Below are positions 1 to 64,000 of a DNA stretch of 64,000 bases, piece by piece. The stretch covers positions 186,001 through 250,000 of the forward strand of contig NZ_AP025739.1 in the NCBI RefSeq assembly GCF_003574315.2, in the 5' to 3' direction. The notes beneath the pieces were generated by a model, which did no database searches, was not told the DNA's origin, and was given only the letters and a program-made list of their open reading frames with translations. The stretch comes from Capsulimonas corticalis. GTDB taxonomy: Bacteria; Armatimonadota; Armatimonadia; Armatimonadales; Capsulimonadaceae. Position numbers and translations under genes: made by a program. Within the stretch, counting starts at the first letter, position 1. Each line of letters opens with the position of its first letter.

Positions 1-566
1 TTGTAGGTTCGCACCGTCCTTAGTCTTTCTTCTTCCTGTATTCGGCAGAGTTCTACACGCGCCCATAACAGCTTATTTTTGGCCTCCCAATCCACCCTAC
101 GCACCATCACGGTAGCGCTGGGTAAAACGTCTCTTAAGATCGGCCAAACCTCACGAAATGCATCCTGCTGAACGGGATGCAATCCCTCGACCGCCTGATC
201 AAAATCCGCCAGCCACTCTTCCCATTGATTCAGCCCGACGCGCGCAGTATCTCCAGTCTCAGCCGTCATCACGATCACTTGACCGATATCGATGCTCACA
301 GTGACGGCGACTTCATCCCTGCTCAGCGCTATCCCCCAGTAGTAATTTCGCTTCTCGCCCTCGATTTGCGTCTCAAAGTATCTTCGCGCAAATTCGCTGC
401 GACTTGGCCATGCGGCGTAGCAGTCCCAATGCATGGCGGCGTCGCAATACTTGAACAGCGGGTGTTCGCTGGGAAAGAACGGCTCACTGGTCGCAAAATA
501 GGGCGCATCCAGATCGATTTCTTGTTTGCAAATTGGGCAGCAGACGCCCTCGTATACCATCGCCAT
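1..566 (-). CDS. Cys-rich hypothetical protein, truncated by window edge
   Basis: The minus strand stays open from an ATG at 566 to the window edge, giving 188 complete codons with no stop. The N-terminus carries CCPICK followed about 35 residues later by CDAAMHWDC, the Cys/His spacing of a small zinc-binding knuckle. The rest is a mixed alpha/beta sequence with a Trp-rich segment (NQWEEW). I do not recognise the family. A TATAAT lies only 5 nt upstream of the ATG, so the message is probably leaderless; a second ATG two codons in, at 560, is an alternative start. The C-terminus lies outside the window. Confidence 0.72.
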   Translation of the reverse strand, partial: MAMVYEGVCCPICKQEIDLDAPYFATSEPFFPSEHPLFKYCDAAMHWDCYAAWPSRSEFARRYFETQIEGEKRNYYWGIALSRDEVAVTVSIDIGQVIVMTAETGDTARVGLNQWEEWLADFDQAVEGLHPVQQDAFREVWPILRDVLPSATVMVRRVDWEAKNKLLWARVELCRIQEEERLRTVRTY

Positions 567-571
567 GACCA

Positions 572-577
572 ATTATA
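572..577 (-). promoter_or_regulatory. -10 element abutting the edge gene
   Basis: A perfect TATAAT on the minus strand ends 5 nt before the ATG at 566, so transcription should begin at or next to the start codon. No convincing -35 hexamer stands at 16-19 nt. Confidence 0.5.
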
Positions 578-729
578 CCGTAGGTCATACCGCAGGCCTT
601 GGCGACTCTCAGCTTCCTATGATCCGCATCCATCGTATGACACAGGGGAGGTTCGCTGCGTTGCGAAACCTCGTCGGCCGTTCTCCGTTATGATTGTGAG
701 ATCTATTTTTTGATCAGGAGTTTCTCATC

Positions 730-2010
730 ATGAATATTCGCTCGACCATACTCGCCTGCGCCGTCGCCAGCTTTCCCGGCGCGCATATGGCGCCGTGCTT
801 CGCCGGCGCTGCCGCCGTCGATCCCAAAGCGCTTGCGCTCATCAGCGCCGTGGCGGCGGCGACCCAAAAGGCGCACAGCTTATCGGCAGACTTGACGTCG
901 ATCAATCGCTACCCTCATCCCGATCGCGAATTCCGCGAGGTGGGGATGCTTCGATACATGAAGCCGAATTATTCATATTCGGCGCTGTGGATCGCGGTGA
1001 AGGACAAGACGACGGGAAGGTGGGGCAAGCGCGGGGACGCGATGATCGGTGCATCGGACGGCAAGAATACCTGGCGCATATCCCGGGATGGCGAATACGA
1101 CAAAAATAATACGGACGCCCATGGAAAACGCTTGGGGACAGGCTTCGAACCGACCTTTGACTTCTTCGACAGCAGCCAATCGATCAAAGCGCAGATCGCG
1201 GAGCAGAGGAAAAAGCAGCAGTTGATCACGCTTGCGGACGTCGGAACGCAGACTTGGGAGGGAGCCGTCTACCAGGTCGTCGAATGGGAATACAAGGTGG
1301 ATTATGACTTTGGCGCAGACACGACGAAACATGCGCCGGGCGGCGTCGTCACGGAAAAAGATCGACTTTATATTGGCTCCGATCTCCTCATACACCGAGT
1401 GACCTACGAATACAATTTAGGCTGGACCGGCGAACGAGCGCTGCGCAATGTTCGGGTCAACGCCCCTATGACAGCCGCCAGTTTCCATTACAAACTGCCC
1501 GCGAACGCGCATTTGCCCGTCCCGCCTCCGCCACTCATCGCCAACGGGGCTCTCGCGCCGGACTTCACCGCCACGACGCCCGACGGCGCCTCCATCAAGC
1601 TCTCCGATCTCAAAGGCAAGGTCGTCGTGCTCGACTTCTGGTCCACCTGGTGCGGCCCCTGCCAGGCGTCCATGCCCCATCTTCAGCATGTGTATGAACA
1701 GGTCAAGGACAAGGACGTCGCTATACTGGCGGTCTGCGTGTGGGATGAAAAAGCCGCATACGACAAATGGGTCACGGCGAAAAAGGATCTCTACGGCTTC
1801 CCGACGGCGTTTGATCCCGCTGGAAACAAAGGCAAGGACATCGCCAAGGAAAAATACAGCGTCAGCGGCATTCCCACTCAGTTTGTGATCGATCGGGACG
1901 GCAAGATCGCGGCGAGCAATGTTGGCTACGATGGCGACGGGGACCATCGCCTGGAAGCCTCGCTTGCAAAACTGGGAGTAAAAGTCACGGAGCCGGAAAA
2001 GAAACCATAA
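730..2010 (+). CDS. Secreted LolA-like/TlpA thioredoxin fusion, copy 1
   Basis: 426 residues starting with a signal peptide (about 1-27). Residues about 30-265 resemble the LolA/DUF2092-type beta fold of lipoprotein-sorting-like proteins ('GMLRYMKPNY', 'ASDGKNTWRI'). A TlpA/AhpC-TSA thioredoxin domain follows from about 275 to the end, with the redox motif WCGPC (Cys308/Cys311) and the cis-Pro motif GIPTQFVID. The protein should act in the periplasm, either reducing disulfides or using the N-domain to bind a hydrophobic partner. TlpA chemistry is known; the role of the fusion is inference. It is the first of three tandem paralogues. The start is supported by TCAGGAG 8 nt upstream. Confidence 0.85.
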   Translation: MNIRSTILACAVASFPGAHMAPCFAGAAAVDPKALALISAVAAATQKAHSLSADLTSINRYPHPDREFREVGMLRYMKPNYSYSALWIAVKDKTTGRWGKRGDAMIGASDGKNTWRISRDGEYDKNNTDAHGKRLGTGFEPTFDFFDSSQSIKAQIAEQRKKQQLITLADVGTQTWEGAVYQVVEWEYKVDYDFGADTTKHAPGGVVTEKDRLYIGSDLLIHRVTYEYNLGWTGERALRNVRVNAPMTAASFHYKLPANAHLPVPPPPLIANGALAPDFTATTPDGASIKLSDLKGKVVVLDFWSTWCGPCQASMPHLQHVYEQVKDKDVAILAVCVWDEKAAYDKWVTAKKDLYGFPTAFDPAGNKGKDIAKEKYSVSGIPTQFVIDRDGKIAASNVGYDGDGDHRLEASLAKLGVKVTEPEKKP

Positions 2011-2030
2011 CGAAGACGGCGGCTGCTCCC

Positions 2031-2059
2031 TTGCGCTTTCCTTTCTCTTTTCCTATAAT
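2031..2059 (+). promoter_or_regulatory. Promoter of TlpA fusion copy 2
   Basis: TTGCGC (2031-2036), a 17-nt spacer and TATAAT (2054-2059). The promoter lies inside the longest possible reading frame of the next gene, which excludes upstream starts and supports ATG 2094. Confidence 0.7.
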
Positions 2060-2093
2060 GGCGCATACGAAAACGATTCAGGAGCATCATCCC

Positions 2094-3362
2094 ATGGCTA
2101 ACGATCGCCGCGCCGCCGGCGCGCTCGTCATCCTTCTCTGCGTGGCTGTTCCGGCGCACCAGGCAAGCGCATCCCCTCGCATTGACCCACAAGCGCTTGC
2201 GGTTCTTCGCGAAGCCGCCGAGACGGCTCGAAAGGCGCGCGGCGTGGCGGCGGATTTTGTGGATGTCTCCTGCTTCACGTCCGGCGTTCGGGAGATTCAC
2301 AAAGGATCTTTGCGATACCTCAAGCCACACTACTGGCGTATCGACGGATTGCGTACGGAGGAAGGGGCGCACCGACGTTTGCAGCATGGGGAAGTCACCG
2401 TGTCGGCGTCGGACGGCAAGAGCGATTGGATTTCCGACGGCGGTGGTCGCTACATGCAATTTTCTTCCAATCCTCCCATAAGTTCGGAAGGAAGGGAATT
2501 CCAGCAGGCGTCCGGATTTTTGGACGAAACTCAGTACGTGATCAACCGGCTCCATGCGCAGCAGCGCACGGGAACGTTCGTTTCTCTTGTTTATGCCGGT
2601 AAGAAAAACTGGGACGGCGCCTCGTTTCCCGTGATTCAGTGGACGCACCGCGAAATCGCCGGCGCGGCTCCAGACGCGGCGAATGCTTCGCACGAAGGCA
2701 AGATTTATCGGGACGAGATTTATATTGGCTCCGACAGGCTGGTTCACCGGGTCGTCACCACGACGCAGGGGCGCACGCTTTATGATTTTACAATCCGCCG
2801 CGTCAAGCTTGATCCTATGATGTCAGCGCGCGACTTTGCGTTCTCAGCGCCTCGGGGCGAAAAGCCGCAGGCGCCGCAGGAGGAAACGTCGCCTGTACTG
2901 CCGGCGGGAACAGCGGCGCCCGATTTCTTGGCGACAACCCCGGACGGGCGCGCGGTTCATCTTTCCGATTACAAAGGCAAGCCGGTCATTCTCGATTTCT
3001 GGGCGACCTGGTGCATGCCCTGCCAGTATGCTCTGCCGTATTTGCAGCAAGTTTACGACCGGGTGAAGGACCGGGGGGTGGCGTGTCTGGCGATCTGCGT
3101 TTACGACAAAAAAACGGAGTTCGCGCAGTGGCTCCAGATGCACAAAACCTATACTTTTGCGTCGGTGTATTCCCCGCCCGGCCCCGGCGGTTCGGATCCC
3201 GTGGCGAGCGCCTATCACCTGACGAGCATACCAGCGCAGCTTGTCATCGATAAAGACGGAAAGGTGTCCTCAAGCCATGTGGGATATTCCGACGGCTACC
3301 GCCTGGAAGCCGCGCTGGCGAACCTGGGCGTCGATGCGAATGCGCCGGAATCGAGGCGATGA
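2094..3362 (+). CDS. Secreted LolA-like/TlpA thioredoxin fusion, copy 2
   Basis: 422 residues from ATG 2094, preceded by CAGGAG and downstream of its own promoter; the frame extends further upstream but would contain the -10 box. It has a signal peptide ending near QASA, then the LolA-like domain ('GSLRYLKPHYWRID', 'SASDGKSDWI'), then the TlpA-like domain with WCMPC (Cys307/Cys310). Met replaces the usual Gly in the CxxC loop. It is the most divergent of the three copies: it lacks the FDFG/ERALRN segment that copies 1 and 3 share. Residue choice between the cysteines normally tunes redox potential, so this copy may have a different partner (inference). Confidence 0.84.
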   Translation: MANDRRAAGALVILLCVAVPAHQASASPRIDPQALAVLREAAETARKARGVAADFVDVSCFTSGVREIHKGSLRYLKPHYWRIDGLRTEEGAHRRLQHGEVTVSASDGKSDWISDGGGRYMQFSSNPPISSEGREFQQASGFLDETQYVINRLHAQQRTGTFVSLVYAGKKNWDGASFPVIQWTHREIAGAAPDAANASHEGKIYRDEIYIGSDRLVHRVVTTTQGRTLYDFTIRRVKLDPMMSARDFAFSAPRGEKPQAPQEETSPVLPAGTAAPDFLATTPDGRAVHLSDYKGKPVILDFWATWCMPCQYALPYLQQVYDRVKDRGVACLAICVYDKKTEFAQWLQMHKTYTFASVYSPPGPGGSDPVASAYHLTSIPAQLVIDKDGKVSSSHVGYSDGYRLEAALANLGVDANAPESRR

Positions 3363-3377
3363 CGCCGCCCGGCGCTC

Positions 3378-3410
3378 TTGACTGTTTTTTGATCCATCCC
3401 TCCCTATAAT
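3378..3410 (+). promoter_or_regulatory. Probable promoter of TlpA fusion copy 3
   Basis: TTGACT (3378-3383) and a perfect TATAAT (3405-3410). The 21-nt spacing is longer than usual, so the -10 is better supported than the -35. Confidence 0.45.
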
Positions 3411-3448
3411 GTCTGGATATCCCTATCCCGTCGATTGAGGAGCGCTTC

Positions 3449-4759
3449 ATGAACACCCGACATCTCGCCGCCGCCTGCGCGCTCGCCGCGCTTCCGTTCA
3501 CGCTCACCGCAGCCTGTCACGCCGATGCGCCAGACGCCAGCGCCGCGCCGGCGGCAGTCGATCCCAAGGCGCTGGCGTTGCTGGACGCCGTGGATGCGGC
3601 GACAAAGGGCGCGAAGGCGCTGACTGCGGATTTCACGGTCACATCGAGTTTTGAGCCGGGGAAGTCCATGATGCAGGAGGGCTGGCTGAAGTATCTCAAA
3701 CCGAACTATCTGCGCGCGGATACCTGGCAGGTCGCGAAGGATGCGGCGACGGGCAAGTGGACGCGCACCGGATCGCCTTTTGTGACGGCCTCGGACGGAA
3801 AGAAATTCTGGATCGTCGTGCAGAATGGGGAGTATCATGAGTTCCCCGCCGATCCCTCCGGCAAGGGACTTGGCGGCGGCTCCTATCCCGGCCCCAGCTT
3901 CTTTGACGCCGGCCGCTCTTTGAGCGCGCAGCTGGAGGAGCAGCAGCAAAAGCATCTGCTGATCTCGCTGGCGTACGGCGGTAAACAGACCTGGGAGGGA
4001 GCGGATTACCAGGTGATTGATTGGGTTGCAAAGCCGGCTTTCGACTTCGGTCCCGAGCAGAGCAAGAAAGCTCCGAACGGCGTCGTCCTCTACACACAGC
4101 ATCTTTATGTCGGCTCGGACAACCTGGTCCACCGGGAAGTGTACGATTACAACGTGGGCTTGACGGGCGAGCGGGCGCTGCGCAATATCGCGCTCAATCC
4201 CCTGCTGACCGCGAAGAGCTTCCACTACACGCTGCCCGCCGGCGCGCACCCGCCAAAGCCGGCGCCCGAAGCGCCGCCGGTGCTGGCGAATGGCGCCGCC
4301 GCGCCGGATTTTGTGGCGACGACGCCCGAAGGCGCGTCCGTGCTGCTGTCCAATTACCGGGGAAAAACCGTCGTGCTGGACTTCTGGGCGACCTGGTGCG
4401 GCCCCTGTCAGGCCAGCATGCCGCATCTGAACAAGGTCTACGATCAGGTCAAGGACAAGGATGTCGTGGTCCTGGCCGTGTGCGTCTGGGACGACAAGGA
4501 TTCCTACGCCAAGTGGGTAACCGAGCACAAGACGACCTACGCCTTCCCTACCGTCTTCGATCCCGCCGGCAAGGCGGGCAAGAATATCGCGGGCGCGCTT
4601 TACCGTGTGAGCGGCATCCCGACGCAGTTCGTCATCGATAAGGACGGCAAAGTGGCGGCGAGCAACGTGGGGTACATGGGGGAAAGCGATCACCGTTTGG
4701 AGGGAGAGCTGGCGAAGCTGGGCGTGGACATCGCGGTTCCGGCGAGCGCAAATAGCTAA
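3449..4759 (+). CDS. Secreted LolA-like/TlpA thioredoxin fusion, copy 3
   Basis: 436 residues with a signal peptide (about 1-26), a LolA/DUF2092-like domain ('GWLKYLKPNYLRAD', 'TASDGKKFWIV') and a C-terminal TlpA-type thioredoxin domain with WCGPC (Cys317/Cys320) and GIPTQFVIDKDGK. It is much closer to copy 1 than to copy 2: both keep the ERALRN segment and an almost identical C-terminal half. GAGGAG precedes the ATG by 6 nt. A strong intrinsic terminator follows at about 4790. Likely periplasmic or envelope redox or carrier role; no substrate can be read from the sequence. Confidence 0.86.
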   Translation: MNTRHLAAACALAALPFTLTAACHADAPDASAAPAAVDPKALALLDAVDAATKGAKALTADFTVTSSFEPGKSMMQEGWLKYLKPNYLRADTWQVAKDAATGKWTRTGSPFVTASDGKKFWIVVQNGEYHEFPADPSGKGLGGGSYPGPSFFDAGRSLSAQLEEQQQKHLLISLAYGGKQTWEGADYQVIDWVAKPAFDFGPEQSKKAPNGVVLYTQHLYVGSDNLVHREVYDYNVGLTGERALRNIALNPLLTAKSFHYTLPAGAHPPKPAPEAPPVLANGAAAPDFVATTPEGASVLLSNYRGKTVVLDFWATWCGPCQASMPHLNKVYDQVKDKDVVVLAVCVWDDKDSYAKWVTEHKTTYAFPTVFDPAGKAGKNIAGALYRVSGIPTQFVIDKDGKVAASNVGYMGESDHRLEGELAKLGVDIAVPASANS

Positions 4760-4790
4760 CCGCTCAGTACGAATGAGCAGAGCGAGGAAA

Positions 4791-4821
4791 GAGGGCGCAT
4801 TTCGCATGCGCCCTCTTTTTT
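4791..4821 (+). terminator. Intrinsic terminator after the TlpA cluster
   Basis: A perfect 10-bp stem GAGGGCGCAT / ATGCGCCCTC with a 5-nt loop, followed by seven T with one more just after an A. It ends the three-gene TlpA-like cluster. Confidence 0.9.
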
Positions 4822-5006
4822 AGCTGCCTGAACGTTATGATATGAATATTTCGAAGCTTCCGGCGCAGAGATAACTCATATCGTGATGAAGCGGCCAGGG
4901 CTGAGCGGAGAATTTCACTCTCGTCAGCGTTCATCCCAACTTTTCCCGCGACGCGCGCGATCTTGTGAGTATAAGACGACCTCATTGCAAGGCAGGAGAA
5001 GATCAG

Positions 5007-5258
5007 ATGAAACGGAAGCAAATTGCGTTGCTATTGCCATTGCTGTTATTGCCAATCAGCGCGGGAGGCTTCGTTCACGCCTATGTCGCCTCCGGCGCCC
5101 ATGCAGGCGTTCACGAACATCAACTTTGCCGTTTGCCGATGCGTCACTTCAAGCTTAAGCGCCATATTAAGCCCACGTGGGACACCACGCTGCGTCCAAC
5201 GCTGCCGCCGAGAAAGTCGGTCGCGCAGGAGATCGCGGATTTGAAGGCGGGCCGGTAG
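5007..5258 (+). CDS. Small secreted basic protein
   Basis: 83 residues from ATG 5007, preceded by a good GGAGAA Shine-Dalgarno sequence. An N-terminal signal peptide (KRK followed by a Leu-rich core) leads to a short mature region rich in His, Arg and Lys with one Cys. No family recognised. Reading from further upstream (ATG 4965) would put charged residues ahead of the signal peptide and has no ribosome site. It stands alone between a terminator and the promoter of the next operon. Confidence 0.5.
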   Translation: MKRKQIALLLPLLLLPISAGGFVHAYVASGAHAGVHEHQLCRLPMRHFKLKRHIKPTWDTTLRPTLPPRKSVAQEIADLKAGR

Positions 5259-5277
5259 AGGCCCTGCATCTGCATGT

Positions 5278-5307
5278 TTGACAGTCCCCCGATCCCTCTG
5301 CTACACT
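5278..5307 (+). promoter_or_regulatory. Promoter of lytS/lytT-like operon
   Basis: A perfect TTGACA (5278-5283), an 18-nt spacer and TACACT (5302-5307). The TTG of the -35 box is also in frame with the kinase gene but cannot be its start. Confidence 0.8.
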
Positions 5308-5337
5308 CAGACCGGCAAATCGCCGGCGCGGGTGTAC

Positions 5338-6618
5338 ATGAATTCCGGGTTTCTGCAGCTGTTCAACGCCTTTTTGGAGGATACGTGCGTCCTGGTGACG
5401 GTTGCGTATCTTCTGAGCCGGGGCGCGCTGCTGCCGAAGCTCTTTGACCGCAGCCGCACGCACCGCGACCAGGTCGTCCTGGCGCTGATCTTTGGATTGG
5501 TCGGCGTCAGCGAGCTGTTTCTCCCCGGCGACCGGCGTCCCTACGTCCCCTTTACCCTCGCCGCCGGATTTGCCGGTTACGCCGGCGGGCTTTCGCTGGG
5601 CCTGCTGACCTGCGGCGTCTCCATGATCCTCGCCGTGGCGGCCCTCGCCACGGGGTCCGGGCATCTGCTGCCTCTGGTCTACGCGCTGTCCGTGCTCGCG
5701 GCGGCGCTGATCGGCGCGGCCGTGGCGGGGTCGCTGCGGCGCTGGTCGCATCCTTCCCTCGCTTCCCTGATCGGCGGCGCCTTTGTGACGGGAGCGCTCG
5801 CGGAGGGCGCGCATCTGTGCCTGCGCTGGTGCGCGATCGCCGCCGCGCATGGGACAACCGGGCGTCACGCGCCCGTGCAGTCGATCCAGGGCGCCGTCGC
5901 CAGCATGGGCGCCAATAGCCTGGGGTGCATGCTGATCGCGCTGGTGCTTCAAGACGCCTACGAACGGCGGCGCATCGTGCAGCGCAGCATCGCGGCGGAG
6001 CGGGAAGTCGCGGCGCTGCGTCTCACGCAGCTTGGCGAGCTGCAAGCGCGCCTGCATCCCCATTTTCTCTTCAATGCGCTCGCGGCTATCGCCGGGCTTT
6101 GCCTGATCGACCCCGGCCGCGCGGAGCGCGCGATCACGGATCTGGGTTCGCTGCTGCGCCGGTTCCTGCAATCGCCGCGCGAGGACGCCGTGTCGCTCCA
6201 GGAGGAGATCGACACGATTCACTCGTATCTGGCGATTGAGCGGCTGCGCCTGGGCAACCGATTGACCGTGATCGAAGATTTTCCTTCCGACCTGCGCGGC
6301 GCCAAGGCGCCGCGCTTCTGTCTGCAAATCCCGGTGGAGAACGCCGTGCAGCATGGGCTGGCCAAGGCGACGCGGCCCGGGACTTTGCGGCTGCGCGCCC
6401 GGCGCCAGGGGCGGTTTCTCTCGCTGGTCGTCGCCGACGATGGCGTGGGAGTGCGGCCCCGACCGGCGGATATCGAGGCCGGCGCGGTGCACGGGCTGGA
6501 CCTGCTGAAAACCCGCCTGCGGATCGCGTACGGCGATTCGGCGACGCTGCGCCTACGAGCCGCGCCCGGCGGCGGGACGATCTGCCGGATCCGCCTGCCG
6601 ATCGCCAATGAGAACTGA
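5338..6618 (+). CDS. LytS-type sensor histidine kinase
   Basis: 426 residues from ATG 5338, placed by the promoter just upstream. About six membrane segments occupy residues 5-210, resembling the 5TM-LYT receptor domain. They are followed by the His_kinase (PF06580) motif LHPHFLFN with probable phospho-acceptor His242, and a C-terminal ATPase domain with the N box 'PVENAVQHG' and the G box 'DDGVGV'. Members of this family sense envelope or small-molecule signals and phosphorylate a LytTR regulator. The regulator gene begins 7 nt after the stop. The ribosome site is weak. Confidence 0.9.
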   Translation: MNSGFLQLFNAFLEDTCVLVTVAYLLSRGALLPKLFDRSRTHRDQVVLALIFGLVGVSELFLPGDRRPYVPFTLAAGFAGYAGGLSLGLLTCGVSMILAVAALATGSGHLLPLVYALSVLAAALIGAAVAGSLRRWSHPSLASLIGGAFVTGALAEGAHLCLRWCAIAAAHGTTGRHAPVQSIQGAVASMGANSLGCMLIALVLQDAYERRRIVQRSIAAEREVAALRLTQLGELQARLHPHFLFNALAAIAGLCLIDPGRAERAITDLGSLLRRFLQSPREDAVSLQEEIDTIHSYLAIERLRLGNRLTVIEDFPSDLRGAKAPRFCLQIPVENAVQHGLAKATRPGTLRLRARRQGRFLSLVVADDGVGVRPRPADIEAGAVHGLDLLKTRLRIAYGDSATLRLRAAPGGGTICRIRLPIANEN

Positions 6619-6625
6619 GAGATCC

Positions 6626-7396
6626 ATGGACGAAGCATACAAGTCATTTACGGCGCTGGTGGTGGACGACGAGCCGCTGGCGCGCGCCCATCTGGCGCAT
6701 CTTCTGCGCGAGGCCGGCGTTGGCGGAGTCGCCCAGGCGGCGAGCGGCGCGGAGTGCCTGACTCGGCTCAGCGGCGCCGCGCCGCCCAACTGGGTTTTTC
6801 TCGACATTCAGATGCCCGGTATGGATGGTCTCACAACCGCCGACGCGATCCGCGAAGACCTGGATCTCGATATCGAAGCGCAGGCGCCCGCCGTCGTCTT
6901 CGTCACCGGTTACGACGAATACGCCGTGGCCGCCTTCGAGCGCGCCGCGATCGACTACCTGCTCAAGCCCGTCGAACGCGCCCGGCTCGCCAAAACGCTG
7001 CGCCGGCTCGCGGCGCGGGAGCCTTCCGAAGACGCGGCGGCCCCCACAACTCCGCTCACTTCGCTCCGAAAACTGCCCGTGCGCGCCGGGTACTCCATCC
7101 ATCTGGTGGATATTGACGACATTGTGGCGGCGGCCGCCGTCGACAAACATGTCGATATCATCACGCCCACGGCGGCGCTCCCCAGCCAGTACACGCTCGC
7201 CCAGCTGGAAGCGCTGCTGCCGGAGGAGCAGTTCTCACGCGTGCATGACGGCTGGGTCGTCAATCTGACGCGTATCACCCAGCTGCATAGCCTGGGCAGC
7301 CAGCTTTATCAGCTCAGTCTCAAGGACTACGCCGCGCAGGTCCCCGTCAGCCGCCGCCGGATCTCCGCGCTGCGCGCCCGCCTTGGCCTGGAATGA
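6626..7396 (+). CDS. LytTR-family response regulator
   Basis: 256 residues. The receiver domain (1-125) has the acidic pair Asp14/Asp15, phospho-acceptor Asp60 in FLDIQMPGMDG and Lys114 in LLKPVE. The C-terminal LytTR DNA-binding domain (about 150-256) contains 'FSRVHDGWVVNLTRI'. ATG 6626 is preferred because GAGAG precedes it; ATG 6608 would overlap the kinase by 11 nt and lacks a ribosome site. It is cotranscribed with the LytS-type kinase and should bind promoter direct repeats. Target genes cannot be read here; the DUF2252 and corA genes lie just downstream. Confidence 0.92.
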   Translation: MDEAYKSFTALVVDDEPLARAHLAHLLREAGVGGVAQAASGAECLTRLSGAAPPNWVFLDIQMPGMDGLTTADAIREDLDLDIEAQAPAVVFVTGYDEYAVAAFERAAIDYLLKPVERARLAKTLRRLAAREPSEDAAAPTTPLTSLRKLPVRAGYSIHLVDIDDIVAAAAVDKHVDIITPTAALPSQYTLAQLEALLPEEQFSRVHDGWVVNLTRITQLHSLGSQLYQLSLKDYAAQVPVSRRRISALRARLGLE

Positions 7397-7543
7397 CTCC
7401 ACGCCATCTGTCGTGAAACTATGACCGTCTGTCGCCCAAACAGCGCCGGACGGCGCACCGGCGCGAAAATGGCGTCGTTCCGTCGGACATAACACCCGTT
7501 TACGACGCAAAATAAGCGCGGAAGCCCCCAAAGAAAACAGCTG

Positions 7544-8638
7544 ATGAACATTCACAAGGCGACCAAAAGTTATGAAGAGTGGCTGGGCGGATTCACGCCG
7601 CTCATTGAAGCCGATCTGGCGCTGAAGCACGCGCAGATGACCGCCGGGGCGTTCCCGTTTCTGCGCTCGACCTTCTATCGATGGGCGCAGCGCTGGCCGA
7701 AGGTCTGCCCGGAGATCGCGGCGGCGCCGGAAGTCCTCTCAGTCGGGGATCTGCACGTCGAGAACTTTGGAACGTGGCGCGATCCCGAGGGGCGGCTGAT
7801 CTGGGGGATCAACGACTTCGATGAAGCATGCCGCCAGCCCTATACCGTGGATCTGGCGCGTCTCGCGACGAGCGCGCACCTCGCCATTGAGGCCAACCAT
7901 CTCTGCCTGGAATGCGTCCACGCCTGCGAAGCCATTCTGGAGGGATACCGGGAAGGGCTGTCTCAGGGCGGCCGGCCGTTTGTCCTGGCGGAAGACCACG
8001 ACTGGCTGCGCAAGACCGCGCTGGGCGACCTGCGCGATCCCGTGGAATTCTGGCGCAAGATGGACACTCTGGGCGATATCGCCGTGTCGGAAATTCCGGA
8101 AACGGCGCTGGCGGCGCTGGAGAACCGGCTGCGGGAGATCATGACTCCGGGCGCGGCGGCGCCCCAGTATCAATTGAAGCGCCGCACCGCCGGGCTTGGC
8201 AGCCTCGGGCATCCCCGCTACGTCGCCGTTACGGACTGGCAAGGCGGGCGCATCGCCCGTGAAGTCAAAGCCCTGGTTCCCAGCGCCGCCATCTGGGCGC
8301 GGGACAGCTCCGAAGTCACCGAGATCTTCTACCAGGCGATCATGAAGCGCGCGGTCCGGTGTCAGGATCCCTGCGTCCATCTGGAAGGGCGCTGGCTTCT
8401 GCGGCGTCTCGCGCCCGACTGCATCCGTGTCGAGCTCGCCGCGCTGCCGAAGGAGCACGAGGAACAGCGCCTGCTCCGCGCGATGGGTTACGAAACGGCC
8501 AATATCCACCTCGGCGAAAACAACGCCGCCGCCATCCTTCAGGATCTGGATCGGCGCGCGCCGAAGTGGCTGCATCTGGCCGCGACGGCGATGGGCGACG
8601 ACACGATGGAAGACTGGCGCGCGTGGCGCGAGTCCTGA
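7544..8638 (+). CDS. DUF2252 family protein
   Basis: 364 residues. The motifs LSVGDLHVENFG (about 65-76) and INDFDEA (about 90) match the catalytic and metal loops (GDLHxxN ... DFD) of the DUF2252 family, which has a protein-kinase/aminoglycoside-phosphotransferase-like fold. This suggests an ATP-dependent phosphotransferase of unknown substrate. The family assignment is secure, the function is not known. It is followed after 19 nt by corA, so the two are probably cotranscribed. Confidence 0.88.
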   Translation: MNIHKATKSYEEWLGGFTPLIEADLALKHAQMTAGAFPFLRSTFYRWAQRWPKVCPEIAAAPEVLSVGDLHVENFGTWRDPEGRLIWGINDFDEACRQPYTVDLARLATSAHLAIEANHLCLECVHACEAILEGYREGLSQGGRPFVLAEDHDWLRKTALGDLRDPVEFWRKMDTLGDIAVSEIPETALAALENRLREIMTPGAAAPQYQLKRRTAGLGSLGHPRYVAVTDWQGGRIAREVKALVPSAAIWARDSSEVTEIFYQAIMKRAVRCQDPCVHLEGRWLLRRLAPDCIRVELAALPKEHEEQRLLRAMGYETANIHLGENNAAAILQDLDRRAPKWLHLAATAMGDDTMEDWRAWRES

Positions 8639-8657
8639 CTCGAAGGAGCATATTCTG

Positions 8658-9650
8658 ATGTTAACGATCATTCGGGATGAGAACGGCCAGACGGTCCACG
8701 ATACGGACGCGGCGATCCTGCCGCGCCTGATGGCCGACGGATCCAAGCCATTCTGGCTCGACTTGCAGTCCCCGTCGCCCGAAGAGTTCGATCTGCTGAA
8801 AGAGGTCTTCCATTTCCATCCGCTCGCCATCGAAGACGCGATGAACCCGCGCCAGCGGCCCAAGCTCGACGAATACAATGGATACTTTTTCCTGACCGCC
8901 GACGAGATCAAAGTGGATCTGGACCTGGAAAGCGCAAGCCTTACGTCCAAGGACGCCAAGGACCGCGTCCAGATGCGTCAGATGAGCGTCTTCCTCGGCC
9001 CAAACTATCTCGTCACGATCCATCTGGAGCCGATCGCGGTGATTCTGAGCATGCGCGAACGCTGCGACCGAAATCACCGCCTGCTGGAACACGGCGCGGA
9101 TTATCTGCTCTACACCCTGCTCGATTCACTGGCCGACAATTACTTCCCGATTCTCGACGAGCTTGCCGATACGCTGGACGATCTGGAGGACCGGATCATC
9201 GCGAAGTCGTCCGAGGATATCCTGGAAACGATCTTCGTCATCAAGCGCGTCCTGAATCTGCTGCGCAAGCATGTCGGGCCGTTCCGCGAGGTCATGCAGA
9301 CACTCACGGCGCGCGATCTGTGCGGCATCCAGGAAGCGGCGCTTCCGTACTTCCGCGATGTCGCCGACCATCTGTTTCGTGTTTACGAATCGCTCGATAA
9401 CTACCGCGACATTATGTCCGGGATGCTTGACGCCCACCTCACGCAGGTCTCGAACAACATGAACCGGGTCATGCAGAAGCTGTCCGCCGTCGCGACGGTC
9501 TTTCTGCCCATCACGTTCGTCACCGGCGTCTTTGGCATGAACTTCAGCAAGCAGCCCTGGGTCAACACCAACTTCTGGTTCTGGGCGTTCTTCATGCTCG
9601 CCGTCGCCACGTTCACCTACTGGTGGTTCCATCGCCGCCAATGGGTGTGA
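8658..9650 (+). CDS. corA: CorA-type magnesium/cobalt channel
   Basis: 330 residues from ATG 8658, preceded by AAGGAG; longer in-frame starts would overlap the DUF2252 gene. It has a large cytosolic N-domain, a long stalk helix, and two C-terminal membrane helices separated by the signature GMN (in GVFGMNF, about residue 295) that forms the selectivity filter. The C-terminus is basic (FHRRQWV). Pentameric channel for Mg2+ uptake. Probably in an operon with the DUF2252 gene. Confidence 0.94.
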   Translation: MLTIIRDENGQTVHDTDAAILPRLMADGSKPFWLDLQSPSPEEFDLLKEVFHFHPLAIEDAMNPRQRPKLDEYNGYFFLTADEIKVDLDLESASLTSKDAKDRVQMRQMSVFLGPNYLVTIHLEPIAVILSMRERCDRNHRLLEHGADYLLYTLLDSLADNYFPILDELADTLDDLEDRIIAKSSEDILETIFVIKRVLNLLRKHVGPFREVMQTLTARDLCGIQEAALPYFRDVADHLFRVYESLDNYRDIMSGMLDAHLTQVSNNMNRVMQKLSAVATVFLPITFVTGVFGMNFSKQPWVNTNFWFWAFFMLAVATFTYWWFHRRQWV

Positions 9651-9793
9651 CAACGGCGTCATTTCGCGCCGCCGGATATCGCGCGATTGCGTCCACCCGT
9701 CTCGCAAATCCCGCCGTATGCCCCAGGCGCCCGCTTTCCCCGAGTTTTCCGCCGCTACAATAGCACTGTCGGAAGCACGAGGAGAGTGGCGTC

Positions 9794-11227
9794 GTGGAAG
9801 AACTGTCGGTTCGCAGAGTGCGCCGGGCGCGGCGTACGCGTGGGGTTTGGATAACGCTGGGCGTTCTGATCGCGCTGGGGGGCGTGTCGATCGGGGCGCT
9901 GACGCGCGTGTTTCAAGCGAAGCGCGGCGAGCAGACGGGGCGCGCCACTCCCGTCGGCGTCTTTGGGACGCTCAACGATATGGCGCAGGTCGCCCTGGAG
10001 CCCACGGGCGGCTTCGTGGGCAAAAACCGCGTCAATATCCTCTGCATGGGCATTGACGACAACTGGACCGACAGCGATCAGGTCTACACGGCGCACGCCC
10101 GCACCGACACGCTTTTTCTGCTCAGCCTCGATCTGGCCAAGCGCCAGGCCTCCATGCTTTCCATTCCTCGCGACACCTATACCCACATCGCCGGAACGCG
10201 CAGCAGCACGAAGATCAACGCCGCCTATGCGATGGGCGGCCCGGAGCGCGCCGTCGCTACGGTGGATGAGCTGCTCGGCGTACGCGCCGACCACTATCTG
10301 GTCCTCAATATCGATTCGACGAAAAAGATGGTGGACGCGCTCGGCGGCGTCGATGTGAATGTCGAGCATGAGATGCACTACCATGACAAGTGGGGACATC
10401 TCAGCATCGATCTCGTCCCCGGACAACAGCATCTGGACGGCGCCACGGCCGTCGGCTTCGCGCGCTACCGGCATGGGGACGCCGGCGCGAAGATCAGCCC
10501 CGAGGACGGCGATGAACGCCGCATGTACCGCCAGCATATCTTGATGCGCGCGATGATCGAGCGCGCGAAGGGCTTCGCCAATGTCGCGCAGGCGCCGCAT
10601 CTGGTCGACGTGGCGATGTCCACGATTCAAACCGACATGACGCGCACGCAGCTGTTCGATCTCGCCGCGATCTTCAAAGGGCTTCAGCCGCAGGATCTTC
10701 GGACGGCCTCGCTGACCGGCGAAGATTTCCGGGGCCCGAAAGGCGAATGGTTCTATCGCCTGGATCAGGACAAAGCCGACGCTTATGTCCGCTGGCTGAT
10801 CCGCGATGACCAGACGGCGTTCCGATCGCTCATCCCCGTCGTCGTCCAGGACGCCGCCCCGGATTCCGGCGCCGCCGCGCGCGCCCTGCGCCAGCTGCAA
10901 AGCGCCGGCTACGACCAGGCGCGCATCGGCGCGGCTCCCAACTCTCGGACGGTCGATACGGCCGGCGCTTCTTCAACAGATTTACAAACTGCGACAACGC
11001 AAATTGTCGATCAAGGCGTCGTCAGCGCACAGGCGCCGCAGGATATCGGCGCCGTGCTCGGCCTGAGCGATCCCAGCGTGCGCCGTGAAGCCGTGCGCCC
11101 CAACCGGCGCGGATGGACCCCGCCCGCAAGCGTGGTCGTCACCCTTGGCTCCGACTATCCGTCGGCGCAAAACACGGATCAGAAATCGGCAAGCGACGCC
11201 GGCGACACTTTGAAAGGGCAAGATTAG
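9794..11227 (+). CDS. LytR-CpsA-Psr (LCP) family ligase
   Basis: 477 residues from GTG 9794, with GAGGAGAG upstream. An N-terminal membrane anchor (about 18-40) precedes the LCP domain (about 70-290) with SIPRDT, the Arg-rich pocket and 'FARYRHGD ... DERRMYRQ', then a LytR_C-like domain (about 340-430). LCP enzymes move undecaprenyl-linked glycopolymers onto peptidoglycan or other acceptors outside the membrane. The glycosyltransferases 0.7 kb downstream fit the same envelope role. A -10 TACAAT stands at 9756-9761. Confidence 0.92.
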   Translation: MEELSVRRVRRARRTRGVWITLGVLIALGGVSIGALTRVFQAKRGEQTGRATPVGVFGTLNDMAQVALEPTGGFVGKNRVNILCMGIDDNWTDSDQVYTAHARTDTLFLLSLDLAKRQASMLSIPRDTYTHIAGTRSSTKINAAYAMGGPERAVATVDELLGVRADHYLVLNIDSTKKMVDALGGVDVNVEHEMHYHDKWGHLSIDLVPGQQHLDGATAVGFARYRHGDAGAKISPEDGDERRMYRQHILMRAMIERAKGFANVAQAPHLVDVAMSTIQTDMTRTQLFDLAAIFKGLQPQDLRTASLTGEDFRGPKGEWFYRLDQDKADAYVRWLIRDDQTAFRSLIPVVVQDAAPDSGAAARALRQLQSAGYDQARIGAAPNSRTVDTAGASSTDLQTATTQIVDQGVVSAQAPQDIGAVLGLSDPSVRREAVRPNRRGWTPPASVVVTLGSDYPSAQNTDQKSASDAGDTLKGQD

Positions 11228-11232
11228 ACACC

Positions 11233-11451
11233 GTGCCGAGATCGTGGAGCAATCAAAGAAAAGGGATCTCGCAGGCGGTGGAAGCCGATCGGAAGCCCGG
11301 CGTTTCCGTCGGCCTCGCTTCCCTCCTGCTGCTGCTCTGGCTGGTCTTCCTGGCGTTCGCCGGCATCATCGGGTACGGATTTATCTCCACGACCCAGCAT
11401 CCGCTCGCGGAACAGCCTCAGGCCGCCGCCGACCGTCCTCGGGAAGATTGA
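11233..11451 (+). CDS. Small single-span membrane protein
   Basis: 72 residues from GTG 11233, five nt after the LCP stop. A basic N-terminus, one strongly hydrophobic helix (about residues 24-49, SLLLLLWLVFLAFAGIIGYG) and a short hydrophilic tail rich in Ala, Pro and Gln. No family recognised. The tight spacing suggests cotranscription with the LCP gene and perhaps a structural partner of it. The ribosome site (AAAGGG) is rather distant. Confidence 0.55.
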   Translation: MPRSWSNQRKGISQAVEADRKPGVSVGLASLLLLLWLVFLAFAGIIGYGFISTTQHPLAEQPQAAADRPRED

Positions 11452-11509
11452 TCGACAACGCTCACAAAGCGCTTGCTGAGGCGCCGACGTTCGGGATCAG
11501 GAGGAAAAC

Positions 11510-11722
11510 ATGGGTGTGGAAGCTCTTTGGCTGCTCGGCGCCGGCGTCACGCTGGCCGTGGTGGCGCTGCTCGGCCTGATTCCAAAATCGAACATCGGCG
11601 CTTTCCACGCCGGGAGCCGCAAACGCGCCTCCCGCGTCCCACCGTCCAATCCCGCCCCGCGTGGGATTGGCGACGACGGCGACCGCCCCACGGACCATGC
11701 CGCAGGGCAGTCGCCGACTTAA
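11510..11722 (+). CDS. Small membrane protein ending in a repeat element
   Basis: 70 residues with an excellent CAGGAGGAAAAC ribosome site. One N-terminal hydrophobic helix (about 3-24) and a basic, Pro-rich tail. The last residues and the stop codon are encoded by a 21-bp repeat found again at 14317, so the C-terminus may have been created by a repeat landing in the gene. No family recognised. Confidence 0.55.
   Translation: MGVEALWLLGAGVTLAVVALLGLIPKSNIGAFHAGSRKRASRVPPSNPAPRGIGDDGDRPTDHAAGQSPT
11701..11721 (+). repeat. 21-bp dispersed repeat, copy 1
   Basis: Identical over 21 bp to 14317-14337. With upstream GGCGAC it can form a GGCGAC...GTCGCC stem. It supplies the end of the small membrane protein gene. 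Confidence 0.8.
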
Positions 11723-11779
11723 TTTTACGCTTATCTTGCGTTCATCCCAGACGCCGCATGCGCGCGGACCTGGTAATAA

Positions 11780-11836
11780 TCTCGGAATCATCTAATGTCG
11801 CTCTAACGCTGTTCTAATCCTCATGCGTAATACTAT
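11780..11836 (+). promoter_or_regulatory. 11-bp phased direct repeats and -10 box
   Basis: TCTAAT (11791), TCTAAC (11802) and TCTAAT (11813) recur at exactly 11-bp intervals, with a weaker unit TCTCGG at 11780. A TACTAT -10 box follows at 11831-11836 with no good -35. This is the geometry of an OmpR/PhoB-class activator site that replaces the -35. It would control the glycosyltransferase genes downstream. Confidence 0.5.
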
Positions 11837-11850
11837 CATGCGACTGAAAC

Positions 11851-11875
11851 GATCACATCTAGCAAAAATGTGATC
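11851..11875 (+). promoter_or_regulatory. Inverted repeat in leader of GT operon
   Basis: A perfect 8-bp inverted repeat GATCACAT / ATGTGATC with a 9-nt spacer, 90 bp upstream of the first glycosyltransferase. It could be a protein operator or a leader hairpin. The same TCACA...TGTGA order occurs at 19407. Confidence 0.5.
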
Positions 11876-11965
11876 TATTGACCAGACGGGATTCACCGTC
11901 CCCACGCCAAATCTTCATGAAGATGTATCGAACAAACCGTTCATTAGAAAGTCGAGAGGATCACC

Positions 11966-13042
11966 GTGCGTATCGGCTTTGTCATGTCCACCGAGGTTGG
12001 TCTCAAAACACAGTATCAAAATTGGCGCGACGGGCTAACGCCCGATCTTGGAATAGATCCCGAGTGGATTACGATCGATTGGTGGAAACAAGGCGGGACG
12101 CTGGAGCGGCTGCCGGGCATTCCCAAAAAAGTCAAAGCCACGCTCCGCTCCATTTTGGAGCTGCGCGAAGGTATCACGCACGGACCGTTTGACGCCCTGT
12201 TCGTCGCCAACGAGACCGTCTTCCGAGGTCAGAGTCATTTGCTGCGGAAGCAGCCGTACTTTATGACCGTTGACTCCACCCGACGCCAACTGCTCGATTT
12301 CGGCGCGCTGTACGGAAAGAAAGATAGCCGCTTTCCCATGCTGAATCGGTACACACATAACGTTCAGGTCAGCCGTCTGCGCGAGGCCCAAGCGCTTTTC
12401 CCCTGGTCCCGGTGGGCAGGCGCAAGCATAAATAGCGATTACGGCGTTGAATCCCATCGAATTCATGTCATTCCGCCAGGCATTAATTTGTCGAAGTGGA
12501 GGATGCCGGAGCGCAAGCGAAGACCCGGCCCGACGAATCTTCTATTTGTCGGCGGCGATTATTACCGCAAGGGAGGCGATCTGCTGATGGACTGGGCGGA
12601 GCGACATCACGACGGCGACTTCGTGCTGCACATGGTGACTCGGGAGCGCGCCACGCCTTGCAGCGACAAAGTGCGCATGTATCACCATCTCTCCGCCAAC
12701 GATCCGGAGCTGATTTCTCTTTACCGGCAGGCCGACGCGTTTGTGCTGCCGACGCGCGGAGATTGCTATTCGATCGCCTCCATGGAAGCGATGGCCTCGG
12801 GGCTTCCCGTGATCGTGTCGCGAACCGGCGGGACCGAAGACATTATCCGCGAAGGGGAGACCGGGTATCTGATCGATCCTGGAAACGCGGCGCAGCTCGC
12901 GGAGCGTCTGGACACCATCCTCGCGGATCCGGAGCAGCGGCTCGCCATGGGGAGCAAAGCGCGGAGGGATGCTGAGGAGCGCTTCGACGTCAACAAAAAC
13001 ATCCGCCGTACACTTGAAGTGATGCGCTCTTATCTTCAATAG
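11966..13042 (+). CDS. GT4-type glycosyltransferase
   Basis: 358 residues from GTG 11966, with GAGAGGA upstream. C-terminal Rossmann domain of the GT-B fold with 'LLFVGGDYYRKGG' and the donor-binding EX7E region 'SMEAMASGLPVIVSRTGG'. The N-domain is less conserved and starts MRIGFVMSTE. It should transfer a nucleotide-activated sugar during synthesis of a surface polysaccharide or glycolipid. The next glycosyltransferase starts 2 nt after its stop, so both form one operon under the phased-repeat promoter. Acceptor and sugar unknown. Confidence 0.88.
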   Translation: MRIGFVMSTEVGLKTQYQNWRDGLTPDLGIDPEWITIDWWKQGGTLERLPGIPKKVKATLRSILELREGITHGPFDALFVANETVFRGQSHLLRKQPYFMTVDSTRRQLLDFGALYGKKDSRFPMLNRYTHNVQVSRLREAQALFPWSRWAGASINSDYGVESHRIHVIPPGINLSKWRMPERKRRPGPTNLLFVGGDYYRKGGDLLMDWAERHHDGDFVLHMVTRERATPCSDKVRMYHHLSANDPELISLYRQADAFVLPTRGDCYSIASMEAMASGLPVIVSRTGGTEDIIREGETGYLIDPGNAAQLAERLDTILADPEQRLAMGSKARRDAEERFDVNKNIRRTLEVMRSYLQ

Positions 13043-13043
13043 C

Positions 13044-14282
13044 GTGGGAATCATGCCGCAAACTATCACCGAGAACCTGGGAACTACGAACGTGATCACG
13101 TCCCCCCACCGCGCGCCGCAGCTCAGCGGCAAATCGTATTATCATCGGCGCGTCGCGATGGTGCTGAATAGCTTCATCTTCGGCGGGGTCGAAGAACATT
13201 CGTTACTGCTCAGCAGCCGCCTTCTCGATTACGGGTACGACCCGGTGGTGATCTATAAAGAAACCCCCGAACTGGAGTCTCTCACGGATCGGCTGGATCG
13301 CTTGATGGTAAAGCGGTTATCACACGACACTCTCGGTCAGGGCGCCCTGACGCAGATGCGCTCCGCCTGGGCGCTTTCCCGCGCGCTGCGCAGCCTGCAT
13401 ATCGATCTTCTCCACGTCCAGCTGGTCAGTTATTACGGAGGTCGCGTCCCGCTCCTCGCCGGAATGCTCGCGGGCGTCCCGACAGTCGTCACGCATCACC
13501 TTGCTCCGGCGTCTTCCCCGGGAAAAGGGCGCCGGCTGCTGAGATTTCCGTTTCTTGCGAAGACCGCCCGATTTATTGCCGTGTCCGAAGAGAATCGAGG
13601 GCTTCAAGTACGGAACATCGGATTACCGGCGGCGAAGACCGTTTGTGTCCCAAACGGGATTGTCGTCGATGACAATCCCCGCGACCGCCGGGACGCTCAC
13701 GATCGCCTCTGTGACTTGATCGGAGCGCCGAGAAGCGCGTCCCTTGTCGGCGCCGTCGGCCGTTTGACGGAACAAAAAGGACTGCATTGGCTTCTCGCCT
13801 CGGCGCCGGAGATTTTGCGGCGCTGTCCAGACGCGTACTTTGTGTTCATTGGAAATGGCGAATTGCTGGAGGATCTGCGCAAGCAGGCCGCCGATCTTGG
13901 CGTGGGCGGCCGCGTTTTCTGGCTGGGATTTCGGGCGGATGCGAAGGAGCTATTGCCGGGACTGGATGTCCTGGCGATGCCGTCCCTGTATGAAGGCTTG
14001 CCGATGGTTCTCCTGGAGGCGATGGCGGCGGGAACGCCGGTCGTGGCGCACGCGGTCAGCGGCATCCCGGAAGTCATCACTCATGGGACGAACGGTTTTC
14101 TGACGAAAGTCGGCGATGTGGAAGATTTTGCAGGCCGGATCGCGTCCCTGCTGAGCGACCCCGCAGCCGCGTATCGGATCGGCGCGGAGGCGCGCGCACG
14201 CGTCATGGAGAGCTATTCCGTGGAAACGATGGCTCGGCGGACGGCGGCGCTTTACGATCAGGTGATCGATCAAAAGCGATAG
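13044..14282 (+). CDS. GT4-type glycosyltransferase
   Basis: 412 residues. Typical GT-B glycosyltransferase: 'MVLNSFIFGGVEEHSLLL' near the N-terminus, 'GAVGRLTEQKGLHWLL' at the domain junction and 'LLEAMAAGTPVVAHAVSG' as the donor-binding motif. Start GTG 13044 or ATG 13053; neither has a clear ribosome site, which suggests translational coupling to the preceding glycosyltransferase. Likely the second enzyme of the same surface-glycan pathway. Its stop is followed by a copy of the 21-bp repeat. Confidence 0.88.
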   Translation: MGIMPQTITENLGTTNVITSPHRAPQLSGKSYYHRRVAMVLNSFIFGGVEEHSLLLSSRLLDYGYDPVVIYKETPELESLTDRLDRLMVKRLSHDTLGQGALTQMRSAWALSRALRSLHIDLLHVQLVSYYGGRVPLLAGMLAGVPTVVTHHLAPASSPGKGRRLLRFPFLAKTARFIAVSEENRGLQVRNIGLPAAKTVCVPNGIVVDDNPRDRRDAHDRLCDLIGAPRSASLVGAVGRLTEQKGLHWLLASAPEILRRCPDAYFVFIGNGELLEDLRKQAADLGVGGRVFWLGFRADAKELLPGLDVLAMPSLYEGLPMVLLEAMAAGTPVVAHAVSGIPEVITHGTNGFLTKVGDVEDFAGRIASLLSDPAAAYRIGAEARARVMESYSVETMARRTAALYDQVIDQKR

Positions 14283-14316
14283 GAGAAGGTAAGTTTGCGT
14301 GAGGCCGGCGACCACC

Positions 14317-14337
14317 CGCAGGGCAGTCGCCGACTTA
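14317..14337 (+). repeat. 21-bp dispersed repeat, copy 2
   Basis: Second copy of the repeat at 11701. Here CGGCGAC ... GTCGCCG forms a 7-bp stem just before the convergent beta-barrel gene, so it may act as a weak 3' hairpin. Confidence 0.8.
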
Positions 14338-14342
14338 GCAGT

Positions 14343-15044
14343 TTAGAAACGGATGCCCGCCGTGAGGCTGGCGCCGCTCAGGTCGAATGTTCTTACTTTG
14401 CTGGTGGCGTAGTAGCGCGCCTCAACAAAGTAATTTTCCTTCAGGCTCACGCCCGCGTAGATGCTGCCGTAAGCGCCGCCGCTCGTGCCGGACGGGACAT
14501 TGTCATCCTTCGATTTCAGGTTGACGACCAGCAGCCCCGCGCTGGCTCCCGTGTAGGGCGTCGCGCCGCCGGACGCATCCGAATGCGTCCGGTAGGTGAC
14601 GCCGATCGGAACGATCAGCACATTGTTATCCCCTTTGGACTGATAAATGACGTTGAGTTCCGGCGCCCAGATCGAATGGGCGGCGGACTGCCCTACCCCG
14701 CCGATTCCCAGGCCGATCGACGACCAGGAAGAGCCGAACCGATCCTTCGTGTGGCTGTTCGTGGGAAGGTAAAGCTGGTAATCCGCGCCGATCATCAGGC
14801 GGTGATGCGCCGGCTTGCTCTCGGGCGCGGGCGCGCTGTCCGTGCTGGCGGCGGGAGTGGCGGCGTTGGGCGTCATCGCCGGCGACGCGCCGCTGGGGGC
14901 CGCGCCGCTGGGGGCCGCGCCGGGTTCGGACGCGTTTGGTCCAACCGCCGGAGCCGCGTCCTGCGCGGCGGCGAATCGCGGAACCGCGGCAGTCGCCGTG
15001 GCCGCAAGGGCTATCCATATCAATGAGCGTGTGATCGAATGCAT
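14343..15044 (-). CDS. Outer-membrane beta-barrel-like protein
   Basis: 233 residues, ATG at 15044 with GGAGGAG 6 nt upstream. A signal peptide (about 1-27) is followed by a low-complexity Ala/Pro/Ser linker to about 78. The C-terminal 155 residues alternate hydrophobic and polar as in membrane beta-strands and end '...TAGIRF' with a terminal Phe, the usual BAM-recognised end of an outer-membrane barrel. The end resembles the protein at 30005-30580. Function unknown. The linker contains a 9-residue duplication (repeated GAAPSGA). Confidence 0.75.
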   Translation of the reverse strand: MHSITRSLIWIALAATATAAVPRFAAAQDAAPAVGPNASEPGAAPSGAAPSGASPAMTPNAATPAASTDSAPAPESKPAHHRLMIGADYQLYLPTNSHTKDRFGSSWSSIGLGIGGVGQSAAHSIWAPELNVIYQSKGDNNVLIVPIGVTYRTHSDASGGATPYTGASAGLLVVNLKSKDDNVPSGTSGGAYGSIYAGVSLKENYFVEARYYATSKVRTFDLSGASLTAGIRF

Positions 15045-15298
15045 TGAGCGTCTCCTCCCGAAAAATCCCTCCCAGTTTACCCGCTCGCCGGCCGTTCGCA
15101 GTAGCCCAAAGCGATATAGCTTTCAATTTGCGGAAATCCGGCGCTGGCGAATCGTCGGCTCCGGACGTCGATCCCTCGCCGCGCGAGGTTAGAGATACGA
15201 CGCTTTGTCGGAAATTCTCTGCACTGTTGACATTTCGTCCGTGAATTTGCCACTATCTGATACGAAAAGTCGCAATGGAGCGATCAAGGACGATGACA

Positions 15299-15781
15299 AT
15301 GGACGCCACGGATATCCGAATTCTCAGATTGCTGCAAAGCAACGGACGGCTCAGTATCGAGCAGGTCGCGCAGACAGTGCATCTTTCCCGTCCCGCCGTC
15401 CACGAGCGCGTGCGCCGCCTGGAGCAGACCGGCGCGATCCGAGGTTACCAGGCGCAGATCGACTGGGCCGCCGTCGGCCTTCCCATCACAGCGTTTGTTT
15501 CCGTCCGCACATCCATCTCCGCCGCCGGCGTCGCCATCGCCATCGTCGCCCTGAACGCCGAGTATGAAGACGCGCTGGTGGAAGACTGTCACCAGATCAT
15601 CGGGGAATGGTGTCTGCTCGTGAAGATCCGCGCCGGATCGTCCCGGGCGTTACAGATCATCCTGGACCGGGTCCGAAGCTTATCGGGGGTCCAGGAGACG
15701 ATGACGACCATCTCGCTCTTCGCCACCAGCGAAGCCTGCCTGCCGGGCGGCGAAGGCGCCGTCCCTGGAGAAAAATCGTGA
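15299..15781 (+). CDS. Lrp/AsnC-family transcription regulator
   Basis: 160 residues from ATG 15299, with AAGGA 8 nt upstream; earlier in-frame ATGs (15275, 15293) lack a properly spaced site. N-terminal winged helix 'MDATDIRILRLLQSNGRLS' with recognition helix 'LSRPAVHERVRRLEQTG', then the RAM/AsnC ligand-binding domain 'FVSVRTS ... GEWCLLVKIRAGS'. Such regulators bind amino acids as octamers or dimers. A TTGACA lies at 15227. The next gene overlaps the stop by 4 nt. Confidence 0.92.
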   Translation: MDATDIRILRLLQSNGRLSIEQVAQTVHLSRPAVHERVRRLEQTGAIRGYQAQIDWAAVGLPITAFVSVRTSISAAGVAIAIVALNAEYEDALVEDCHQIIGEWCLLVKIRAGSSRALQIILDRVRSLSGVQETMTTISLFATSEACLPGGEGAVPGEKS

Positions 15782-16134
15782 CCAAGCATCACCTCTATTA
15801 TGACGTCGTCCCGGTTCGATCCACGAGATCGCCGGGCCAATCATTCAAAGAACTATTGCGTCAATCACTATTCAGCGCACAAGACACGTCTCTGGAGACC
15901 ACGGCGGCGCATGTGACGCTGTGGCTGGAGCGCGGCGAATGCGTCAGTCTCAAAGCGGGGCGACCGTTCCAGCTCGAATGCAGCGAGGGGGAGGCGTGGG
16001 TGACGGTCGAAGGCGACGCGCGGGACTATCGGCTGACGCCCCGCGCCGGCGTCTCCATCCCCGGCGGCGCGCGCGTGGTGGCGCAGGCGCTCGCCGACAG
16101 CCGGATTGCCATTCAATCCCAGCGCCAGATATAA
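15778..16134 (+). CDS. DUF2917 domain protein
   Basis: 118 residues from GTG 15778, overlapping the Lrp stop as GTGA, so translation is coupled. The C-terminal part 'VTLWLERGECVSLKAG' through 'GVSIPGGARVVAQAL' matches DUF2917, a small cupin-like beta domain with conserved Trp and Gly. Known members have no assigned function. The coupling to an Lrp-type regulator suggests a shared signal (inference). Confidence 0.75.
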   Translation: MTKHHLYYDVVPVRSTRSPGQSFKELLRQSLFSAQDTSLETTAAHVTLWLERGECVSLKAGRPFQLECSEGEAWVTVEGDARDYRLTPRAGVSIPGGARVVAQALADSRIAIQSQRQI

Positions 16135-16135
16135 T
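16106..16135 (+). promoter_or_regulatory. Promoter of leaderless P-loop gene
   Basis: TTGCCA (16106-16111), an 18-nt spacer and a perfect TATAAT (16130-16135). Only 6 nt separate the -10 from ATG 16142, so the start codon should be +1. The promoter overlaps the end of the DUF2917 gene. Confidence 0.75.
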
Positions 16136-16141
16136 GGCGGG

Positions 16142-16684
16142 ATGGAAATCCAGAGAATATCGATCGTCGGGACCACGGGGTCGGGGAAAAGCACGCTGGC
16201 GCGCAAGCTCGGGCAGGCGCTGGACATCCCGGTGACGGAGCTTGACGCCCTGTTCTGGGGGCCGGATTGGACCTCGGTGAGCGATGCGCAGCTCAGCAAC
16301 CGTGTCCGAGACGCGGTCGCGGGCGAGCGCTGGGTCATTGAGGGAGGATATTCGCGCGTCCGCCCGCAGATCTGGGGACGCGCGGACACAGTCATCTGGC
16401 TGGACTATTCGTTCCCCGTCAACTTCGCCCGCCTCGCTCAACGCACCGCCCGCCGGATCTTGTTTCGGGAGTCCCTATGGAGCGGCAATCGCGAATCGCT
16501 TCAGCGGACATTCTCGCGCGATTCCATTCTCGTCTGGATGATCAAAACCCATGGGCCAAACAAAAAGAAGTTCGCCGCCCAGTTCGCGCAGCCGGAATAC
16601 GCCCATTTGAACGTACGCCGCTTTCGGTCGCCGCGCCAAACGGACGCCTGGCTGCGCGAGGTCTCTTCAAAACGCCGTCGGTGA
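16142..16684 (+). CDS. Adenylate-kinase-like P-loop protein (FlaR/topology-modulation type)
   Basis: 180 residues. Walker A GTTGSGKST at about 9-17, followed by 'TELDALFW' (substrate-binding Asp) and 'WVIEGGY', the pattern of the adenylate-kinase-related 'topology modulation' group. A lid-like basic region 'RTARRILFRE' is present. Likely an NMP-type kinase or related phosphotransferase of unknown substrate. The promoter ends 6 nt before the ATG and no Shine-Dalgarno sequence exists, so the transcript is probably leaderless. Confidence 0.85.
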   Translation: MEIQRISIVGTTGSGKSTLARKLGQALDIPVTELDALFWGPDWTSVSDAQLSNRVRDAVAGERWVIEGGYSRVRPQIWGRADTVIWLDYSFPVNFARLAQRTARRILFRESLWSGNRESLQRTFSRDSILVWMIKTHGPNKKKFAAQFAQPEYAHLNVRRFRSPRQTDAWLREVSSKRRR

Positions 16685-16692
16685 CGATGCTT

Positions 16693-17640
16693 TTACGACG
16701 GCGGATTGGTAAGCGGCTGGCGGACCACATGATCGGGAAATTGATAGGTTCTGGCCTGGCCCCAGCGCATCCATTTCACGTGACCATCGAAGAAGATATA
16801 ATTGGAGCCGCCGCTATGGCGATCGTACGCGATCCATCCTTGTTTGTCATACGGAGGCGGCGCGGTTCCCGAACGCACGAGGCTTGCCTCGCCTGGCCAG
16901 GTATCGTAATCGTCCTGCGGAATATAACCGAATCCCCCCAAAGCCGGAGCGTTCGCGGCGGCGTCCAGCGCCGTCGAATTTCGCTCCGAGAACATGATGA
17001 TATTCTCATCGGGCAGCGCACTGATGGCCGCCTCGGTCGCAAAGCCGGGGAGCACGCCTTCTTTGACATAGCGACAGGATTTGTGCGTAAAAATGGAGTT
17101 CAGAAGATATGACCACATTGCCCAGTGGTTTGACTCGGCCTGGCACTGCTCTCCATTCGGAGCGGCGCTGCACTCATCCCCAAGATTCGTGATGCCGCCG
17201 TTGTATTCCTGAATACTGCCCGCCTGCTGCTTCGAATGAGGCTCGGGATCGTCGGGGCAGTAGATCACATCCCGGCTTTTCAAATAAGGCTGGAAGAAGA
17301 TGGCCCACGGCTTCTCCGCATTGCTGTTCCCATTGCCGCCGCCCGTGCATCCACTCACTGCGCCGGGCAGGTCGTGGACCTGAGTTCCATCATCGAGCAC
17401 GTAGTCTTCATGGTGATGGTAAAGCGCCCCGTCGTTGTCCTGCATATACTGCATGGCCGCTAACCCGATCTGCCGCTCATTGGAAAGACACGCCGTCTGC
17501 CGCGCCTTTTCGCGCGCCTTGGCGAAGACTGGGAAGAGAATGGCGGCGAGAATTGCGATTATAGCGATGACAACGAGAAGCTCGATCAGAGTAAATGCCT
17601 CGGAACGTGTTCGAGGCCGAAGTGGCTTGGTCGAGAGCAT
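16693..17640 (-). CDS. DUF1559 (H-X9-DG) type II pseudopilin
   Basis: 315 residues from ATG 17640, with AAAGGA 8 nt upstream; ATG 17649 is too close to that site. A short basic leader is followed by the prepilin cleavage and helix motif '[19 protein letters not shown]', then '[20 protein letters not shown]' and a C-terminal H-X9-DG box '[13 protein letters not shown]'. These proteins are abundant in Planctomycetota and Armatimonadota. They are processed by prepilin peptidase and presumed to form pseudopilus-like or surface structures. No secretion genes accompany it here. Confidence 0.93.
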
Positions 17641-17866
17641 ACAATGCATCCTTTCATGCGATGACGATCACGGCGCAAACGTACTCCGCCACGATCTATT
17701 ACAGACATCCTGAATATTACCTGATTTTATCCTAAATTTGTAATTATCAGATTAATCCCCGGTTACACTCAGCGCGGGTCCGATTGTCTCGGAGCACTTT
17801 TCGTCCGAAGGCGAAATTTGAGTATACTAACGGGAGAACGTATTGTATGTAAGAAGAGGCGTGATT

Positions 17867-18193
17867 ATGAAGGGGCATGAGTTTCAAAGCGGACTTCGCT
17901 TGCAGGATTGGATCGAGCATGAGCTTAGCCACCTCGCGGCGAAGGAGCAGGAAGATGCGGTCAGCGTGAATATCGCGGACCGCAATCTTTCGCTGCGCAC
18001 CCCGGTCGTCATTCACGTGCAGCTGGCGCGGATCGCGGAAAAGCTGGGGCGCAGCAAGAGCGGGGTTTCGGAGGAGATCCTTCAGCACGCCGTGCGCGAT
18101 GTCTACCAGCAGTTCGGACTGCCGCCCGTCACGCGCGAGGATGTGGAAGAGTTCGCCGCCGGCGCGGAAAAGCCGGCGGCGGAAAAGCCCTAA
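17867..18193 (+). CDS. Hypothetical protein, possible ribbon-helix-helix
   Basis: 108 residues from ATG 17867, with AGAGG upstream; a TATACT -10 lies at 17823-17828. The middle, 'RTPVVIHVQLARIAEKLGRS' followed by 'KSGVSEEILQHAVRDV', has the strand-helix-helix look of a ribbon-helix-helix DNA-binding fold, but this is weak. The C-terminus is charged and repetitive (EKPAAEKP). It ends 4 nt inside the convergent GNAT gene. Confidence 0.6.
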   Translation: MKGHEFQSGLRLQDWIEHELSHLAAKEQEDAVSVNIADRNLSLRTPVVIHVQLARIAEKLGRSKSGVSEEILQHAVRDVYQQFGLPPVTREDVEEFAAGAEKPAAEKP

Positions 18194-18711
18194 ACCGTCT
18201 CAGCTTCGTCCCGCGCCAGAATATCGTTCAAGAACCGGTGCATGATGTAGGCGTCGACGAGGCCGAGGCGGCTGTGGCGATAGGCTTTGGGAATGACGCC
18301 GATCGTGGCGAAGCCAAGCGATTTCCAGAGGGACACGGCGCGCTCGTTGGAGCTGACGACGAAGTTAAACTGCATCGCCTCGTATCCCCTCGCCCGCGCG
18401 GTGCGCAGCGCATGCTCGCCCATGGCGCGGCCCGCGCCGTGGCCGGACCAGGCCGGCGACACCATGAACGCGGCGTTGGCGACGTGGCTTCCAAGCCCCG
18501 GCTGATTGGGCTTCAGGAAATAGCTTCCAACGACCGCGCCGCCGTGCGTCGCCACGAAGGTGCTCGCCGCGGGCGACATCCACAACGCGAGCGCTTCATC
18601 GGATGTCGTGTCTGGGTCGTAAGCGTATGTTGCGCCATCGGCGACGACGCTTTGAAAGATCGGCCAGATCGCCGGCCAATCCGAGGGGGCCGCCTGTCGT
18701 ATTTCGAGCAC
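18190..18711 (-). CDS. GNAT-family N-acetyltransferase
   Basis: 173 residues. Acetyl-CoA binding motif A 'FMVSPAWSGHGAGRAMGEHA' (about 86-105) and the C-terminal 'NERAVSLWKSLGFATIG' typical of GNAT enzymes related to phosphinothricin and RimI-like acetyltransferases. Soluble, acetylates an amine of an unknown small molecule or protein. Its 3' end overlaps the preceding convergent gene by 4 nt. Confidence 0.88.
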   Translation of the reverse strand: MLEIRQAAPSDWPAIWPIFQSVVADGATYAYDPDTTSDEALALWMSPAASTFVATHGGAVVGSYFLKPNQPGLGSHVANAAFMVSPAWSGHGAGRAMGEHALRTARARGYEAMQFNFVVSSNERAVSLWKSLGFATIGVIPKAYRHSRLGLVDAYIMHRFLNDILARDEAETV

Positions 18712-18733
18712 GGAAATCTCCTCAGACGCGGCT

Positions 18734-19300
18734 TTAATTCGTCTCGGCCGTCACGGCAAGTTCATTGCTGACCGTGTAGCCGGCGTAGTCTTTACGGATC
18801 GCGTCCTGCGCCACGTCGCCCGCCCGGTCCTTCATGCGCTGAGTGACGACATGGCCTTTGAGATGCACCACGCGGTGCGCCGTGTCCACGTTGATTTCAT
18901 TGCGGACATCGTTGAGCAGGACATCGCGAATGATCGCCGTCTTGACCTGCGGGGTCACGAGGAGCGCGGCGTCCACTTCCTTGGGCGCGTCCTTCACCGC
19001 CGCCGTCGCCTGATCCGTGGCGGTCACGACCTTCTGCGCGGCGGTGTCGGTCGCCGCCGAAACCTTGGCGCCGGCTTGATCGGTCTTCTGAACGACCGTT
19101 GTCGCCGCCTGGTCCGCCTGCTGCTTCGCCTTCGCGGCGGCGTCCTGAGCCGCCGTCGTCACCACGGCGGCGTTTTTGTTCGCGTCTTCCGAAGCGCCCT
19201 CGATCGCGTGCGAGCATCCCGCAAGCGTCGCGCCCGTCATCGCCAGCGTCGCTCCCGCCGCCGCAAGCGCCGCGATCCGTATCCATGGCTTCCGCACCAT
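18734..19300 (-). CDS. BON-domain lipoprotein
   Basis: 188 residues from ATG 19300, preceded by AAGGAGAC; longer in-frame starts have no ribosome site. The signal peptide ends in the lipobox LAGC (about 25-28). A long Ala/Thr/Gln/Lys-rich helical linker with repeats of 'TDQA' follows. The C-terminus (about 115-180) is a BON domain, 'VKTAIIRDVLLNDVRNEINV ...' ending in 'HLKGHV'. BON domains associate with membranes or phospholipid; such lipoproteins respond to envelope stress in other bacteria. Divergent from thioredoxin. Confidence 0.82.
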   Translation of the reverse strand: MVRKPWIRIAALAAAGATLAMTGATLAGCSHAIEGASEDANKNAAVVTTAAQDAAAKAKQQADQAATTVVQKTDQAGAKVSAATDTAAQKVVTATDQATAAVKDAPKEVDAALLVTPQVKTAIIRDVLLNDVRNEINVDTAHRVVHLKGHVVTQRMKDRAGDVAQDAIRKDYAGYTVSNELAVTAETN

Positions 19301-19406
19301 TGCTGTCTCCTTCATCGGCGAGGCGCGGCTTATGCGCCGGCTCGCTTGTCCACGCTTAATTATTCCCACGAATCGCTCGGATTCATCGGAATTGGGAACA
19401 CCTTGC

Positions 19407-19432
19407 GTCACAATAAAGTTATGGATTGTGAC
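19407..19432 (+). promoter_or_regulatory. Perfect inverted repeat between BON lipoprotein and trx
   Basis: GTCACAAT (19407-19414) and ATTGTGAC (19425-19432) with a 10-nt spacer. It overlaps a possible trx -35 GTGACA (19428-19433), with CATTAT at 19452-19457 18 nt downstream. Likely operator for one or both divergent genes. Confidence 0.55.
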
Positions 19433-19489
19433 AGATGTGACATGACGGTTTCATTATCGTAAATTTGAGTTCAGGAGAAATAGGTAATC

Positions 19490-19819
19490 ATGAGTAAAGC
19501 CGCTGACGTTACGCGGGAGAATTTCGAGAACGAAGTGCTGGGATCGGATGTCCCGGTGCTGGTGGATTTCTGGGCGCCCTGGTGTCCGCCGTGCCGCGCG
19601 ATCGGCCCGGAGATCGACGCCGCTTCCGAGCAGCTCACCGGACGCGCCAAGATCGTCAAGCTGAATGTGGACGACGAGCCGGAGATCGAATCCCGTTATG
19701 GCGTGCGCACGATCCCGACTTTGATCATCTTCAAGGGCGGCCAGCCCGTCGACACCATCCACGGGGCTGTCCCGCGACGTATGATTGTGGAACGGATCGA
19801 AGCACAGATCGGGGCGTAA
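19490..19819 (+). CDS. trxA: Thioredoxin
   Basis: 109 residues, the usual thioredoxin length. Active site WCPPC (Cys32/Cys35) with Pro in place of the usual Gly, and the cis-Pro loop RTIPTLIIFKGG. No signal peptide, so cytoplasmic. The general disulfide reductant of the cell or a specialised paralogue; the WCPPC variant makes the second more likely. CAGGAG lies 13 nt upstream of the ATG. An esterase gene starts 4 nt after the stop. Confidence 0.92.
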   Translation: MSKAADVTRENFENEVLGSDVPVLVDFWAPWCPPCRAIGPEIDAASEQLTGRAKIVKLNVDDEPEIESRYGVRTIPTLIIFKGGQPVDTIHGAVPRRMIVERIEAQIGA

Positions 19820-19823
19820 CCCC

Positions 19824-20708
19824 ATGCGGCTTTCTCGAAAAGGATCGGCCCTCGCGTGGTCGATCCTGGCGCTTTGCTCTATGACTATTACTAACCAAAT
19901 GGCGCCGGCGGATCCGCCGGCGCCGACATTCGACCTCTGGCCCGCGACCGCGCCGGGCGAGCAGAGTTCTTCTCCAGGAAAAATCAGCGACGATCACGGC
20001 GGCAACGTGCTTCGCCTGACAGACGTCACCCAGCCCCAGCTTCAGCTTTTCCCGGCGGAGGGCAAAGGTCCCCACCCTGCGGTCCTCGTGCTCCCCGGCG
20101 GCGGATACAGCATCCTTGCGATCGACCTGGAGGGAACGGAAGTCGCCGCGTGGCTGAATAAGCTCGGCTTCACCGTCGCCGTCCTCACATATCGCGTGCC
20201 GGACAAGCGCGACGCGGCCTTTCAGGACGGCCAGCGCGCCATCTCCCTGCTGCGCGCCCGCGCCAAGGAGTTCGGGATCGATCCCAAGCACCTGGGCGTC
20301 CTCGGCTTTTCCGCCGGCGGACACCTCACCGCGCGCCTCGCCACGGGATACGCAGCGCGCTCCTACACGCCGGTCGACGCCGCCGACCAGCAAAGCGACC
20401 GCCCGGACTTCGCCGCCCTGATCTATCCGGCCTATCTCTTCGACAGCGCCACGGGCCTGCCCGCTCCCGAGGTCAAACCGCACGCCGGCATGCCGCCGAT
20501 CTTCCTGACGCAAACACTCGACGACGGCTACCTCACCGCCCCCGCCTACGCGACGGCGCTGGAGCAAGCCGGCGTCCCCGTCCACGGCGCCTACTACCTC
20601 AAAGGCGGCCACGGCTACGGCCTGCGCGCCCCCGCCGACCAGCCCGTACACGGCTGGGCCGACGCCGCAGGGGCGTGGTTGAAGGAGCAGATCGGGAAGA
20701 AGCGGTGA
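19824..20708 (+). CDS. Secreted alpha/beta hydrolase (acetyl-esterase-like)
   Basis: 294 residues from ATG 19824 with a signal peptide (about 1-28). An oxyanion-hole segment 'LVLPGGGYSILA' and the nucleophile elbow GFSAGG (Ser163) are followed by the general-acid region 'QTLDDGY' and His in 'LKGGHGYG'. This is the BD-FAE/xylan-esterase-like group of bacterial secreted esterases, which often deacetylate polysaccharides. It directly follows trx and may be cotranscribed with it. Confidence 0.87.
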   Translation: MRLSRKGSALAWSILALCSMTITNQMAPADPPAPTFDLWPATAPGEQSSSPGKISDDHGGNVLRLTDVTQPQLQLFPAEGKGPHPAVLVLPGGGYSILAIDLEGTEVAAWLNKLGFTVAVLTYRVPDKRDAAFQDGQRAISLLRARAKEFGIDPKHLGVLGFSAGGHLTARLATGYAARSYTPVDAADQQSDRPDFAALIYPAYLFDSATGLPAPEVKPHAGMPPIFLTQTLDDGYLTAPAYATALEQAGVPVHGAYYLKGGHGYGLRAPADQPVHGWADAAGAWLKEQIGKKR

Positions 20709-20797
20709 AGTCCAGAGGCTCGGCGTCGCTCGGTCAAAGGCAGGCCCTTCGGCGCTCCCTCTGAGCGCCCCGCCCCGACGCTTCGCTCGACCTCTTC

Positions 20798-20944
20798 AAA
20801 CCCACCCCCGCGCTTCGCGCGACCCCTCCCTCGGGCGGGAAGGGTTATTTCAGAGCGTGTTATCGCAGGCGGCTCTCGTACGAGGCAATCTTACAAACCC
20901 TTCCCGCCCGAGGGAGGGGTCGCGCGAAGCGCGGGGGTGGGTTT
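20798..20944. repeat. Long palindromic element E1
   Basis: Two 49-bp arms (20798-20846 and 20896-20944) are perfect reverse complements around a 49-nt loop. Each arm is C-rich and contains an inner CGCGC-TTC-GCGCG hairpin. It lies between the convergent esterase and sensor-ATPase genes. The loop is homologous, in opposite orientation, to that of E3 at 38005-38157. Confidence 0.92.
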
Positions 20945-20965
20945 GCCACGGATCAAATTTGCCGT

Positions 20966-22480
20966 CTACGCCGCGAGCGCGGGCGGGTTGTCGTTGATCT
21001 GCTGGAGCAGCCAGGGCGGCAGCGGTTCTTCCTTGCCCTGCTCTAACACAAGCGTTGTTCCTGCGGGACCGGTGAGAAGGAAGAGATGGTCCACGGTGCT
21101 CAGCATCAGCCAGAAGCCGTGGCCGAGCGTGCCGGCGGTGGTGTAGCCGCGCTCCAGAGTAGCGCGCGGCAGGTGGTCGAGGGTGATGCCCGATCCGAAG
21201 TCGCGGACCCAGACCTGGATCCGGTCGTCCGTGCTGAGCCGGACTTCGCCGTGGCCGCCGCCGCCGTGAACGACGGCGTTCATGGAGGCTTCCGAGACCG
21301 CCGTGACCAGATCGTCGATCCGCTCGACAGGAAGGCTCGCCTCCAGAGCCGCTTGCCGCGCCAGATCACGCAGCGCCTTCAGGCCGCTGGTGCGGGACAA
21401 CTCCACGCTGCTGCTCACAATGCTGCGGGACGGCGGCAGCGCCGCCTCCGTGAGGCAAAGCTTAAGGCGTCCGTTGCTGACACACGTCAGCACCTCCTGA
21501 AGCGCTTGATTGGTGCGATCGAGATCCTCGGTCCGCTCCTGCACCCGGTGCTCCAGCTCTTCGCCCGCCTTCGACAGCATCTCCGCCCGCTCCGACGCTC
21601 GCTGCGCCAGATAAACGCTCCACCCCAGCAGGCACGAAACCAGAACTCCGCCCGCCAGCGCTTCGTAGGGAAGCCGTGACTGCGCCTGGACATATTGCCC
21701 AAGCCCCGGGTGCGCCTGCGAGTACTGGTGGATGATCGCCAGATTCCCGCTCTGATCCACCACCAGCGCCTGCCAGAGGCTCACCGACGCCGCCGAGCCG
21801 AAGATCGTTGCGACGAACGGCAGCCAGTGTGGACGGCTCACGCCGCGCCGAACCTCGGCCAGCCATGCCTCGCAGAGCGCGCCGGCCCCCAGCACGATGA
21901 AGCCAAGCGAGGTGTGGACGGCCATGCGGGTGAACTGGCCCCATCGGTACGCTTCCGTGACGCCGATAAAGTATCCCGTGAACGCCACCGCGCCGAGGGC
22001 CGTGACCGTCGCGCCGATGAGCGCCAGGAAGATCGGCGGATAAGCTCCGCGGCGCAAAGCCCACACGGTCTGCGCCACGCCAAACGCCGTGAAGCACGAC
22101 GCCGTCGCGATCGCCATGCGCCCGAAGTGCAGGATTCCGGAGCGCACATACGAGCGCATCAGCAATTCGTCGACGCCGAGATTGACCCCGAAGAGATATT
22201 CGGCGATGGTCAGCCCCCCAATCAGAGTCAGGAGAACGCCGCACGCCAGCGTTATGCGCCGCTTTTCAAAAACACCGGCGATCAGCGCGATTCCGCTGAG
22301 CAGAAAGCCCAGCGCCGTGTTGTACGCCATGGCGACAAACGACGGGTAGATCTTCAGCAGGGTCAGATTGTGGGTATGCCACCCAATCAGAACCGTCACG
22401 CCGAGCAAAGTCGCGAGCACGCCGCAAAAGAGAATGAGGGCAGGCAGCTGGTTTTGGCTGCGAGAGATCGGAATTACCAT
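20966..22480 (-). CDS. Multi-span membrane sensor with RsbW-like ATPase
   Basis: 504 residues. Eight or so membrane helices (about 10-305), a coiled-coil 'KAGEELEHRVQERTEDLDRT', then a C-terminal HATPase_c_2 domain of the anti-sigma-factor type with N box 'VSEASMNAVVHGGG' and 'VRDFGSGI'. No HisKA dimerisation domain is visible. The last 170 residues closely match the C-terminus of the protein at 40551-42281. Probably a membrane-bound switch kinase that binds a sigma or anti-anti-sigma partner, or phosphorylates it (inference). Confidence 0.82.
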   Translation of the reverse strand: MVIPISRSQNQLPALILFCGVLATLLGVTVLIGWHTHNLTLLKIYPSFVAMAYNTALGFLLSGIALIAGVFEKRRITLACGVLLTLIGGLTIAEYLFGVNLGVDELLMRSYVRSGILHFGRMAIATASCFTAFGVAQTVWALRRGAYPPIFLALIGATVTALGAVAFTGYFIGVTEAYRWGQFTRMAVHTSLGFIVLGAGALCEAWLAEVRRGVSRPHWLPFVATIFGSAASVSLWQALVVDQSGNLAIIHQYSQAHPGLGQYVQAQSRLPYEALAGGVLVSCLLGWSVYLAQRASERAEMLSKAGEELEHRVQERTEDLDRTNQALQEVLTCVSNGRLKLCLTEAALPPSRSIVSSSVELSRTSGLKALRDLARQAALEASLPVERIDDLVTAVSEASMNAVVHGGGGHGEVRLSTDDRIQVWVRDFGSGITLDHLPRATLERGYTTAGTLGHGFWLMLSTVDHLFLLTGPAGTTLVLEQGKEEPLPPWLLQQINDNPPALAA

Positions 22481-22638
22481 AATGATGACGACCAGAACGA
22501 ATCATGGTCAGCGCCGCATCGAACAAAAAAGGAAAAATAATGACGCTCAAGAACGGGACCAGGCGCTCCTCCACGACATTATTCCAGCATTCCCATGAGA
22601 TATCATGAGAAATTCCCAGCCCTGGCGATCCCAGTACG

Positions 22639-22667
22639 TTTACCAGGATCAAGCAGTCGGGTATGCT
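22639..22667 (+). promoter_or_regulatory. Promoter of acidic protein-permease operon
   Basis: TTTACC (22639-22644), a 17-nt spacer and TATGCT (22662-22667), 32 nt upstream of ATG 22700. Confidence 0.6.
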
Positions 22668-22699
22668 TTCATCAATCTCAATTCGTGAGGAGAATTTCC

Positions 22700-22981
22700 A
22701 TGGCTCCCGAACCCGCCAGCGATCCGCGCACGACCGGCAACAGCCGAACGACCGGCAGCGTCGCCGATATCGACAGCACGCAGGACTTCGAAGACTTGGA
22801 CGGCGACATCGATATGATGGATCGAGGCGACAATTCCGGCGACAGTGGCGGCGCCGCCAATGACGGCGGCGATCCCCAGGACGACGCGCCCGGCCAATCG
22901 AACAGTTCCCAGGACAGTGGTCCCAGCTCCTTCGGCGACGATCCTAACGACGCATTCGACTCGGAAGCGCCCACGGGATAA
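22700..22981 (+). CDS. Small acidic low-complexity protein
   Basis: 93 residues from ATG 22700 with GAGGAGA upstream. Almost wholly Asp, Gly, Ser, Asn and Pro, with no hydrophobic core, so intrinsically disordered and strongly acidic. No family recognised. It sits 6 nt upstream of the APC permease gene and shares its promoter, so it may be a partner or a cation-binding tail supplied in trans (inference). Confidence 0.6.
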   Translation: MAPEPASDPRTTGNSRTTGSVADIDSTQDFEDLDGDIDMMDRGDNSGDSGGAANDGGDPQDDAPGQSNSSQDSGPSSFGDDPNDAFDSEAPTG

Positions 22982-22987
22982 ACCCAA

Positions 22988-24868
22988 ATGACACAGCAGA
23001 CACCCCGCACGCAAGCCGCCCCGGCGCCTCCGGAAGGATCGATCGAAACGTCCTGGGACTTCCCCGGCTGGGGAACGGCGGAAACCATCACGGATCTGGG
23101 CTCCGAACCGGTCCAGGTGACGCATCTGGATTCGGGGGACGCGCATAAGCTGGGCATGTGGCGCTCGACGGCGATTTGCGGCAACGACATCACGTCGAGC
23201 TGTCTCTATGTCACCGCCATCGCCGCATTCTACGCCGGCCCTTACGCGCCCATCGCGCTCGCCCTTGTCGCCGCCGTGCTTTATCTCTACCGGAACGTTT
23301 ACGCCGAGGTCGGCACGGCGCTGCCGCTGAACGGCGGCGCATACAATGTCCTGCTCAACACCACCACCAAGGGACAGGCGTCCCTCGCCGCATGTCTGAC
23401 CATCCTTTCGTATATCGCGACGGCCGTTCTCAGCGCGGACGCGGCCATGCATTACGCGCATAACCTCTATGGCGGCCTGCCGATTATTCTGGCGACGATC
23501 GGCCTGCTCGGCCTCTTCGCGCTGCTCAATATCTTCGGCATCACGGAATCGGCCACCGTGGCTCTCGTGATTTTTCTGTTCCACATCCTGACTCTGATCG
23601 TGCTGGTCTTCGCCGTGCTGCCGGCCGCCTGGGCGCATCGGGAGATCCTCGCTCAGAACTGGAGCCACCCAATGCCCGGAGGCGCGATGAAGGCGATCTT
23701 CTTCGGTTTCTCGGCGGCGATGCTCGGGATCAGCGGCTTTGAAAGCTCGGCAAACTTCATTGAGGAGCAGAAGCCGGGCGTCTTCCCCAAGACGCTGCGC
23801 AACATGTGGGGTATCGTCGCCGTTTTCAATCCCATTATCAGCGTCCTCGCGCTGACCTTGCTGCCGCTGGCCGCGATCACGGCGCGTCCGGAGGACCTGC
23901 TGGCGCACATGGGGCTGGTGGGATCGGGCGTCTGGCTGCAAAAGTGGGTGAGCATCGACGCCGTGCTGGTCCTCTCGGGCGCGGTGCTCACGAGCTACGT
24001 GGGCGTAACGGGTTTGGTGCGGCGCATGAGTCTGGACCGCTGCCTCCCGCAGATCCTGCTGCGCGAGAACCATTGGCGGCACACCAACCACTGGATCATT
24101 CTGGGGTTCTTCGCCCTCTGCGCCTCGATCCTGGCCGTGTCGCGCGGCGATCTGCTGATGCTGGGCGGAGTCTACACCATCGCCTTCCTGAGCGTCATGA
24201 GCCTCTTTGCGGTCGGCAATATCCTGCTCAAGCTCAAGCGAGGACGTCTGCCGCGCGAGATCCGCGCTTCCTGGTTCGCCGTGCTGCTGGCGCTGGCCTC
24301 GACGTGCACGGCGCTCCTGGGCAATGTCCTGATCAAGCCGGCCTATGTGCGCGTCTTCCTGTTCTACTTCCTCTCGGCGGCGGCAGTCGTGGGCTTGATG
24401 TTCATCCGCGTGCAGTTGCTGCGCTTGATCCTGGCGGCGTCGGAGTCGTTTCTGGAGCGTCGCGGGGAGAGCAACAACAAGTTCAGCCACTGGATCATGG
24501 CGCAAATCCAGGAGATCAATGGGCGCGCGGTGATCTTTTTCGCCGAGGACGACACCCTTCCCATGCTCAACCACGCCGCCATTTACGTGCTGGAAAACGA
24601 GCAGAATAAGCGGCTGCGCGTGGTCCACACATATGTCCACGAAAGCGATATTCCGCAGGACCTCGCCAAAAACATCGCGCTCATCGACCATATCTACCCG
24701 GAGCTTCGCATCGACTTACTGCTCGTCCAGGGCGAGTTCGGCCCGCAATTGATCGAGCGGCTCGCGCGACGCCTGGGAGTGCCGAAGAACTATATGTTCA
24801 TCGGCACCCCCAGCAATCGGTTTCCGCATAGCCTCGCGTCGCTCGGCGGCGTCCGTCTCATCATGTAA
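22988..24868 (+). CDS. APC-superfamily amino-acid/polyamine permease
   Basis: 626 residues. A soluble N-terminus of about 60 residues is followed by 'GMWRSTAICGNDITSSCLYV', which matches the first helix of APC transporters, and about 12 membrane helices to about residue 490. The C-terminal 130 residues are soluble ('AVIFFAEDDTLPMLNHAAIY', 'RLRVVHTYVHESD') and look like a nucleotide-binding or regulatory domain, longer than in ordinary permeases. Transports an unknown amine or amino acid. Cotranscribed with the acidic protein. Confidence 0.87.
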   Translation: MTQQTPRTQAAPAPPEGSIETSWDFPGWGTAETITDLGSEPVQVTHLDSGDAHKLGMWRSTAICGNDITSSCLYVTAIAAFYAGPYAPIALALVAAVLYLYRNVYAEVGTALPLNGGAYNVLLNTTTKGQASLAACLTILSYIATAVLSADAAMHYAHNLYGGLPIILATIGLLGLFALLNIFGITESATVALVIFLFHILTLIVLVFAVLPAAWAHREILAQNWSHPMPGGAMKAIFFGFSAAMLGISGFESSANFIEEQKPGVFPKTLRNMWGIVAVFNPIISVLALTLLPLAAITARPEDLLAHMGLVGSGVWLQKWVSIDAVLVLSGAVLTSYVGVTGLVRRMSLDRCLPQILLRENHWRHTNHWIILGFFALCASILAVSRGDLLMLGGVYTIAFLSVMSLFAVGNILLKLKRGRLPREIRASWFAVLLALASTCTALLGNVLIKPAYVRVFLFYFLSAAAVVGLMFIRVQLLRLILAASESFLERRGESNNKFSHWIMAQIQEINGRAVIFFAEDDTLPMLNHAAIYVLENEQNKRLRVVHTYVHESDIPQDLAKNIALIDHIYPELRIDLLLVQGEFGPQLIERLARRLGVPKNYMFIGTPSNRFPHSLASLGGVRLIM

Positions 24869-24894
24869 GCGCCGCGAAGCATACGCTCCTGGTG

Positions 24895-24919
24895 TATAAT
24901 CTCCTTGATAATAAGGAGA
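24895..24919 (+). promoter_or_regulatory. -10 box and SD-sequestering hairpin
   Basis: TATAAT (24895-24900) is directly followed by CTCCTT-GATAAT-AAGGAG, a perfect stem (24900-24919 counting the closing T-A pair) whose 3' arm is the ribosome site of the gene at 24926. The structure would lie at or just before the predicted transcript 5' end. Confidence 0.55.
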
Positions 24920-24925
24920 GCCCCA

Positions 24926-26176
24926 ATGGACTCGATCAAGGTGAGCCGGATTGTTTTGTTTCTGATTGTGATCGCGCTGGCGATTGGGGGCTACCGCTGG
25001 TGGAGCCAGAGCCACTCCCCGTCCGTCGCGCTGAGCGCTCCGGCCGGAGCCCCGCCGGCTCCGCAAAGCGGCGGCGTGCTCGGCAAGATCAAGAGTCTAT
25101 TCCAGCATTCCCCGCAAACCAGCGGCGCGGCCAGCTCGCCGGGCGCGGGCGCTCCGGGCGATATCACGGTGCTCACGACCGCGACCAAAGCGCAGTGGCT
25201 CGACGATGAGATCGCGGCCTTCAATAGCGCCAACGCCGGCAAATATCACGCCACGCGCCTGCCGCTGCTGGAGTCGCGCGACGCGATGCAGGTGATGCTC
25301 GCCGGCAAGTCGCAGCCGACGATCTGGAGCCCGAGCAGCCCGGTCTGGATCGCGCGATTCAGCGAAGTCTGGGCGCAGCGCAACGGCTCGCGCGTGCGCA
25401 TCGCGGATATGGATGATCCCCAGAACTACCGCGTGCTCCTGAAATCCCCGCTCGTCGTGCTCACCACCCACGCCAAGGCGCCGTTTTTGAAATCCGTCTT
25501 CGCGGGATCCGCGCCGTGGTCGACGGTGCGCGAGCTCAGCGCGGGAACGCGCAAGGCGCCCTGGGGCAAGTTCCGCTTCGCCCACGCCGATCCGCTCGAC
25601 GCCAGCAGCGGCATGCTGACCATGTCCCTGATCCTGGGAGAGTACGCCCAGCAGCACGGGCAGGAGGGCGACATGGAGCAGGCGGCGCAGAGCGCGGCCT
25701 TTACCCAGTATTTGATCGGCGTCGAACGCGGCTTCCTGTACGATCCCAACACGGTCGGCTCCAGCGCTCTGGAGAAGTCGTTTGAAGCAAATCCGTCCAC
25801 GCGCGACTTTATCACCGCCTACGAAAGCAAGGCGCTGGAGGCGACGGAGAACGATTCGAATTTGACGATGGTCTACCCAAGGCCCACGGCGGTCGCCGAG
25901 CAGGCCGCCGTCGTCCTGAACGCGCCCTGGGTCTCCGACGCGCAGCGCGAAGGCGGACAGGCGCTGCTTCGCTTCCTGGCCAGCGACGAATCGCTAAAAG
26001 ACGGCATGAAGTACCACTTCCGCCCGGCGCACTCGGGCGGAATGGCGCTGCAGGAAGATTCCGCGACCGGCTTCCAGCAGTCCTATTCGGCGATCGAGCT
26101 GCCGCCCTACGGGGCGCTGAACGACGCGGCCAACCAGTGGCGCGTCAACGTCGCCCATCGCGGCGCGCAGCTATGA
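24926..26176 (+). CDS. Membrane-anchored solute-binding-like protein
   Basis: 416 residues from ATG 24926, preceded by AAGGAG. One N-terminal membrane anchor (about 5-25), a Pro/Ala/Ser linker, then a periplasmic-binding-protein-like fold (about 75-400) of the SBP_bac_11 type: 'DITVLTTATKAQWLDDEIAA', 'TIWSPSSPVW', 'VVLTTHAKAPFL', 'MVYPRPTAV'. In other bacteria such domains are often fused to a von Willebrand A domain; none is present here. The next gene overlaps its stop as ATGA. Confidence 0.78.
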   Translation: MDSIKVSRIVLFLIVIALAIGGYRWWSQSHSPSVALSAPAGAPPAPQSGGVLGKIKSLFQHSPQTSGAASSPGAGAPGDITVLTTATKAQWLDDEIAAFNSANAGKYHATRLPLLESRDAMQVMLAGKSQPTIWSPSSPVWIARFSEVWAQRNGSRVRIADMDDPQNYRVLLKSPLVVLTTHAKAPFLKSVFAGSAPWSTVRELSAGTRKAPWGKFRFAHADPLDASSGMLTMSLILGEYAQQHGQEGDMEQAAQSAAFTQYLIGVERGFLYDPNTVGSSALEKSFEANPSTRDFITAYESKALEATENDSNLTMVYPRPTAVAEQAAVVLNAPWVSDAQREGGQALLRFLASDESLKDGMKYHFRPAHSGGMALQEDSATGFQQSYSAIELPPYGALNDAANQWRVNVAHRGAQL

Positions 26177-27045
26177 ACCGTAAGCCGCCGATCAGCGAAG
26201 CGATCAAAGAAAACGGCAACATCGTCGGCATGGGCGCGTCCGTGATCCTCTCCGCCGTGCTGCTCAATCCGATCCCGCTGCTGGCAGGCGTCGTCGCCGA
26301 GGCCGCATATCTGCTGTTTGTGCCCGAATCGCGCTGGTACACGGACCGCCTGGCCCAGCGCGCCGCCGCCGAAGCGCTGCGCCAGCGCCGCCAGCGGAAC
26401 ATGCAGATCCTGCTGCAGCTGCCGCCCGAAACCCAGGAGCGCTTCGCGCGCCTGGAGGCGATCCGCCGCCAGATCGAAGGCGTGACACAGCAAGACACGC
26501 AGATGTTCGGCCAGATGATGCGCAAGCTCGACTATCTGCTGGACAAATTCCTGCAATTCGCCCTCAAGGAGCTGGAGTTCCGCGCCTATCTCCAGTCGCT
26601 CCTGAGCGAATGCCGCCTCAGCCCTCCGCCCCTCCCCAACGTCCGCCTGACCAGCGGCCGCGAGCGACCGGCGTCCAAAGACCTGCTCTTCCCCAGCAGC
26701 GCGGCTCCCGGCGTCGTCGCGGATATCCAGCGGTTTTACGACGGCGAGATCGCGCAATTGCAGACCGCCATGTCCGCCGAGAAGGACGAAGGCACGCGCT
26801 CCGTGCTCGCCCGCCGCCTCGATATCCTCCAGCGCCGCCGCGACCACGTTGGCAAAATCGGCGCGATGCTCAAAAACCTCGACCAGCAGCTTCAGCTGCT
26901 CCAGGACACCTTCGGCCTGATCAACGACGAAGTCCGCGCCCGCTCGCCGGAACAAGTGACCGGAGAGATCGACGAAGTCGTGCTTCAAACCGATGTGATG
27001 ACACAGACGCTGGAAGAATTGGTCTCGCTGGGGCAAACAGGGTAA
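26173..27045 (+). CDS. Coiled-coil protein coupled to solute-binding-like gene
   Basis: 290 residues starting inside the previous stop (ATGA), so translation is coupled. A short hydrophobic hairpin (about 17-45, 'ASVILSAVLLNPIPLLAGVV') is followed by long charged helices rich in Arg, Gln and Leu (about 55-125 and 180-285) that should form coiled coils. Family not recognised. The coupling suggests a membrane-associated partner of the solute-binding-like protein. Confidence 0.72.
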   Translation: MNRKPPISEAIKENGNIVGMGASVILSAVLLNPIPLLAGVVAEAAYLLFVPESRWYTDRLAQRAAAEALRQRRQRNMQILLQLPPETQERFARLEAIRRQIEGVTQQDTQMFGQMMRKLDYLLDKFLQFALKELEFRAYLQSLLSECRLSPPPLPNVRLTSGRERPASKDLLFPSSAAPGVVADIQRFYDGEIAQLQTAMSAEKDEGTRSVLARRLDILQRRRDHVGKIGAMLKNLDQQLQLLQDTFGLINDEVRARSPEQVTGEIDEVVLQTDVMTQTLEELVSLGQTG

Positions 27046-27059
27046 CTCATACAGAATTT

Positions 27060-27095
27060 CACTTATTACAGATATTACACTTATTAAGGTATAAT
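27060..27095 (+). promoter_or_regulatory. Promoter with direct-repeat operator of TA module
   Basis: CACTTATTA occurs at 27060-27068 and 27078-27086, separated by the related CAGATATTA, giving three 9-bp units in tandem. TATAAT follows at 27090-27095. The repeats cover the -35 region, as expected for antitoxin autorepression. Confidence 0.6.
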
Positions 27096-27115
27096 TTCCG
27101 CAAGAGGAGAAATTT

Positions 27116-27568
27116 ATGTCTTCAAACGCCGAAACGATTGCGCCAACACAACACGATGTAATGATGGCCGCCAAAGCCTCACGCCAATTGTCTCATTTCT
27201 CAAACCTGCATAAAAGCCTCCAGATACAAATCCAATCGGAAGATAATCAGGAGTCGGTCGCCTTATCGCCATTGATCGTCCAGCTGTTGTCGCGTATTTT
27301 GAATGAAACAGCGAGTGGACACACGGTGTCCATCGAGCCCGTAGAATCCGATATGACCACGTCCGAGGCGGCGGATTATCTCAACGTATCCCGGCCCTAT
27401 TTGACCTCTCTCTTGCAGCAGGGCAAACTTCCGTTTCATCTTGTCGGAAGCCACCGGCGAGTTCGTCGGGAAGATATTGCCGATTATAAGAAACGCCAAA
27501 AGGAAGCATCTTACGCCGCAATGCGGGAATTACAGGCTCAGGCGGAAGAACTGGGCATGGAAAATTAG
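27116..27568 (+). CDS. Excisionase-type HTH antitoxin
   Basis: 150 residues with AGAGGAGAAA upstream. The C-terminal half holds a MerR/excisionase-family helix-turn-helix: 'MTTSEAADYLNVSRPYLTSL' then 'LPFHLVGSHRRVRREDIADY'. The N-terminal 75 residues are helical and probably dimerise or bind the toxin. The PIN-domain gene starts 3 nt after its stop. Together they form a type II toxin-antitoxin pair, where the antitoxin is the DNA-binding repressor. Confidence 0.88.
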   Translation: MSSNAETIAPTQHDVMMAAKASRQLSHFSNLHKSLQIQIQSEDNQESVALSPLIVQLLSRILNETASGHTVSIEPVESDMTTSEAADYLNVSRPYLTSLLQQGKLPFHLVGSHRRVRREDIADYKKRQKEASYAAMRELQAQAEELGMEN

Positions 27569-27571
27569 TCC

Positions 27572-28141
27572 GTGTCAAAACAAAAGGTCATTCTCGACGC
27601 CTGCGTTCTGTATCCTGCGGGGCTCCGCAGTGTCTTGATGTATTTGGCGCTCGGCGAGCTTTACCAAGCCTATTGGACTGACGCAATTCACGATGAATGG
27701 ATCCGCAACGTACTCGAAGACCGCAGCGATATCTCCCCAGAGCAGCTCGCGCGTACTCGCCGACTGATGGACGAGGCGATTCCCGGATCGTTGGTAGTGG
27801 GATACGAAAGCTTGATCGAGGACTTGGATCTGCCGGACCGAGATGACCGACATGTGTTAGCGGCGACGATACACATTGAAGCCCAAACCATCGTCACCTT
27901 CAATAGGCGCGATTTCCCCACAGAGAAGTTAGCTCCATATCACATACGAACGCTCACTCCCGACGCGTTCGTGCTGGACCTGGTGCAAACCTTCCCGCTC
28001 GAAGCTTTAGAGGCGCTCAAAATCGATCGGTTATCAAAGCAGCGCCCTCCAAAATCACCAGAAGAGTATTTAGCCGCGCTTACGGCGCAGAGTCTCACTC
28101 AAAGCACTGCGGCTCTCCGTCAGTATATTGAGTATCTGTAA
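27572..28141 (+). CDS. PIN-domain toxin
   Basis: 189 residues from GTG 27572. PIN nuclease residues are visible: 'VILDACVLYP' (first Asp), 'DEWIRN' (Glu), 'LDLPDRDDRHVLAATIHIEA' (acidic pair) and 'IVTFNRRDFP' (Asn/Asp). PIN toxins cleave RNA using Mg2+ held by these acids. The last 50 residues form a charged helical extension beyond the usual PIN length (about 135). Paired with the HTH antitoxin. The region has somewhat lower GC than its neighbours, consistent with transfer. Confidence 0.9.
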   Translation: MSKQKVILDACVLYPAGLRSVLMYLALGELYQAYWTDAIHDEWIRNVLEDRSDISPEQLARTRRLMDEAIPGSLVVGYESLIEDLDLPDRDDRHVLAATIHIEAQTIVTFNRRDFPTEKLAPYHIRTLTPDAFVLDLVQTFPLEALEALKIDRLSKQRPPKSPEEYLAALTAQSLTQSTAALRQYIEYL

Positions 28142-28153
28142 GATACACCGGTG

Positions 28154-29095
28154 CTAAACCTGCGGGCGCGGTTCGTCGGGCGTGTCTTCCCAGAACCGTT
28201 CCGAGAGATATCGGTCGGCGCCGTCGCAGAGGATGGTGACGAAGACGCTGCCCTGGGGGGCGCGTTTGGCGAGGGTCAGGGTGGTGTGGACGTTGCCGCC
28301 GGCGGAGATGCCGACGAGGAGGCCTTCGCAGCGGGCAAGGCGCTTGACCATCGCGTAGGCGTCCTCGGTTCGGCACTCGACGTTCTGGTCGGCGACGCGG
28401 GGGTCGTAGATCGGCGGGACGATGGCGGTTTCCAGATGCTTGAGGCCCTCCAGGCCGTTGAACGGCGAGTCGGGCTGCATGGAGATCAGGGTGACGTTCG
28501 GGTTTGTGTCGCGCAGGAAGCGGCCGACGCCCATCATGGTTCCCGTGGTGCCCAGACCGGCGACGAAGTGGGTGACGCGGCCTTCGGTCTGCGCCCAGAT
28601 CTCCGGACCGGTGGATTCGTAGTGCGCCCGCCAGTTGGCGTCATTGCCGTACTGGTCGGGATAAAAGTAGAGGTCGGGATCTTCCGCGTAGAGCTGCTTG
28701 ACCATCCGAATGGCGCCGTCGGACTGCTCGGCGGGGTTGGTGAGCACCAGATCTGCTCCGTAAGCGCGCAGGATCTTCTTACGCTCGGGCGAGGCGTTCA
28801 AAGGCAGGCATAGCTTCACGGCGTAACCGCGCGCCGCGCCGATCATCGCGTAGGCGATCCCCGTATTGCCGGACGTGGCGTCGAGAATGATCTTTCCGAG
28901 GCGCAGCGCGCCGGAGCGCTCGCCCTCCCGGATCATGTTGAGCGCCGGACGATCTTTGACCGAGCCGCCCGGATTGAAGAATTCGGCCTTGGCGTAGATC
29001 TCAACTCCTGGGGCTTCTTCTTCAAGCGATGTCAGACGGACAAGCGGCGTATTGCCGATGAGCTGGTCGAGACTGCTGGCGACGGCGACAGGCAT
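28154..29095 (-). CDS. cysK: Cysteine synthase family PLP enzyme
   Basis: 313 residues. 'IGNTPLVRL', PLP-lysine motif 'NPGGSVKDRPA' (Lys about 46), 'TSGNTGIAYA', phosphate-binding 'GLGTTGTMMG' and C-terminal 'GISAGGNV' are all present. It makes cysteine from O-acetylserine (or O-phosphoserine) and sulfide; CysM-type specificity cannot be excluded. AGGAAAA precedes the ATG and a TATACT -10 stands at 29124-29129. It converges with the PIN gene across 12 nt. Confidence 0.92.
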   Translation of the reverse strand: MPVAVASSLDQLIGNTPLVRLTSLEEEAPGVEIYAKAEFFNPGGSVKDRPALNMIREGERSGALRLGKIILDATSGNTGIAYAMIGAARGYAVKLCLPLNASPERKKILRAYGADLVLTNPAEQSDGAIRMVKQLYAEDPDLYFYPDQYGNDANWRAHYESTGPEIWAQTEGRVTHFVAGLGTTGTMMGVGRFLRDTNPNVTLISMQPDSPFNGLEGLKHLETAIVPPIYDPRVADQNVECRTEDAYAMVKRLARCEGLLVGISAGGNVHTTLTLAKRAPQGSVFVTILCDGADRYLSERFWEDTPDEPRPQV

Positions 29096-29138
29096 GATGT
29101 TTTCCTAGTGATAAGCTATCAATAGTATACCCATCTTT

Positions 29139-29855
29139 TTAGACGTCATCCTCGTGCGACGACGTGACATGCGTCAGGAGCAGAACCCAGAGGCTGAGCG
29201 CCAGGCTGTAGAGAGGAATTTGCAGCAGCGACGGCAGCGCGTAGATCAAAATGACGATCGGGATCCAGGTCCCCCAGCAGGTGACGAGCGGCGGGATCAC
29301 GCGCTCCTTGTAGAAGCGCCAGCTCGCCGCGCCGCGCAGGGCGTCGGCGCGATATCCGCCGTTCTTCCACTGGTAACAGATCGCGGCGAGCGGCGTGGAA
29401 AAGAGCGGGTTGTAGCAGAGCATGTCGACGAGAAACTTCTTGGCGACGACCGGGACGCTGGCGACGCTTCCAAACCAGAGCGCCTGGCAGTGGTAGAAAA
29501 CGTCGACAAAGAAACCGTTCGCGCCCCAGTACGGCATGGTGAACAGCAGGTTCTCAAAGTTCTTGCGCCGCGCCCGGCCCTTTTGGTAGAACACGATCGT
29601 CAAACACTCCGGGATCACGGCGCCGGCGATCACGGCGCTGAAGATGCTGAAGCCGTATCCCAGGTGCGCTTTCACGCCCGCGACCGAAGACAGCGCGTGG
29701 CGCACCGCCGGGACCGTGTAGTAGCCGACCACCACGAGCAGCATTCCGAGCTGGATCAGCAGGCTGGGAGCGAGGTTCGCGCGGGCGGCGCGCAGTCCGG
29801 CGCGGAACGGATGGAATCGGCTGGCGGAGACCGAAGCGGAAAGGTTTTGGCTCAT
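29139..29855 (-). CDS. Integral membrane protein of unknown function
   Basis: 238 residues. About four membrane helices: 29-50, 68-88 and two in the C-terminal 50 residues. Between them lies a more polar, aromatic segment with a Cys and the Trp-rich 'PPLVTCWGTWIPIVILIYAL'. The last part has a faint resemblance to Mpv17/PMP22 proteins, not enough to assign it. Not obviously coupled to cysteine synthase, which starts 43 nt downstream with its own -10. Confidence 0.7.
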   Translation of the reverse strand: MSQNLSASVSASRFHPFRAGLRAARANLAPSLLIQLGMLLVVVGYYTVPAVRHALSSVAGVKAHLGYGFSIFSAVIAGAVIPECLTIVFYQKGRARRKNFENLLFTMPYWGANGFFVDVFYHCQALWFGSVASVPVVAKKFLVDMLCYNPLFSTPLAAICYQWKNGGYRADALRGAASWRFYKERVIPPLVTCWGTWIPIVILIYALPSLLQIPLYSLALSLWVLLLTHVTSSHEDDV

Positions 29856-29913
29856 AAGTTTGCAGTTATGATACCGGATCCCGTCAAGCAGGCGCGCTCC
29901 TTGCGCGCTTTAC

Positions 29914-29942
29914 TTGACATTCCCGGCTGTACGTCCTATAAT
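29914..29942 (+). promoter_or_regulatory. Consensus sigma-70 promoter
   Basis: Perfect TTGACA (29914-29919), 17-nt spacer, perfect TATAAT (29937-29942). It drives the barrel gene at 30005 and probably tatD. Confidence 0.92.
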
Positions 29943-30004
29943 TTCGGGGAAACCACCGTATTTCACACAGGTTCGTTCGACACTTCAAGGAGCACACCCT
30001 ACCC

Positions 30005-30580
30005 ATGCGCAAGAGTTCGATTTTCGTGCTGGCCGCCGCCGCTCTCGCCGCCGGCGCCCTTTCGGCACGCCCCGCCTCCGCCCAAGTCTTCGAGCCGCCG
30101 GCCGCCAGCGTTGAGCATAACCAACCGATATCGCTGCGCGTGGGCGCATACTTCCCCACGAACCGAAAGATTCGCAAGGATGTCGGCCAGACATTCCCCA
30201 GCGTAGGCGTGGATTACCATCTGCATCAGGACAGCGCGACGTCGGATACGTTCGTCTCCCTGGACTACATCGACCGGGGCGCCAGCAACTTTCACATGCG
30301 TGTGGTTCCGCTGACCTACGGCATCCGCTATGTTCAGGATCTCTCCGCCAAGAACTCGGTGTACTACGGCTTCGGCGCTGGCGCTTACTACACCAACATC
30401 GATGTCAGCAACGACACAGGCGGGCATGAGACGAACAACGACCTGCTCGTCGGCGGCTTCCTGAATCTGGGCGTCAACATCAACCAGGCGTCGTTCCTCG
30501 ACCTGCGCTACCACTTCACGTCGTCCTCGGGCAGCGTGAACCCCGGCGGCCCGCAGGTGTCCGTCGGCTTCCGGTTCTAA
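30005..30580 (+). CDS. Outer-membrane beta-barrel protein (OmpW/porin-like size)
   Basis: 191 residues: signal peptide ending PASA (about 1-26) then a compact 8-strand-type beta pattern with aromatic belts ('YGFGAGAYYTN', 'NLGVNI') and a C-terminal Phe in 'VSVGFRF', the outer-membrane insertion signal. It resembles the barrel part of the protein at 14343-15044, without that protein's low-complexity linker. Transcribed from a perfect consensus promoter, so likely abundant. Function unknown. Confidence 0.82.
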   Translation: MRKSSIFVLAAAALAAGALSARPASAQVFEPPAASVEHNQPISLRVGAYFPTNRKIRKDVGQTFPSVGVDYHLHQDSATSDTFVSLDYIDRGASNFHMRVVPLTYGIRYVQDLSAKNSVYYGFGAGAYYTNIDVSNDTGGHETNNDLLVGGFLNLGVNINQASFLDLRYHFTSSSGSVNPGGPQVSVGFRF

Positions 30581-30584
30581 CCCC

Positions 30585-31358
30585 ATGGAGCTGTTCGACA
30601 CGCACTGCCACCTCAACCATCCGGACTACGATGACGATCGGGAAGAGGTGGCGGCGCGTGCGCGCAGCGCCGGCGTCTCCGCAATGCTGACGATCGGCTA
30701 TGATATGCCGAGCAGCCGCCGGGCGGCCGCGCTCACAGCGATGGACGGGGTGTACGCCGCAATCGGCGTCCACCCCGAATCCGCGAAAGAGTGGACCCCG
30801 GAATCGCAATCCGAGCTGCGCGGGTTCTGGGACGCGTCTCAAAACCGCGTGGCCGCCTACGGCGAGATCGGCCTCGATTACCACTGGGACACGCAGCCCC
30901 GCGACCACCAGCAGCAAGTCTTCGCCGAACAGATCGCCTTCGCCGCCTCCCTTGATCCTCGTCTCCCCTTGATCATCCACTGCCGCGACGCACAGGACGA
31001 TGTCCTGCGCATCCTCCGCGAGTCGGCCACGCCGGCGCCGGTCGTCATGCACTGCTTTACGGGGGATACGGACACCGCACGCGCCTGCCTGGACGCCGGC
31101 TGCTGGCTGGGGATCGGCGGCGTCGCCACCTACAAAAAATCGGACGCCCTGCGCGTCGCCATCGCTTATGCGCCGCTGGACCGACTGCTCCTCGAAACCG
31201 ACTGCCCCTACCTCGCCCCGCAGCGCTGGCGCGGCAAGCGCAACGAACCCTCCTACCTCACCGCCGTCGCCGCCATCGTCGCCGACGCGCGCGGAATTTC
31301 TCCCGAAGATGTCGCCCAGGCGACCACGCACAACGCGCGGTTTGTATTTCGGGTGTAG
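30585..31358 (+). CDS. tatD: TatD-family metal-dependent DNase
   Basis: 257 residues, normal for the family. Metal ligands are present: 'FDTHCHLNH', 'GEIGLDYHW', 'IIHCRDA', 'VMHCFTG' and 'LETDCPYLAP'. A TIM-barrel hydrolase acting as 3'-5' DNase or RNase in DNA repair or quality control. It begins 4 nt after the barrel gene and probably shares its strong promoter. Confidence 0.95.
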   Translation: MELFDTHCHLNHPDYDDDREEVAARARSAGVSAMLTIGYDMPSSRRAAALTAMDGVYAAIGVHPESAKEWTPESQSELRGFWDASQNRVAAYGEIGLDYHWDTQPRDHQQQVFAEQIAFAASLDPRLPLIIHCRDAQDDVLRILRESATPAPVVMHCFTGDTDTARACLDAGCWLGIGGVATYKKSDALRVAIAYAPLDRLLLETDCPYLAPQRWRGKRNEPSYLTAVAAIVADARGISPEDVAQATTHNARFVFRV

Positions 31359-31371
31359 GAAAGATGGAGCC

Positions 31372-31506
31372 CTCACCCCCCGGCCCCCTCTCCCAAAATT
31401 GGGAGAGGGGGAGTCAGAGGGAGTTTTTTATTTGGATCTTTGATCCAAAATCTTAACCCTCTCCCAGAATTGGGAGAGGGTGGCGCGAAGCGCCGGGTGA
31501 GGGCCG
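31372..31506. repeat. Palindromic element E2
   Basis: Two imperfect arms, each with a CCCTCTCCC-AA-TT-GGGAGAGGG hairpin and flanked by CCCTCACCC / GGGTGAGGG. The right arm also carries GGCGCTTCGCGCC. A T6 run follows the left hairpin (31424-31429), so it can terminate tatD. It lies between the convergent tatD and HTTM genes. Confidence 0.85.
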
Positions 31507-31508
31507 CG

Positions 31509-32801
31509 TTAGCTCTGCGCCTTCGCCTTATATCTCGGCGCGACCGGCAAACGCGAGCGGTTCTTCGTTACCCATTGATACGCCGACTGGCCGAGCTGCG
31601 GGACGCCGGGGATGTAGAGGAACACCGTGAGGAGCCAGAATGCGGGCGTGCGGCGGATGATCTCACGGAAGGCGTAGAAGCCGGGGTACGCGCGGCCTTT
31701 AGGGCCGACGGCGATTGCCGCGTGCTCGGCGTCCTCCGCGCTGACTTCCGGGGCGAGGGCGAGCTGCGCGGGGTCACGGGAGTCGAGGAACGTCACCAGG
31801 CCGAAGACGTCGAAGAAGCGCACGACGAGCAGGGCGGACCGGCAGAAGTCGCATTCGCCGTCGTAGACGAGCTTGAGCGGCGTCAGGCGGATCGTACGCA
31901 CGAGCCAGTTCTGGAAGTTGCTCAGATCTTCCTGTGTCAGAAACGGGATATAAGAAGCGATCATCAGGAACGAGAACAACGGGATATTGAGCGAGTATTC
32001 GATCCCCAGATGCAGCAGCACTCCCAGGCCCAGGACATAGAGACGCAGACGCGGAACCCAGACGAACGTGGCCAGGGCCAGCTCAATGCCGAGCGCCGCG
32101 TAGGTCATCAGGTTGATCATGATCAGATTGTCGCTGATGACGTGCGGCGTTGGGAACCGGGCGAACGCGGGCAGATGCATCGGGTAATAGATCGCGACGC
32201 CTTCCTGCCAGGATTTCCCCTGCAGCTTTGCGATCGCCGTACAGGCATAGACCAGAGAAAGCTGGATCTGCATCAGGCGCTGCGCCCAGGGAACGATGCG
32301 CGGCGCCACGCGCCCTTCACGCCCCTTCAGCACGCGCCACAGTCGGTCGAGGGAGCAGGAGGCGTCAGCCTGCGCCAGCATCAAATAGATCGTCATGACC
32401 AGCATCACACAGTCGCCGCCGGTCGTGTTGACGATGGGATTGCGGTTGTGGATGGCATTCAGGCCAAGCGCGACGAGGAAGAGCGACGGGCGCGTCCATA
32501 GCCCGACGGTCATGCAGATCGCCGCCAGGATGAAGATCACAAAAAACGCCGTCAGCCAGGCGTCGCTCGCGTGATGGAGCAGATGGATCACGCGCGGCCC
32601 GGGCGTATAGTTCGCCTGATAGTTGTCGGCGAAGTTGGTCGGCAGGACGCCGCGCTCCGAAAACCAGACGACGCGCTCCGGAAACAAAATCCAGGCGTTC
32701 GCCAGAACCAGCAGGCCCATGACGATGCGAAACAGACCCTGCGGACCGCTGTGAATAGGCTTAAACCAGAAACGGCGCCAATCGCTGCGTATTGCGTTCA
32801 C
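31509..32801 (-). CDS. HTTM (gamma-carboxylase-like) protein fused to DCC thiol domain
   Basis: 430 residues. Residues about 15-300 contain seven or eight membrane helices typical of HTTM proteins, the bacterial relatives of vitamin K-dependent gamma-carboxylase. From about 310 a DCC/DUF393 thioredoxin-like domain begins with the signature 'LVYDGECDFCRSALL' (CxxC) and 'FLDSRDP'. It may carry out a membrane redox or lipid modification linked to a dithiol pair (inference). Its ATG overlaps the stop of the upstream 198-residue gene by 4 nt. Confidence 0.88.
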   Translation of the reverse strand: MNAIRSDWRRFWFKPIHSGPQGLFRIVMGLLVLANAWILFPERVVWFSERGVLPTNFADNYQANYTPGPRVIHLLHHASDAWLTAFFVIFILAAICMTVGLWTRPSLFLVALGLNAIHNRNPIVNTTGGDCVMLVMTIYLMLAQADASCSLDRLWRVLKGREGRVAPRIVPWAQRLMQIQLSLVYACTAIAKLQGKSWQEGVAIYYPMHLPAFARFPTPHVISDNLIMINLMTYAALGIELALATFVWVPRLRLYVLGLGVLLHLGIEYSLNIPLFSFLMIASYIPFLTQEDLSNFQNWLVRTIRLTPLKLVYDGECDFCRSALLVVRFFDVFGLVTFLDSRDPAQLALAPEVSAEDAEHAAIAVGPKGRAYPGFYAFREIIRRTPAFWLLTVFLYIPGVPQLGQSAYQWVTKNRSRLPVAPRYKAKAQS

Positions 32802-33394
32802 CGGAGGTCCTCCGGCTGGATGTCGGTCGAGTAAAATTTATAAACGCCCATCGGCGGGGGCGGCGCGCCCGGCGCGGTCGTCTGGATATCCGGCAGCACG
32901 CGGAAGTGACGGATCAAATCCACCGACACCGGCCGCGAGCCGGGACGGTCGTTGTTGATGCGCGCGGCGTAGGTCGCCATGGAGTGCCACAGGTAACTGA
33001 AGCCCTCTTGATGCGCCACCTCGATGTACTTACGGTAACGCTCGCTGCGATAGCGGTCGTCGTAACGCAGCTGATCCATGCGCGGATAGTCCCACACCCG
33101 CTGGCTTCCATCGGCGTAGTGCACAACCGTCTCGACATAGACATCCAGCTTATACGGCTCCGGCGCGAACATCAGCCAGCCCTGGTTAAGGCCCGTGAGC
33201 GTCATGTACGGGCGGACGATCGACATACCCTGACGCGCGACCTCCGAAGTCCCCGCCAGCGCCCACACCACCAGCGCAAAGAGATGCCAGACCACGAACA
33301 CCGTGATCGCCACTCGCCCAAACGCCGCCCACTGCGCCCGCTCCTGCCGCCGCAGACGCACCTTATCCCGCTCTGATAGATCTTTTGTATTCAT
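32798..33394 (-). CDS. Membrane-anchored partner of HTTM protein
   Basis: 198 residues with a charged N-terminus, one membrane helix (about 26-48) and a soluble domain on the outside with conserved-looking aromatics ('LNQGWLMFAPEPYKLDVYV', 'YADGSQRVWDYPRM'). Its stop overlaps the HTTM start by 4 nt, so the two are translated together. Such partners of HTTM proteins are known only as hypothetical. It may form a complex with the HTTM channel-like domain. Confidence 0.78.
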   Translation of the reverse strand: MNTKDLSERDKVRLRRQERAQWAAFGRVAITVFVVWHLFALVVWALAGTSEVARQGMSIVRPYMTLTGLNQGWLMFAPEPYKLDVYVETVVHYADGSQRVWDYPRMDQLRYDDRYRSERYRKYIEVAHQEGFSYLWHSMATYAARINNDRPGSRPVSVDLIRHFRVLPDIQTTAPGAPPPPMGVYKFYSTDIQPEDLR

Positions 33395-33501
33395 TCCCGG
33401 TCCTTAATTCACTCCCTTAATTCCTCTGTCAGCACACCGATTCCTGCATCGGCTAAGCGAACGGACAATGAGTTCTGATTAACTTTGTATTATAAAGTAA
33501 T

Positions 33502-33530
33502 TTGCAAATCATCGAACTTTATGGTACTAT
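33502..33530 (+). promoter_or_regulatory. Promoter of DUF4173 gene
   Basis: TTGCAA (33502-33507), 17-nt spacer, TACTAT (33525-33530). It lies within the longest reading frame and so fixes the start at ATG 33574. Confidence 0.65.
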
Positions 33531-33573
33531 CGACTCGCGAGACAGGGAGCACGCCTGTCTCCGGGAGGTTACG

Positions 33574-35130
33574 ATGATGGCGCAATGGATTTTGGGAGCG
33601 GCGCTGCTTCTTGGGATTTTGGGAGACGCGCTGTTTCGCGACTCGGACGGCTCCGGGCTGAACTGGCTTTTGTGGACCAGCTCCGCCGTGGGCGCGGCGG
33701 CGGTCCTGGCGCGCCGGCAATCGATCGCGGCGGCCATGAGCGGGCGCGTTCTGATCGCGCTGGCGCTCTTATTCTCGGGCCTGATGGCGCTGCGTGATTC
33801 CTTCGCGCTGCACGGGCTATGCCTGCTGGCGATCATCGTGGCGGCGGCGGGCGCGGTCTCGGTTCAGGAAGGATGGCGCGCGATGCGCTCGGGGTTCGTG
33901 GAGTACGCCAAAAGCGTGGCGCTGCTGGCCGGCGCGGCCTTCACCGGCCCGACCCGTTTTATGAACGCCGCCAGAGGCGCGGCGGGGCGGGTCAGTGACG
34001 GCTTCATCCCCCGGGCGCCGCAGACTGAAGATCAAATGTCCCAGGCGCCCGAAGGCGCGGACCGCTGGGTCGCCGCCCCGGGCGTGGCGCGGGGCCTGCT
34101 GATCGTGGCGCCCTTATTTGTCGTTTTCCTGGCGCTGCTGATGTCCGCCGATCCCGCGTACCGGCATGTGGTGACAAGCTTGTTTGAGTGGGATCTCCAA
34201 ACGCTGATCGCGCACCTGCTGACCATCGCCGTGGTCGCCTGGTGCGCCGCCGGCGTCCTCCACCGCGCCCTGCGACACGCCGCCGAAGCGCAGTCGCCTG
34301 CGGCGGCCGCTCCGCTGCTGACGCTGGGCGTCCCGGAAGTCATGACCATCCTCACGGCGATCGACCTGTTGTTTCTCAGCTTTGTCGGCGTCCAGCTTCG
34401 CTACGCCTTCGGCGGCGAGGCGCTGATCCGGGCGACCACCGGTCTGACATACGCCGAGTATGCGCGCGGCGGCTTCTTCGAGCTGCTGGCGGTGGCGGCG
34501 ATCGTCCTCCCCGTCCTGCTGTTCCTGCACTGGGCGCTGGACCGCCGGGAGCTGCGCGCGGAGCGCCCATTCCAATGGCTCGCCGGCGTCCAGGTCTCGC
34601 TCCTCGGCGTGATGCTCGCGAGCGCCTATCACCGGATGCGCCTCTACGAAGCGGTATACGGCATGACGGAGCTGCGCCTTTATGTCATGGCCGCCATCGT
34701 CTGGCTCGCCGTGGTCTTCGCCTGGTTCTGCCTGACCGTCCTGCGCGGACGCCGCCGCCTCTTCGCCGGCGGCGCGCTCGCCGCCGCCGCTCTGGGGATC
34801 GGCGTCCTCGAAGGCGTCAACCCAGACGCCCTGATCGCCAAAATCAACCTCGCCCAGGCCCACAGCGCCCACCGGTTCGACGGCTGCTACGCCGCCTCCC
34901 TGAGCGCCGACGCCGTTCCCCCATTGGTGAACGCGCTCCCCACCCTCGCGCCCGCCGACGCCGCCATCGTCGCCCACCAGCTGCTCTCCCGCTGGACCCC
35001 GCCCCCGCAGATCGACTGGCGCGGATGGAGCGTCGGACGCGCGCAGGCGTGGAACGCCGTGGAAAGTCGAATGGTGGAGCTGAGAACGCTGGCGGCCGGC
35101 GCGCCGAAGGATGCGTGTCCGGGAGAGTGA
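33574..35130 (+). CDS. DUF4173 membrane protein
   Basis: 518 residues from ATG 33574 with GGGAGG upstream. About ten membrane helices, with the family-specific 'YAEYARGGFFELL' and 'VYGMTELRLYVM' of DUF4173 (DUF4153-related), then a soluble C-terminal 90 residues. The function of the family is not known; members are often near sensor kinases or sporulation-like genes in other phyla. Stands alone behind its own promoter. Confidence 0.85.
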   Translation: MMAQWILGAALLLGILGDALFRDSDGSGLNWLLWTSSAVGAAAVLARRQSIAAAMSGRVLIALALLFSGLMALRDSFALHGLCLLAIIVAAAGAVSVQEGWRAMRSGFVEYAKSVALLAGAAFTGPTRFMNAARGAAGRVSDGFIPRAPQTEDQMSQAPEGADRWVAAPGVARGLLIVAPLFVVFLALLMSADPAYRHVVTSLFEWDLQTLIAHLLTIAVVAWCAAGVLHRALRHAAEAQSPAAAAPLLTLGVPEVMTILTAIDLLFLSFVGVQLRYAFGGEALIRATTGLTYAEYARGGFFELLAVAAIVLPVLLFLHWALDRRELRAERPFQWLAGVQVSLLGVMLASAYHRMRLYEAVYGMTELRLYVMAAIVWLAVVFAWFCLTVLRGRRRLFAGGALAAAALGIGVLEGVNPDALIAKINLAQAHSAHRFDGCYAASLSADAVPPLVNALPTLAPADAAIVAHQLLSRWTPPPQIDWRGWSVGRAQAWNAVESRMVELRTLAAGAPKDACPGE

Positions 35131-35177
35131 TCCCCATCCCCGACCAGTGCAGCCCACTCACCGTAGGGAACGGATGT

Positions 35178-35693
35178 TCACCAAATTTTCTTCAGAAAGC
35201 TGACGATGGTGTCGGCGACCGAGTGCGCGACGCCGCCGAGGATGAGGCCCACGACGATCCAGAGGGTCCAGGTGGGATGCGTGAATGTCCAGGAGAGCGT
35301 GTGGGACCAGATGTCGGTCATCACGGCGTTTCGGTCGACGGGGATGCCTTTGCGGACGAGCAGCCAGAGCACGCAGCGCACGGTCGCCCAGAGCATGAAG
35401 AGGAAGTAGGCGACACGGATCAGCGGGCCGACCGCAATTCCGTGCGAGACCCAGGATCGGTGCGGCACCAGGGTCTTGTAGGGCCACCAGAGGAAGCGCA
35501 GGACGCCCCAGCGCTTGTAGGCGACGCTCTGGGTGTCGAGATCGTCGGACAGCCAGAGGCCGGAGAAGATATACGAGCCGAGAGTCAGAATGAGCGGCGT
35601 GACATCGGCCGACGGGCAGTAGAGATACCAGACCGGTACGGCGGCGGCGGCCGTAATCAGCGTGATCTTGTCGTGAACTTTCCCACTGGGCAA
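35178..35693 (-). CDS. DUF2227-type membrane metal-binding protein
   Basis: 171 residues if the TTG at 35693 is the start, giving M-PSGKVHDKIT, the usual start of DUF2227 proteins. Motifs with potential metal ligands: 'KVHDKIT', 'SDDLDT', 'VPHRSWVSHG', 'GGVAHSVADTI'. Four membrane helices. Family members are putative membrane-bound metal-dependent hydrolases. A longer frame to TTG 35783 exists but adds only a basic, low-quality extension. Confidence 0.78.
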   Translation of the reverse strand: MPSGKVHDKITLITAAAAVPVWYLYCPSADVTPLILTLGSYIFSGLWLSDDLDTQSVAYKRWGVLRFLWWPYKTLVPHRSWVSHGIAVGPLIRVAYFLFMLWATVRCVLWLLVRKGIPVDRNAVMTDIWSHTLSWTFTHPTWTLWIVVGLILGGVAHSVADTIVSFLKKIW

Positions 35694-35794
35694 CGGAATG
35701 GACTTTCTTGCGTTTCGACGAAGCCTAAACCACGGGCGAATACGCGACAATCCGTGGACGAATCTCGGGGCGGCTAACGCCAATATTGGGACGG

Positions 35795-37870
35795 CTAGCG
35801 GCCGAACTTGCGGTCCAGATCGCTGTTCGCCAATTCCACGATGATCGGGCGGCCATGCGGGCAGGTGTACGGGTTATCAGACTTCAGAAGATCGGAGACG
35901 AGCGCGTTCATCTCCTCGAACGTCAATGGATCGCCCGCCTTGACCGCCATCTTGCAGCTGGCCGTGATCAAGACTTCCTCGGCGGGCAGCATCAGGCGGC
36001 GCGAGGTGGTCTTCTCCACCAATTCATCCACGATCTCGCGCAGCACTTCCTCGGGGCCGCCCTGCGCCTTGATATGCTTTTGGGCGACCGACGCCGGGAC
36101 CGAGCGCACGAGATAAGATTCGCCGCCGAACGGCTCCAGCTCAAAGCCCGCGCGGCGCAGATCCTCCAGCCGGTTCTCCACCACCATCGCCTCGCGCTTG
36201 CTCAGTTCCAGCGTAAAGGGGATCATCAGTTGCTGGACCGGCACTCCCGCCCCGGCCCCCTCGGCGCCGGCGATCAGCTTCTCATAGAGAACCCGCTCGT
36301 GGGCGATGTGCTGATCGATCAAAACCAACGCGTGGTCGGTCTGCGCCACAATATACATATTGCGCGACTGCGCCAGCACGCGCAGCGAGCCGAGGTTGTG
36401 GTTTCGGTAATCGCCGCCGGTTGCGCTCTCGATCGGCGCGGTGCTTTCAAGCGGCGCATCGCCGCCCTCACGCGCGAACTCCGTCTGCTCCAGCATCTCC
36501 GGCGAATCGAGCATCAGCGCGCCTTCTTGCACGCGGTCGGACGGCGGCGCGGCGTGCACGGCGTACTGCGCGCCATTACTTCCAGTCCCTGCATATCCGT
36601 TCGCCGGCGCGCCATATCCGGCGGCGTCCTCGAAGGGATCGGGCTCTCCGGCGGCCTTGCCGAGCAGCGCCTCGTGGAACGGCGACTGCGTCACATCCTG
36701 ACGGCGGACATTGACCGGCGGACGCGACGGCACCTGAAACAGCGGCGCCTGACCGTACCCAACCCCCGAAGACTTGCGCGCGCCTTCGCCGGACGCCGGT
36801 GAAGCTTCCTCGCCGCCGCCCGGCGTCATCTTCTGGATCAGCGTTGGCACGAGGCCGCCGGCGAGCAGCGCTTCCTTGACGGCGTGGTAGACAGCCGAAT
36901 AGATCTCGCCCTCGCGGGTGAAGCGCACTTCGGTCTTGGTCGGCGAGACATTGATGTCCACCTGGCCGGGATCGACATCGATCATGATCACCGCCGGCGG
37001 ATATTTGACGCCGTGGATCGTCTGGACGCTCTTGTACCCCTCGTCGAGCGCGCGCGTCACGGCCTTATTGCGCACGAAGCGGCGATTAACGAAGCTATGC
37101 TGCCACGAACGGGCGTTCTTCAGCGCGGCGGGGCTCGCGACAAATCCCCAGACCCGCAGCCCGCCCGCCTCATAATCCATCGGCACAAGATGCCGCGCCG
37201 TGTCGCGGCCGAAGACCTGCACGCAGGCGTCCATCATCGAGCCGCTTCCGCCGGAGGAGAACAGCTCTTGATTGTTCTGCTGCAATCGGAACGCGACATG
37301 CGGATACGCCAGCGCGAACCGCTGCATCAGCTCGACGATATGGTTCGTCTCGGTCTGCGACGTCTTCAAAAACTTCAAACGGGCCGGCACGTTGTAAAAC
37401 AGGTTCTCGACCGTGATGCTGGTGCCCGTCCGCGCCCCGACCTCAGTCACGCCTTCAAAGGTCCCGCCATTGCAGCGCAGCTCGATCCCCGGCGCGTCGG
37501 GCTCCTCGGGATCGTCGAGCCGCGTCACGATCGTCATCTGCGAAACCGACGCGATGCTCGGCAGCGCCTCGCCCCGGAACCCCATCGTCGTGATCTTAAA
37601 CAGATCGTCCGCCAACCGGATCTTCGACGTCGCGTGCCGCTGCAGCGACAGCACCGCATCCTCCTGCGACATCCCCGATCCGTCATCGGTCACCCGAATC
37701 AGATACTTGCCGCCCTCTTCCAGCTCCACCAGAACCCGCTTCGCCCCGGCGTCCAGCGCATTCTCCACCAACTCCTTCACCGCCGCCGCCGGCCGCTCGA
37801 CCACCTCCCCCGCCGCGATCTGATTGGCGGTGGTGTCGTCGAGGATTTGAATTTTCGGAGTGCTGGACAT
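35795..37870 (-). CDS. mutL: DNA mismatch repair protein MutL
   Basis: 691 residues. The GHKL ATPase head has 'NQIAAGEVVERPAAAVKELV', 'TDDGSGM' and 'TMGFRGEALPSI', then a long Pro/Gly/Ala-rich linker (about 335-480). The C-terminal dimerisation domain has the endonuclease motif 'DQHIAHERVLYEK' and 'CPHGRPI'. So this is a nicking MutL, as in bacteria without MutH. It works with MutS, which is not in the window. The linker is long for the family. Confidence 0.97.
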   Translation of the reverse strand: MSSTPKIQILDDTTANQIAAGEVVERPAAAVKELVENALDAGAKRVLVELEEGGKYLIRVTDDGSGMSQEDAVLSLQRHATSKIRLADDLFKITTMGFRGEALPSIASVSQMTIVTRLDDPEEPDAPGIELRCNGGTFEGVTEVGARTGTSITVENLFYNVPARLKFLKTSQTETNHIVELMQRFALAYPHVAFRLQQNNQELFSSGGSGSMMDACVQVFGRDTARHLVPMDYEAGGLRVWGFVASPAALKNARSWQHSFVNRRFVRNKAVTRALDEGYKSVQTIHGVKYPPAVIMIDVDPGQVDINVSPTKTEVRFTREGEIYSAVYHAVKEALLAGGLVPTLIQKMTPGGGEEASPASGEGARKSSGVGYGQAPLFQVPSRPPVNVRRQDVTQSPFHEALLGKAAGEPDPFEDAAGYGAPANGYAGTGSNGAQYAVHAAPPSDRVQEGALMLDSPEMLEQTEFAREGGDAPLESTAPIESATGGDYRNHNLGSLRVLAQSRNMYIVAQTDHALVLIDQHIAHERVLYEKLIAGAEGAGAGVPVQQLMIPFTLELSKREAMVVENRLEDLRRAGFELEPFGGESYLVRSVPASVAQKHIKAQGGPEEVLREIVDELVEKTTSRRLMLPAEEVLITASCKMAVKAGDPLTFEEMNALVSDLLKSDNPYTCPHGRPIIVELANSDLDRKFGR

Positions 37871-38187
37871 AAACGTTCTCTTCTCAAGTTAGATTGACGC
37901 GGGTTGCGTCAACAGGTCACTCGCGCGGCGGGGGCGGATCCGGAAAGAGGATTTTGATCCAAAGGTCTACCCTATCCTATCAATACAGCGTACATCTTCA
38001 GGCCGGCAAACCCACCCCGGCCCTTCGGGCCACCCCTCCCGTCGCCGGGAAGGGTTTGTAAGATTGCCTCTGACGAAAGCCGTCCGCGATAACAAGCTCT
38101 AAAATAACCCTTCCCGTCCGAGGGAGGGGGCAGCCAAAGGCCGGGGGTGGGTTTGCCAAGGCGCCCCGCAACGCCAGAGTATACGTC
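37871..38187. other. Intergenic region upstream of mutL
   Basis: 317 nt without a gene. It holds a perfect inverted repeat TTGACGC-GGGTT-GCGTCAA (37894-37912), 24 bp upstream of mutL, and the palindromic element E3. I see no other coding or RNA signal. Confidence 0.7.
38005..38157. repeat. Long palindromic element E3
   Basis: GGCAAACCC ... GGGTTTGCC bound an imperfect palindrome with arms of about 50 nt. The 50-nt loop matches the reverse complement of the E1 loop at 43 of 50 positions, so E1 and E3 are copies of one element in opposite orientation. Unlike most copies it lies between codirectional genes (hisG, mutL). Confidence 0.9.
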
Positions 38188-39102
38188 CTAGTAAATTACT
38201 TTATTCAGCGGATACTCCACCAGTCCCTGCGCGCCGTTCCGGCGCAGTTCGGGGACGATATGGCGCACGGTCTTTTCCGGAATGATCGTCTCCAGCGCTA
38301 CCCAGCCGTCTTCCTCCAGCGGAGAGATCGTCGGCTTACGTAGCGAGGAGAGCAGTTTGATGACGGCGTCCAGGTTCTCTTTGGAGACGTTCATCTTCAG
38401 GCCGACCAGCGTCTCGGCGTCGAGCGCGCCCTGGAGCAGCAGCGCGATGTTTTCGATCTTGCGCTGTTTCCAGTCGTCCTGCCAGCTTTCTTTGTTTGCG
38501 ACCAGGCGGGTCGTGCTTTCCAGAAGCGTGTCGACGATCTTCAGGCCGTGCGCGGCGAGGGTGCTGCCGGTTTCGGTGCCTTCGACAATCGCGTCGACCA
38601 GGTCCGGGACCTTCACTTCGGTCGCGCCCCAGCTGAACTCGACATGCGCGGTGACGCCGTGCTTCTCCAGATAACGCTTGGTGACGTTCACGAGCTCGGT
38701 CGCGATCCGCTTGCCTTGCAGGTCCTTGGGACCGGAGATCGGCGAATTGTTCGGCACGGCCAGCACCCAGCGGTATGGGCGCGAGGTCGCCTTGGAGTAG
38801 ATCAGCTCGCTGACTTCATAGACGTCGGCTTCGCTCTCGATCACGTTGTCGTGGCCGGTCAGGCCCACATCGAGAACGCCCATCGCAACATAGCGCGGGA
38901 TCTCCTGCGCGCGCAGGAGCACGGGCTCCAGTTCGTCGTCATCGACGACCGGCTGGTACGAACGAGTACTGACCCGGAAGTCCCATCCGGCTTTCTTAAA
39001 CAAGGCGAAGGTCGCCTCTTGCAGGCTGCCCTTCGGCACGCCAATGCGCAGCTTTGTCACGGTGCTAAGTTTCCCATCGAATTGAATTATTTTCTCGCCC
39101 AA
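38188..39102 (-). CDS. hisG: ATP phosphoribosyltransferase (long form)
   Basis: 304 residues. 'LRIGVPKGSLQEAT', 'DVGLTGHDNV', 'RIATELVNVTKRYL' and 'DAIVEGTETGSTLAAHGLKI' are HisG catalytic and PRPP-binding segments. A C-terminal ACT-like regulatory domain (about 225-304) makes it the HisG_L form, feedback-inhibited by histidine. It catalyses the first step of histidine synthesis. Start TTG 39102 has AAAGGGA upstream; GTG 39060 is an alternative. An extended -10 TGGTATAAT stands at 39162-39170. No other his gene is nearby. Confidence 0.95.
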   Translation of the reverse strand: MGEKIIQFDGKLSTVTKLRIGVPKGSLQEATFALFKKAGWDFRVSTRSYQPVVDDDELEPVLLRAQEIPRYVAMGVLDVGLTGHDNVIESEADVYEVSELIYSKATSRPYRWVLAVPNNSPISGPKDLQGKRIATELVNVTKRYLEKHGVTAHVEFSWGATEVKVPDLVDAIVEGTETGSTLAAHGLKIVDTLLESTTRLVANKESWQDDWKQRKIENIALLLQGALDAETLVGLKMNVSKENLDAVIKLLSSLRKPTISPLEEDGWVALETIIPEKTVRHIVPELRRNGAQGLVEYPLNKVIY

Positions 39103-39161
39103 AAGGTCCCTTTAGGATACCGGTTTGCGGCAATGGAAGTCAACGATAGGGATGCAAGGCT

Positions 39162-39170
39162 ATTATACCA
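39162..39170 (-). promoter_or_regulatory. Extended -10 promoter of hisG
   Basis: TG-G-TATAAT on the minus strand, 60 nt upstream of the hisG start. The TGn extension compensates for a poor -35. Confidence 0.65.
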
Positions 39171-39220
39171 GCATCCGTTCGGTTTCGCGTGTTACAGTAG
39201 AAATTTCGCAGTAGTATAAA

Positions 39221-40366
39221 TCACGGATACAGAAGGACGGCGTCGCGCCTGGCCGCGAATTGCGTCAAAGAATTCCGCCACCCGGACGCAATCGTTTCAT
39301 AAGGCCGATCTTCCAAGATTCCCCGGTAAGCATCCGAGTTCACCAGAAGCGTCATCAGTTTCTCCGGGATCCACAGATCGGGGGCAAGCGAGCGCAGCGC
39401 GGCGGCCAGCGTGAAGCCCAGGCGGACGGCGTCGAAGGCGCCCCGGTCCGTGAGCGCCAGATTCACGCCGCCGCAGCGTTCGCCGGCGAAGACGCTCGCG
39501 CGGGGGGTGAACCATACCGGAACGGCGCGCACGCCCGGAAGCGCGGCGTCATTCACAAAGGCGGCGAAGGCGCGCGGTTCGAGGTACGGAGCGCCAAAGA
39601 GCTCGAACGGCGTATCCGTTCCGCGCCCGACGGAGACGTTCGTCATCTCCAGAAGGCCCACGCCCGGATATAAGACCGCCTGAGTCAGCGAGCGCATGTT
39701 GGGCGACGGGTTGGTCCAGACAAGGCCGGTGGCGTCCCACCAATCGTTCCGGCGCCAGCCCTCGCAGGGGACGACCGTCAAGTCGCAGCCGGGAACGCGT
39801 TCTTTTTGCAAAAGGCGCCCCATCTCCCCGATCGTCACGCCATGGCGCACGGGGATGGGATGGCAGGCGACAAAGGCCAGTTTGTCCACATCGGCGATCG
39901 GGCCTTCCACGGCGGCCCCCTGGATCGGGTTTGGGCGGTCCAGTACGATCAAGCGTTTCTGAAACTCCGCGGCGGCGTCCATCACCTGCGCCAGCGTGCT
40001 GATATAGGTATAGAACCGGCAGCCGATGTCCTGGATGTCGAAGACCAGCGTGTCAATCTCCGCAAGCTGCTCTTCCGACGGACGCGTGCGCGGGCCGTAA
40101 AGGGAGTAGACGGGAAGCCCGGTGCGCCGATCGACGCCGTCGGCGATCTGCTCGGTGTCCAGCTCGCCGCGCACGCCATGCTCCGGCCCGAACAAGGCGC
40201 GCAGGTCCACGGACGGCGCGGCGCGGAGCAGATCGGCCGTGGCGCGGCCGTCGCCGGTCAGCCCCGTGTGATTGGTCACCAGCGCGACACGGGACCCGGC
40301 AAGCGCCGAAAAACCGTCGCGCTCCAGAACGTCGACGCCGGCAAGAACGGATTTTAAGTTGGACAT
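39221..40366 (-). CDS. namZ: DUF1343 exo-beta-N-acetylmuramidase (NamZ family)
   Basis: 381 residues. 'LVTNHTGL', 'ALFGPEHGVRGE', 'DIQDIGCRFYTYISTL', 'NPSPNMRSL' and 'YPGVGLLEMTNVS' are the DUF1343 signatures; a member was shown to release terminal MurNAc from peptidoglycan fragments (GH171). No obvious signal peptide, so it may act on imported muropeptides. GAGAGATC precedes the ATG. The upstream 200 nt carry an interrupted hairpin at 40382-40428. Confidence 0.9.
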   Translation of the reverse strand: MSNLKSVLAGVDVLERDGFSALAGSRVALVTNHTGLTGDGRATADLLRAAPSVDLRALFGPEHGVRGELDTEQIADGVDRRTGLPVYSLYGPRTRPSEEQLAEIDTLVFDIQDIGCRFYTYISTLAQVMDAAAEFQKRLIVLDRPNPIQGAAVEGPIADVDKLAFVACHPIPVRHGVTIGEMGRLLQKERVPGCDLTVVPCEGWRRNDWWDATGLVWTNPSPNMRSLTQAVLYPGVGLLEMTNVSVGRGTDTPFELFGAPYLEPRAFAAFVNDAALPGVRAVPVWFTPRASVFAGERCGGVNLALTDRGAFDAVRLGFTLAAALRSLAPDLWIPEKLMTLLVNSDAYRGILEDRPYETIASGWRNSLTQFAARRDAVLLYP

Positions 40367-40381
40367 TCAGATCTCTCGATA

Positions 40382-40428
40382 GGCGTTCGTGGAGATTTCC
40401 ACGCAGGAGATCTCCATGAACGAACGCC
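40382..40428. promoter_or_regulatory. Interrupted inverted repeat between divergent genes
   Basis: GGCGTTCG+TGGAGAT pairs with ATCTCCA+CGAACGCC, 15 bp in all, with a 4-nt TGAA bulge and a 13-nt loop. It lies 16 bp upstream of namZ and 120 bp upstream of the GAF-ATPase gene. Either operator or leader hairpin. Confidence 0.5.
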
Positions 40429-40550
40429 ATTGGTTACGAATGGAAAATTGCAGGATTTTGGAAGCGACGCGTAGAATTCTGCAAACCGTTCGCGCGCGCC
40501 GCGCAGTGCAAGTTTAGCATCGTGATGCACTCTCATGCAAGGGATCGTTC

Positions 40551-42281
40551 ATGCCAGAATTCGCGCCGCGCGATGACAACGAAGCCACGCCCAACCGATT
40601 GCGTATTCTCGTGGAAGCCAGCCGGCAGTTCAATACGTCGCTCGACCACGAAACCGTCCTGCAAAAGATCGCCGATTCCCTGGTGCATGGCTTTGCCGAC
40701 TGGTGCTCCGTGGGCATGGCCGATGTCGCGACGGATGGAAACGTTCGCGTCCATCGCCTCGCCACCGCCCACGCCGATCCGGAGCAGCTGGCCCGGGGCA
40801 AGGCGCTCGCGCAGCAGGAGGGATCGGCCGCCACCGCCTCCTATCTGCGCGTGATGCGCACGGGCCAATCGGAGTACTATCCCGAAGTGACGGAAGAGAT
40901 GCTGCGCGCCGGCGTCGAAAACCCCGAACTCCTCCAGGAATATCTCAGCCTTCGGATCTGCTCCCTGATGATGGTCCCGATGACGGCGCGCGGGCGGACG
41001 TTCGGCGTCATCGCGCTGGTGACGACCGCCGATTCGAACCGGATCTTCACGGAAAGCGATCTGACGCTCGCCGAGGACCTGGCGCAGCGCGCGGCGGTGG
41101 CAATCGACAACGCGCGTCTTCTGCGCGAAGCCAGGGAGGCGACACGCATTCAGGAAGAAGCGATGGCGCTGCACTTGCAGGCCGAAGAGCGTCTTTCCCT
41201 GCTGGCGGACGCGGCGAGCTCCTTGATCGGATCGCTGCATCTGAGCGACCTGGTGAGCGGGATCCTGAGCCTCTCCGAGCGCCTCTTTGACGCCGACGCC
41301 TATGCGCTCTGGCGGCGCGGCGGCGACGGCGTCTGGCGGATGGCGTCGCAGTCCGGCCTGTCCGAGGCGTTCGTGCGCTCGCAAGTTCCGACAGGGGGGC
41401 ATCCCGCGCCGACGGAGCCGGTGATCATCGAAGACGTCGCGCTTGATGAACGGATGGCGCCTCGTCTGGAGGTCTTGCGCGGCGAAGGCGTGCAGGCGCT
41501 GCTCGTTCTGCCGCTTATCCTGCACGGAGAGCCTACCGGAACGTTCGTCTTTTATTACCGGCGGCGCCAAAAGTTTGAGCCTCTGGAAGTGCGTGTCGCC
41601 TCCGCGCTGGGCAACCTGGCGGCGTCGGCCATCACCACGGTCGAGCTTTATGAGGAGCAAAACCGGCTGCGCGCGGCGGCGGAGCAGGAGGTCGCGGAGC
41701 GCAAGCGCGTCGAGCAGGAAAACACGCGCCTGCTGCGCGAGGCGCGCGCGGCGGCGAACCAGCAGCGCAAATTCCTGCGCGATGTCCTCGCCAGCGTCAC
41801 CGAAGGCAAGCTCCATCTGTGCGCCACGGCCGGCGATCTTCCGCGCCGGTCCACTCCCCATTTGCCGCCGGTCGCCCTGGTGGCGGAGACCATTTCGCAG
41901 CTGCGCCGCCAGGCGATCACCGCATCGGAGCATACCCATCTGCCCGAGGACCGGGCGCAGGATCTGGTCACCGCCGTCAGCGAAGTCGCCATGAACGCCG
42001 TAGTCCATGGCGGAGGCGGCTCGGGCGCCGTGTGCGTCAGCCGCTCCGGAACGCTGCAAGTCTGGATCGAAGACCAGGGCAAGGGGATCAATATGGACCG
42101 CCTGCCGCTCGCGACGCTGGAGCGCGGATTCACCACGGCCGGCACGCTGGGCTATGGGTTCTGGCTCGTTCTGAATACCGTCGACCGCGTCTGGCTCCTG
42201 ACAGGGCCGACCGGGACCACGGTCGTGCTCGAAATGGATCGCCAGAAGCCGCTTCCCTCCTGGCGTCAGAAACTCAGCTAA
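40551..42281 (+). CDS. Double-GAF sensor with RsbW-like ATPase
   Basis: 576 residues. Two GAF domains (about 18-190 and 215-370), a coiled coil 'AAAEQEVAERKRVEQENTRL', a short module 'VLASVTEGKLHLCATAGDLP' and a C-terminal HATPase_c_2 domain with 'VSEVAMNAVVHGGG' and 'IEDQGKGI'. No phospho-acceptor His domain. The last 170 residues parallel the membrane sensor at 20966-22480. The next gene is a GAF-PP2C phosphatase, so the two form a partner-switching-type pair controlling an anti-sigma antagonist not encoded here. Confidence 0.86.
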   Translation: MPEFAPRDDNEATPNRLRILVEASRQFNTSLDHETVLQKIADSLVHGFADWCSVGMADVATDGNVRVHRLATAHADPEQLARGKALAQQEGSAATASYLRVMRTGQSEYYPEVTEEMLRAGVENPELLQEYLSLRICSLMMVPMTARGRTFGVIALVTTADSNRIFTESDLTLAEDLAQRAAVAIDNARLLREAREATRIQEEAMALHLQAEERLSLLADAASSLIGSLHLSDLVSGILSLSERLFDADAYALWRRGGDGVWRMASQSGLSEAFVRSQVPTGGHPAPTEPVIIEDVALDERMAPRLEVLRGEGVQALLVLPLILHGEPTGTFVFYYRRRQKFEPLEVRVASALGNLAASAITTVELYEEQNRLRAAAEQEVAERKRVEQENTRLLREARAAANQQRKFLRDVLASVTEGKLHLCATAGDLPRRSTPHLPPVALVAETISQLRRQAITASEHTHLPEDRAQDLVTAVSEVAMNAVVHGGGGSGAVCVSRSGTLQVWIEDQGKGINMDRLPLATLERGFTTAGTLGYGFWLVLNTVDRVWLLTGPTGTTVVLEMDRQKPLPSWRQKLS

Positions 42282-42362
42282 GATCGACCCGCCCGTCAAT
42301 CTTAAAGATCGATCGTCCGTCAATCACGGGAATCCGTCATCGCGAAGCCGTCAAACACCAGC

Positions 42363-44006
42363 ATGAATAAGCCGACCATTCCGCCGCATAAGCCGCTCAC
42401 TCCTTACCCCTTATGGTTCTCGCTCGCGCTTTCGCCGGCGCTGGTCGCTGTCATGACGATGCTGCTGGAGTGGGTGCAGCATTTTTTGACGGTCCGCGTC
42501 GACCACTATGTCCGGCCTTACGGGATCGCATACGTCATCCCGATCGCCGTCCTCACGGCTGTCGGCGGGCGGCGCGTCGGATTTCTCACGCTGCTTTTGT
42601 CTCTTGGCTCGGAGTGGTATTTTCTGATCTCGCCCCGCCTGTCATTCTCGGTCCGGAACCAGGGCGACTGGGTCGAACTGGGCTTCCTCGTGCTTGTAGG
42701 ACTTCTGGTGGTGGCCGGCATCGACGCCATGCGGCGCAACGCGCAACTGCTCGCCTCGGCGCAGGCGATGGCGGCGCGCGAGGCGCTCATCAACAAGGTC
42801 AACGACGCGCTGGGCGACACGGACGATTCCGACGCGCTTCAGGAGACGGCCGCGCGTGAACTCGCCAGCCTCCTGCGGCTGGACCTGTGCTACTTCGGCG
42901 TCCTGGAAAACGACGGGAGCATCCGCCCCGTCGCCTCCATTTCGGAGGCGGCCTCCCTGCGGCAGAACTCTCGGCCGCCAAATTCGCGCCGCCCGCCGGT
43001 CGTTCAGATCGACTTCGCCCGCGTCTTCCACGACCAGGAGCCGCTCGTCGTGACGGACGCGGCGAGCGATCTGATCGCCGCGCCGGTGGCCGCGATCCTG
43101 GCGCGGGAGGCGGTCCGCGCCGCCGTGTTCGTTCCGATCCCGCAGCCGGGAGTCTCGTCGGTCCTGCTGATCGCCGCGATGACGGATACGCCCCGGGAGT
43201 GGTCGGAGGAAGAGATTGCGACCATCAAGGCCGTCGCCCTCCACACGCGGGCGGCGGTGCAGGCGGCGCGCGTGCGCCTGCGCAACAAGACGATCGCCAG
43301 CGTCCTCCAGGAGGCTCTGCTGCCCACGACGCCCGAAACGATCCCCGGCCTCGATGTCGCTCCGTTTTACCGTCCCGCGCTCGTCGAAGCCAGCGTCGGC
43401 GGCGATTTTTACGATGTCTTCGAGGTGACGGAAAAGACCTTCGCGCTGGTGGTGGGCGATGTGAGCGGCAAGGGGCTGGCGGCGGCGGTGCAGGTCGCGA
43501 TCGTGCGCAACATGCTCCGCTGCCTGCTTTACCAGGAAGCGCGCGCCGGCGACGCCGTCACGCGCCTGAACGACATGCTCGCGACACACAATCTGCTCTC
43601 CGGGTTCACCACCCTCTTCGTCGGCCTGTACCAATCGACGCCTAAAATCCTGACTTATGTCTCCTGCGGCCACGAGCCGGGCTTGCTGCGCCGGGCCGAC
43701 ACGCAGACGGTGGAGGAGCTCGCGCCCACGGGGGCGATTCTGGGGGCCGCCGCCGGAATGGTGTACGCCGAAGAAAGCGTGGTTCTCTGCGCGGGCGACA
43801 TGCTCGCCATCTACACGGACGGCGTCACGGACGCCGGAACGCGCTCGGACAAATTCCTGGGCGTCGCCGGGCTGAGCAAGCTGTTGCAGCGCTCCGGAGC
43901 GCGTCAAAGCGCCGAAAAGATCGTCTCCCAGGTGATGCGGGAAGTCGAAGCCCACGCCGACGGCTCGCTGCGCGACGACGCCTGCCTGCTCATTGCCGTG
44001 GCTTAA
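42363..44006 (+). CDS. DUF4118-GAF-SpoIIE/RsbU phosphatase
   Basis: 547 residues. Membrane-spanning DUF4118-like region (about 18-120, as in KdpD), a GAF domain (about 135-305) and a C-terminal PP2C-type SpoIIE phosphatase (about 320-547) with 'ASVGGDFYDVFE', 'VVGDVSGKGLAAAV', 'YTDGVTDA' and 'RDDACLL', all metal-binding acids intact. Such enzymes dephosphorylate anti-anti-sigma proteins. Directly downstream of the RsbW-like ATPase on the same strand. Confidence 0.93.
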   Translation: MNKPTIPPHKPLTPYPLWFSLALSPALVAVMTMLLEWVQHFLTVRVDHYVRPYGIAYVIPIAVLTAVGGRRVGFLTLLLSLGSEWYFLISPRLSFSVRNQGDWVELGFLVLVGLLVVAGIDAMRRNAQLLASAQAMAAREALINKVNDALGDTDDSDALQETAARELASLLRLDLCYFGVLENDGSIRPVASISEAASLRQNSRPPNSRRPPVVQIDFARVFHDQEPLVVTDAASDLIAAPVAAILAREAVRAAVFVPIPQPGVSSVLLIAAMTDTPREWSEEEIATIKAVALHTRAAVQAARVRLRNKTIASVLQEALLPTTPETIPGLDVAPFYRPALVEASVGGDFYDVFEVTEKTFALVVGDVSGKGLAAAVQVAIVRNMLRCLLYQEARAGDAVTRLNDMLATHNLLSGFTTLFVGLYQSTPKILTYVSCGHEPGLLRRADTQTVEELAPTGAILGAAAGMVYAEESVVLCAGDMLAIYTDGVTDAGTRSDKFLGVAGLSKLLQRSGARQSAEKIVSQVMREVEAHADGSLRDDACLLIAVA

Positions 44007-44018
44007 CGTCCGCCCCTC

Positions 44019-44048
44019 TTGGAGATGAGCGCATCTGGGCGGTATAAT
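44019..44048 (+). promoter_or_regulatory. Promoter of small disordered protein
   Basis: TTGGAG (44019-44024), an 18-nt spacer and a perfect TATAAT (44043-44048). Confidence 0.5.
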
Positions 44049-44088
44049 AGAATGAAGAACGCCGTTGTAAGCGTAAAGGAGAAATGTG

Positions 44089-44328
44089 ATGACGGAGGAA
44101 ATCCCGACCCCCAGTGATCAAGAGCCCTCGGTGAGCGAGGAAGCCGCTGCCCCGGCCGAGCAGACGCCGCCCTTGAACCGGGAACAGCGCCGCGCTTTGG
44201 CGCGCGGCAAGAAGCCGGCCGCCGGCGCCAAGCCCGGCCTGCCCCAGGGCAGCGCGGCCGAACGCGCCACCGGACGCGGCGCCGCCCCCGCCGGCGGCGC
44301 GCTCTTCCCGCGAACGGGACATAAGTAG
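44089..44328 (+). CDS. Small disordered basic protein
   Basis: 79 residues from ATG 44089 with AAAGGAG 7 nt upstream and a TATAAT promoter. An acidic N-terminal third, a basic 'LNREQRRALARGKKPAAG' middle and a Gly/Ala/Pro-rich tail; no hydrophobic core. No family recognised. The charged layout suggests a nucleic-acid or ribosome-associated role, but that is inference. It ends next to palindromic element E4. Confidence 0.62.
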   Translation: MTEEIPTPSDQEPSVSEEAAAPAEQTPPLNREQRRALARGKKPAAGAKPGLPQGSAAERATGRGAAPAGGALFPRTGHK

Positions 44329-44329
44329 A

Positions 44330-44487
44330 GCAAACCCACCCCGGCCCTTCGGGCCACCCCTCCCACCAGGCTGGGAAGGGTAGGAAAACTAAAAACCCCG
44401 TCGCCTCAGTATAGGCGACGGGGTTTTTCTCTTTAACCCTTCCCAGCCTGGTGGGAGGGGTGGCCCGAAGGGCCGGGGTGGGTTTGC
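44330..44487. repeat. Long palindromic element E4 with nested terminator
   Basis: Arms 44330-44381 and 44436-44487 are perfect reverse complements over 52 bp. The 54-nt interior, unlike that of E1/E3, is mostly a bidirectional terminator. It separates the convergent 79-residue gene and zwf. Confidence 0.95.
44391..44428. terminator. Bidirectional intrinsic terminator
   Basis: A5-CCCCGTCGCCT-CAGTAT-AGGCGACGGGG-T5: a perfect 11-bp stem with A and T runs on either side, able to stop transcription from both directions. Confidence 0.93.
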
Positions 44488-44489
44488 CC

Positions 44490-46052
44490 CTACCGATCCA
44501 GCCACTTCCGGCCGACGTCCGCCACGAGCTTGTTCGCGGCTTCCGGTCCCCAGGTGCCCGCCGCGTAGTTGGGCAGGTCAGGCGCGGGGGTGTTTTTCCA
44601 CGCTTCGAGGATCGGGGTGATCAGGCCCCATTCGGCTTCGACTTCGTCGTCGCGCGTGAACAGCGCGGCGTCGCCGAGCATGGCGTCCATCAGCAGGCGC
44701 TCGTAGGCGTCGTGGATGCGCTGGCCGAAGCTGGTGCCGTAGGTGAAGTTCATATCGACCGGCACCGCGCGGGTCTGAGCGCCCGGCGGCTTCGCGCTCA
44801 GGCGCATGGAGATGCCTTCGTTGGGCTGGACGCGAATGGTGATTACGTTCGGCTCAACGCCCGTTGGGGAAAGCTGCTTGAGCAGGATCGGCGGGATCTC
44901 CTTGAAGACGATGTTGATCTCGGTGAGACGCTGTCCCATACGCTTGCCGGCGCGGATAAAGAACGGCACGCCCGACCAGCGCCAGTTTTCGATCTCCATC
45001 TTCAGCGCGACGAACGAGTCCGTCACGGATTCCTTGGGAACATTCGGCTCGTCCCGGTACGCCGGGACATCCTTGCCATTGATCTGTCCCGCGCCGTACT
45101 GGCCGCGCACGACGCACTCCTGGCAGTCCTTGCCGACGACCGGTTTGATCGCCCGCAGCACTTTGACCTTTTCGTCGCGGACATCGTTGGCGCCCAGCGA
45201 GTTCGGGGGCTCCATCGCGACCAGGGAAAGGATCTGCAAAGCGTGGCTCTGCACCATGTCGCGCAGCTCGCCGGCCGTATCGAAGTAACCCGCGCGCTGT
45301 TCGACGCCGACGGTTTCGGCGACCGTCACCTGAACGTTGTCGATGTACTTGCCGTTCCACAGCGGCTCGAAGAGAGCGTTTGCGAACCGGAAGACGAAGA
45401 TGTTCTGGACCGTTTCCTTGCCCAGATAGTGGTCGATGCGATAGATCTGGTCCTCGTCAAAGACCGATTTCAGCTCCGTGTTCAGCGCGCGCGCCGTCGT
45501 CAGGTCCGAGCCGAAGGGCTTTTCGACGATGATACGAATGAACGGATTGTTCGTTTCGCCGTCACGCTTCGCAAGACCCGCTTTGCCGAGCTGATCGATG
45601 ACGGTGGAGTAGGTGCTGGGCGGGGTCGCGAGATAGAACAGGCGGTTGCCGCCGGTCCCTTCCGTCTCGTCGAACTTGTCCAAACGCTCCTTGAGCCACT
45701 GGAAGCCCTGCGAGTTATCGAAGTCCGAGCGGTGGAAGACGACCCGGTGCGCGAAGCGCGGCCAGGCGTCCTGCGATTCTTTCCACAGGTCCGGAGCGAA
45801 CTCTTCCAGGGACGCCTTCAGCTCGTCGCGATAAGATTGATCGGAGTAGTCACGGCGCGCGAATCCGATGATCTTCACGTGTTCCGGCAGCAGTCCCTGC
45901 GCTTCAATGCTGAACAGCGCGGGGATGAGCTTTCGGTGCGTCAGGTCTCCCGTCGCTCCAAAGATGATGATATTGCAGGGCGGCAAGGGGCGCTCCACCA
46001 GCGGCGGCTTCTCGCCGGGTTTGCCCTGCCCGTTGTTTTCATTGATCGCCAT
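44490..46052 (-). CDS. zwf: Glucose-6-phosphate dehydrogenase
   Basis: 520 residues. NADP-binding '[19 protein letters not shown]', active site '[16 protein letters not shown]' and '[10 protein letters not shown]' are typical. First step of the oxidative pentose-phosphate pathway, producing NADPH. It is followed upstream on the same strand by two 6-phosphogluconate dehydrogenase genes, the first 31 nt away, so at least zwf and that gene form an operon. Confidence 0.97.
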
Positions 46053-46083
46053 AAGGTCTCCTGAAGAGTGTGGTCGGATGTGA

Positions 46084-47121
<1,038 letters not shown>

Positions 47122-47285
47122 TCCGTGTGATCCCTTTCGGCGAACCCAATGGGGCGTGCTTGGTCCAGCAAATCCTACCCGCACAAATGCCGAGCCTGGT
47201 ATTTTTGCCGTGTCCAGACGTTAGTTTACCCCGCGAACTATGTCCGCGGGGTTTCCTGACGGGAAATGTTTGAGGAGATTTGGAC

Positions 47286-47438
47286 GGATGGCCCTCATCC
47301 CCCAGCCCCTTCTCCCAATTCTGGGAGAAGGGGAGCCAGAGTTTTGAGTTTTAAGATCTCAAATATAAAATCCTAACTCTTATTCCGACTCCCCTCTCTC
47401 CCAGAATTGGGAGAGGGGGCTGGGGGATGAGGGCCATC
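47286..47438. repeat. Long palindromic element E5
   Basis: Near-perfect arms of about 52 nt (47286-47337 and 47388-47438) containing the nested TCTCCCAATTCTGGGAGA hairpins. It belongs to the CCCTCATCCCCCAGCCCC subtype, as E2. It lies between the two codirectional 6PGDH genes. Confidence 0.9.
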
Positions 47439-47455
47439 CGGATGAGGGCCTGCCC

Positions 47456-48868
47456 CTACTCCACCCACTGCGAATGGAAGTTGCCGGGCTTGTCGGTGCG
47501 CTCGTAGGTGTGCGCGCCGAAGAGGTCGCGCTGGGCCTGGATCAGGTTCGCGGGCAGGTTCGCGCGGCGGTAGCCGTCGTAGTACGCCAGCGACGAGGAG
47601 AAGGCCGGGACGGGGATGCCGAGGCGCGCGGCTTCGGAGATCACGCGGCGCCATCCGGTCTGGCCGTTCCCCACCGCTTCGGTGAAGTACGGCGCGAGCA
47701 GAAGGTTCGCCAGGTCCGGCTGGGCGTCGTAGGCTTCCTTGATTCGGTCCAGGAAACGGGCGCGAATGATACAGCCGCCGCGCCAGATCGTCGCGATGGC
47801 GCCCAGGTTCAGCGTCCAGCCATGCTCTTTGGCCGCCGCGATCATCTGATCGAAGCCCTGCGCGTACGCCACCACTTTGGAGGCGTAGAGCGCGTCGCGG
47901 ACATCGTCGATGAACTGCTGGCGATCGCCTTCGATCTTGCCGCCCGTCGGGCCGGGCAGGATCTTGGAGGCGGCGACGCGCTGATCCTTGAATGAGGACA
48001 GACAGCGGGCGAAAACGGCTTCGGTAATCGCCGTGACCGGGATGCCCAGGTCCAGCGAGGACTGCGACGTCCACTTGCCGGTGCCCTTTTGCGCGGCCTT
48101 GTCCAGAACCTTGTCCACGAGGTAACCATCGGAATCGTCGTCCTTGCGGGCGAAGATCTGTGCGGTGATCTCGATCAGGAACGAATCCAGATCGCCGGCG
48201 TTCCACTGGGTGAAGACTTCGTGCAGCTCTTCGTTGGTCAGGCCCAGACCGTTCTTCAGCAGGTCATACGCCTCGGCGATCAGCTGCATGTCGGCGTATT
48301 CGATGCCGTTGTGCACCATCTTGACATAGTGGCCGGCGCCGCCCGCGCCGATAAAGGTGCAGCACGGCTCGCCGTTCACCTGCGCCGAGATCTTGGTGAA
48401 GATCGGCTCGACAATCGCGTAGGCTTCCTGGCTGCCTCCGGGCATGATGCTCGGCCCGTTCAGCGCGCCTTCCTCGCCGCCGCTGACGCCCGTGCCCAGG
48501 AAACGCAGGCCCTCGGCCTCCAGCTCCTTGACGCGGCGCTCGGTGTCGGTGAAGAGCGAATTGCCGCCGTCGATCAAAAGATCGCCCTTGGCGAGAAACG
48601 GCTTGATCTCCGCGATGACGTCATCGACCGGCTTGCCGGCCTTGACCATGATCATGATGGCTCGGGGCGGCGTCAGCGCGTTCACGAACTCCTCAACGCT
48701 GGTCGAGCCCGTAAACTGTCCTTCGGAGCCATGCTCCGCCAAAAACGTCTCCGTCTTCTCCGTCGTGCGATTATGCACGGCGATCGGGAAGCCCTTGTGC
48801 GCCACGTTCCGCGCCAAATTCTGCCCCATTACCGCAAGTCCCGTCAATCCGAAATGTGTCTCGCTCAC
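47456..48868 (-). CDS. gndA: 6-phosphogluconate dehydrogenase, NADP-type long form
   Basis: 470 residues, full classic length. '[18 protein letters not shown]', '[15 protein letters not shown]', '[20 protein letters not shown]' and the catalytic '[15 protein letters not shown]' are conserved, and the C-terminal all-helical dimerisation domain ends at 'GNFHSQWVE'. Makes ribulose-5-phosphate, CO2 and NADPH. It lies upstream of the short-form gnd and zwf on the same strand, separated by palindrome E5. Confidence 0.97.
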
Positions 48869-49088
48869 GCTTTAATCCTCACGCCTCCAAAAATTCCACT
48901 TTATTTTGCTTTATATTCGCCCTAAGGGAAATCATATCCTTCTGTGGTTTAGAAAGATCAATGGCAGATTTTTACCACAAAATCAGAAGCGAAACAAAGT
49001 AAACAGACACAGCATTTCGAAATTGCAAGTTCGCAGATCGCTTTTATCCCCACCGTATCTCGCTTTCCGACGATATGCCAACACCAAG

Positions 49089-49409
49089 TTATTTGATATG
49101 GTTTCCGGCAGCCGGCCTCTCCGGCGCTTTGCGATGCACTAGCAGGTAGACGGCATATACCGTAAAACCCATCGCATTGGCGCCCATCAAGACAATGAGA
49201 GGCCAACTCGGACTTGACCGGGTGTCTTCATGAAAAATCACGGGGGAGAGGCGCCGCATAAACATTGAGGAAAATATCAGAGCAAAGAAGATATTCCGTG
49301 GCGCCGGGTTGGGACCTCGAAGTCTGTACTTCACGCAAGCCCAAATAAACAGGCTAGCCGCAATGTCCTGACATAAGTACATCACGAGATTGTAAAGGAG
49401 ATGAGACAT
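49089..49409 (-). CDS. Small membrane protein, tandem cluster member 1
   Basis: 106 residues from ATG 49409. Three hydrophobic helices (about 8-25, 38-52, 68-90) with a basic loop and tail 'HRKAPERPAAG'. No family recognised. Its start is just below the stop of the next small membrane gene. GC is lower than in the surrounding genes, and codons such as ATA and TTA are frequent. Confidence 0.55.
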   Translation of the reverse strand: MSHLLYNLVMYLCQDIAASLFIWACVKYRLRGPNPAPRNIFFALIFSSMFMRRLSPVIFHEDTRSSPSWPLIVLMGANAMGFTVYAVYLLVHRKAPERPAAGNHIK

Positions 49410-49416
49410 CGTGATC

Positions 49417-49803
49417 TTACTCCGGGTCCGGCCGCGCCCACTCATGGTACTCGCGATCCTGTTTCCAGACGATGCCCGCGTCCAGCCGCTTTTGTTTCTC
49501 AATATCGCCTTCTTTAATCTCACACGTGAGATTAAAGAAGATTATCAGCGCCGCGAAGCCACAAATCGAAAGCTCAACAGGCTCCGTCAGCACATGCCGG
49601 TGATGGCGAGCTAATAAGTTCACGATAGCCGGCGTGCTTGATAGAAGGCCCACTAAAGCTCTGCGGCGAAAGGATTTGGAAAGCTTCTTTCGATATAGTC
49701 CAACGACCAGAAATAGGCAAAACACCAAATAGCCGATGACAAGCTTATCCGCCAGGTAGAGGCGCAAATGCGTGATCACCTTTCTGCCAATAATACATCC
49801 CAT
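49417..49803 (-). CDS. Small membrane protein, tandem cluster member 2
   Basis: 128 residues from ATG 49803. Helix about 20-38, basic stretch 'YRKKLSKSFRRRALVG', helices about 45-62 and 78-92, then a charged tail. The layout (helix, Lys/Arg-rich turn, two helices) is shared with the 113-residue protein upstream, which suggests a duplicated family. Function unknown. Confidence 0.58.
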   Translation of the reverse strand: MGCIIGRKVITHLRLYLADKLVIGYLVFCLFLVVGLYRKKLSKSFRRRALVGLLSSTPAIVNLLARHHRHVLTEPVELSICGFAALIIFFNLTCEIKEGDIEKQKRLDAGIVWKQDREYHEWARPDPE

Positions 49804-49811
49804 GGCAGGCG

Positions 49812-50153
49812 CTAGTCAACTCCAGGCTCCGGCGAGACAGCACTTATGTCCAACCGTGTCCGCTTCGTACGATATTGGTCTACAATGTCGAACGCTAAAC
49901 TCCAACATGTTCCAAAAAGCCAACCGCACGACCATAAAACAAGGATCTGCTGCGAGGATGCATGCCAGTAACGACAAGGAAAAACGGAAAAAATAGCTGG
50001 TAACACGCCTAATATTAGCCCACCGAATCGAAGTCGCGTTAACTTTGACGCATTTTTGCGACAGAACGCCACAAGAAGGCTGACGTAAACGATCGTGGTG
50101 CTTAACACCAATATTGCTACCGAGGTGCGTGTTACCATGGAAACCTCACTCAT
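49812..50153 (-). CDS. Small membrane protein, tandem cluster member 3
   Basis: 113 residues from ATG 50153; ATG 50138 and TTG 50186 are also possible. A helix (about 9-26), 'CRKNASKLTRLRFGGL', then helices about 38-50 and 62-82, and a charged tail. Same arrangement as member 2, ending 9 nt before its start, so the three genes probably form one operon. Confidence 0.52.
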   Translation of the reverse strand: MSEVSMVTRTSVAILVLSTTIVYVSLLVAFCRKNASKLTRLRFGGLILGVLPAIFSVFPCRYWHASSQQILVLWSCGWLFGTCWSLAFDIVDQYRTKRTRLDISAVSPEPGVD

Positions 50154-50549
50154 ATGGGAATCGTCAGAACTCAGTCCCACAAACAATCGACAGCCCCAGC
50201 AAACATGGTGGAGGACTTCATATCGATTTCAGCGAGGCGGTTTCTATCAAGTGAGACCGAGAAGCGCCGCAATAGTTGCATTGTACCACGCGAGTAACGC
50301 CTGGTTGACGCTTAACCCCTGCCGCGTCCCTCTTCCAGCGCCGCCGGATCGTGGTCGCCAGTATAGCCGAATGCTGGTCGACAATGCTGCGATAAAGGTG
50401 AAGCTCATAAAAATGCGGCGCTTGAGGATTTGTTGACCGAGGCGTTGTAACATTCTGGTGCGAAGTGAGTGTGTGCATTCCTTCACAGGTACAATCCCTG
50501 GGAGCGACGGTCCGCTTTTCATAATTCCGCCATTAAGAGAAACAACCCT
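50154..50549. other. Low-GC intergenic region with possible gene remnant
   Basis: 396 nt between the small-membrane cluster and the S10 peptidase gene. A 53-codon minus-strand frame (50247-50407) encodes two hydrophobic helices like the cluster proteins but has no ribosome site; it may be a decayed fourth copy. A TACAAT (50490-50495) may be the -10 of the peptidase gene. Confidence 0.45.
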
Positions 50550-52034
50550 ATGAGCACCGAAACATCTGAAGTGAAAGAATACACAGCGCCGTCTGGAAGC
50601 AGCAAAAGGATAGTGTGGCGTAACGGCGACAACGAGGCTGTTGAGGTCGATGTGGCGGCCGAATGGATCGTCCTGCGCAAAAAGGAGAAACCTGCTGCCG
50701 AAATCTTTCACACCTATTACAAGGTCGCCGATGCGAAAGTCCGTCGGCCGGTCACGTTTGTCTTCAATGGCGGTCCCGGGGCCGCGTCCGCCTATCTGCA
50801 CATCGGCGGAATTGGTCCGCAGCGCGTCGCGTTTGGCCCGAACGGCGTGATGCTTCCCCCGCCAACCCGACTTGTCGAGAACTCCGAAAGCTGGATTGAG
50901 TTCACGGATCTTGTTTTCGTGGATCCGGTGGGAACTGGGTTCAGCCGCACCATTGAACCCAAAGAGAAGCCGGATGAGAAAGACAAACCCGATCCATCGA
51001 AAACAGTCGATGAAAAGGAATTCTACGCGCTGGAGCGCGATCTGGAATCGCTGGGCGAGTTTATCGAACGGTTCCTCTCAAAGCATAAACTCTGGGATGT
51101 TCCGATCTATATCGCCGGCGAAAGCTACGGTGGATTTCGCAGCGCAAAACTCGCCCGCCGCTTACAGGAAATCCATGGAGTAGGGCTGACGGCGGCGATC
51201 GCCATCTCCCCCGCCTTAGAATTTTCTCTGCTACAGGCGAACGATTATGATGTCCAGTCCTACGTGGATCAGTTCTGCGCCATGGCCTTGGCGGCGGCAT
51301 ACCACAGGCATTCGCGAGTTCTCAAGGGCGACGAACCGATTGAGGCGCAGCGCGAAGTGATCGAAGCCTTCGCCACGGGAGAACTGGCGCACGCTCTGCT
51401 GATAGGAACAGCCAATAAGCAAGAGGTACGCCAGCAGGTATTCGCCAAAGTCGCGGATTTCTTGGGACTTTCCGAAGATCTGGTATCCCGTGGTCATGGC
51501 AGGGTGCCCTTCTGGCGCTTTGCTCGCGAGCTGCTAAAATCCGAACAGAAAACTCTCAGCTTTTACGATGCGTCGGTCACCGCAATCGATCCATTTCCCG
51601 ATCGTGAATGGAACGAAGCGCCGGAGCCGGGACTGGCCGGTTCGCAGCGCCTCTTCGTGAGCGGCATCAATCACTTGCTGCGCAGCGACCTGAATGTCGA
51701 AACCAACCGTAAGTACGAGATATTGAACTATGATGTCAACAATGAATGGAAGCGCGACGGCAAGAACCACCCCTTTGATGCTCCGGCGGGAGCCGTGGAC
51801 GATTTGCGCTACGCCATGAGCGTGAATCCGCACATGAAAGTGCTCATCACCCACGGCTACTACGACATGGTGACGCCCTACTTCTCGTCCGAACGCCTTG
51901 CCGCACAGATGAAGCTATTGCCGGAACAAAGAGAAAATCTCTTCATCCAGCATTTTCAAGGCGGTCATATGTTCTACACATGGGACAAATCACGCGCCGA
52001 TTTCCGCGACTGGGTGCGGGAGTATTACGTTTAA
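50550..52034 (+). CDS. S10-family serine carboxypeptidase
   Basis: 494 residues from ATG 50550. 'VTFVFNGGPGAASAYLHIGG' (oxyanion hole), 'DPVGTGFS', nucleophile motif 'IAGESYGGFRSAKLARRL' (Ser192), and the acid/His region 'GYYDMVTPYFSS' and 'FQGGHMFYTW' make a complete S10 carboxypeptidase. It removes C-terminal residues from peptides at acidic to neutral pH. No signal peptide, so cytoplasmic. S10 enzymes are more typical of eukaryotes but scattered in bacteria. Confidence 0.93.
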   Translation: MSTETSEVKEYTAPSGSSKRIVWRNGDNEAVEVDVAAEWIVLRKKEKPAAEIFHTYYKVADAKVRRPVTFVFNGGPGAASAYLHIGGIGPQRVAFGPNGVMLPPPTRLVENSESWIEFTDLVFVDPVGTGFSRTIEPKEKPDEKDKPDPSKTVDEKEFYALERDLESLGEFIERFLSKHKLWDVPIYIAGESYGGFRSAKLARRLQEIHGVGLTAAIAISPALEFSLLQANDYDVQSYVDQFCAMALAAAYHRHSRVLKGDEPIEAQREVIEAFATGELAHALLIGTANKQEVRQQVFAKVADFLGLSEDLVSRGHGRVPFWRFARELLKSEQKTLSFYDASVTAIDPFPDREWNEAPEPGLAGSQRLFVSGINHLLRSDLNVETNRKYEILNYDVNNEWKRDGKNHPFDAPAGAVDDLRYAMSVNPHMKVLITHGYYDMVTPYFSSERLAAQMKLLPEQRENLFIQHFQGGHMFYTWDKSRADFRDWVREYYV

Positions 52035-52113
52035 GGCGCTTTATTGAATTAGTATCTGCATTCACCATACCGGAATACACACCGGATTATCGTATGTGCA
52101 AAGCCAATTACCT

Positions 52114-53034
52114 TTACCCCTGCCGCGCGCCTTCCCCCAGCGCCGCTGGCGCGGCGAACCGCCCCCGCCCTCTCAAAAGCAGCGCAAGCAGAGTCAGCAA
52201 GTACGGCAGGGCGAGGAAGAATTGATAAGGGATGTGGGAGGCGGACGCCTGGAATTGGTATTGCAGGGCGCTGGCGAGGCCGAAGAGGAGGGCGGCGATG
52301 AGGACGCCGGCGGGACGCCAGCGGCCGAGGATGACGACGGCGAGGGCGATGAAGCCGCGGCCGGCGCTCATGTTTTCGACGAAACCGTTGGTGTAGGCGA
52401 TGCTCAGATAGGCGCCGGCGAGGCCGGCGAGCGCGCCGCCCCAGAGGATCGCGAGGGTGCGGACGCGAGGGACGCGGACGCCGCTCGCGCTGGCGGCTTC
52501 GGGGTATTCGCCGGTGGCGCGAAGGCGAAGGCCGGCGACGGTCTTGGAGAGAAAGAGCGCGCAGGCGGGGACGAGCAGCCAGCTTAAGTATCCGAGGATG
52601 TTTTGCTCGAAAAAGGCGGCGCCGATCACGGGCAGCTTGTGCAGTCCGGGGATCGCGATCGGCTCGAACGCGACAGCGCTGGCGCCGCTCTGGCTGAACT
52701 GCGCGCGGAACAGGACGCCGGTGAGTCCGAGCGCCAGGATATTGATCGCCGTGCCGCTAATCACTTGATCGGCGCGCAGGCGCACGGCGAATAGGGCGAA
52801 CAGCAGGGCGAGGGCCATGCCGGCCGCGATGGCGGCCAGCACGCCGAGCCAGGGGGAATGGGTGTGGTAGGAAACGGTGAAGCCCGCGAGCGCGCCCGCC
52901 AGCACCATGCCTTCGATGCCGACATTGATGACGCCCGCGCGCTCCGCCATCACCTCCCCGAGCGCGGCCAGCAGCAGCGGGGTGGCGAGGCGGACGCCGG
53001 TAATGAGCAGTCCGGTGAGAATCAGCGCGGTCAT
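52114..53034 (-). CDS. ABC permease of nucleoside/simple-sugar type
   Basis: 306 residues, about eight membrane helices (PF02653). The N-terminal 'ALGEVMAERAGVINVGIEGM' and the loop 'GVRVPRVRTLAILWGGALAG' are characteristic of BmpC/NupQ- and YufQ-type permeases that import nucleosides or sugars. Such permeases need a second permease, an ATPase and a binding protein; none is next to it, unless they lie outside. The next gene upstream is unrelated, starting 3 nt away on the same strand. Confidence 0.88.
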   Translation of the reverse strand: MTALILTGLLITGVRLATPLLLAALGEVMAERAGVINVGIEGMVLAGALAGFTVSYHTHSPWLGVLAAIAAGMALALLFALFAVRLRADQVISGTAINILALGLTGVLFRAQFSQSGASAVAFEPIAIPGLHKLPVIGAAFFEQNILGYLSWLLVPACALFLSKTVAGLRLRATGEYPEAASASGVRVPRVRTLAILWGGALAGLAGAYLSIAYTNGFVENMSAGRGFIALAVVILGRWRPAGVLIAALLFGLASALQYQFQASASHIPYQFFLALPYLLTLLALLLRGRGRFAAPAALGEGARQG

Positions 53035-53037
53035 GCG

Positions 53038-53460
53038 TTACGCGCTTTTCTTGTTCTTGATCTCGCTCAGATGCCGCTCTTCCTCAAGCTCCAGCGCTTC
53101 CAGGCTCTTGCGCTGCGGCTCGCCGGTCGCCGGGATCAGGTCGGTCACGGCGACCAGGATGGTGTAGCGCAGGGCAAACTTCTTTTCGGCGGCGCTCAGG
53201 CGGTTGCGCGCCTCGTCGGAGAGGCCGTCCAGCCACTTCTGGCGCTGCGCTTCCGAGCCCTCGGTATGGCGGGCGCGCAGGGTCTCGGGCAGGGTGATGG
53301 GGTCAATATCCACCGCCGCCGTACCGTCGTCGTAGATCTTGGCGACGACGCCGGTCATTCCCCGGTAGTGATTGTAAAACAGCTGCGATTTGGCGTCGGC
53401 GGCGACTGCTTCGCGGTCCACCACGGTCGCCCGGTCTTTTTCCGCGATCGGCTTTGACAT
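53038..53460 (-). CDS. Hypothetical protein with KOW/SH3-like N-terminus
   Basis: 140 residues. 'HYRGMTGVVAKIYDDGTAAV' is reminiscent of a KOW or SH3-like beta motif, followed by helical charged segments ('RQKWLDGLSDEARNRLSAAE', 'SLEALELEEERHLSEIKNKK'). No family recognised. It ends 3 nt before the permease start and could be cotranscribed with it. Confidence 0.65.
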   Translation of the reverse strand: MSKPIAEKDRATVVDREAVAADAKSQLFYNHYRGMTGVVAKIYDDGTAAVDIDPITLPETLRARHTEGSEAQRQKWLDGLSDEARNRLSAAEKKFALRYTILVAVTDLIPATGEPQRKSLEALELEEERHLSEIKNKKSA

Positions 53461-53561
53461 AATGCGTATTCCTCTTCGGGTAACATAGTCTCGTCTCGCT
53501 TCCCCGGCCGTTTGGCGGCGCCGGCTTCTGGGGTAGACTGCTTGCGGAGAATATCGAAACT

Positions 53562-53957
53562 ATGAACACCCTTTCCAATGTTGCAGACGTATTGCTTATT
53601 TTAGCATTTTTAGGCTTCGTTGGCGTACTGATCTGGCTCGGCGCGACGGCGGTTCACATAAAAAACTCAGTCGTCGGCAACGGAAAGAAGCTTTATTCGC
53701 GTCCGGCCGCGTCTGTGAAGAACCTGACGGTCGCCGGCAAGGGGATCGTGCAGCAGGAAACCGTCCGCGTGAAGCGCATCGGCGCGACCGGCCTGGTCGC
53801 GGTTCACGCCGTGCAAGCAACCGTCGCGGAGGCGAAAGTCGCCGTGGATTCACTGCGCGAGGCCGACCTTGGCCCAATCCTTCAGCAGGCGCAAACAGCC
53901 GCGAAGTTCGCCAGCGCAGTGGCGCAGACGGTGAAGGCGGCAAAGCAGGAAGCGTAG
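53562..53957 (+). CDS. Small single-span membrane protein
   Basis: 131 residues. One N-terminal helix (about 7-29, 'VLLILAFLGFVGVLIWLGAT') and a long Ala/Val/Lys-rich cytosolic helical tail. No clear ribosome site: GCGGAG stands 16 nt upstream. Unknown function. Divergent from the 140-residue gene; its end meets a degenerate palindrome (E6). Confidence 0.6.
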   Translation: MNTLSNVADVLLILAFLGFVGVLIWLGATAVHIKNSVVGNGKKLYSRPAASVKNLTVAGKGIVQQETVRVKRIGATGLVAVHAVQATVAEAKVAVDSLREADLGPILQQAQTAAKFASAVAQTVKAAKQEA

Positions 53958-53971
53958 GACATCCCCTCTGG

Positions 53972-54060
53972 GTGACTTACCCCCGGCCTCCGGGCGCCCC
54001 TCCAGGACAAACCCGCTCCGGCGCTTCGCGCGACCCCTCCCTGGACAAATTCAAAACGAG
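53972..54060. repeat. Degenerate palindrome-related sequence E6
   Basis: Two head-to-tail partial left arms: CCCCCGGCCTCCGGGCG followed by CCCCTCC, and AAACCCGCTCCGGCGCTTCG ... CCCCTCCCTGG, without matching right arms. It lies between convergent genes as the intact copies do. Confidence 0.6.
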
Positions 54061-54088
54061 CTCAAGCGAGTTGAGGGGATGGGTTCCC

Positions 54089-55744
54089 TCACGTCGCCCG
54101 CGCGACTTTGCCCGTTCCCTCGATCGGCGCCGGCAGGGGCTGGCTGACCAGGACGTGGTGCGTCTTCGGCAGGGTGACGGTGAATGCTGAGCCTTGTCCG
54201 GGGGTGCTCTTGACGCGGATCGTGCCGCCGTGGGCGTTCACCAGGGCGCGCGTCAGATAGAGACCGATCCCGGTCCCCAGAACGGGCATGGCGGACTTGC
54301 CGCTGGGGCTCGCGACATCCTGAATGCGGTAGAACTTGTCGAAGACATGCTCGGCCTGTTCGGGCGTCATCCCCATCCCCTCGTCGCACACGCTGATCTC
54401 CACGGACGTTCCCTTATCGTCGATAATGACTTCGACCAGGCCGCCCTCCGGAGAGTATTTGATCGCGTTGCTGAGCAGGTTGATCAGGATCTGCTCGAAC
54501 TTATCGATATCCCCTTCGACCGGCACCGGCTGCTCCGGAGCGGTGAGGAAGAGCCGGTGCTTCTTCGTGTGCGCGCGCATGATCTCCAGCACCTTCGACG
54601 CCGGGCTGCGGACATCGAAGGTGCGCACATGCATCACGACCGGCCGGCCGGCCTCCACGCGGCTGTTGTCGAGCAGCTCGTTTGTCATGCGCAGCAGACG
54701 ATCGCACTCTCCCTTGATGATGCCGTAGATCTCCGCGCGCTCCTCCTGAGAGACGCCCGCGCCCTGCGGCGTGTCCATCAAATCCAGAGTTTCGATGAAG
54801 CCCTTGACAGCGGTGAGGGGGTTACGCAGCTCATGCGACGCAAAGGAAACGAACTCGGCGCGCAGGGCGTCGCCTTCTTTCAGGCGCTGCGCCATACGAT
54901 TGAGCTCGTGGGCGAGGTCCTGCATCTCATCGCGGCTGTGGACGCCCCGCAGGCGATAGTCCAGATCTCCCTTGCCGATCCGGCGCAGCGCGCCGCCCAT
55001 CTTGTTGACGGGCTCGATGAGGCGGCGCGCCAGGAAGAACGAGACGATGGCGCTGCTGGCGACGATCGCCACGAACAGCACGATCAGCGGGCGGTCGAGG
55101 TTCTGGTAGGCGGCCTGGACGATGGCGGGATCGATCCCCGCGACATCGCGCAGGCTGAGCTGGATAACGGCGGCCACGGAGATCGTCACGATCAGCATCA
55201 GCAGCACGCTGAACATGGAGAAGGCGAGGGTGAACTTGTCGGTAAGCCGCACGCGCAGCACCGTGCGGGTGAGCCAGCGCCAGAGCAGCCACATGCCGAT
55301 ATCCATGGAGGCCATCGCCAGCAGCCACATCACGGGGTAGCCGTTCGCCACGGCGAGGTACCGGGGCAGGCTGCCGCTGGCGTTGAGCAGTAAGAGCGCT
55401 TCGCCGAGCAGCAGCAGGGAAAAGGCCAGACTCACCAGGGGACGACGGCGCAGGCGGCGCGGCGTGCTGGTGAGCAGTAGCACATAGCCGCCCATCCGGG
55501 TCATGGAGACCAGATCGACGAGATGAACGCCCTGGCCGCTGTCGCTGACGGCGGAGATCAGGGCGGCGACGGTAATGCAGGCGAATCCGGCGGAGCGGCA
55601 GGCGTGACGCCAGTGGCTCTGGCGCCAGAGGGCGCGGGTCGTCCCATGCGCGGCGTAGTGCAGCCAGCTGCGAAGCGAAAGATACGCAAGGGCGCTGGTC
55701 GTGGCGAACAGATAGAAGCCCAGTAAGAACGCCAGGATGCGCAT
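54089..55744 (-). CDS. Membrane sensor histidine kinase with HAMP
   Basis: 551 residues. About seven membrane helices (about 3-235), a HAMP-like segment 'FLARRLIEPVNKMGGALRRI', the HisKA H-box 'FASHELRNPLTAVKGFIETL' (His304), and HATPase_c with N box 'INLLSNAIKYSPEGG' and 'GTGIGLYLTRALVNAHGG'. No response regulator gene is nearby, so it is an orphan here. It starts 30 nt after the membrane-anchored 176-residue gene and probably shares its promoter. Confidence 0.94.
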   Translation of the reverse strand: MRILAFLLGFYLFATTSALAYLSLRSWLHYAAHGTTRALWRQSHWRHACRSAGFACITVAALISAVSDSGQGVHLVDLVSMTRMGGYVLLLTSTPRRLRRRPLVSLAFSLLLLGEALLLLNASGSLPRYLAVANGYPVMWLLAMASMDIGMWLLWRWLTRTVLRVRLTDKFTLAFSMFSVLLMLIVTISVAAVIQLSLRDVAGIDPAIVQAAYQNLDRPLIVLFVAIVASSAIVSFFLARRLIEPVNKMGGALRRIGKGDLDYRLRGVHSRDEMQDLAHELNRMAQRLKEGDALRAEFVSFASHELRNPLTAVKGFIETLDLMDTPQGAGVSQEERAEIYGIIKGECDRLLRMTNELLDNSRVEAGRPVVMHVRTFDVRSPASKVLEIMRAHTKKHRLFLTAPEQPVPVEGDIDKFEQILINLLSNAIKYSPEGGLVEVIIDDKGTSVEISVCDEGMGMTPEQAEHVFDKFYRIQDVASPSGKSAMPVLGTGIGLYLTRALVNAHGGTIRVKSTPGQGSAFTVTLPKTHHVLVSQPLPAPIEGTGKVARAT

Positions 55745-55774
55745 GGGGACGAAGCTCTCCGCGAATCGCGGTTC

Positions 55775-56305
55775 TTAGTGCGCGAGCGCCGACAGCGCGG
55801 GGAAGACGCGCGGCGGGATCGTGCTGCCGGAACCGGGGTTATCGTCCATTCCTACGGATTTTCCGTCGACGATAATTCCCTGTTCGCTCACGGACTTCGC
55901 GGCGGGCGAGCGGTCGGCGGCGGGAACGTCCAGGTTCACGATCTGCACGCTGACGGCGCCGTGGCTTTGCTGCGCCATCTGGCGCACGGCCGTGAGAGTC
56001 TGCTGGAGCGCTTCGGTCTTCGCCTGGTTGTCCGGAGTATAAGTCCAGCCGACCACGACTTTATGCTTGGCGGTCTTGGGATCGCCGATCTGCTCCTCCG
56101 CCGGAATGGGGTCCGTTCCGGGAGGCGCGGCCTGGGCGAGCGGCGCCGGCGCCGGCGTCTTTGGCGTGTCTTTCTTGGTGTCTGACGTCTGCTGCGGCGC
56201 GTCCTCATCATGGTCCGCAACGGCGTTGCGCTGCATGCCCTTGGATAAGAATGAAAGGGCGGCCACGAGAACAAGGATAACGACGATGGGTCCTGCGAGC
56301 TTCAT
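55775..56305 (-). CDS. Membrane-anchored hypothetical protein
   Basis: 176 residues from ATG 56305 with AGGAG 7 nt upstream. One N-terminal membrane anchor (about 5-22), an acidic then Pro/Ala-rich linker, and a soluble domain (about 85-176) containing 'HKVVVGWTYTPDNQAKTEAL' and 'SVQIVNLDVPAADRSPAAKS'. No family recognised. First gene of an operon with the histidine kinase, so possibly an external sensor input. Confidence 0.72.
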   Translation of the reverse strand: MKLAGPIVVILVLVAALSFLSKGMQRNAVADHDEDAPQQTSDTKKDTPKTPAPAPLAQAAPPGTDPIPAEEQIGDPKTAKHKVVVGWTYTPDNQAKTEALQQTLTAVRQMAQQSHGAVSVQIVNLDVPAADRSPAAKSVSEQGIIVDGKSVGMDDNPGSGSTIPPRVFPALSALAH

Positions 56306-56326
56306 AAATCTACTCCTGTCGCTCTC

Positions 56327-56355
56327 ATGATACGAGATATCGCCGCGACTGTCAA
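56327..56355 (-). promoter_or_regulatory. Promoter of the histidine kinase operon
   Basis: Perfect TTGACA (56350-56355), 17-nt spacer and TATCAT (56327-56332) on the minus strand. Confidence 0.85.
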
Positions 56356-56369
56356 GAAGGGAAGCACGG

Positions 56370-57218
56370 TCAGCGAGCCGGGGGAGCAAGGGAGCTGCGA
56401 ACACCGAGGTACGCCGCCATGCGGCCCGTGACGCCGTCGCGGCGATAGGAGAAGAAATCACGCCCGTTGCGACAGGTGTCTTCGCCGCAAACGGCGATGC
56501 TGTCCGGCCTCATGCCGGCGGCAAGCAGCTGGCTGAACAGAATCTGGCGAAGGTTCAGCTGGAATTTGCCGGCGAACTCATCGCTGGGCGTCACAGCGGT
56601 CGCCGCGCCCACGTCGCGCCCCCGCGCGAAGTTCCGAAAGACATCGGCGACATCCCGGCCAACCGTGTAGCTCTCGGCGGAGATCGACGGGCCGATGGCG
56701 GCGACGCATCCGTCGGGGCGGCATCCCAGCTCCCGCTCCATCGTTTGCAGCGTCTTGGCCGCGATATTCGCGGCGGTCCCGCGCCAGCCCGCATGCGCAA
56801 GCCCCACCACCCGCTTCACCGGATCCACGAAATAGACGGGAACGCAGTCGGCGAAGTACAGCATCAGCAGCACATCGGGAACGGCGGTCACCAGCGCATC
56901 CGCGCCCGGCGCCGGGGTCAAGCTTCCCGCCGTCACCACTTCCACCACATCCCCATGCACCTGCTCCGCCATCGCGACCTGCGTTTCCGCATAGCCAAGA
57001 TCGCTCCAGAGCCGCCGCCGATTTTCCAGCACATGGTCCCGGTCATCGCCGACATGCCCGCCCAGATTCAAGCGCTCATACGGCGCGATGCTGACTCCGC
57101 CGTGACGCGTGGTGAAGCCCTGGACAACCCCCGGCAGCCAGGACATCGTCGACGCCTGATACACCGGCAAATCGCCCACATTCGCCCGCTTCCACGGCGC
57201 TTTGATTAATCCTAACAC
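56370..57218 (-). CDS. pgeF: Multicopper-oxidase-like PgeF/YfiH purine/peptidoglycan-editing enzyme
   Basis: 282 residues from GTG 57218, preceded by GAGGAG; the frame extends upstream but without a site. 'FTTRHGGVS', 'AEQVHGDVV', 'YFADCVPVYFVDPVKRVVGL', 'AHAGWRGTAANI' and 'CRNGRDFFSYRRDG' carry the conserved His/Cys metal ligands of the PF02578 family, which acts as purine nucleoside phosphorylase/adenosine deaminase and in muropeptide editing. It begins 16 nt after the GH15 stop, in one operon. Confidence 0.92.
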   Translation of the reverse strand: MLGLIKAPWKRANVGDLPVYQASTMSWLPGVVQGFTTRHGGVSIAPYERLNLGGHVGDDRDHVLENRRRLWSDLGYAETQVAMAEQVHGDVVEVVTAGSLTPAPGADALVTAVPDVLLMLYFADCVPVYFVDPVKRVVGLAHAGWRGTAANIAAKTLQTMERELGCRPDGCVAAIGPSISAESYTVGRDVADVFRNFARGRDVGAATAVTPSDEFAGKFQLNLRQILFSQLLAAGMRPDSIAVCGEDTCRNGRDFFSYRRDGVTGRMAAYLGVRSSLAPPAR

Positions 57219-57234
57219 TGGCGCTCCTCTTCCC

Positions 57235-59268
57235 CTACTCCGCCATCTCATACAGATCCATCTCGCCCGAGAGCAGCGCTTCTTTGGTCGCCGCCTCACA
57301 GAGATGATCTAATTTCGCGATGTATTCGCGGACGGTCATGACCACGGTGGCGTGCGACCAGGTCAAGGGCGACACGGAGATCGGGCCGCCGCTGTAGGGG
57401 TGGAGCTGTTCGGCGAGCACGCCGGAGTCGAGCGTGTGCTTGCGGACCCAGTCCAGAATTTCTAAGGCGCGCGACAGGTCTGGCAGGCTCTTGGCCTTGG
57501 CGATATACCACTCGGCGAGCCAGAGGGTGCAGATGATCCAGGGGTTGCCGGGAACGTTGGCGACGTCCTGGCTGACCTGGTGGTAGTAATCGTTCTCGTA
57601 GCGCGCGACGCCGCCGATGTCGGTGCGGCACCAGAGACGCTGCTCGATCTGGGTCATGGTGGAAACGACCATGGGATCGTCGGCCGGGAACATGCCGAAT
57701 TGGAAGACGCCGTAGAGACTGCTGTCGATATTGACGTCGGCGTCGATCGCCCCGGTCGCCCGGTCGATGGTGATGCGCCGGACGAAACGCTCGCGCTCCG
57801 GATCCCATAGGTGCTTGGCGGCGGCGACCTTGATCTCATCGCGCGCCGTGTTGAATGTCTCCACCCGCTCGAAGTCGCCAAAGGTTTCGGCGAAAAGAGC
57901 GGCGGCGTTCAGGCCGGCCCACACGGCGGCCACCGTGAAGGTATGGATGCCGTGCCGCTCTTCCCACAGATCGTAGGAGGCGCCCGGCAGGCCCGTATGC
58001 GTGTCCCGGTAGGAGGCCAGGAAGTCGCCGGCGCGCCGGATCAGGGGCGAGTAAAGAGTCCGGATGAATTCGACGTCGCGATACCGCTGGTAGTGCTCCC
58101 AGAGCGCCCAGATCACCAGCGCGGTCTCGTCCTCCTGAATGGGGAGCTGCGGGTTGCCCTCCCCGTCGGTCCAGGGGTGCCAGGAGGAGCCGAGCGACTT
58201 GTCCGGGTTATACTTGTGCAGCAAGTACCCTTCGGGCAGCAGAACATCCTTGCAGAAGTTGTAGAAGTTCCGGGTAATGTCGGGCTGGCCGGCGAGATCG
58301 AGCGCGTAGGCCACCAGAGCGCCGTCGCGCGGCCACATATAGGAATAGGTGTCGTTGTTGAAGTCGAGATAGTCGCTGTCGTTCGCCGCCAGGATCGCGC
58401 CCCGGTTGTCGATCTGCGTGCGCAGGATCAGCAGAGATTGCTTGTAAAGCGTGACAATCGAATCGGGCAGGTCGCCGTAGGGGATGTCATCTTTGTTGAC
58501 CCAGCGATTCCAGTAGGTGCGGACCCGGTGGATAAAGAACTCCGCGCCGCGCTCTTTGACCAATGCATCGATCAGCTTGACGCCCGCGTAATCTTCGGCT
58601 GCCGCCAGCCAGTAGTAGACAGTTGCCGTGCGGTCCAATTGGATATGCGCGCCGATCGTGCTGTCCACGGCGCCCTGCGCGATCGGATTTCGCTCCAGCA
58701 CGCCATCCTCGGCGTCGCGCCACGTCCCCTCCGCGCCATGCGCGCGGGAAACGCCGACCGCGTAGTGGCGCACGCCGAACTTGGGCGGATCGCCGTCCAC
58801 GCACACATTCGCCAACATCCAGCACTTGCCTTTATAGTGGATCATCGCCTGGAGGTTGGGCGCATAGTACGCCGTGTTGCCTTCGGAGGAGGCCCACAGG
58901 TTGAAGTCGTGATGCCAGAACAGCCGCACATCGCGCGGCATCGGCAGCAGGTTCTCGATCTCGACCTTGCGGACATAGAGATCGCGGTCGAAGTCCACGC
59001 AGTCATGGCACTTGAGCTGGATTCCCAGTCCCCAGTGCGTCGCGGTGACTTCCGTCACCAGCGTATCGTTCTCATATTTGAGAGATTTCTGCCAGGAGGG
59101 CTCGTGGATCCAGGACATTTGCCCGTCTACCCACACGCCAAATCGACAGGCTTGCCCACGGGTATGGTTCTCGAGACCGACATAGGGAAAGTAAACGTCT
59201 CGCAGCGTATAGCGCGAATCGAAGGTTATCAAAAGATTGCCGTTGGCAATCGGAATGTCGCGTGGCAT
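57235..59268 (-). CDS. Glycoside hydrolase family 15 (glucoamylase/trehalase-like)
   Basis: 677 residues. An N-terminal beta-sandwich (about 1-260) precedes the (alpha/alpha)6 barrel. The catalytic acid lies in 'PIQEDETALVIWAL' (Glu379/Glu381) and the base in 'VLAEQLHPYSGGPISVSPL' (Glu620). 'YMWPRDGALVAYALD' and 'SSWHPW' form the substrate site. It hydrolyses alpha-glucans or trehalose by inversion. No signal peptide, so cytoplasmic, probably glycogen or trehalose breakdown. A TATAAT (59315-59320) lies 46 nt upstream. Confidence 0.95.
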   Translation of the reverse strand: MPRDIPIANGNLLITFDSRYTLRDVYFPYVGLENHTRGQACRFGVWVDGQMSWIHEPSWQKSLKYENDTLVTEVTATHWGLGIQLKCHDCVDFDRDLYVRKVEIENLLPMPRDVRLFWHHDFNLWASSEGNTAYYAPNLQAMIHYKGKCWMLANVCVDGDPPKFGVRHYAVGVSRAHGAEGTWRDAEDGVLERNPIAQGAVDSTIGAHIQLDRTATVYYWLAAAEDYAGVKLIDALVKERGAEFFIHRVRTYWNRWVNKDDIPYGDLPDSIVTLYKQSLLILRTQIDNRGAILAANDSDYLDFNNDTYSYMWPRDGALVAYALDLAGQPDITRNFYNFCKDVLLPEGYLLHKYNPDKSLGSSWHPWTDGEGNPQLPIQEDETALVIWALWEHYQRYRDVEFIRTLYSPLIRRAGDFLASYRDTHTGLPGASYDLWEERHGIHTFTVAAVWAGLNAAALFAETFGDFERVETFNTARDEIKVAAAKHLWDPERERFVRRITIDRATGAIDADVNIDSSLYGVFQFGMFPADDPMVVSTMTQIEQRLWCRTDIGGVARYENDYYHQVSQDVANVPGNPWIICTLWLAEWYIAKAKSLPDLSRALEILDWVRKHTLDSGVLAEQLHPYSGGPISVSPLTWSHATVVMTVREYIAKLDHLCEAATKEALLSGEMDLYEMAE

Positions 59269-59344
59269 ATGCTGTTCAGCGCGGCGTAAGCCGGCGCCGC
59301 CCTCTCATGGCTCAATTATACCACGTGACTTCGTCGCCGGTTTG

Positions 59345-59373
59345 TTGACGCAAGCCGGCGGTTCTGTCATAAT
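59345..59373 (+). promoter_or_regulatory. Promoter of leaderless membrane protein
   Basis: TTGACG (59345-59350), 17-nt spacer, CATAAT (59368-59373). The ATG follows after 5 nt, so the transcript should start at or next to it. Confidence 0.75.
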
Positions 59374-59378
59374 ATGGT

Positions 59379-59954
59379 ATGAGCAAAGCGCGAAAAACTC
59401 GGGCAATGGAAGCCGGACGCCCCATGGCGCTGGCGATCACTTTGGGAGCGCTGAGCGCGCTGTGTGTCAGCCTCATTTACTTTATCGTCGAATATCTGAA
59501 TCCCACGTCGCCTCTTCGGACATTCTTCGATCTGGTCAGTTACAACTACACCAGCACGCTGCCCTCGACCTCCCTCTACCAGCAGCTTTCCAACGACATT
59601 AACCGTCAAATGGCGCTGTTCGCCGATCCGGCGGCCTATCTGGTCGGCGGGATTGTGATGGGAGAGACGGTGTCGCGGCGCTACTCGCAGCGCCAGGTGT
59701 TCCTCGCCGGCGGCGGCATGGCGTTCGCGCTGAACCTCGTCGCTCTTTCGATCCCCTGGGGCATGCGTCTGGTGAGCCAGCACGGCCACCTTCAGCCCGG
59801 CCAGATCGATCCGAAGCTGGAGGCGATGCAGGGGCTTCTGACTCTCTTCTGGATTGGGATGTGCCTGGTCGGCATCGAAATCGGCCTGCGCTGGCGCAAC
59901 GCCAAACTCAGCGGCGCGGACGCTAAGACCGCTCCGGCCGCGCCCTCACACTGA
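59379..59954 (+). CDS. Four-helix membrane protein of unknown function
   Basis: 191 residues, about four membrane helices (15-38, 80-97, 105-125, 148-168). An external loop 'YTSTLPSTSLYQQLSNDI' and a charged C-terminus 'RWRNAKLSGADAKTAP' are the only other features. No family recognised. The promoter ends 5 nt before the ATG and there is no Shine-Dalgarno site, so the message is probably leaderless. Confidence 0.68.
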   Translation: MSKARKTRAMEAGRPMALAITLGALSALCVSLIYFIVEYLNPTSPLRTFFDLVSYNYTSTLPSTSLYQQLSNDINRQMALFADPAAYLVGGIVMGETVSRRYSQRQVFLAGGGMAFALNLVALSIPWGMRLVSQHGHLQPGQIDPKLEAMQGLLTLFWIGMCLVGIEIGLRWRNAKLSGADAKTAPAAPSH

Positions 59955-59987
59955 CCCGTCGACGACATGGGGCGGCGCCCTGAGACA

Positions 59988-61880
59988 TCAGTCTCGGAGC
60001 GCTCCCAGCCAACGCACCGCCGACGCCTTCACCACAGGGACAGCTCCCTCGTGGCTGACCGTCCCCTCCACCGCTAACAGATCCCCGCGCACCGTCGGAG
60101 GAATCAGCCCCGGCGCATCCACGCGCACCAGCGCCTTGCTTCCCGGATCGGAAACGTAAAAGACATCGCCAAGCCGGGCCGAGCCGTTGGTGACGACGGC
60201 GTTGACGAACGTGACGCTCTGCCCGTCAGCGACTTTCCCAATTCCCGCGATCGGTCGACGCGGCAGTCCCGGAGTGATCTTCAGCGTCTCCCCGGCATGG
60301 ACATGGACGGTTCCCAGATCGGTCTTGACGCCGCCGTCCTCCCAGGACGCATAGTAAGCGCCGGGCGTCACGCCGATCACCGCGAAGAATCCGTTCCCAT
60401 CGGCGCGCGCCTGACGGCGTCCGCCATGCGCGCGGCGCAGCGTCACCACCGCGCCGTCACGCGGCGCGAGACCGTCCGGACTGAGCAGCGTCCCCTGCAC
60501 GACGCCCGTCTCCGGATGTGATTTCCAGGGCATGGGCGGGATTGCGACATCCTTTTTGTACAACGCCGATTCGCCGAGCGCATCATAAAACTTGGGATCA
60601 TATTGCAGGACGCCGTCGGGCGCGGAGGCGTCGGCGGTGGTGCTGGCGTAGGAATAGAGCAGCGTTCCCGCCAGATGGGCGCCGCTCATCGACGGCGCGC
60701 GCGTCTCGTTGATCTGCCACAGCGATTCCGGGATGGAGTTCATATAGATCGCGGTCCCCATCGCCGCCCGCCGCCCGTACTGATGGTCCTTCAGAAACGC
60801 GTTCCACTGCCGCCAATGGTCCCGATGCCTGCCGCTATTCATGTAGGTCATGCCGCAGTCCAGATCCAGGATGCCCTCGCGCATCCAGTCTCGCCACGGC
60901 GCGAAGACGCCCTGATACGAGGCGCTCTTGGCTTCGTATTCGGCGTCGCTCTCCGGCCCCTTGCCCCAGCAGATCGTCGCCGCGCTCACGATCACCTTCG
61001 GACGCACCGCGACAGCACTGGCGTAAACCCTCCGCACCAGCGCCGTCACCTGATCGCGCCGCCACTGTTTCCAGCGCTCATCGCTCCATACCGGCTGCCC
61101 GGTCGTCCCATAGCGGGCGTTATAACGCGCGACTGAAACGGGGTTATATCCCCAGTGTCCCACGGTTTTGTCCGCGCCGCCGTAACGGATAAAGTCCATA
61201 TGGATCCCATCGACATCGTAATGCCGCACGATATCCGTGTACACCCGAACCGTCCAGTCGGCGGCGGCCGGGTTGCCGGGATCGATCTTCGTCACTTCCG
61301 AATCGAACATTTCCTTCGTGTCGGACAATGAGATCCAGTCGGGATGGAGCTTCGGCAGCGCGCGCGGCCCCTTGTTCCCGCCCACCGCGCAGGCGTTCAC
61401 CCAGGCATGGATTTGAACGCGAGGCAGCCCCGCTTGATGCGCATGCTCGATCAAATACTCCAGCGCGTCGAAGTGCGACGCGTCGTCATCCGCCCACGGC
61501 TCATACGACGATCGATAATAGGCGTCCGCCCGTTTGCGCATCTGCACAAACACCGCATTCATGTGCAATTGCCGCACCCGCGCCAGCAGCGCATCGCACT
61601 GCGCGGGAGTCTTGTATCCGTCATTGAACCCATCCACCCAGAACGCCCGCAGCTCCGGCCGCTGCGGCCCGTAATCCTTACGCGGCGGAGGCGGCGGAAC
61701 GGGCTTGGGCGGATCCACGGGTTTTGGCGAGGGCGACGCGGCAATCGGCGCCGGAACAGCAGCGGCGACACGCACGGAAACTTTGGGAGAAGCAGCCACA
61801 GGCGGCGCAGCCGGCTGCGCCGCGCAGCCTGCGGCGCCGATCACGCCCGCGAAGAGGGAAACAAGACGAACGATTGGCAC
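59988..61880 (-). CDS. GHL10-type glycoside-hydrolase-like lipoprotein
   Basis: 630 residues from GTG 61880 with AAGGAG upstream. Signal peptide with a lipobox-like AAGC (about 13-16), a long Pro-rich linker, then a TIM-barrel of the GHL10 family (DUF187): 'RAFWVDGFNDGYKT', 'HAWVNAC', 'HYDVDGIHMDFIRY' and 'WRRDQVTALVRRVY'. A carboxypeptidase-like beta domain ('GAVVTLRRAHGGRRQ') and a C-terminal OB-like domain follow. Likely an outer-surface polysaccharide or spore-coat-like glycan hydrolase; the substrate is unknown. Confidence 0.9.
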   Translation of the reverse strand: MPIVRLVSLFAGVIGAAGCAAQPAAPPVAASPKVSVRVAAAVPAPIAASPSPKPVDPPKPVPPPPPRKDYGPQRPELRAFWVDGFNDGYKTPAQCDALLARVRQLHMNAVFVQMRKRADAYYRSSYEPWADDDASHFDALEYLIEHAHQAGLPRVQIHAWVNACAVGGNKGPRALPKLHPDWISLSDTKEMFDSEVTKIDPGNPAAADWTVRVYTDIVRHYDVDGIHMDFIRYGGADKTVGHWGYNPVSVARYNARYGTTGQPVWSDERWKQWRRDQVTALVRRVYASAVAVRPKVIVSAATICWGKGPESDAEYEAKSASYQGVFAPWRDWMREGILDLDCGMTYMNSGRHRDHWRQWNAFLKDHQYGRRAAMGTAIYMNSIPESLWQINETRAPSMSGAHLAGTLLYSYASTTADASAPDGVLQYDPKFYDALGESALYKKDVAIPPMPWKSHPETGVVQGTLLSPDGLAPRDGAVVTLRRAHGGRRQARADGNGFFAVIGVTPGAYYASWEDGGVKTDLGTVHVHAGETLKITPGLPRRPIAGIGKVADGQSVTFVNAVVTNGSARLGDVFYVSDPGSKALVRVDAPGLIPPTVRGDLLAVEGTVSHEGAVPVVKASAVRWLGALRD

Positions 61881-61919
61881 AGCGGAATGCTCCTTGAACG
61901 GGGCGAGGGAATTAGGAAC

Positions 61920-61949
61920 ATTATAGCAACGTCGGGGGAAGCCGGTCAA
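61920..61949 (-). promoter_or_regulatory. Promoter of GHL10 lipoprotein gene
   Basis: TTGACC (61944-61949), 18-nt spacer, perfect TATAAT (61920-61925) on the minus strand. Confidence 0.8.
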
Positions 61950-62011
61950 CCGTGCAGGCGTGAAATAAAATCGAGAGAGGCGTCTCGAACAGGCGTGCGG
62001 TTTTCGTGAGG

Positions 62012-62077
62012 TATATTAAATGGCAAGAGGCCAGCCGCTGAAACGACTGGCCTCCTAGTTCACAGGAAAGGAGGTGA
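62012..62077 (+). promoter_or_regulatory. Leader with alternative hairpins and strong SD of small peptide gene
   Basis: A TATATT -10 (62012-62017) is followed by a stem GAGGCCAG (62027-62034) / CTGGCCTC (62047-62054). The 3' arm contains CCTCC (62051-62055), which can pair instead with the GGAGG (62070-62074) of the ribosome site AAAGGAGGTGA. The two structures exclude each other, as in translational switches. Confidence 0.5.
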
Positions 62078-62082
62078 AATCC

Positions 62083-62178
62083 TTGCCTAGAACGAAACAA
62101 CGGCGGCTTTACGTCGCCATCAAGTGGATTACTGCGATTACATCACTAATTGCGGCTATCTGTCATCTCGTCAAGTAA
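62083..62178 (+). CDS. 31-residue hydrophobic peptide (type I toxin-like)
   Basis: TTG start at 62083, five nt after a near-perfect Shine-Dalgarno AAAGGAGGTGA, stop TAA at 62176. The peptide begins PRTKQRR, continues with a single amphipathic/hydrophobic helix 'LYVAIKWITAITSLIAAICH' and ends HLVK. This layout (basic N-terminus, one short membrane helix, about 30 residues) is that of type I toxin and holin-like toxin peptides. A 5' hairpin and a 3' terminator define a compact transcript of about 200 nt. No antisense antitoxin RNA is proven. Confidence 0.6.
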   Translation: MPRTKQRRLYVAIKWITAITSLIAAICHLVK

Positions 62179-62187
62179 CGGGCTGCC

Positions 62188-62223
62188 CCCGGAGCGGTGC
62201 GTAAACACCACTCCGGGACTTTT
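62188..62223 (+). terminator. Terminator of small peptide gene
   Basis: CCCGGAG-c-GGTG / CACC-a-CTCCGGG, an 11-bp stem with one mismatch and a 6-nt loop, followed by ACTTTT. Confidence 0.75.
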
Positions 62224-62292
62224 AAGAATGCTTAGTATTTATATACCACATTCCCCGTAATTTGAGCCTTTCTTATCCCTATTTGGAAATAA

Positions 62293-62321
62293 TTGTGATC
62301 GATCTGGGCGTCAGGTAAACT
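62293..62321 (+). promoter_or_regulatory. Promoter of gene at 62332
   Basis: TTGTGA (62293-62298), 17-nt spacer, TAAACT (62316-62321). The ATG follows after 10 nt, which leaves a leader of only 3-4 nt. Confidence 0.5.
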
Positions 62322-62331
62322 GAAGATAACC

Positions 62332-63096
62332 ATGAACGGCCCATTCCTTGAGTTGAACTTCTATCAGGACGAAAATGAGCAAGATTTCCTCGTTGCCCTG
62401 ATAGACTGCCTGATCGAAAACGGAGCCAAGCTGTCCGGCAAGGCGCTCATCCATCGCGGGCCAAATATCAATCAGCAGCCGTTTGGTTTCTCCTCGGACG
62501 AATATAAAGAGGAGATCGAAATTGCCTCAGTCGACGACCTGCGGGCGATCAAGGCCGTCGCAGATTCGCGTCTCGTCCAAGTCCCCATCACAAACGCCAG
62601 CGGCCTCACTCGCGGCGCGCCAGAACTCGTGACCGTGACAGGAATCTCTGAATGGGCCGCATCCCGGGGAGACAATCACCCTGTCGCGATTTGGGCGTCG
62701 GGAGATAAGCTCGACTTCGAAACGCTCCAGTCCCATGCGTTGGCGACTAAGGCCTACCGACGGTTTATCACGATCGTCGAACAACTTGCCCCCGCCTACG
62801 CAGCGATTACCATGGAATGCAGTCTTGAGTGCCCTATGGACCTTCGGCGCGATCCAAAGAGTTATGCATTCCATGACTTTTATCTTTCCAATCAATTCTT
62901 CGATGATGCTCTCATTTCGAGTGTCGTCGATTTGTGCTCCGACCGGTTCATCAAACCCTTGAGCAACGGCGTTTATATCTCAACGTCGGGTCTATTTATG
63001 CCTAAACCACCGAAGAGATCCAGCCAAAAACCCGACTTATCCACGCAGATCGGTCAATTGATTGCATCATCAGAACGATTTCGTACGTATCGATAA
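62332..63096 (+). CDS. Hypothetical protein, possible leaderless
   Basis: 254 residues, soluble, no signal peptide. Acidic N-terminus 'LELNFYQDENEQDFLVALID', a central mixed alpha/beta region with two Cys ('MECSLECPMD') and a basic Lys-rich C-terminus 'KPPKRSSQKPD'. I do not recognise a family. Lower GC than neighbours. It ends 5 nt before the phosphopantetheinyl transferase gene and may be cotranscribed. Confidence 0.65.
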   Translation: MNGPFLELNFYQDENEQDFLVALIDCLIENGAKLSGKALIHRGPNINQQPFGFSSDEYKEEIEIASVDDLRAIKAVADSRLVQVPITNASGLTRGAPELVTVTGISEWAASRGDNHPVAIWASGDKLDFETLQSHALATKAYRRFITIVEQLAPAYAAITMECSLECPMDLRRDPKSYAFHDFYLSNQFFDDALISSVVDLCSDRFIKPLSNGVYISTSGLFMPKPPKRSSQKPDLSTQIGQLIASSERFRTYR

Positions 63097-63101
63097 TAAC
63101 T

Positions 63102-63848
63102 ATGCCTCTCCCCTGCTTTGACGAAACACTTTGGCCGGTCGCCCCCGCGCCGCCGCTCGCCACGGACGCCGCCCATGTTTGGGGCGTCGCGCTGGACGAC
63201 GCGCGACTGCCTCTGGATGCGCTGGCCGCGACATTGAACGCCGCCGAGCGGGCGCGGGCGGCGCGGTTCAAGTTCGCGCGCGACCGTGATGCGTTCGTCA
63301 TCGCGCATGGGGCGCTTCGCGCGATCTTGTGTGGATATCTCGGGTTGGAGGCGCACGAGATTGTCTTTCAAGAAGGCGCTCACGGCAAACCTGAACTCAG
63401 CGGGGGGATGGCGGGGTCACTGCGTTTCAATCTCAGCCATACCCACGGCGCGGCGCTGGTGGGAGTGACGCGCAACGCAAGGATCGGCGTGGATATCGAA
63501 CGAATCCGGGAAGATACGCCGATCCTGGAGCTGGCGCGCCGTTTCTTCCATCCCGATGAAGCCCGGGCGCTGGAGCAAACGCCCTCGGATCAGCAGCTCA
63601 GCGCGTTTTTCACCACATGGACGCGCAAAGAAGCGCTGGTGAAGGCGCACGGCGACGGCATCGCGCATCTGCTCCAAGTATTCGCCGTCACGATCGGCCA
63701 GCCGCCAGAAGTCCTCGCCAAGCCTGTCGGCGAAGAACATCTCGATTGGCGCATTTACGACGCGCCGACGAATGCAAGCTATCGAGCGTCGGTCGCGTGC
63801 GACCGACCAATAACGCTGACACGAAGGCTTTGGCGGCCCACCTCTTAA
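63102..63848 (+). CDS. 4'-phosphopantetheinyl transferase (Sfp type)
   Basis: 248 residues. 'FARDRDAFVIAHGALRAIL', 'FNLSHTHGAALVGV', Mg-binding 'GVDIER' (Asp131, Glu133) and 'FFTTWTRKEALVKAHGDGI' are the Sfp-family signatures. It moves the 4'-phosphopantetheine arm from CoA onto carrier proteins of fatty-acid, polyketide or nonribosomal peptide synthases. No such synthase is in the window, so it is either stand-alone or its cluster lies to the right. Confidence 0.94.
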   Translation: MPLPCFDETLWPVAPAPPLATDAAHVWGVALDDARLPLDALAATLNAAERARAARFKFARDRDAFVIAHGALRAILCGYLGLEAHEIVFQEGAHGKPELSGGMAGSLRFNLSHTHGAALVGVTRNARIGVDIERIREDTPILELARRFFHPDEARALEQTPSDQQLSAFFTTWTRKEALVKAHGDGIAHLLQVFAVTIGQPPEVLAKPVGEEHLDWRIYDAPTNASYRASVACDRPITLTRRLWRPTS

Positions 63849-63859
63849 GCGAGTCAAAT

Positions 63860-64000
63860 ATGAAAATCAGCAACGAGAGAAAACGGCGTATCGTCCAGAC
63901 ACTTATCCAATTATTTTCTCTCGCCGCCGCACTTTGTTTGGGTCTTTGGGGGTGGATGGATTTAAGCTACACAAAATCGGGTTATCTCGATTTCATTCTC
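63860..64000 (+). CDS. Membrane protein, truncated by window edge
   Basis: ATG 63860 opens 47 codons to the window edge with no stop. Basic N-terminus 'MKISNERKRR', then one hydrophobic helix 'LIQLFSLAAALCLGLWGWM'. It starts 11 nt after the phosphopantetheinyl transferase stop. Too little remains to identify it. Confidence 0.6.
   Translation, partial: MKISNERKRRIVQTLIQLFSLAAALCLGLWGWMDLSYTKSGYLDFIL

Follow-up and report, generated by a model that had tools for sequence, protein, structure and literature searches.

The closest described relatives of the element reported here are of several kinds. The boxC/PIT/TM motif, in which a fixed order of three homopurine/homopyrimidine blocks provides for an intrastrand triplex, is abundant and conserved across bacteria (E. 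coli and more than 260 bacterial genomes); it is intergenic, shows no strand bias, sometimes occurs in inverted pairs and is tied to instability and centre deletions, and the main study of it reported no sign of a means of spreading (PMC4666352). REPINs are short non-autonomous units with two inverted hairpin-bearing ends and many extragenic copies, and they characteristically adjoin their own RAYT (PMC3116915). MITEs are short, gene-free and dispersed, with long terminal inverted repeats. Several insertion sequences target REPs (IS1397, ISRm22, ISPpu9 and others), among which ISRm22, of the IS4 family, sits within them (PMC1525189). Template switching homogenises the arms of inverted repeats and inverts their spacers (PMC8604942, PMC8794818). 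On balance, the element of Capsulimonas corticalis described below is probably a mobile palindrome that is non-autonomous and REPIN/MITE-like, has boxC-type arms and measures about 150 bp.

The window, a stretch of 64,000 nucleotides, contains two palindromes, E1 and E3, which a sequence-only reading had described as sharing a loop in opposite orientation. This description was borne out. E1 (20797-20945) has arms complementary at 50/50 positions around a 49-nt loop; its arms had correctly been called perfect, with each end placed one base short of the true 50-bp arms. E3 (38005-38157) has similar arms, as had been stated, although their pairing is imperfect (41/52). When the E3 loop was reverse-complemented, it agreed with the E1 loop at 42/49 positions, and alignment of E1 with inverted E3 gave 126 matching positions over the full 149 nt. 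Inverted repeats with arms of at least 24 nt inside 220 nt numbered three in the real window and none in 20 Markov-1 randomised windows. The elements and the other palindromes of the window are listed in Table 1.

Table 1. Coordinates of palindromic elements in the window and of insertion sequences found in E1-family arms
Feature	Position	Strand	Description
E1 left arm	20797..20846	.	Perfect; ACCCACCCC block, hairpin hp1, CCCCTCCC block, spacer (hairpin hp2), GGGAAGGG block
E1 loop	20847..20895	+	Conserved, 49 nt, type 1; taken as + orientation
E1 right arm	20896..20945	.	
Family-B palindrome	31369..31506	.	Two inverted boxC/TM motifs (CCCTCTCCC-N-GGGAGAGGG-N-GGGTGAGGG)
E3 left arm	38005..38056	.	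A 36-nt stretch pairs without mismatch with an arm of E4 (44330)
E3 loop	38057..38105	-	Type 1, inverted relative to E1 (42/49)
E3 right arm	38106..38157	.	Pairs with left arm at 41/52
E4	44330..44487	.	Third family-A member; perfect 52/52 arms around a two-way terminator hairpin (AAAAACCCCGTCGCC...GGCGACGGGGTTTTT) that replaces the type-1 loop
Second family-B palindrome	47285..47440	.	49-nt arms, 94% complementary
Half-module	53980..54083	.	Degenerate, loop-less, kin to E1 arms, inside another GC-rich repeat
Tn5-type IS	L193:1957-3463; L198; L200; L170 (congener)		

We then determined how widely the element is dispersed. A pattern search with the loop, allowing three or fewer mismatches, gave 75 matches in the 7.65-Mb genome (39 plus, 36 minus), a count that is a lower bound on copy number, and the reversed control pattern gave none; the two copies first reported were thus a large undercount. 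Copy numbers here rest on pattern searches together with sampled blocks of the genome, and a loop profile recovered 19 copies, with a clear score gap below them, in 1.66 Mb sampled without bias (the window together with 80 blocks of 20 kb). The loop lay inside a palindrome in every copy examined, and the element alignment comprised 38 rows, 37 of them distinct. Copies L015 and L016, located 1.7 Mb apart in differing flanks, are identical across the element. Outside this genome, a whole-element search found diverged copies with a conserved loop core in one genome of the same genus (hereafter the congener) and no copies in 59 other relatives. The sole match in a loop-core pattern scan of 84,980 species genomes was Capsulimonas sp. 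RYN_270, a MAG that is presumably the congener itself, and the plasmids and phages searched contained no match to the element. Dispersal of at least 75 copies with a conserved loop, the identical pair and presence or absence between species sustain the earlier view of a defined element that is no simple terminator, and from them we infer mobility: a non-autonomous mobile element is favoured.

A target-site duplication and a transposase with matching ends had both been proposed as checks, and neither was found for the element. No duplication was seen at E1 or E3, the orthologous sites compared yielded no clean empty site and no empty-versus-filled pair with a target duplication, and in the sampled genome no autonomous transposon carried matching terminal inverted repeats. 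The element is MITE-like in being short, gene-free, dispersed and bounded by long terminal inverted repeats; it departs from MITEs in having no transposase with matching ends in the sample, and may do so with respect to the target duplication.

Subsequently, we examined the anatomy of the arms of family A, to which E1 and E3 belong. Read inward, the arm consists of ACCCACCCC, hairpin hp1, CCCCTCCC, a short spacer and GGGAAGGG; its opposite strand reads CCCTTCCC-N-GGGAGGGG-N-GGGGTGGGT, and its blocks follow one another as in the boxC/PIT/TM motif (a C-rich block, a complementary purine block and a third purine-rich block). Judged by sequence, family-A arms are boxC/PIT-like and carry putative triplex-motif blocks. 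Across 38 elements the three blocks were conserved at 97-100%, hp1 and the spacers at 82-88% and the loop at 86%, and hp1 formed its own stem in 73/76 arms. Against an expected zero, the A-type block pattern was matched at six places in the window and the canonical one at two. Family B at 31369 fits the canonical pattern exactly, whereas family A is built of the variant blocks above with a hairpin in the second spacer. That spacer measures 14 nt, exceeding the short loops of 1-6 nt between blocks used as a search criterion in PMC4666352; the arm in the window closest to this range is a family-B arm (31370-31409), with spacers of about 6-7 nt. Family A further differs from the described motif in its chief arrangement, an inverted pair enclosing a conserved 49-nt loop, in nesting in other palindromes and in turning over between species. 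The two have in common an intergenic position, the lack of strand bias and a tie to instability: the earlier expectation that long perfect arms are unstable agrees with the centre-deleted copies that we found, and at L023 and L050, among the sites compared with the congener below, family B is centre-deleted or cut to a stub in this genome. Solo arm units were rare in the genome sample, and we rejected them as independent REPs. Here boxC/PIT motifs make up the arms of a well-defined unit that is dispersed and whose copies differ between congeners, so that the question of what moves them can be put to a concrete system. A bolder and rather improbable proposal is that mobile palindromes of a distinct class, which insert into hairpin tips and nest repeatedly, would be moved by some enzyme and have the triplex motif as the end that is recognised.

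The arm spacers vary yet covary, with double changes in 17/50 pairs and a covariation of 0.160 compared with 0.057 after shuffling; spacers are conserved mainly as complementarity and the three triplex-motif blocks as sequence. Stem covariation, which had been put forward as a check, is thus strong, but it does not separate RNA from mobile DNA, because inverted repeats homogenised at the DNA level yield an identical signal. Such covariation, together with a loop conserved in two species, would also be expected of a structured sense-strand RNA, a riboregulator with a conserved loop, which was the other form envisaged in the sequence-only reading beside a MITE-like mobile unit. We consider this very unlikely: loop orientation relative to transcription was random (13 same, 16 opposite) and thus revealed no conserved sense strand, G-C to C-G swaps dominated the covariation, an Rfam search gave no match, and the loop by itself shows little structure. 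The excess of G.U over A.C mismatches was not significant (12:7, p=0.36), and we discarded this asymmetry as a sign of RNA selection. The mobile unit is accordingly the favoured half of that earlier alternative. These results also carry a warning: where a palindrome is abundant, covariation of its stem is, alone, no evidence of a functional RNA. Relative to replication, 47 of the 75 loop hits were co-directional and 28 opposite (p=0.037, counted by hand), a weak bias that is possibly a by-product of gene orientation.

The examined family-A copies all lie at gene 3' ends. With gene calls from a simple codon-usage finder written for this analysis, gene gaps holding the element were divergent in 0/42 cases (19% expected, p=2e-4), convergent in 13 (p=0.004) and tandem in 29; when all palindrome families were pooled, 0/48 were divergent and none lay inside genes. 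Selection that removes insertions from promoters and genes probably produces this distribution. Alternatively, the element could be an immobile structure of 3' ends, a bidirectional terminator or a protector of mRNA 3' ends, that is maintained by selection and whose copies are homogenised by gene conversion without transposition. The constant 3'-end position and the convergent enrichment accord with this reading, as do the very stable predicted fold of E1 (-132 kcal/mol) and the existence of one sub-lineage with a true terminator. In that sub-lineage, the 44330 element encloses a terminator within its arms, and related terminator loops were found in four copies, two of them 53/55 identical and 4/4 between convergent genes; this exchange of payload speaks for the mobile palindrome. 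However, type-1 elements such as E1 and E3 have no U-tract after the stem, termination requires no conserved 49-nt loop of random orientation, and PMC4666352 cites an earlier study in which boxC/PIT motifs did not act as terminators. On the mobile reading, the role of a settled element would not go beyond that of a passive roadblock or terminator working both ways, and copies of the sub-lineage whose loop is a real terminator would serve as mobile terminators.

Comparison with the congener bears on the same alternative. We compared about 20 orthologous sites, which were reached through element-containing queries and are not a random sample, and roughly half of them were empty or occupied by a plain hairpin or a palindrome of another family. 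The congener has a family C palindrome at the E3 site, a free terminator plus family B at the E4 site and another palindrome family at the 47285 family-B site. Family A here is replaced there by family B at L082:4692 and L042:3277 (the latter at a contig end) and by a B-like palindrome at L042:8881, and family E here by family B at L106. Window 53985, within the half-module at 53980..54083 that is missing from the congener's orthologous site, and L042:5974 are present here and absent there. The same family occupied three A sites, three B sites and one E site in both species, and at one further A site the congener copy carries a Tn5-type IS. These common sites (three or four A, three B) speak for an immobile structure, and the three congener elements that share a site with an element here would equally fit elements that are old and immobile and have been homogenised separately in the two genomes; the sites with a different occupant or none speak against it, and overall we judge an immobile 3'-end structure unlikely. 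As a separate observation, a further family of long palindromes (TTTCCCCCTTTTTCCCAGCAAG...) has a loop of 112-152 nt; examples are L083:17638, L076:9680 and L055:5809, and one member lies at the congener's E3 site.

Returning to a non-autonomous mobile palindrome, we found that elements nest in existing hairpins, since their arms often extend symmetrically into older modules. Symmetric extension past the conserved ends reached a score of at least 5 in 25/43 elements, compared with 13% of mismatched left/right pairs (permutation p=2e-4), and a score of at least 16 in 13/43 elements, compared with 1.3% of mismatched pairs. Divergence was greater in outer than in inner modules. At the shared site L117/L012, the two species have the outer module in common and a species-specific inner element, and at L042:5974 a loop-less element lies within a palindrome of family-C-like type. 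At L094 (L094:7731) there is a plain hairpin here with the stem CATCTCC/GGAGATG, and the congener's element at that site has the same letters as its outermost arm; L116/L094 is suggestive of insertion into a hairpin, on the strength of 7-9 matching bp per side.

These observations can be accommodated by a model in which the unit, a boxC-type arm, the 49-nt loop and an inverted boxC-type arm, would move as a folded hairpin, probably of single-stranded DNA. Copies would land preferentially in or beside existing hairpins at gene ends, and successive rounds of landing could nest like Russian dolls. Template switching during replication would copy arm onto arm, so that arms stay perfect and loops can flip. 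Template switching fits both the perfect, co-varying arms and the loop at L117/L012, which has opposite orientations in the two species, and is probably what keeps the arms perfect. Nested palindrome families, a terminator sub-lineage and an IS confined to arms together amount to a layered repeat community at gene ends.

Paired, inverted REP-like palindromes with a short spacer and many extragenic copies are REPIN traits that this element displays, and it probably shares with REPINs the insertion into or beside existing elements. We therefore considered whether it could be a strict REPIN that a Y1/RAYT transposase of the genome moves in trans. The architecture is in keeping with this (two inverted hairpin-bearing ends, about 150 bp, extragenic), and at least three other palindrome families here (CCCGGTTATGAAACCCGGG, GGCGAATGAATTCGCGCC, CCCCGCATTGAAATACGGGG) have a Y1 gene inside their arms (L032 and L033) or beside them (L031). 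In L032 the arms match at 65/66 on both sides of the Y1 gene, and in L033 at 60/64; L031, L032 and L033 appear to be autonomous REPIN units whose non-autonomous relatives occur among the sampled blocks. Each of these Y1 genes, however, is paired with a different arm sequence, and none of the five Y1 hits had an E1-family arm nearby, whereas REPINs characteristically adjoin a RAYT flanked by the same repeat. We thus rejected these Y1/RAYT genes, matched as they are to other palindrome families, as the cognate transposase, and a strict REPIN is a possible although not a likely identity. The element also differs from REPINs in its boxC-type arms, near-perfect across 50 bp. A fourth intact Y1-type gene was seen at L034, in whose flanks no inverted repeats were detected.

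Between E1-type arms, the genome sample held no gene except that of a Tn5-type IS, whose transposase (Dimer_Tnp_Tn5, DDE_Tnp_1) is present in three copies here and in one truncated copy in the congener. All four copies found sit in the second hairpin (hp2) of an E1-family arm, a location that could mark the IS as an autonomous partner mobilising the element. This is extremely unlikely, as the IS is bounded by 17-bp ends of its own (CTAAGCTTGTATCACAT) that bear no relation to those of the element, and its three complete insertions are flanked by 9-bp duplications of the arm hairpin (CCGCAACGG, CCGCTGCGG, CGCCGACGG); the elements are therefore its target, and we rejected the IS as an autonomous copy or partner. 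Like REP-targeting insertion sequences, the Tn5-type IS was met only within these palindromes, and it differs from them in that it targets hp2, a hairpin of a boxC-type element.

Elsewhere in the window, positions 1528-4573 contain a repeated stretch with 71% identity over 300 nt, in which the ORF DNA reads like a thioredoxin-type FW.TWCGPC motif; these ORFs look like tandem paralogues.

Follow-up and report, generated by a model that had tools for sequence, protein, structure and literature searches.

E4, the element that fills the gap between two convergent genes in the window (the whole 64,000-nt stretch of DNA analysed here), belongs to a dispersed family of palindromic elements. Comparison of its copies makes it likely that E4 is a terminator-carrying variant of a REPIN/MITE-like family that has a DUF559 coding partner and is spread or homogenised by cut-and-copy. 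The arms of the family form covarying hairpins, and in one long copy they surround a DUF559 gene. E4 shares a terminator interior with three other copies, all four lying between convergent genes, and orthologous sites in a sister species hold unlike occupants. The DUF559 nuclease gene of the long copy may be responsible for the spread and upkeep of the family.

Anatomy of E4 and its convergent neighbours

The initial annotation had described E4 as a 52-bp perfect palindrome built around a complete bidirectional terminator at a convergent gene pair, and this description held on each point of anatomy. The two arms are 52 nt each and 100% complementary, strictly speaking forming an inverted repeat with a 54-nt spacer, and E4 is the longest perfect inverted repeat among those listed for the window (arms at most 250 nt apart). 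Inside the spacer lies a second perfect inverted repeat (44391-44406 and 44413-44428), in which 16 pairs close a 6-nt loop and the 11-bp GC-rich core is preceded by A5 and followed by T5. The neighbours converge, with the 79-aa ORF ending at 44328 and zwf, on the opposite strand, at 44490; since only 1-2 nt separate E4 from the stop codon on either side, the element is essentially the whole intergenic space. The DNA of the 79-aa gene is conserved in a genome of the same genus (G001, see below). The arm type that E4 had been said to share with E1 and E3 is also real: a search of the window for AAACCCACCCC, with up to one mismatch permitted, returned six sites, all exact and all within these three elements. 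Positions are collected in Table 1.

Table 1. Features of E4, its neighbours and the related elements in the window
Feature	Position	Strand	Remarks
E4, whole arm-interior-arm element	44330..44487	.	occupies the gap between two convergent genes
E4 left arm, 52 nt	44330..44381	+	C-rich tail AAACCCACCCC, hairpin, TCCC-ACCAGGCT-GGGAAGGGT
E4 right arm	44436..44487	-	exact reverse complement of the left arm
Possible local hairpin, E4 left arm, GGCCC-TTC-GGGCC	44343..44355	+	from sequence and family covariation
Same possible hairpin, E4 right arm	44462..44474	-	from sequence and family covariation
Two-way intrinsic-terminator-like stem	44391..44428	.	A5, 11-bp GC-rich stem, 6-nt loop, T5
79-aa gene, left convergent partner of E4	44089..44328	+	0 Pfam families
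zwf, glucose-6-phosphate dehydrogenase, right convergent partner	44490..46052	-	G6PD_N and G6PD_C
E1, standard-interior family copy	20797..20945	.	
E3, standard-interior family copy	38007..38155	.	two arms unlike

Folding was assessed against 200 dinucleotide shuffles. The E4 interior gave z scores of -7.3 and -6.7 on the two strands, and the complete element, which folds as a single long hairpin, gave -20.2; in no case was any of the 200 shuffles as good. For the arm of E4 folded alone, the best predicted structure differs from the family hairpin described below (z -1.7, with 13 of 200 shuffles as good). On both strands the interior presents a GC-rich stem and then a T-run, the hallmark of an intrinsic terminator. 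A consensus scan for terminators listed the minus-strand site alone, while our own scan flagged both strands. We infer that transcription terminates at 44391-44428.

A dispersed family of two-armed elements

The arm pattern occurs 79 times in the forward and 75 times in the reverse orientation in the 7,645,051-bp single-contig genome, and the reversed pattern, used as a control, gave 0 and 0. The window and 80 genome stretches examined yielded 80 complete arm-interior-arm elements, a count that leaves out the long DUF559 copy. Of these, 76 have a standard interior of about 53 nt, with the consensus TTTGTAGGATTGCCTCTTACGAAAGCCGCCTGCGATAACACACTCTGAAATAA (derived from the 59 copies that are 53 nt long), and four have the terminator kind. 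The standard interior of E1 has no stable fold (z -0.1). A comparison with Rfam gave 15 matches to microRNA and sRNA families, below gathering scores.

A perfect 5-bp local hairpin is found in 132 of the 140 arms of the 70 elements that have an exact AAACCCACCC start in both arms, and its stems take mostly four covarying forms (GGCCC, CGGCC, GGCGC and CGCGC). A conserved local hairpin with covarying stems indicates that each arm behaves like a REP unit; an element forms a long palindrome because it has two such units, inverted. The hairpins are unlike between the two arms in 27 of the 70 elements. In 19 of the 27, two unlike stems are each perfect over 5 bp; the remaining eight have unlike loops, or one stem that is shorter or interrupted.

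The two arms of one element nevertheless tend to be the same. Identical arms were found in 32 of 70 elements, against a mean of 5.2 when right arms were shuffled among elements, and none of 5000 such permutation rounds reached 32. The tendency has limits, as the arms differ in 38 of the 70 and are identical in just 9 of the 35 elements that have a rare arm. The outer flanks form perfect 12-nt inverted repeats in 16 of 68 elements, as compared with 0.2% of mispaired controls. Direct repeats in the flanks of the same 68 elements were at the level of mispaired controls, that is, target-site duplication is absent. We read identical arms and mirrored flanks as arm-to-arm copying or symmetric palindrome growth.

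Two minor features of the arms may be recorded here. Decayed extra hairpin units lie outside the arms, often as exact mirror images (for example, around 2600-3450 of locus L079). In the elements at 1658970 and 6703092, both among the 80, one arm is replaced by an unrelated arm that has nearly the same sequence in both, GTGATACAAGCTTAGCCGC.

A second interior subtype between convergent genes

A second interior subtype had been suggested in the initial annotation, and it exists: three further copies with the E4 interior were found (3099908, 3438455 and 5550442), making up 4 of the 80 elements. The four interiors align with a mean column identity of 86%, which indicates that they are mutually related and not four local terminators. 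Two compensated pairs in the stem set E4 apart from the other three, an A-T for a G-C at the base of the stem and a G-C for an A-T inside it.

All four terminator copies lie between convergent genes, as compared with 23 of 74 classified standard copies (Fisher p 0.012), with neighbour orientation taken from our own codon-model gene calls. The convergent pairs are redoxin-like/MetG-like, DUF892/HflX-like, an unknown ORF and a nucleotidyltransferase, and the 79-aa gene and zwf. Beyond the E4 pair, Pfam backs the called neighbours of the redoxin-like/MetG-like and DUF892/HflX-like pairs, and one side only of the nucleotidyltransferase pair. Placement between divergent genes is rare in the family as a whole, being found for 2 of 78 classified copies of both interior kinds as compared with 12 of 53 neighbouring window pairs (p 0.0004); the family avoids promoters.

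The annotation had further proposed that the element serves as, or carries, a termination module. E4 is predicted to carry one. As a statement about the element in general the proposal is not supported, since 76 of 80 interiors differ from that of E4. A simple scan detected no terminator inside the 20 standard convergent copies scanned (the scan excluded three more, which overlap a called gene), and this also counts against a family-wide terminator role. External terminators acting in the same direction were found near none of the 4 convergent elements of the terminator type and near 6 of the 20 standard ones (one of them weak), numbers too small to base an argument on.

The arm variant of E4, ACCAGGCT, occurs in only E4 and element 4017728 among 154 listed arms. 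Element 4017728 has a standard interior, and the other three terminator copies bear other arm variants. At the sequence level, E4 itself shows modular mixing of arms and interiors.

A DUF559 gene inside one long family copy

A 701-bp copy at 1487643-1488343 has exact 52-nt family arms, 599 nt apart, that enclose a DUF559 gene. Neither the dispersal of the family nor this coding copy had been noticed in the initial annotation. Its protein matches PF04480 with an E value of 8.7e-35 and 119.3 bits (curated cut-off, 20.6), and DUF559 was the only family returned by the Pfam search of this protein, which thus gave no transposase partner of the kind that a MITE has. Approximately 36 nt at the right end of the long copy align with the standard interior consensus, with place and orientation kept (0 of 2000 shuffles); the left end gave no clear match, its score being reached by 165 of 2000 shuffles.

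PF04480 has five matches in the genome, three of which span most of the domain, and a profile of these three DUF559 proteins gave one PDB match, 3hrl, 'Endonuclease-Like Protein'. The two other full DUF559 genes also lie between inverted repeats, of non-E sequence (26 nt at 100% and 75 nt at 95% identity). The coordinates of these repeats are 1322-1396 and 1868-1942 in locus L101, and 1433-1458 and 1915-1940 in locus L099. No relative of the DUF559 protein was found in viral contigs.

DUF559 proteins have been described as Vsr-like, as with Caulobacter VsrA (PMC12907096), and have been placed in the EDxHD family of homing endonucleases (PMC9403480). The protein of the long copy resembles these endonucleases in its match to PF04480, and the three-protein profile does so in its match to 3hrl. 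The links drawn in the work consulted concern damage from cytosine methylation and homing endonucleases (PMC12907096, PMC9403480) and not, as here, dispersed palindromic repeats. Among the matches listed from the open-licence literature, we found no link between DUF559 and palindromic repeats. By analogy, kinship with Vsr-like and homing endonucleases is compatible with a cut-and-copy role without being proof of one.

DUF559 loci in other bacteria

The most surprising result of the analysis is how frequently DUF559 genes are bracketed by inverted repeats. DUF559 loci were taken from named genomes as the best 80 of at least 303 relatives, of which 73 had enough flank and 7 were left out. The left flank was aligned to the reverse-complemented right flank, and a score of at least 16 was counted as bracketing; control windows had the same geometry and lay elsewhere within the same loci. 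By this test, 34 of the 73 loci are bracketed as compared with 0 of 765 control windows, and 39 of the 73 have no flanking repeat at the threshold. Many of the bracketed loci are mutually related and cyanobacterial; when the proteins are clustered at 80% identity, 23 of 52 clusters are bracketed. A C-rich tail like that of E4 is present in 25 of the 34 bracketing arms (57 of 1700 random stretches), and 14 of the 34 loci have a further copy of the arm within the examined stretch. Within these best 80 of at least 303 relatives, arms of similar layout bracket DUF559 genes in several phyla, and the best named DUF559 match is an Armatimonadetes MAG.

Five DUF559 loci from a plasmid collection were compared over 400-nt flanks. 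Flanking repeats were present in Sphingomonas (score 23) and Pseudanabaena (57) and absent from the Escherichia coli ycjD locus (8) and two Azospirillum loci (12 and 11). Among eight genomes, a strict Nostoc arm pattern of 26 fixed bases found one exact copy in each of five, which are of the Nostoc type, and none in three. The pattern is weak evidence, as it missed the partner arm of a known pair, and little can be read from the three zeros, given that the L202, L175 and L221 arms do not match it as written. One copy per genome under such a pattern does not show short multi-copy derivatives in the Nostoc type.

An empty site was also sought. In E. coli, ycjD is a DUF559 gene between sapF and fabI, and the sapF-ycjD-fabI region is at least 80% covered in 3362 of 5375 matching genomes. 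It was rejected as an empty-site system for want of a flanking inverted repeat. Two strains lacking ycjD, found among the shorter matches examined, have efflux genes after sapF, so that their neighbourhood differs. No empty site was found for the Azospirillum loci examined.

Orthologous sites in a sister species

G001 is a genome of the same genus, 69% complete, whose zwf protein is 95% identical to that studied here. At its zwf site E4 is absent and a different intrinsic terminator is present, followed by an element of another repeat family, one that is also seen in the window at 47285-47440. The dapF site presents the converse arrangement, with an E element in G001 (L051/L319) and the other family in our genome (L258, about 4492450).

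G001 has at least 20 E-like elements (20 of 97 candidates scored). Six of the 20 share both flanks, and two more share one flank, with an E locus of our genome. At all eight shared or half-shared places the two species have different arm sequences and different ends. Judged by eye, the interior has the same orientation at four of the eight and the opposite orientation at four; at the six places with both flanks shared, the division is three and three. Matching flanks around changed elements indicate that sites are often common to both species while the occupant changes, and either conversion through the arms replaces elements or the same sites are hit repeatedly. A search of 20 G001 contigs found no clear orthologous site.

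The second palindromic family has copies in the window at 47285-47440 and 31381-31485, which combine CCCTCATCCCCCAGCCCC and CTTCTCCCAATTCTGGGAGAAGG in a similar arm-interior-arm layout. Its copy at 47285 is absent from the corresponding place in G001. The dapF copy in our genome appears to be a chimera, its right arm containing an E-type hairpin.

Comparison with known repeat systems

In REPIN/REP systems, the partner gene is flanked by the same repeats. These systems, whose partner is the RAYT (a Y1 HUH transposase), consist of short hairpin repeats in inverted pairs that are multi-copy, mostly extragenic and sometimes arrayed (PMC3116915, PMC3733652). The family shares this build, with inverted pairs of REP-like hairpins in 80 elements and the perfect 5-bp stem in nearly all arms scored. 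It differs in that its arms enclose the gene of a DUF559 PD-(D/E)XK-type nuclease and not that of a Y1 transposase, and in that some copies have a terminator interior. None of the five Y1_Tnp loci in the genome contains an exact E-arm motif. The GTAG or CGTC tag at the foot of the REP hairpin is absent from the arms, which commonly read AAACCCACCCC-hairpin-ACCCCTCCC, and the one place where CGTC appears in the standard arm is within its second hairpin. Just beyond the ends of E4, at distances of 1 and 2 nt, GTAG and CTAC are found, but they contain the two TAG stop codons, and G001 has the left one while lacking E4. Base composition in the flanks of 68 copies revealed no tag of the GTAG/CTAC type.

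The likeness to bacterial MITEs, of which MITEAba12 (PMC6382973) is an example, is that a short non-coding core, related to one end of a coding copy, lies between terminal inverted repeats; here the 52-nt arms are common to the short elements and the DUF559 copy. The differences are that no target-site duplication was detected, that the candidate partner is a nuclease not known to act as a transposase, and that each arm itself forms a hairpin. With bidirectional intrinsic (rho-independent) terminators E4 has in common the GC-rich stem, the A- and T-tracts and the position between convergent genes; it differs in that its terminator is embedded in a dispersed repeat and common to four loci.

Proposed mechanism and alternatives

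The mechanism that we propose starts from the build of the family, in which two inverted REP-like hairpin arms surround an exchangeable interior cassette. In most elements the cassette is the stretch of about 53 nt related to one end of the longer, DUF559-encoding copy, and in E4 and three others a predicted intrinsic two-way terminator that is expected to end transcription of both convergent neighbours. An element would be broken by the DUF559 nuclease, or by host repair at palindromes, and repair of the break would copy another element with the arms serving as homology. Because the arms are inverted repeats, a cassette could enter in either orientation or be swapped, and copying from arm to arm would keep the arms of one element alike. 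E4 would have acquired its terminator cassette in this manner and would now serve zwf and its neighbour. Several results weigh against the proposal: in this genome a single DUF559 copy has E arms, and its left end lacks a clear match to the interior; 39 of 73 DUF559 loci elsewhere, and 3 of 5 from the plasmid collection, are without a flanking repeat at the threshold; the strict pattern, a weak test, found one copy in each of five Nostoc-type genomes; target-site duplication is absent; the E4 arm alone is predicted to adopt another fold than the family hairpin; and arms are unlike in 38 of 70 elements and identical in just 9 of the 35 with a rare arm.

That E4 arose locally as nothing more than a very strong two-way terminator, its hairpin reinforced by long arms, seems to us highly improbable. 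Its anatomy is perfect for that role, it sits between two stop codons and no other terminators were found in the gaps, but the family arms occur in 80 places, 76 of them with another interior, homologous terminator interiors occur at three unrelated loci, and G001 has a different, local terminator at the zwf site. We find it rather unlikely, too, that these are non-mobile host elements comparable to the REP/BIME sequences of E. coli, kept to protect the 3' ends of mRNA or for the sake of DNA topology, and that the copies are old and homogenised by recombination. The strong preference for 3' ends (the 2 in 78 divergent placements against 12 in 53 window pairs) and the flanks shared with G001, on both sides for 6 of 20 elements and on one side for two more, would suit such a role. 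Yet purifying selection after random insertion also leaves promoter avoidance, the two species have elements of different families at the E4 and dapF sites, and interiors are inverted, by eye, at 4 of 8 shared or half-shared sites.

A third possibility concerns the mover. The elements could be orphan REPINs moved in trans by the genome's own Y1 (RAYT-type) transposase, with the DUF559 gene a passenger in one element, and a passenger is conceivable because a single DUF559 copy in this genome has E arms. The REPIN-like build from two inverted REP-like hairpins, the lack of target-site duplication and the presence of five Y1_Tnp matches, two of them bracketed by long inverted repeats of their own, speak for this explanation. 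We nonetheless consider it unlikely, as the exact E-arm motif is absent from all five Y1 loci (3.1-3.3 kb each), the arms have no GTAG or CGTC tag at the hairpin foot, and it is a DUF559 gene that the family arms bracket, as do arms of similar layout in several phyla among the best 80 of at least 303 relatives.

A broader reading, which we offer tentatively and hold as possible without giving it the better chance, is that DUF559 nucleases drive a class of mobile palindromic repeats that is widespread but has gone undescribed, and that would be the nuclease counterpart of RAYT/REPIN. They would cut at or beside the arm hairpins, repair copying would homogenise arms, flip interiors and swap cassettes, and E4 would be an exchange that gave a gene pair its terminator. 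Short G/C-rich palindromic repeats with no known mover abound in many bacterial genomes, and the DUF559 family is common and little explained. If true, the link between DUF559 and repeats would name a candidate mover and suggest a role for DUF559, both of which can be tested together. E4 itself illustrates how ordinary housekeeping genes can come to have a copy of a dispersed repeat as their likely terminator.

Two observations on REP-related loci remain. The bracketed Y1_Tnp loci (L244 and L245, at about 2822448 and 2171961) gave alignment scores of 82 and 57, with repeats unrelated to the E arms. The CGTC-tagged REP superfamily is reported to lack association with transposase genes (PMC3733652).

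Follow-up and report, generated by a model that had tools for sequence, protein, structure and literature searches.

What could a frame of 31 codons, set among predicted hairpins and preceded by a near-perfect Shine-Dalgarno sequence, be doing in the chromosome of Capsulimonas (Armatimonadota)? A first-pass annotation of this locus had recognized in it the architecture of type I toxin mRNAs, including a switch between mutually exclusive hairpins and a possible antisense start. In what follows, the window is the whole stretch of DNA that was analysed, 64,000 nucleotides long (positions 186001-250000 of the 7.65-Mb single-contig genome); positions are counted within it, and the features of the locus are compiled in Table 1.

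Table 1. Features of the peptide locus in window coordinates, with their state in the second Capsulimonas species (G014)
Feature	Positions	Strand	Remarks
Putative -10 of the peptide mRNA, TATATT (GAGGTATATT)	62012-62017	+	10/10 identical in G014; transcription start expected near 62024
H1, 5' hairpin GAGGCCAG-c-CG-loop-CG-a-CTGGCCTC	62027-62054	+	27/29 bases conserved, both changes in the loop; present in folds
H2, hairpin enclosing the Shine-Dalgarno sequence and TTG start	62058-62093	+	Six substitutions, structure kept
Shine-Dalgarno sequence AAAGGAGGTGA, 11 nt	62067-62077	+	11/11 conserved in G014
31-codon frame MPRTKQRRLYVAIKWITAITSLIAAICHLVK	62083-62178	+	TTG start, TAA stop; 28/31 residues identical in G014
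H3, hairpin inside the frame	62102-62118	+	Two substitutions keep pairs (G.U to A-U, C-G to U.G)
H4, hairpin inside the frame	62126-62161	+	In consensus fold; G.U to G-C at 62136/62151
H6, GC-rich 3' hairpin with short T-tail	62188-62217	+	Most pairs kept, loop changed; possible mRNA 3' end
Antisense promoter in the frame: -35 ATGACA (62166-62161), 18 nt, extended TG, -10 TGTAAT (62142-62137)	62137-62166	-	Start expected near 62130
Predicted antisense RNA, about 115 nt if ending after H1	62016-62130	-	Promoter, fold, synonymous constraint, terminator-like sites

Frames of 31 codons are common in the 64-kb window, and one has first to consider that an open frame, some hairpins and a purine-rich stretch came together by chance. 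This explanation, which we regard as scarcely credible, is refuted by comparison with a second Capsulimonas species, where conservation, a coding signature and retention of structure all speak against it. Indeed, both the peptide locus and its leader, which the earlier annotation had suggested looking for in related genomes, are found again in this congener, at the syntenic place on contig G014:C264. Gene order is retained, a GHL10-like lipoprotein gene (minus strand) preceding the peptide gene and a phosphopantetheinyl transferase gene following it. Positions 62018-62222 align with G014 over 205 nt without any gap and with 27 substitutions; identity rises from 51% over the 47 bases 5' of the -10 element to 100% over 62008-62017, and amounts to 86% in the leader and 92% in the frame. 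Within the frame, three amino-acid changes stand beside five synonymous ones (dN 0.044, dS 0.25), and six of the eight changes fall at third codon positions. The flanking genes have dS values of 0.8-1.2 against the same genome, which indicates that the peptide and the underlying RNA or DNA are both constrained.

Homologues were then sought more widely. When 291 genomes of the phylum were searched at the protein level, none turned up outside the genus, the matches at E > 0.03 being of low identity and mostly inside long frames. In public genome contigs, searched with exact peptide words that reach close relatives only, the sole relative was the congener, titled Capsulimonas sp. RYN_270. Viral contigs, phages and plasmids gave no homologue of the peptide (one Enterobacter plasmid matched at E 2); no family profile of Pfam, NCBIfam or PADLOC matched it, and one PHROG match was insignificant (E 0.18). 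Nothing in Rfam 15 reached the gathering score, the best weak matches (E 0.48 and 0.86) lying far below the cut-offs. A covariance model found no paralogue in the genome itself, where the locus is present as a single copy; the two best extra matches there are hairpins with T-tails behind tRNA-Gly-like genes, not paralogues, and the matches in two further genomes of the phylum proved to be hairpins without relation to the locus. As a side observation, two tRNA-Gly-like genes of the same genome (L054 and L055, at about 5591.3 and 5592.9 kb) are each followed by GCCAGTCGTT...CGACTGGC-TTTTTT, a stem resembling H1 read on the minus strand; H1 may thus have originated as a hairpin of the terminator type, or function as one. 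Judged by sequence comparison, the peptide gene is real, conserved and restricted to the genus.

The frame with a membrane helix described in the first-pass annotation is, thus, conserved, and the predicted properties of its product agree with that description: a basic N-terminus, one hydrophobic helix, a lysine at the C-terminus and a net charge of +6. AlphaFold places the helix at residues 6-30 (mean pLDDT 84), and the Kyte-Doolittle mean is 1.88 over the 19 residues from L9. Membrane type I toxins are described as peptides of fewer than 60 residues with a single helix and, in most cases, a basic C-terminal end; AapA1, for example, has 30 residues and a helix from S9 to L28 with basic ends on either side (PMC8309996). 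With fewer than 60 residues, a hydrophobic character and a predicted membrane helix, our peptide is of the size and hydrophobicity of a type I toxin. As for the signals upstream, the Shine-Dalgarno sequence is in place, and AAGGAGG occurs a single time in the 64 kb, both strands counted, namely as the ribosome site of the peptide gene. The proposed -10 box is in place and unchanged in the congener, but it comes without a recognizable -35, and a weight-matrix scan leaves it outside the best-scoring promoters of the region.

The 5' hairpin was found where the earlier annotation had put it; the switch built upon it fared otherwise. CCTCC (62051-62055) can indeed pair with GGAGG (62070-62074), but in prefixes of 57-100 nt there is a penalty of 2-8 kcal/mol for imposing this pairing. 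Its probability does not exceed 0.14 in the nascent window RNA or 0.009 in G014, and is of the order of 1e-7 to 1e-5 for the full RNA, where H1 and H2 coexist in the predicted folds instead of excluding each other. A conserved CCTCC:GGAGG switch is not supported; these values leave room for a brief role of the pairing during transcription in the window species. It is H2 that occupies the ribosome site. Its downstream partner of the Shine-Dalgarno core is UCCUU in the window and CCUUU, shifted by one register, in G014, and the core is paired in the predicted folds of both species, in other words a sequestered ribosome site. After six substitutions, the stability of H2 is unchanged or higher (P 0.008 and 0.026 against random substitutions of the same spectrum).

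The RNA as a whole behaves similarly. Over 209 nt, it folds at -83.9 kcal/mol, versus -58.8 for shuffles (z -6.0; G014, z -6.6). As many as 59 of its 61 pairs are kept in G014, where 54 are expected from random placement of the same substitutions (P 0.004), and the G014 fold is more stable than nearly all random mutants (MFE P 0.002); the reverse test, from G014 to the window, gives P 0.022 for the pairs and 0.003 for the MFE. One has to keep in mind that no pair of the consensus fold shows a double change between the two genomes, so that we speak of structure retention, not of covariation, which is not countable at a locus carried by two genomes only. Moreover, both strands fold equally well, and the structure is therefore silent on which of them is the RNA. 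The 5' and 3' ends are joined in the consensus fold by a 4-bp closing helix, GGCA:TGCC, which is missing from the minimum-energy fold of G014. Of the terminator claimed at the 3' end, the hairpin (H6) stands, but the tail is just ACTTTT (ACTTACG in G014) and the site is absent from the output of a terminator scan. Beyond H6, the non-coding stretch 62223-62275 (AGAATGCTTAG.AT.TATATACCA.ATTCC) is 83% identical between the species, and a weaker minus-strand TATAAA/TATAGA lies at 62243.

A short frame with a hairpin behind it and a gene of the same orientation further downstream also recalls a leader peptide or attenuator regulating that gene, be it the phosphopantetheinyl transferase (63102-63848) or a 254-aa gene lying before it. 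We consider this very unlikely, as the folds show no alternative anti-terminator pairing, the downstream gene comes with a conserved promoter of its own (TTGTGA-17-TAAACT, 62293-62321), and the 254-aa gene is missing at the syntenic place in G014. Regarding these neighbours, the 254-aa frame (62332-63096, plus strand) has no match in Pfam, NCBIfam, PADLOC or PHROGs, nor in 60 other genomes of the phylum; G014 runs directly to the transferase there, and the gene is, thus, either an insertion here or a loss in the congener. The plus-strand promoter just mentioned is identical in hexamers and spacing in both species and precedes the transferase gene in G014; in the window, 10 bases separate its -10 from the ATG that opens the 254-aa frame, suggesting a leaderless or nearly leaderless start.

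If the peptide gene is real, is there a second RNA opposite to it? The start proposed for an antisense RNA, TTGACG on the minus strand (62174-62169), had to be abandoned: it reads TTAACG in G014 and is outscored by another site a few bases further on, the in-frame promoter of Table 1. The counterpart of this promoter in G014, at the same position, is ATGCCA-18-TG-TATAAT, and the weight-matrix scores are 11.0 in the window and 12.9 in G014, sites scoring at least 11 occurring at 0.07 per kb and strand in the window. In both species, it ranks second on the minus strand behind the GHL10 promoter (15.4), and an independent consensus scan of G014 returned exactly these two promoters where 0.4 were expected, the in-frame one with 10/12 matches and the TG. 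The two hexamers are touched by two of the three amino-acid changes (T20I and C27W), with a better -10 from one and a weaker -35 from the other. How far the peptide itself dictates this promoter depends on the control: when the peptide was recoded with local codon usage, the score was reached in 0 of 4000 trials for each species, and with uniform codon choice in 2.0% (window) and 1.6% (G014), whereas shuffling the frame's own synonymous codons reached it in 22% and 6% of trials, respectively; the AT-rich codons, thus, account for part of it.

The synonymous sites add a further line of evidence. Codons 1-22 hold one synonymous change in 17.2 sites, versus four in 6.2 sites, the neutral level, for codons 23-31, upstream of the antisense -10. 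None of 1746 windows of 22 codons from the four flanking genes is as low (mean 0.53), keeping in mind that the cut at codon 22 was chosen post hoc, with the changes already seen; with shorter cuts, 0.7% (16 codons) and 0.1% (20 codons) of the flanking windows are as low. The starts of flanking genes are also slow, with pS of 0.25, 0.31 and 0.50, versus 0.06 in codons 1-22. This frozen part coincides with the region of the predicted antisense RNA and the ribosome-site hairpin.

These results bear directly on another explanation, namely a non-toxic small membrane protein whose structured leader controls translation (in response to temperature, a protein or an RNA, for example) with no antisense partner, the minus-strand promoter being a by-product of AT-rich codons. 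We hold this to be possible, if rather unlikely. It accounts for the conserved coding frame and ribosome-site hairpin, it agrees with the absence of toxin homology in Pfam and NCBIfam, and the codon-shuffle controls, which weaken the antisense promoter, are in its favour; it does not readily explain why the synonymous freeze affects codons 1-22, in and near the stretch opposite the predicted antisense RNA, and spares codons 23-31, or why the promoter keeps its spacing, TG and net strength though both hexamers have changed.

Where the antisense RNA would end is less clear-cut, its 3' end being without a strong T-tract. The c.a mismatch of H1 reads U.G on the minus strand, making the stem continuous there, and H1 could, thus, terminate an antisense RNA. 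Such an RNA would cover codons 1-16, the start, the Shine-Dalgarno sequence and the leader. A shorter form ending after H3, which on the minus strand of G014 has a T-rich tail behind it and was called terminator-like, or a longer one ending near 61970 are both possible from the sequence. A further interpretation is of the excludon type: as the same strand continues into the GHL10-like gene and the weak T-tail of H1 on the minus strand would permit read-through, the in-frame promoter could be a distal GHL10 promoter, with a long 5' leader antisense to the peptide mRNA. Transcription of GHL10, a predicted glycosyl-hydrolase-like lipoprotein, from this distal promoter would then silence a membrane peptide, an excludon-type control of a toxin. 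This seems quite unlikely to us, since GHL10 has its own conserved, near-consensus promoter (TTGACC-18-TG-TATAAT, 11/12) and a terminator-like site lies in between in the window (61988-61971), although the sequence of the latter is not conserved. The GHL10-like gene itself extends from 59988 to about 61882 on the minus strand, its extended promoter lies within 61882-61960, and its start codon is likely the GTG near 61882 rather than a TTG at 61949.

We, thus, favour, with a confidence slightly above even, a chromosomal locus resembling type I toxin-antitoxin systems, with a candidate antisense RNA overlapping the 5' part of the mRNA. Support at the sequence level extends to the gene, its frame, the predicted hairpins, the antisense promoter and the synonymous constraint; from these we infer both transcripts, silencing and toxicity. 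A weakly promoted mRNA (about 62024-62220, plus strand) would encode the 31-residue cationic peptide with its single membrane helix; having its Shine-Dalgarno sequence and TTG start inside a hairpin, this mRNA would be poorly translatable as made. The antisense RNA, starting from the in-frame promoter at about 62130 and running leftwards, would pair with the mRNA from the leader through the start to the middle of the frame, blocking translation and/or marking the duplex for RNase III; should it fall short, the peptide would be made and would disturb the membrane of its own cell. The type I architecture first proposed is supported, and conservation in the congener, structure kept through 27 substitutions, frozen 5' synonymous sites and the conserved in-frame antisense promoter strengthen it, but the CCTCC/GGAGG switch and the TTGACG start have to be left out.

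Several known systems offer points of comparison. TxpA/RatA and BsrG/SR4 of Bacillus subtilis likewise combine a small membrane peptide with a cis antisense RNA (predicted in Capsulimonas), but there the overlap is with the 3' end of the toxin mRNA, whereas the Capsulimonas antisense would overlap the 5' half. The same combination is found in msoT1/msoA1 of Microcystis aeruginosa (PMC12390103), which, like the present locus, is a type I candidate from beyond Proteobacteria, Firmicutes and Tenericutes; MsoT1, however, is predicted with two membrane helices, and that pair has been tested in E. coli, whereas ours is known from sequence. The closest likeness is to aapA/IsoA of Helicobacter pylori. 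In aapA3/IsoA3, a 30-residue frame carries the -10 box of an 80-nt antisense RNA encoded on the opposite strand, and the mRNA forms Shine-Dalgarno-masking hairpins with partners upstream and downstream (PMC6733600). Here too we find a peptide of 30-31 residues with a basic N-terminus, one helix (predicted at 6-30) and a basic C-terminal end; a Shine-Dalgarno sequence predicted to be sequestered in the primary mRNA, with anti-Shine-Dalgarno sequences on both sides; and a putative antisense promoter whose -10 lies in the frame, the antisense RNA being predicted on the opposite strand. The differences are the phylum, the single copy as opposed to several in H. pylori, the TTG start, the uncertain antisense ends and, in the predicted folds, no 5'-3' long-distance pairing stronger than GGCA:TGCC. 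This likeness is one of layout by description; no family model matched, and we do not claim family membership. If our interpretation holds, the locus would work like aapA/IsoA.

In a 2025 paper, type I systems were described as known just from Proteobacteria, Firmicutes and Tenericutes, with Cyanobacteria added as a candidate, and this narrow range was suggested to reflect biased search methods (PMC12390103). Among open-licence papers, we found no description of a type I system in Armatimonadota. If true, our reading would extend type I systems to this phylum, and a conserved Armatimonadota locus with a type I layout, read from raw sequence, supports the search-bias view (PMC12390103). It also suggests a recipe for searches that do not depend on homology: one would look for very short frames with an occluded ribosome site, an antisense promoter conserved within the frame and synonymous sites frozen beneath it.
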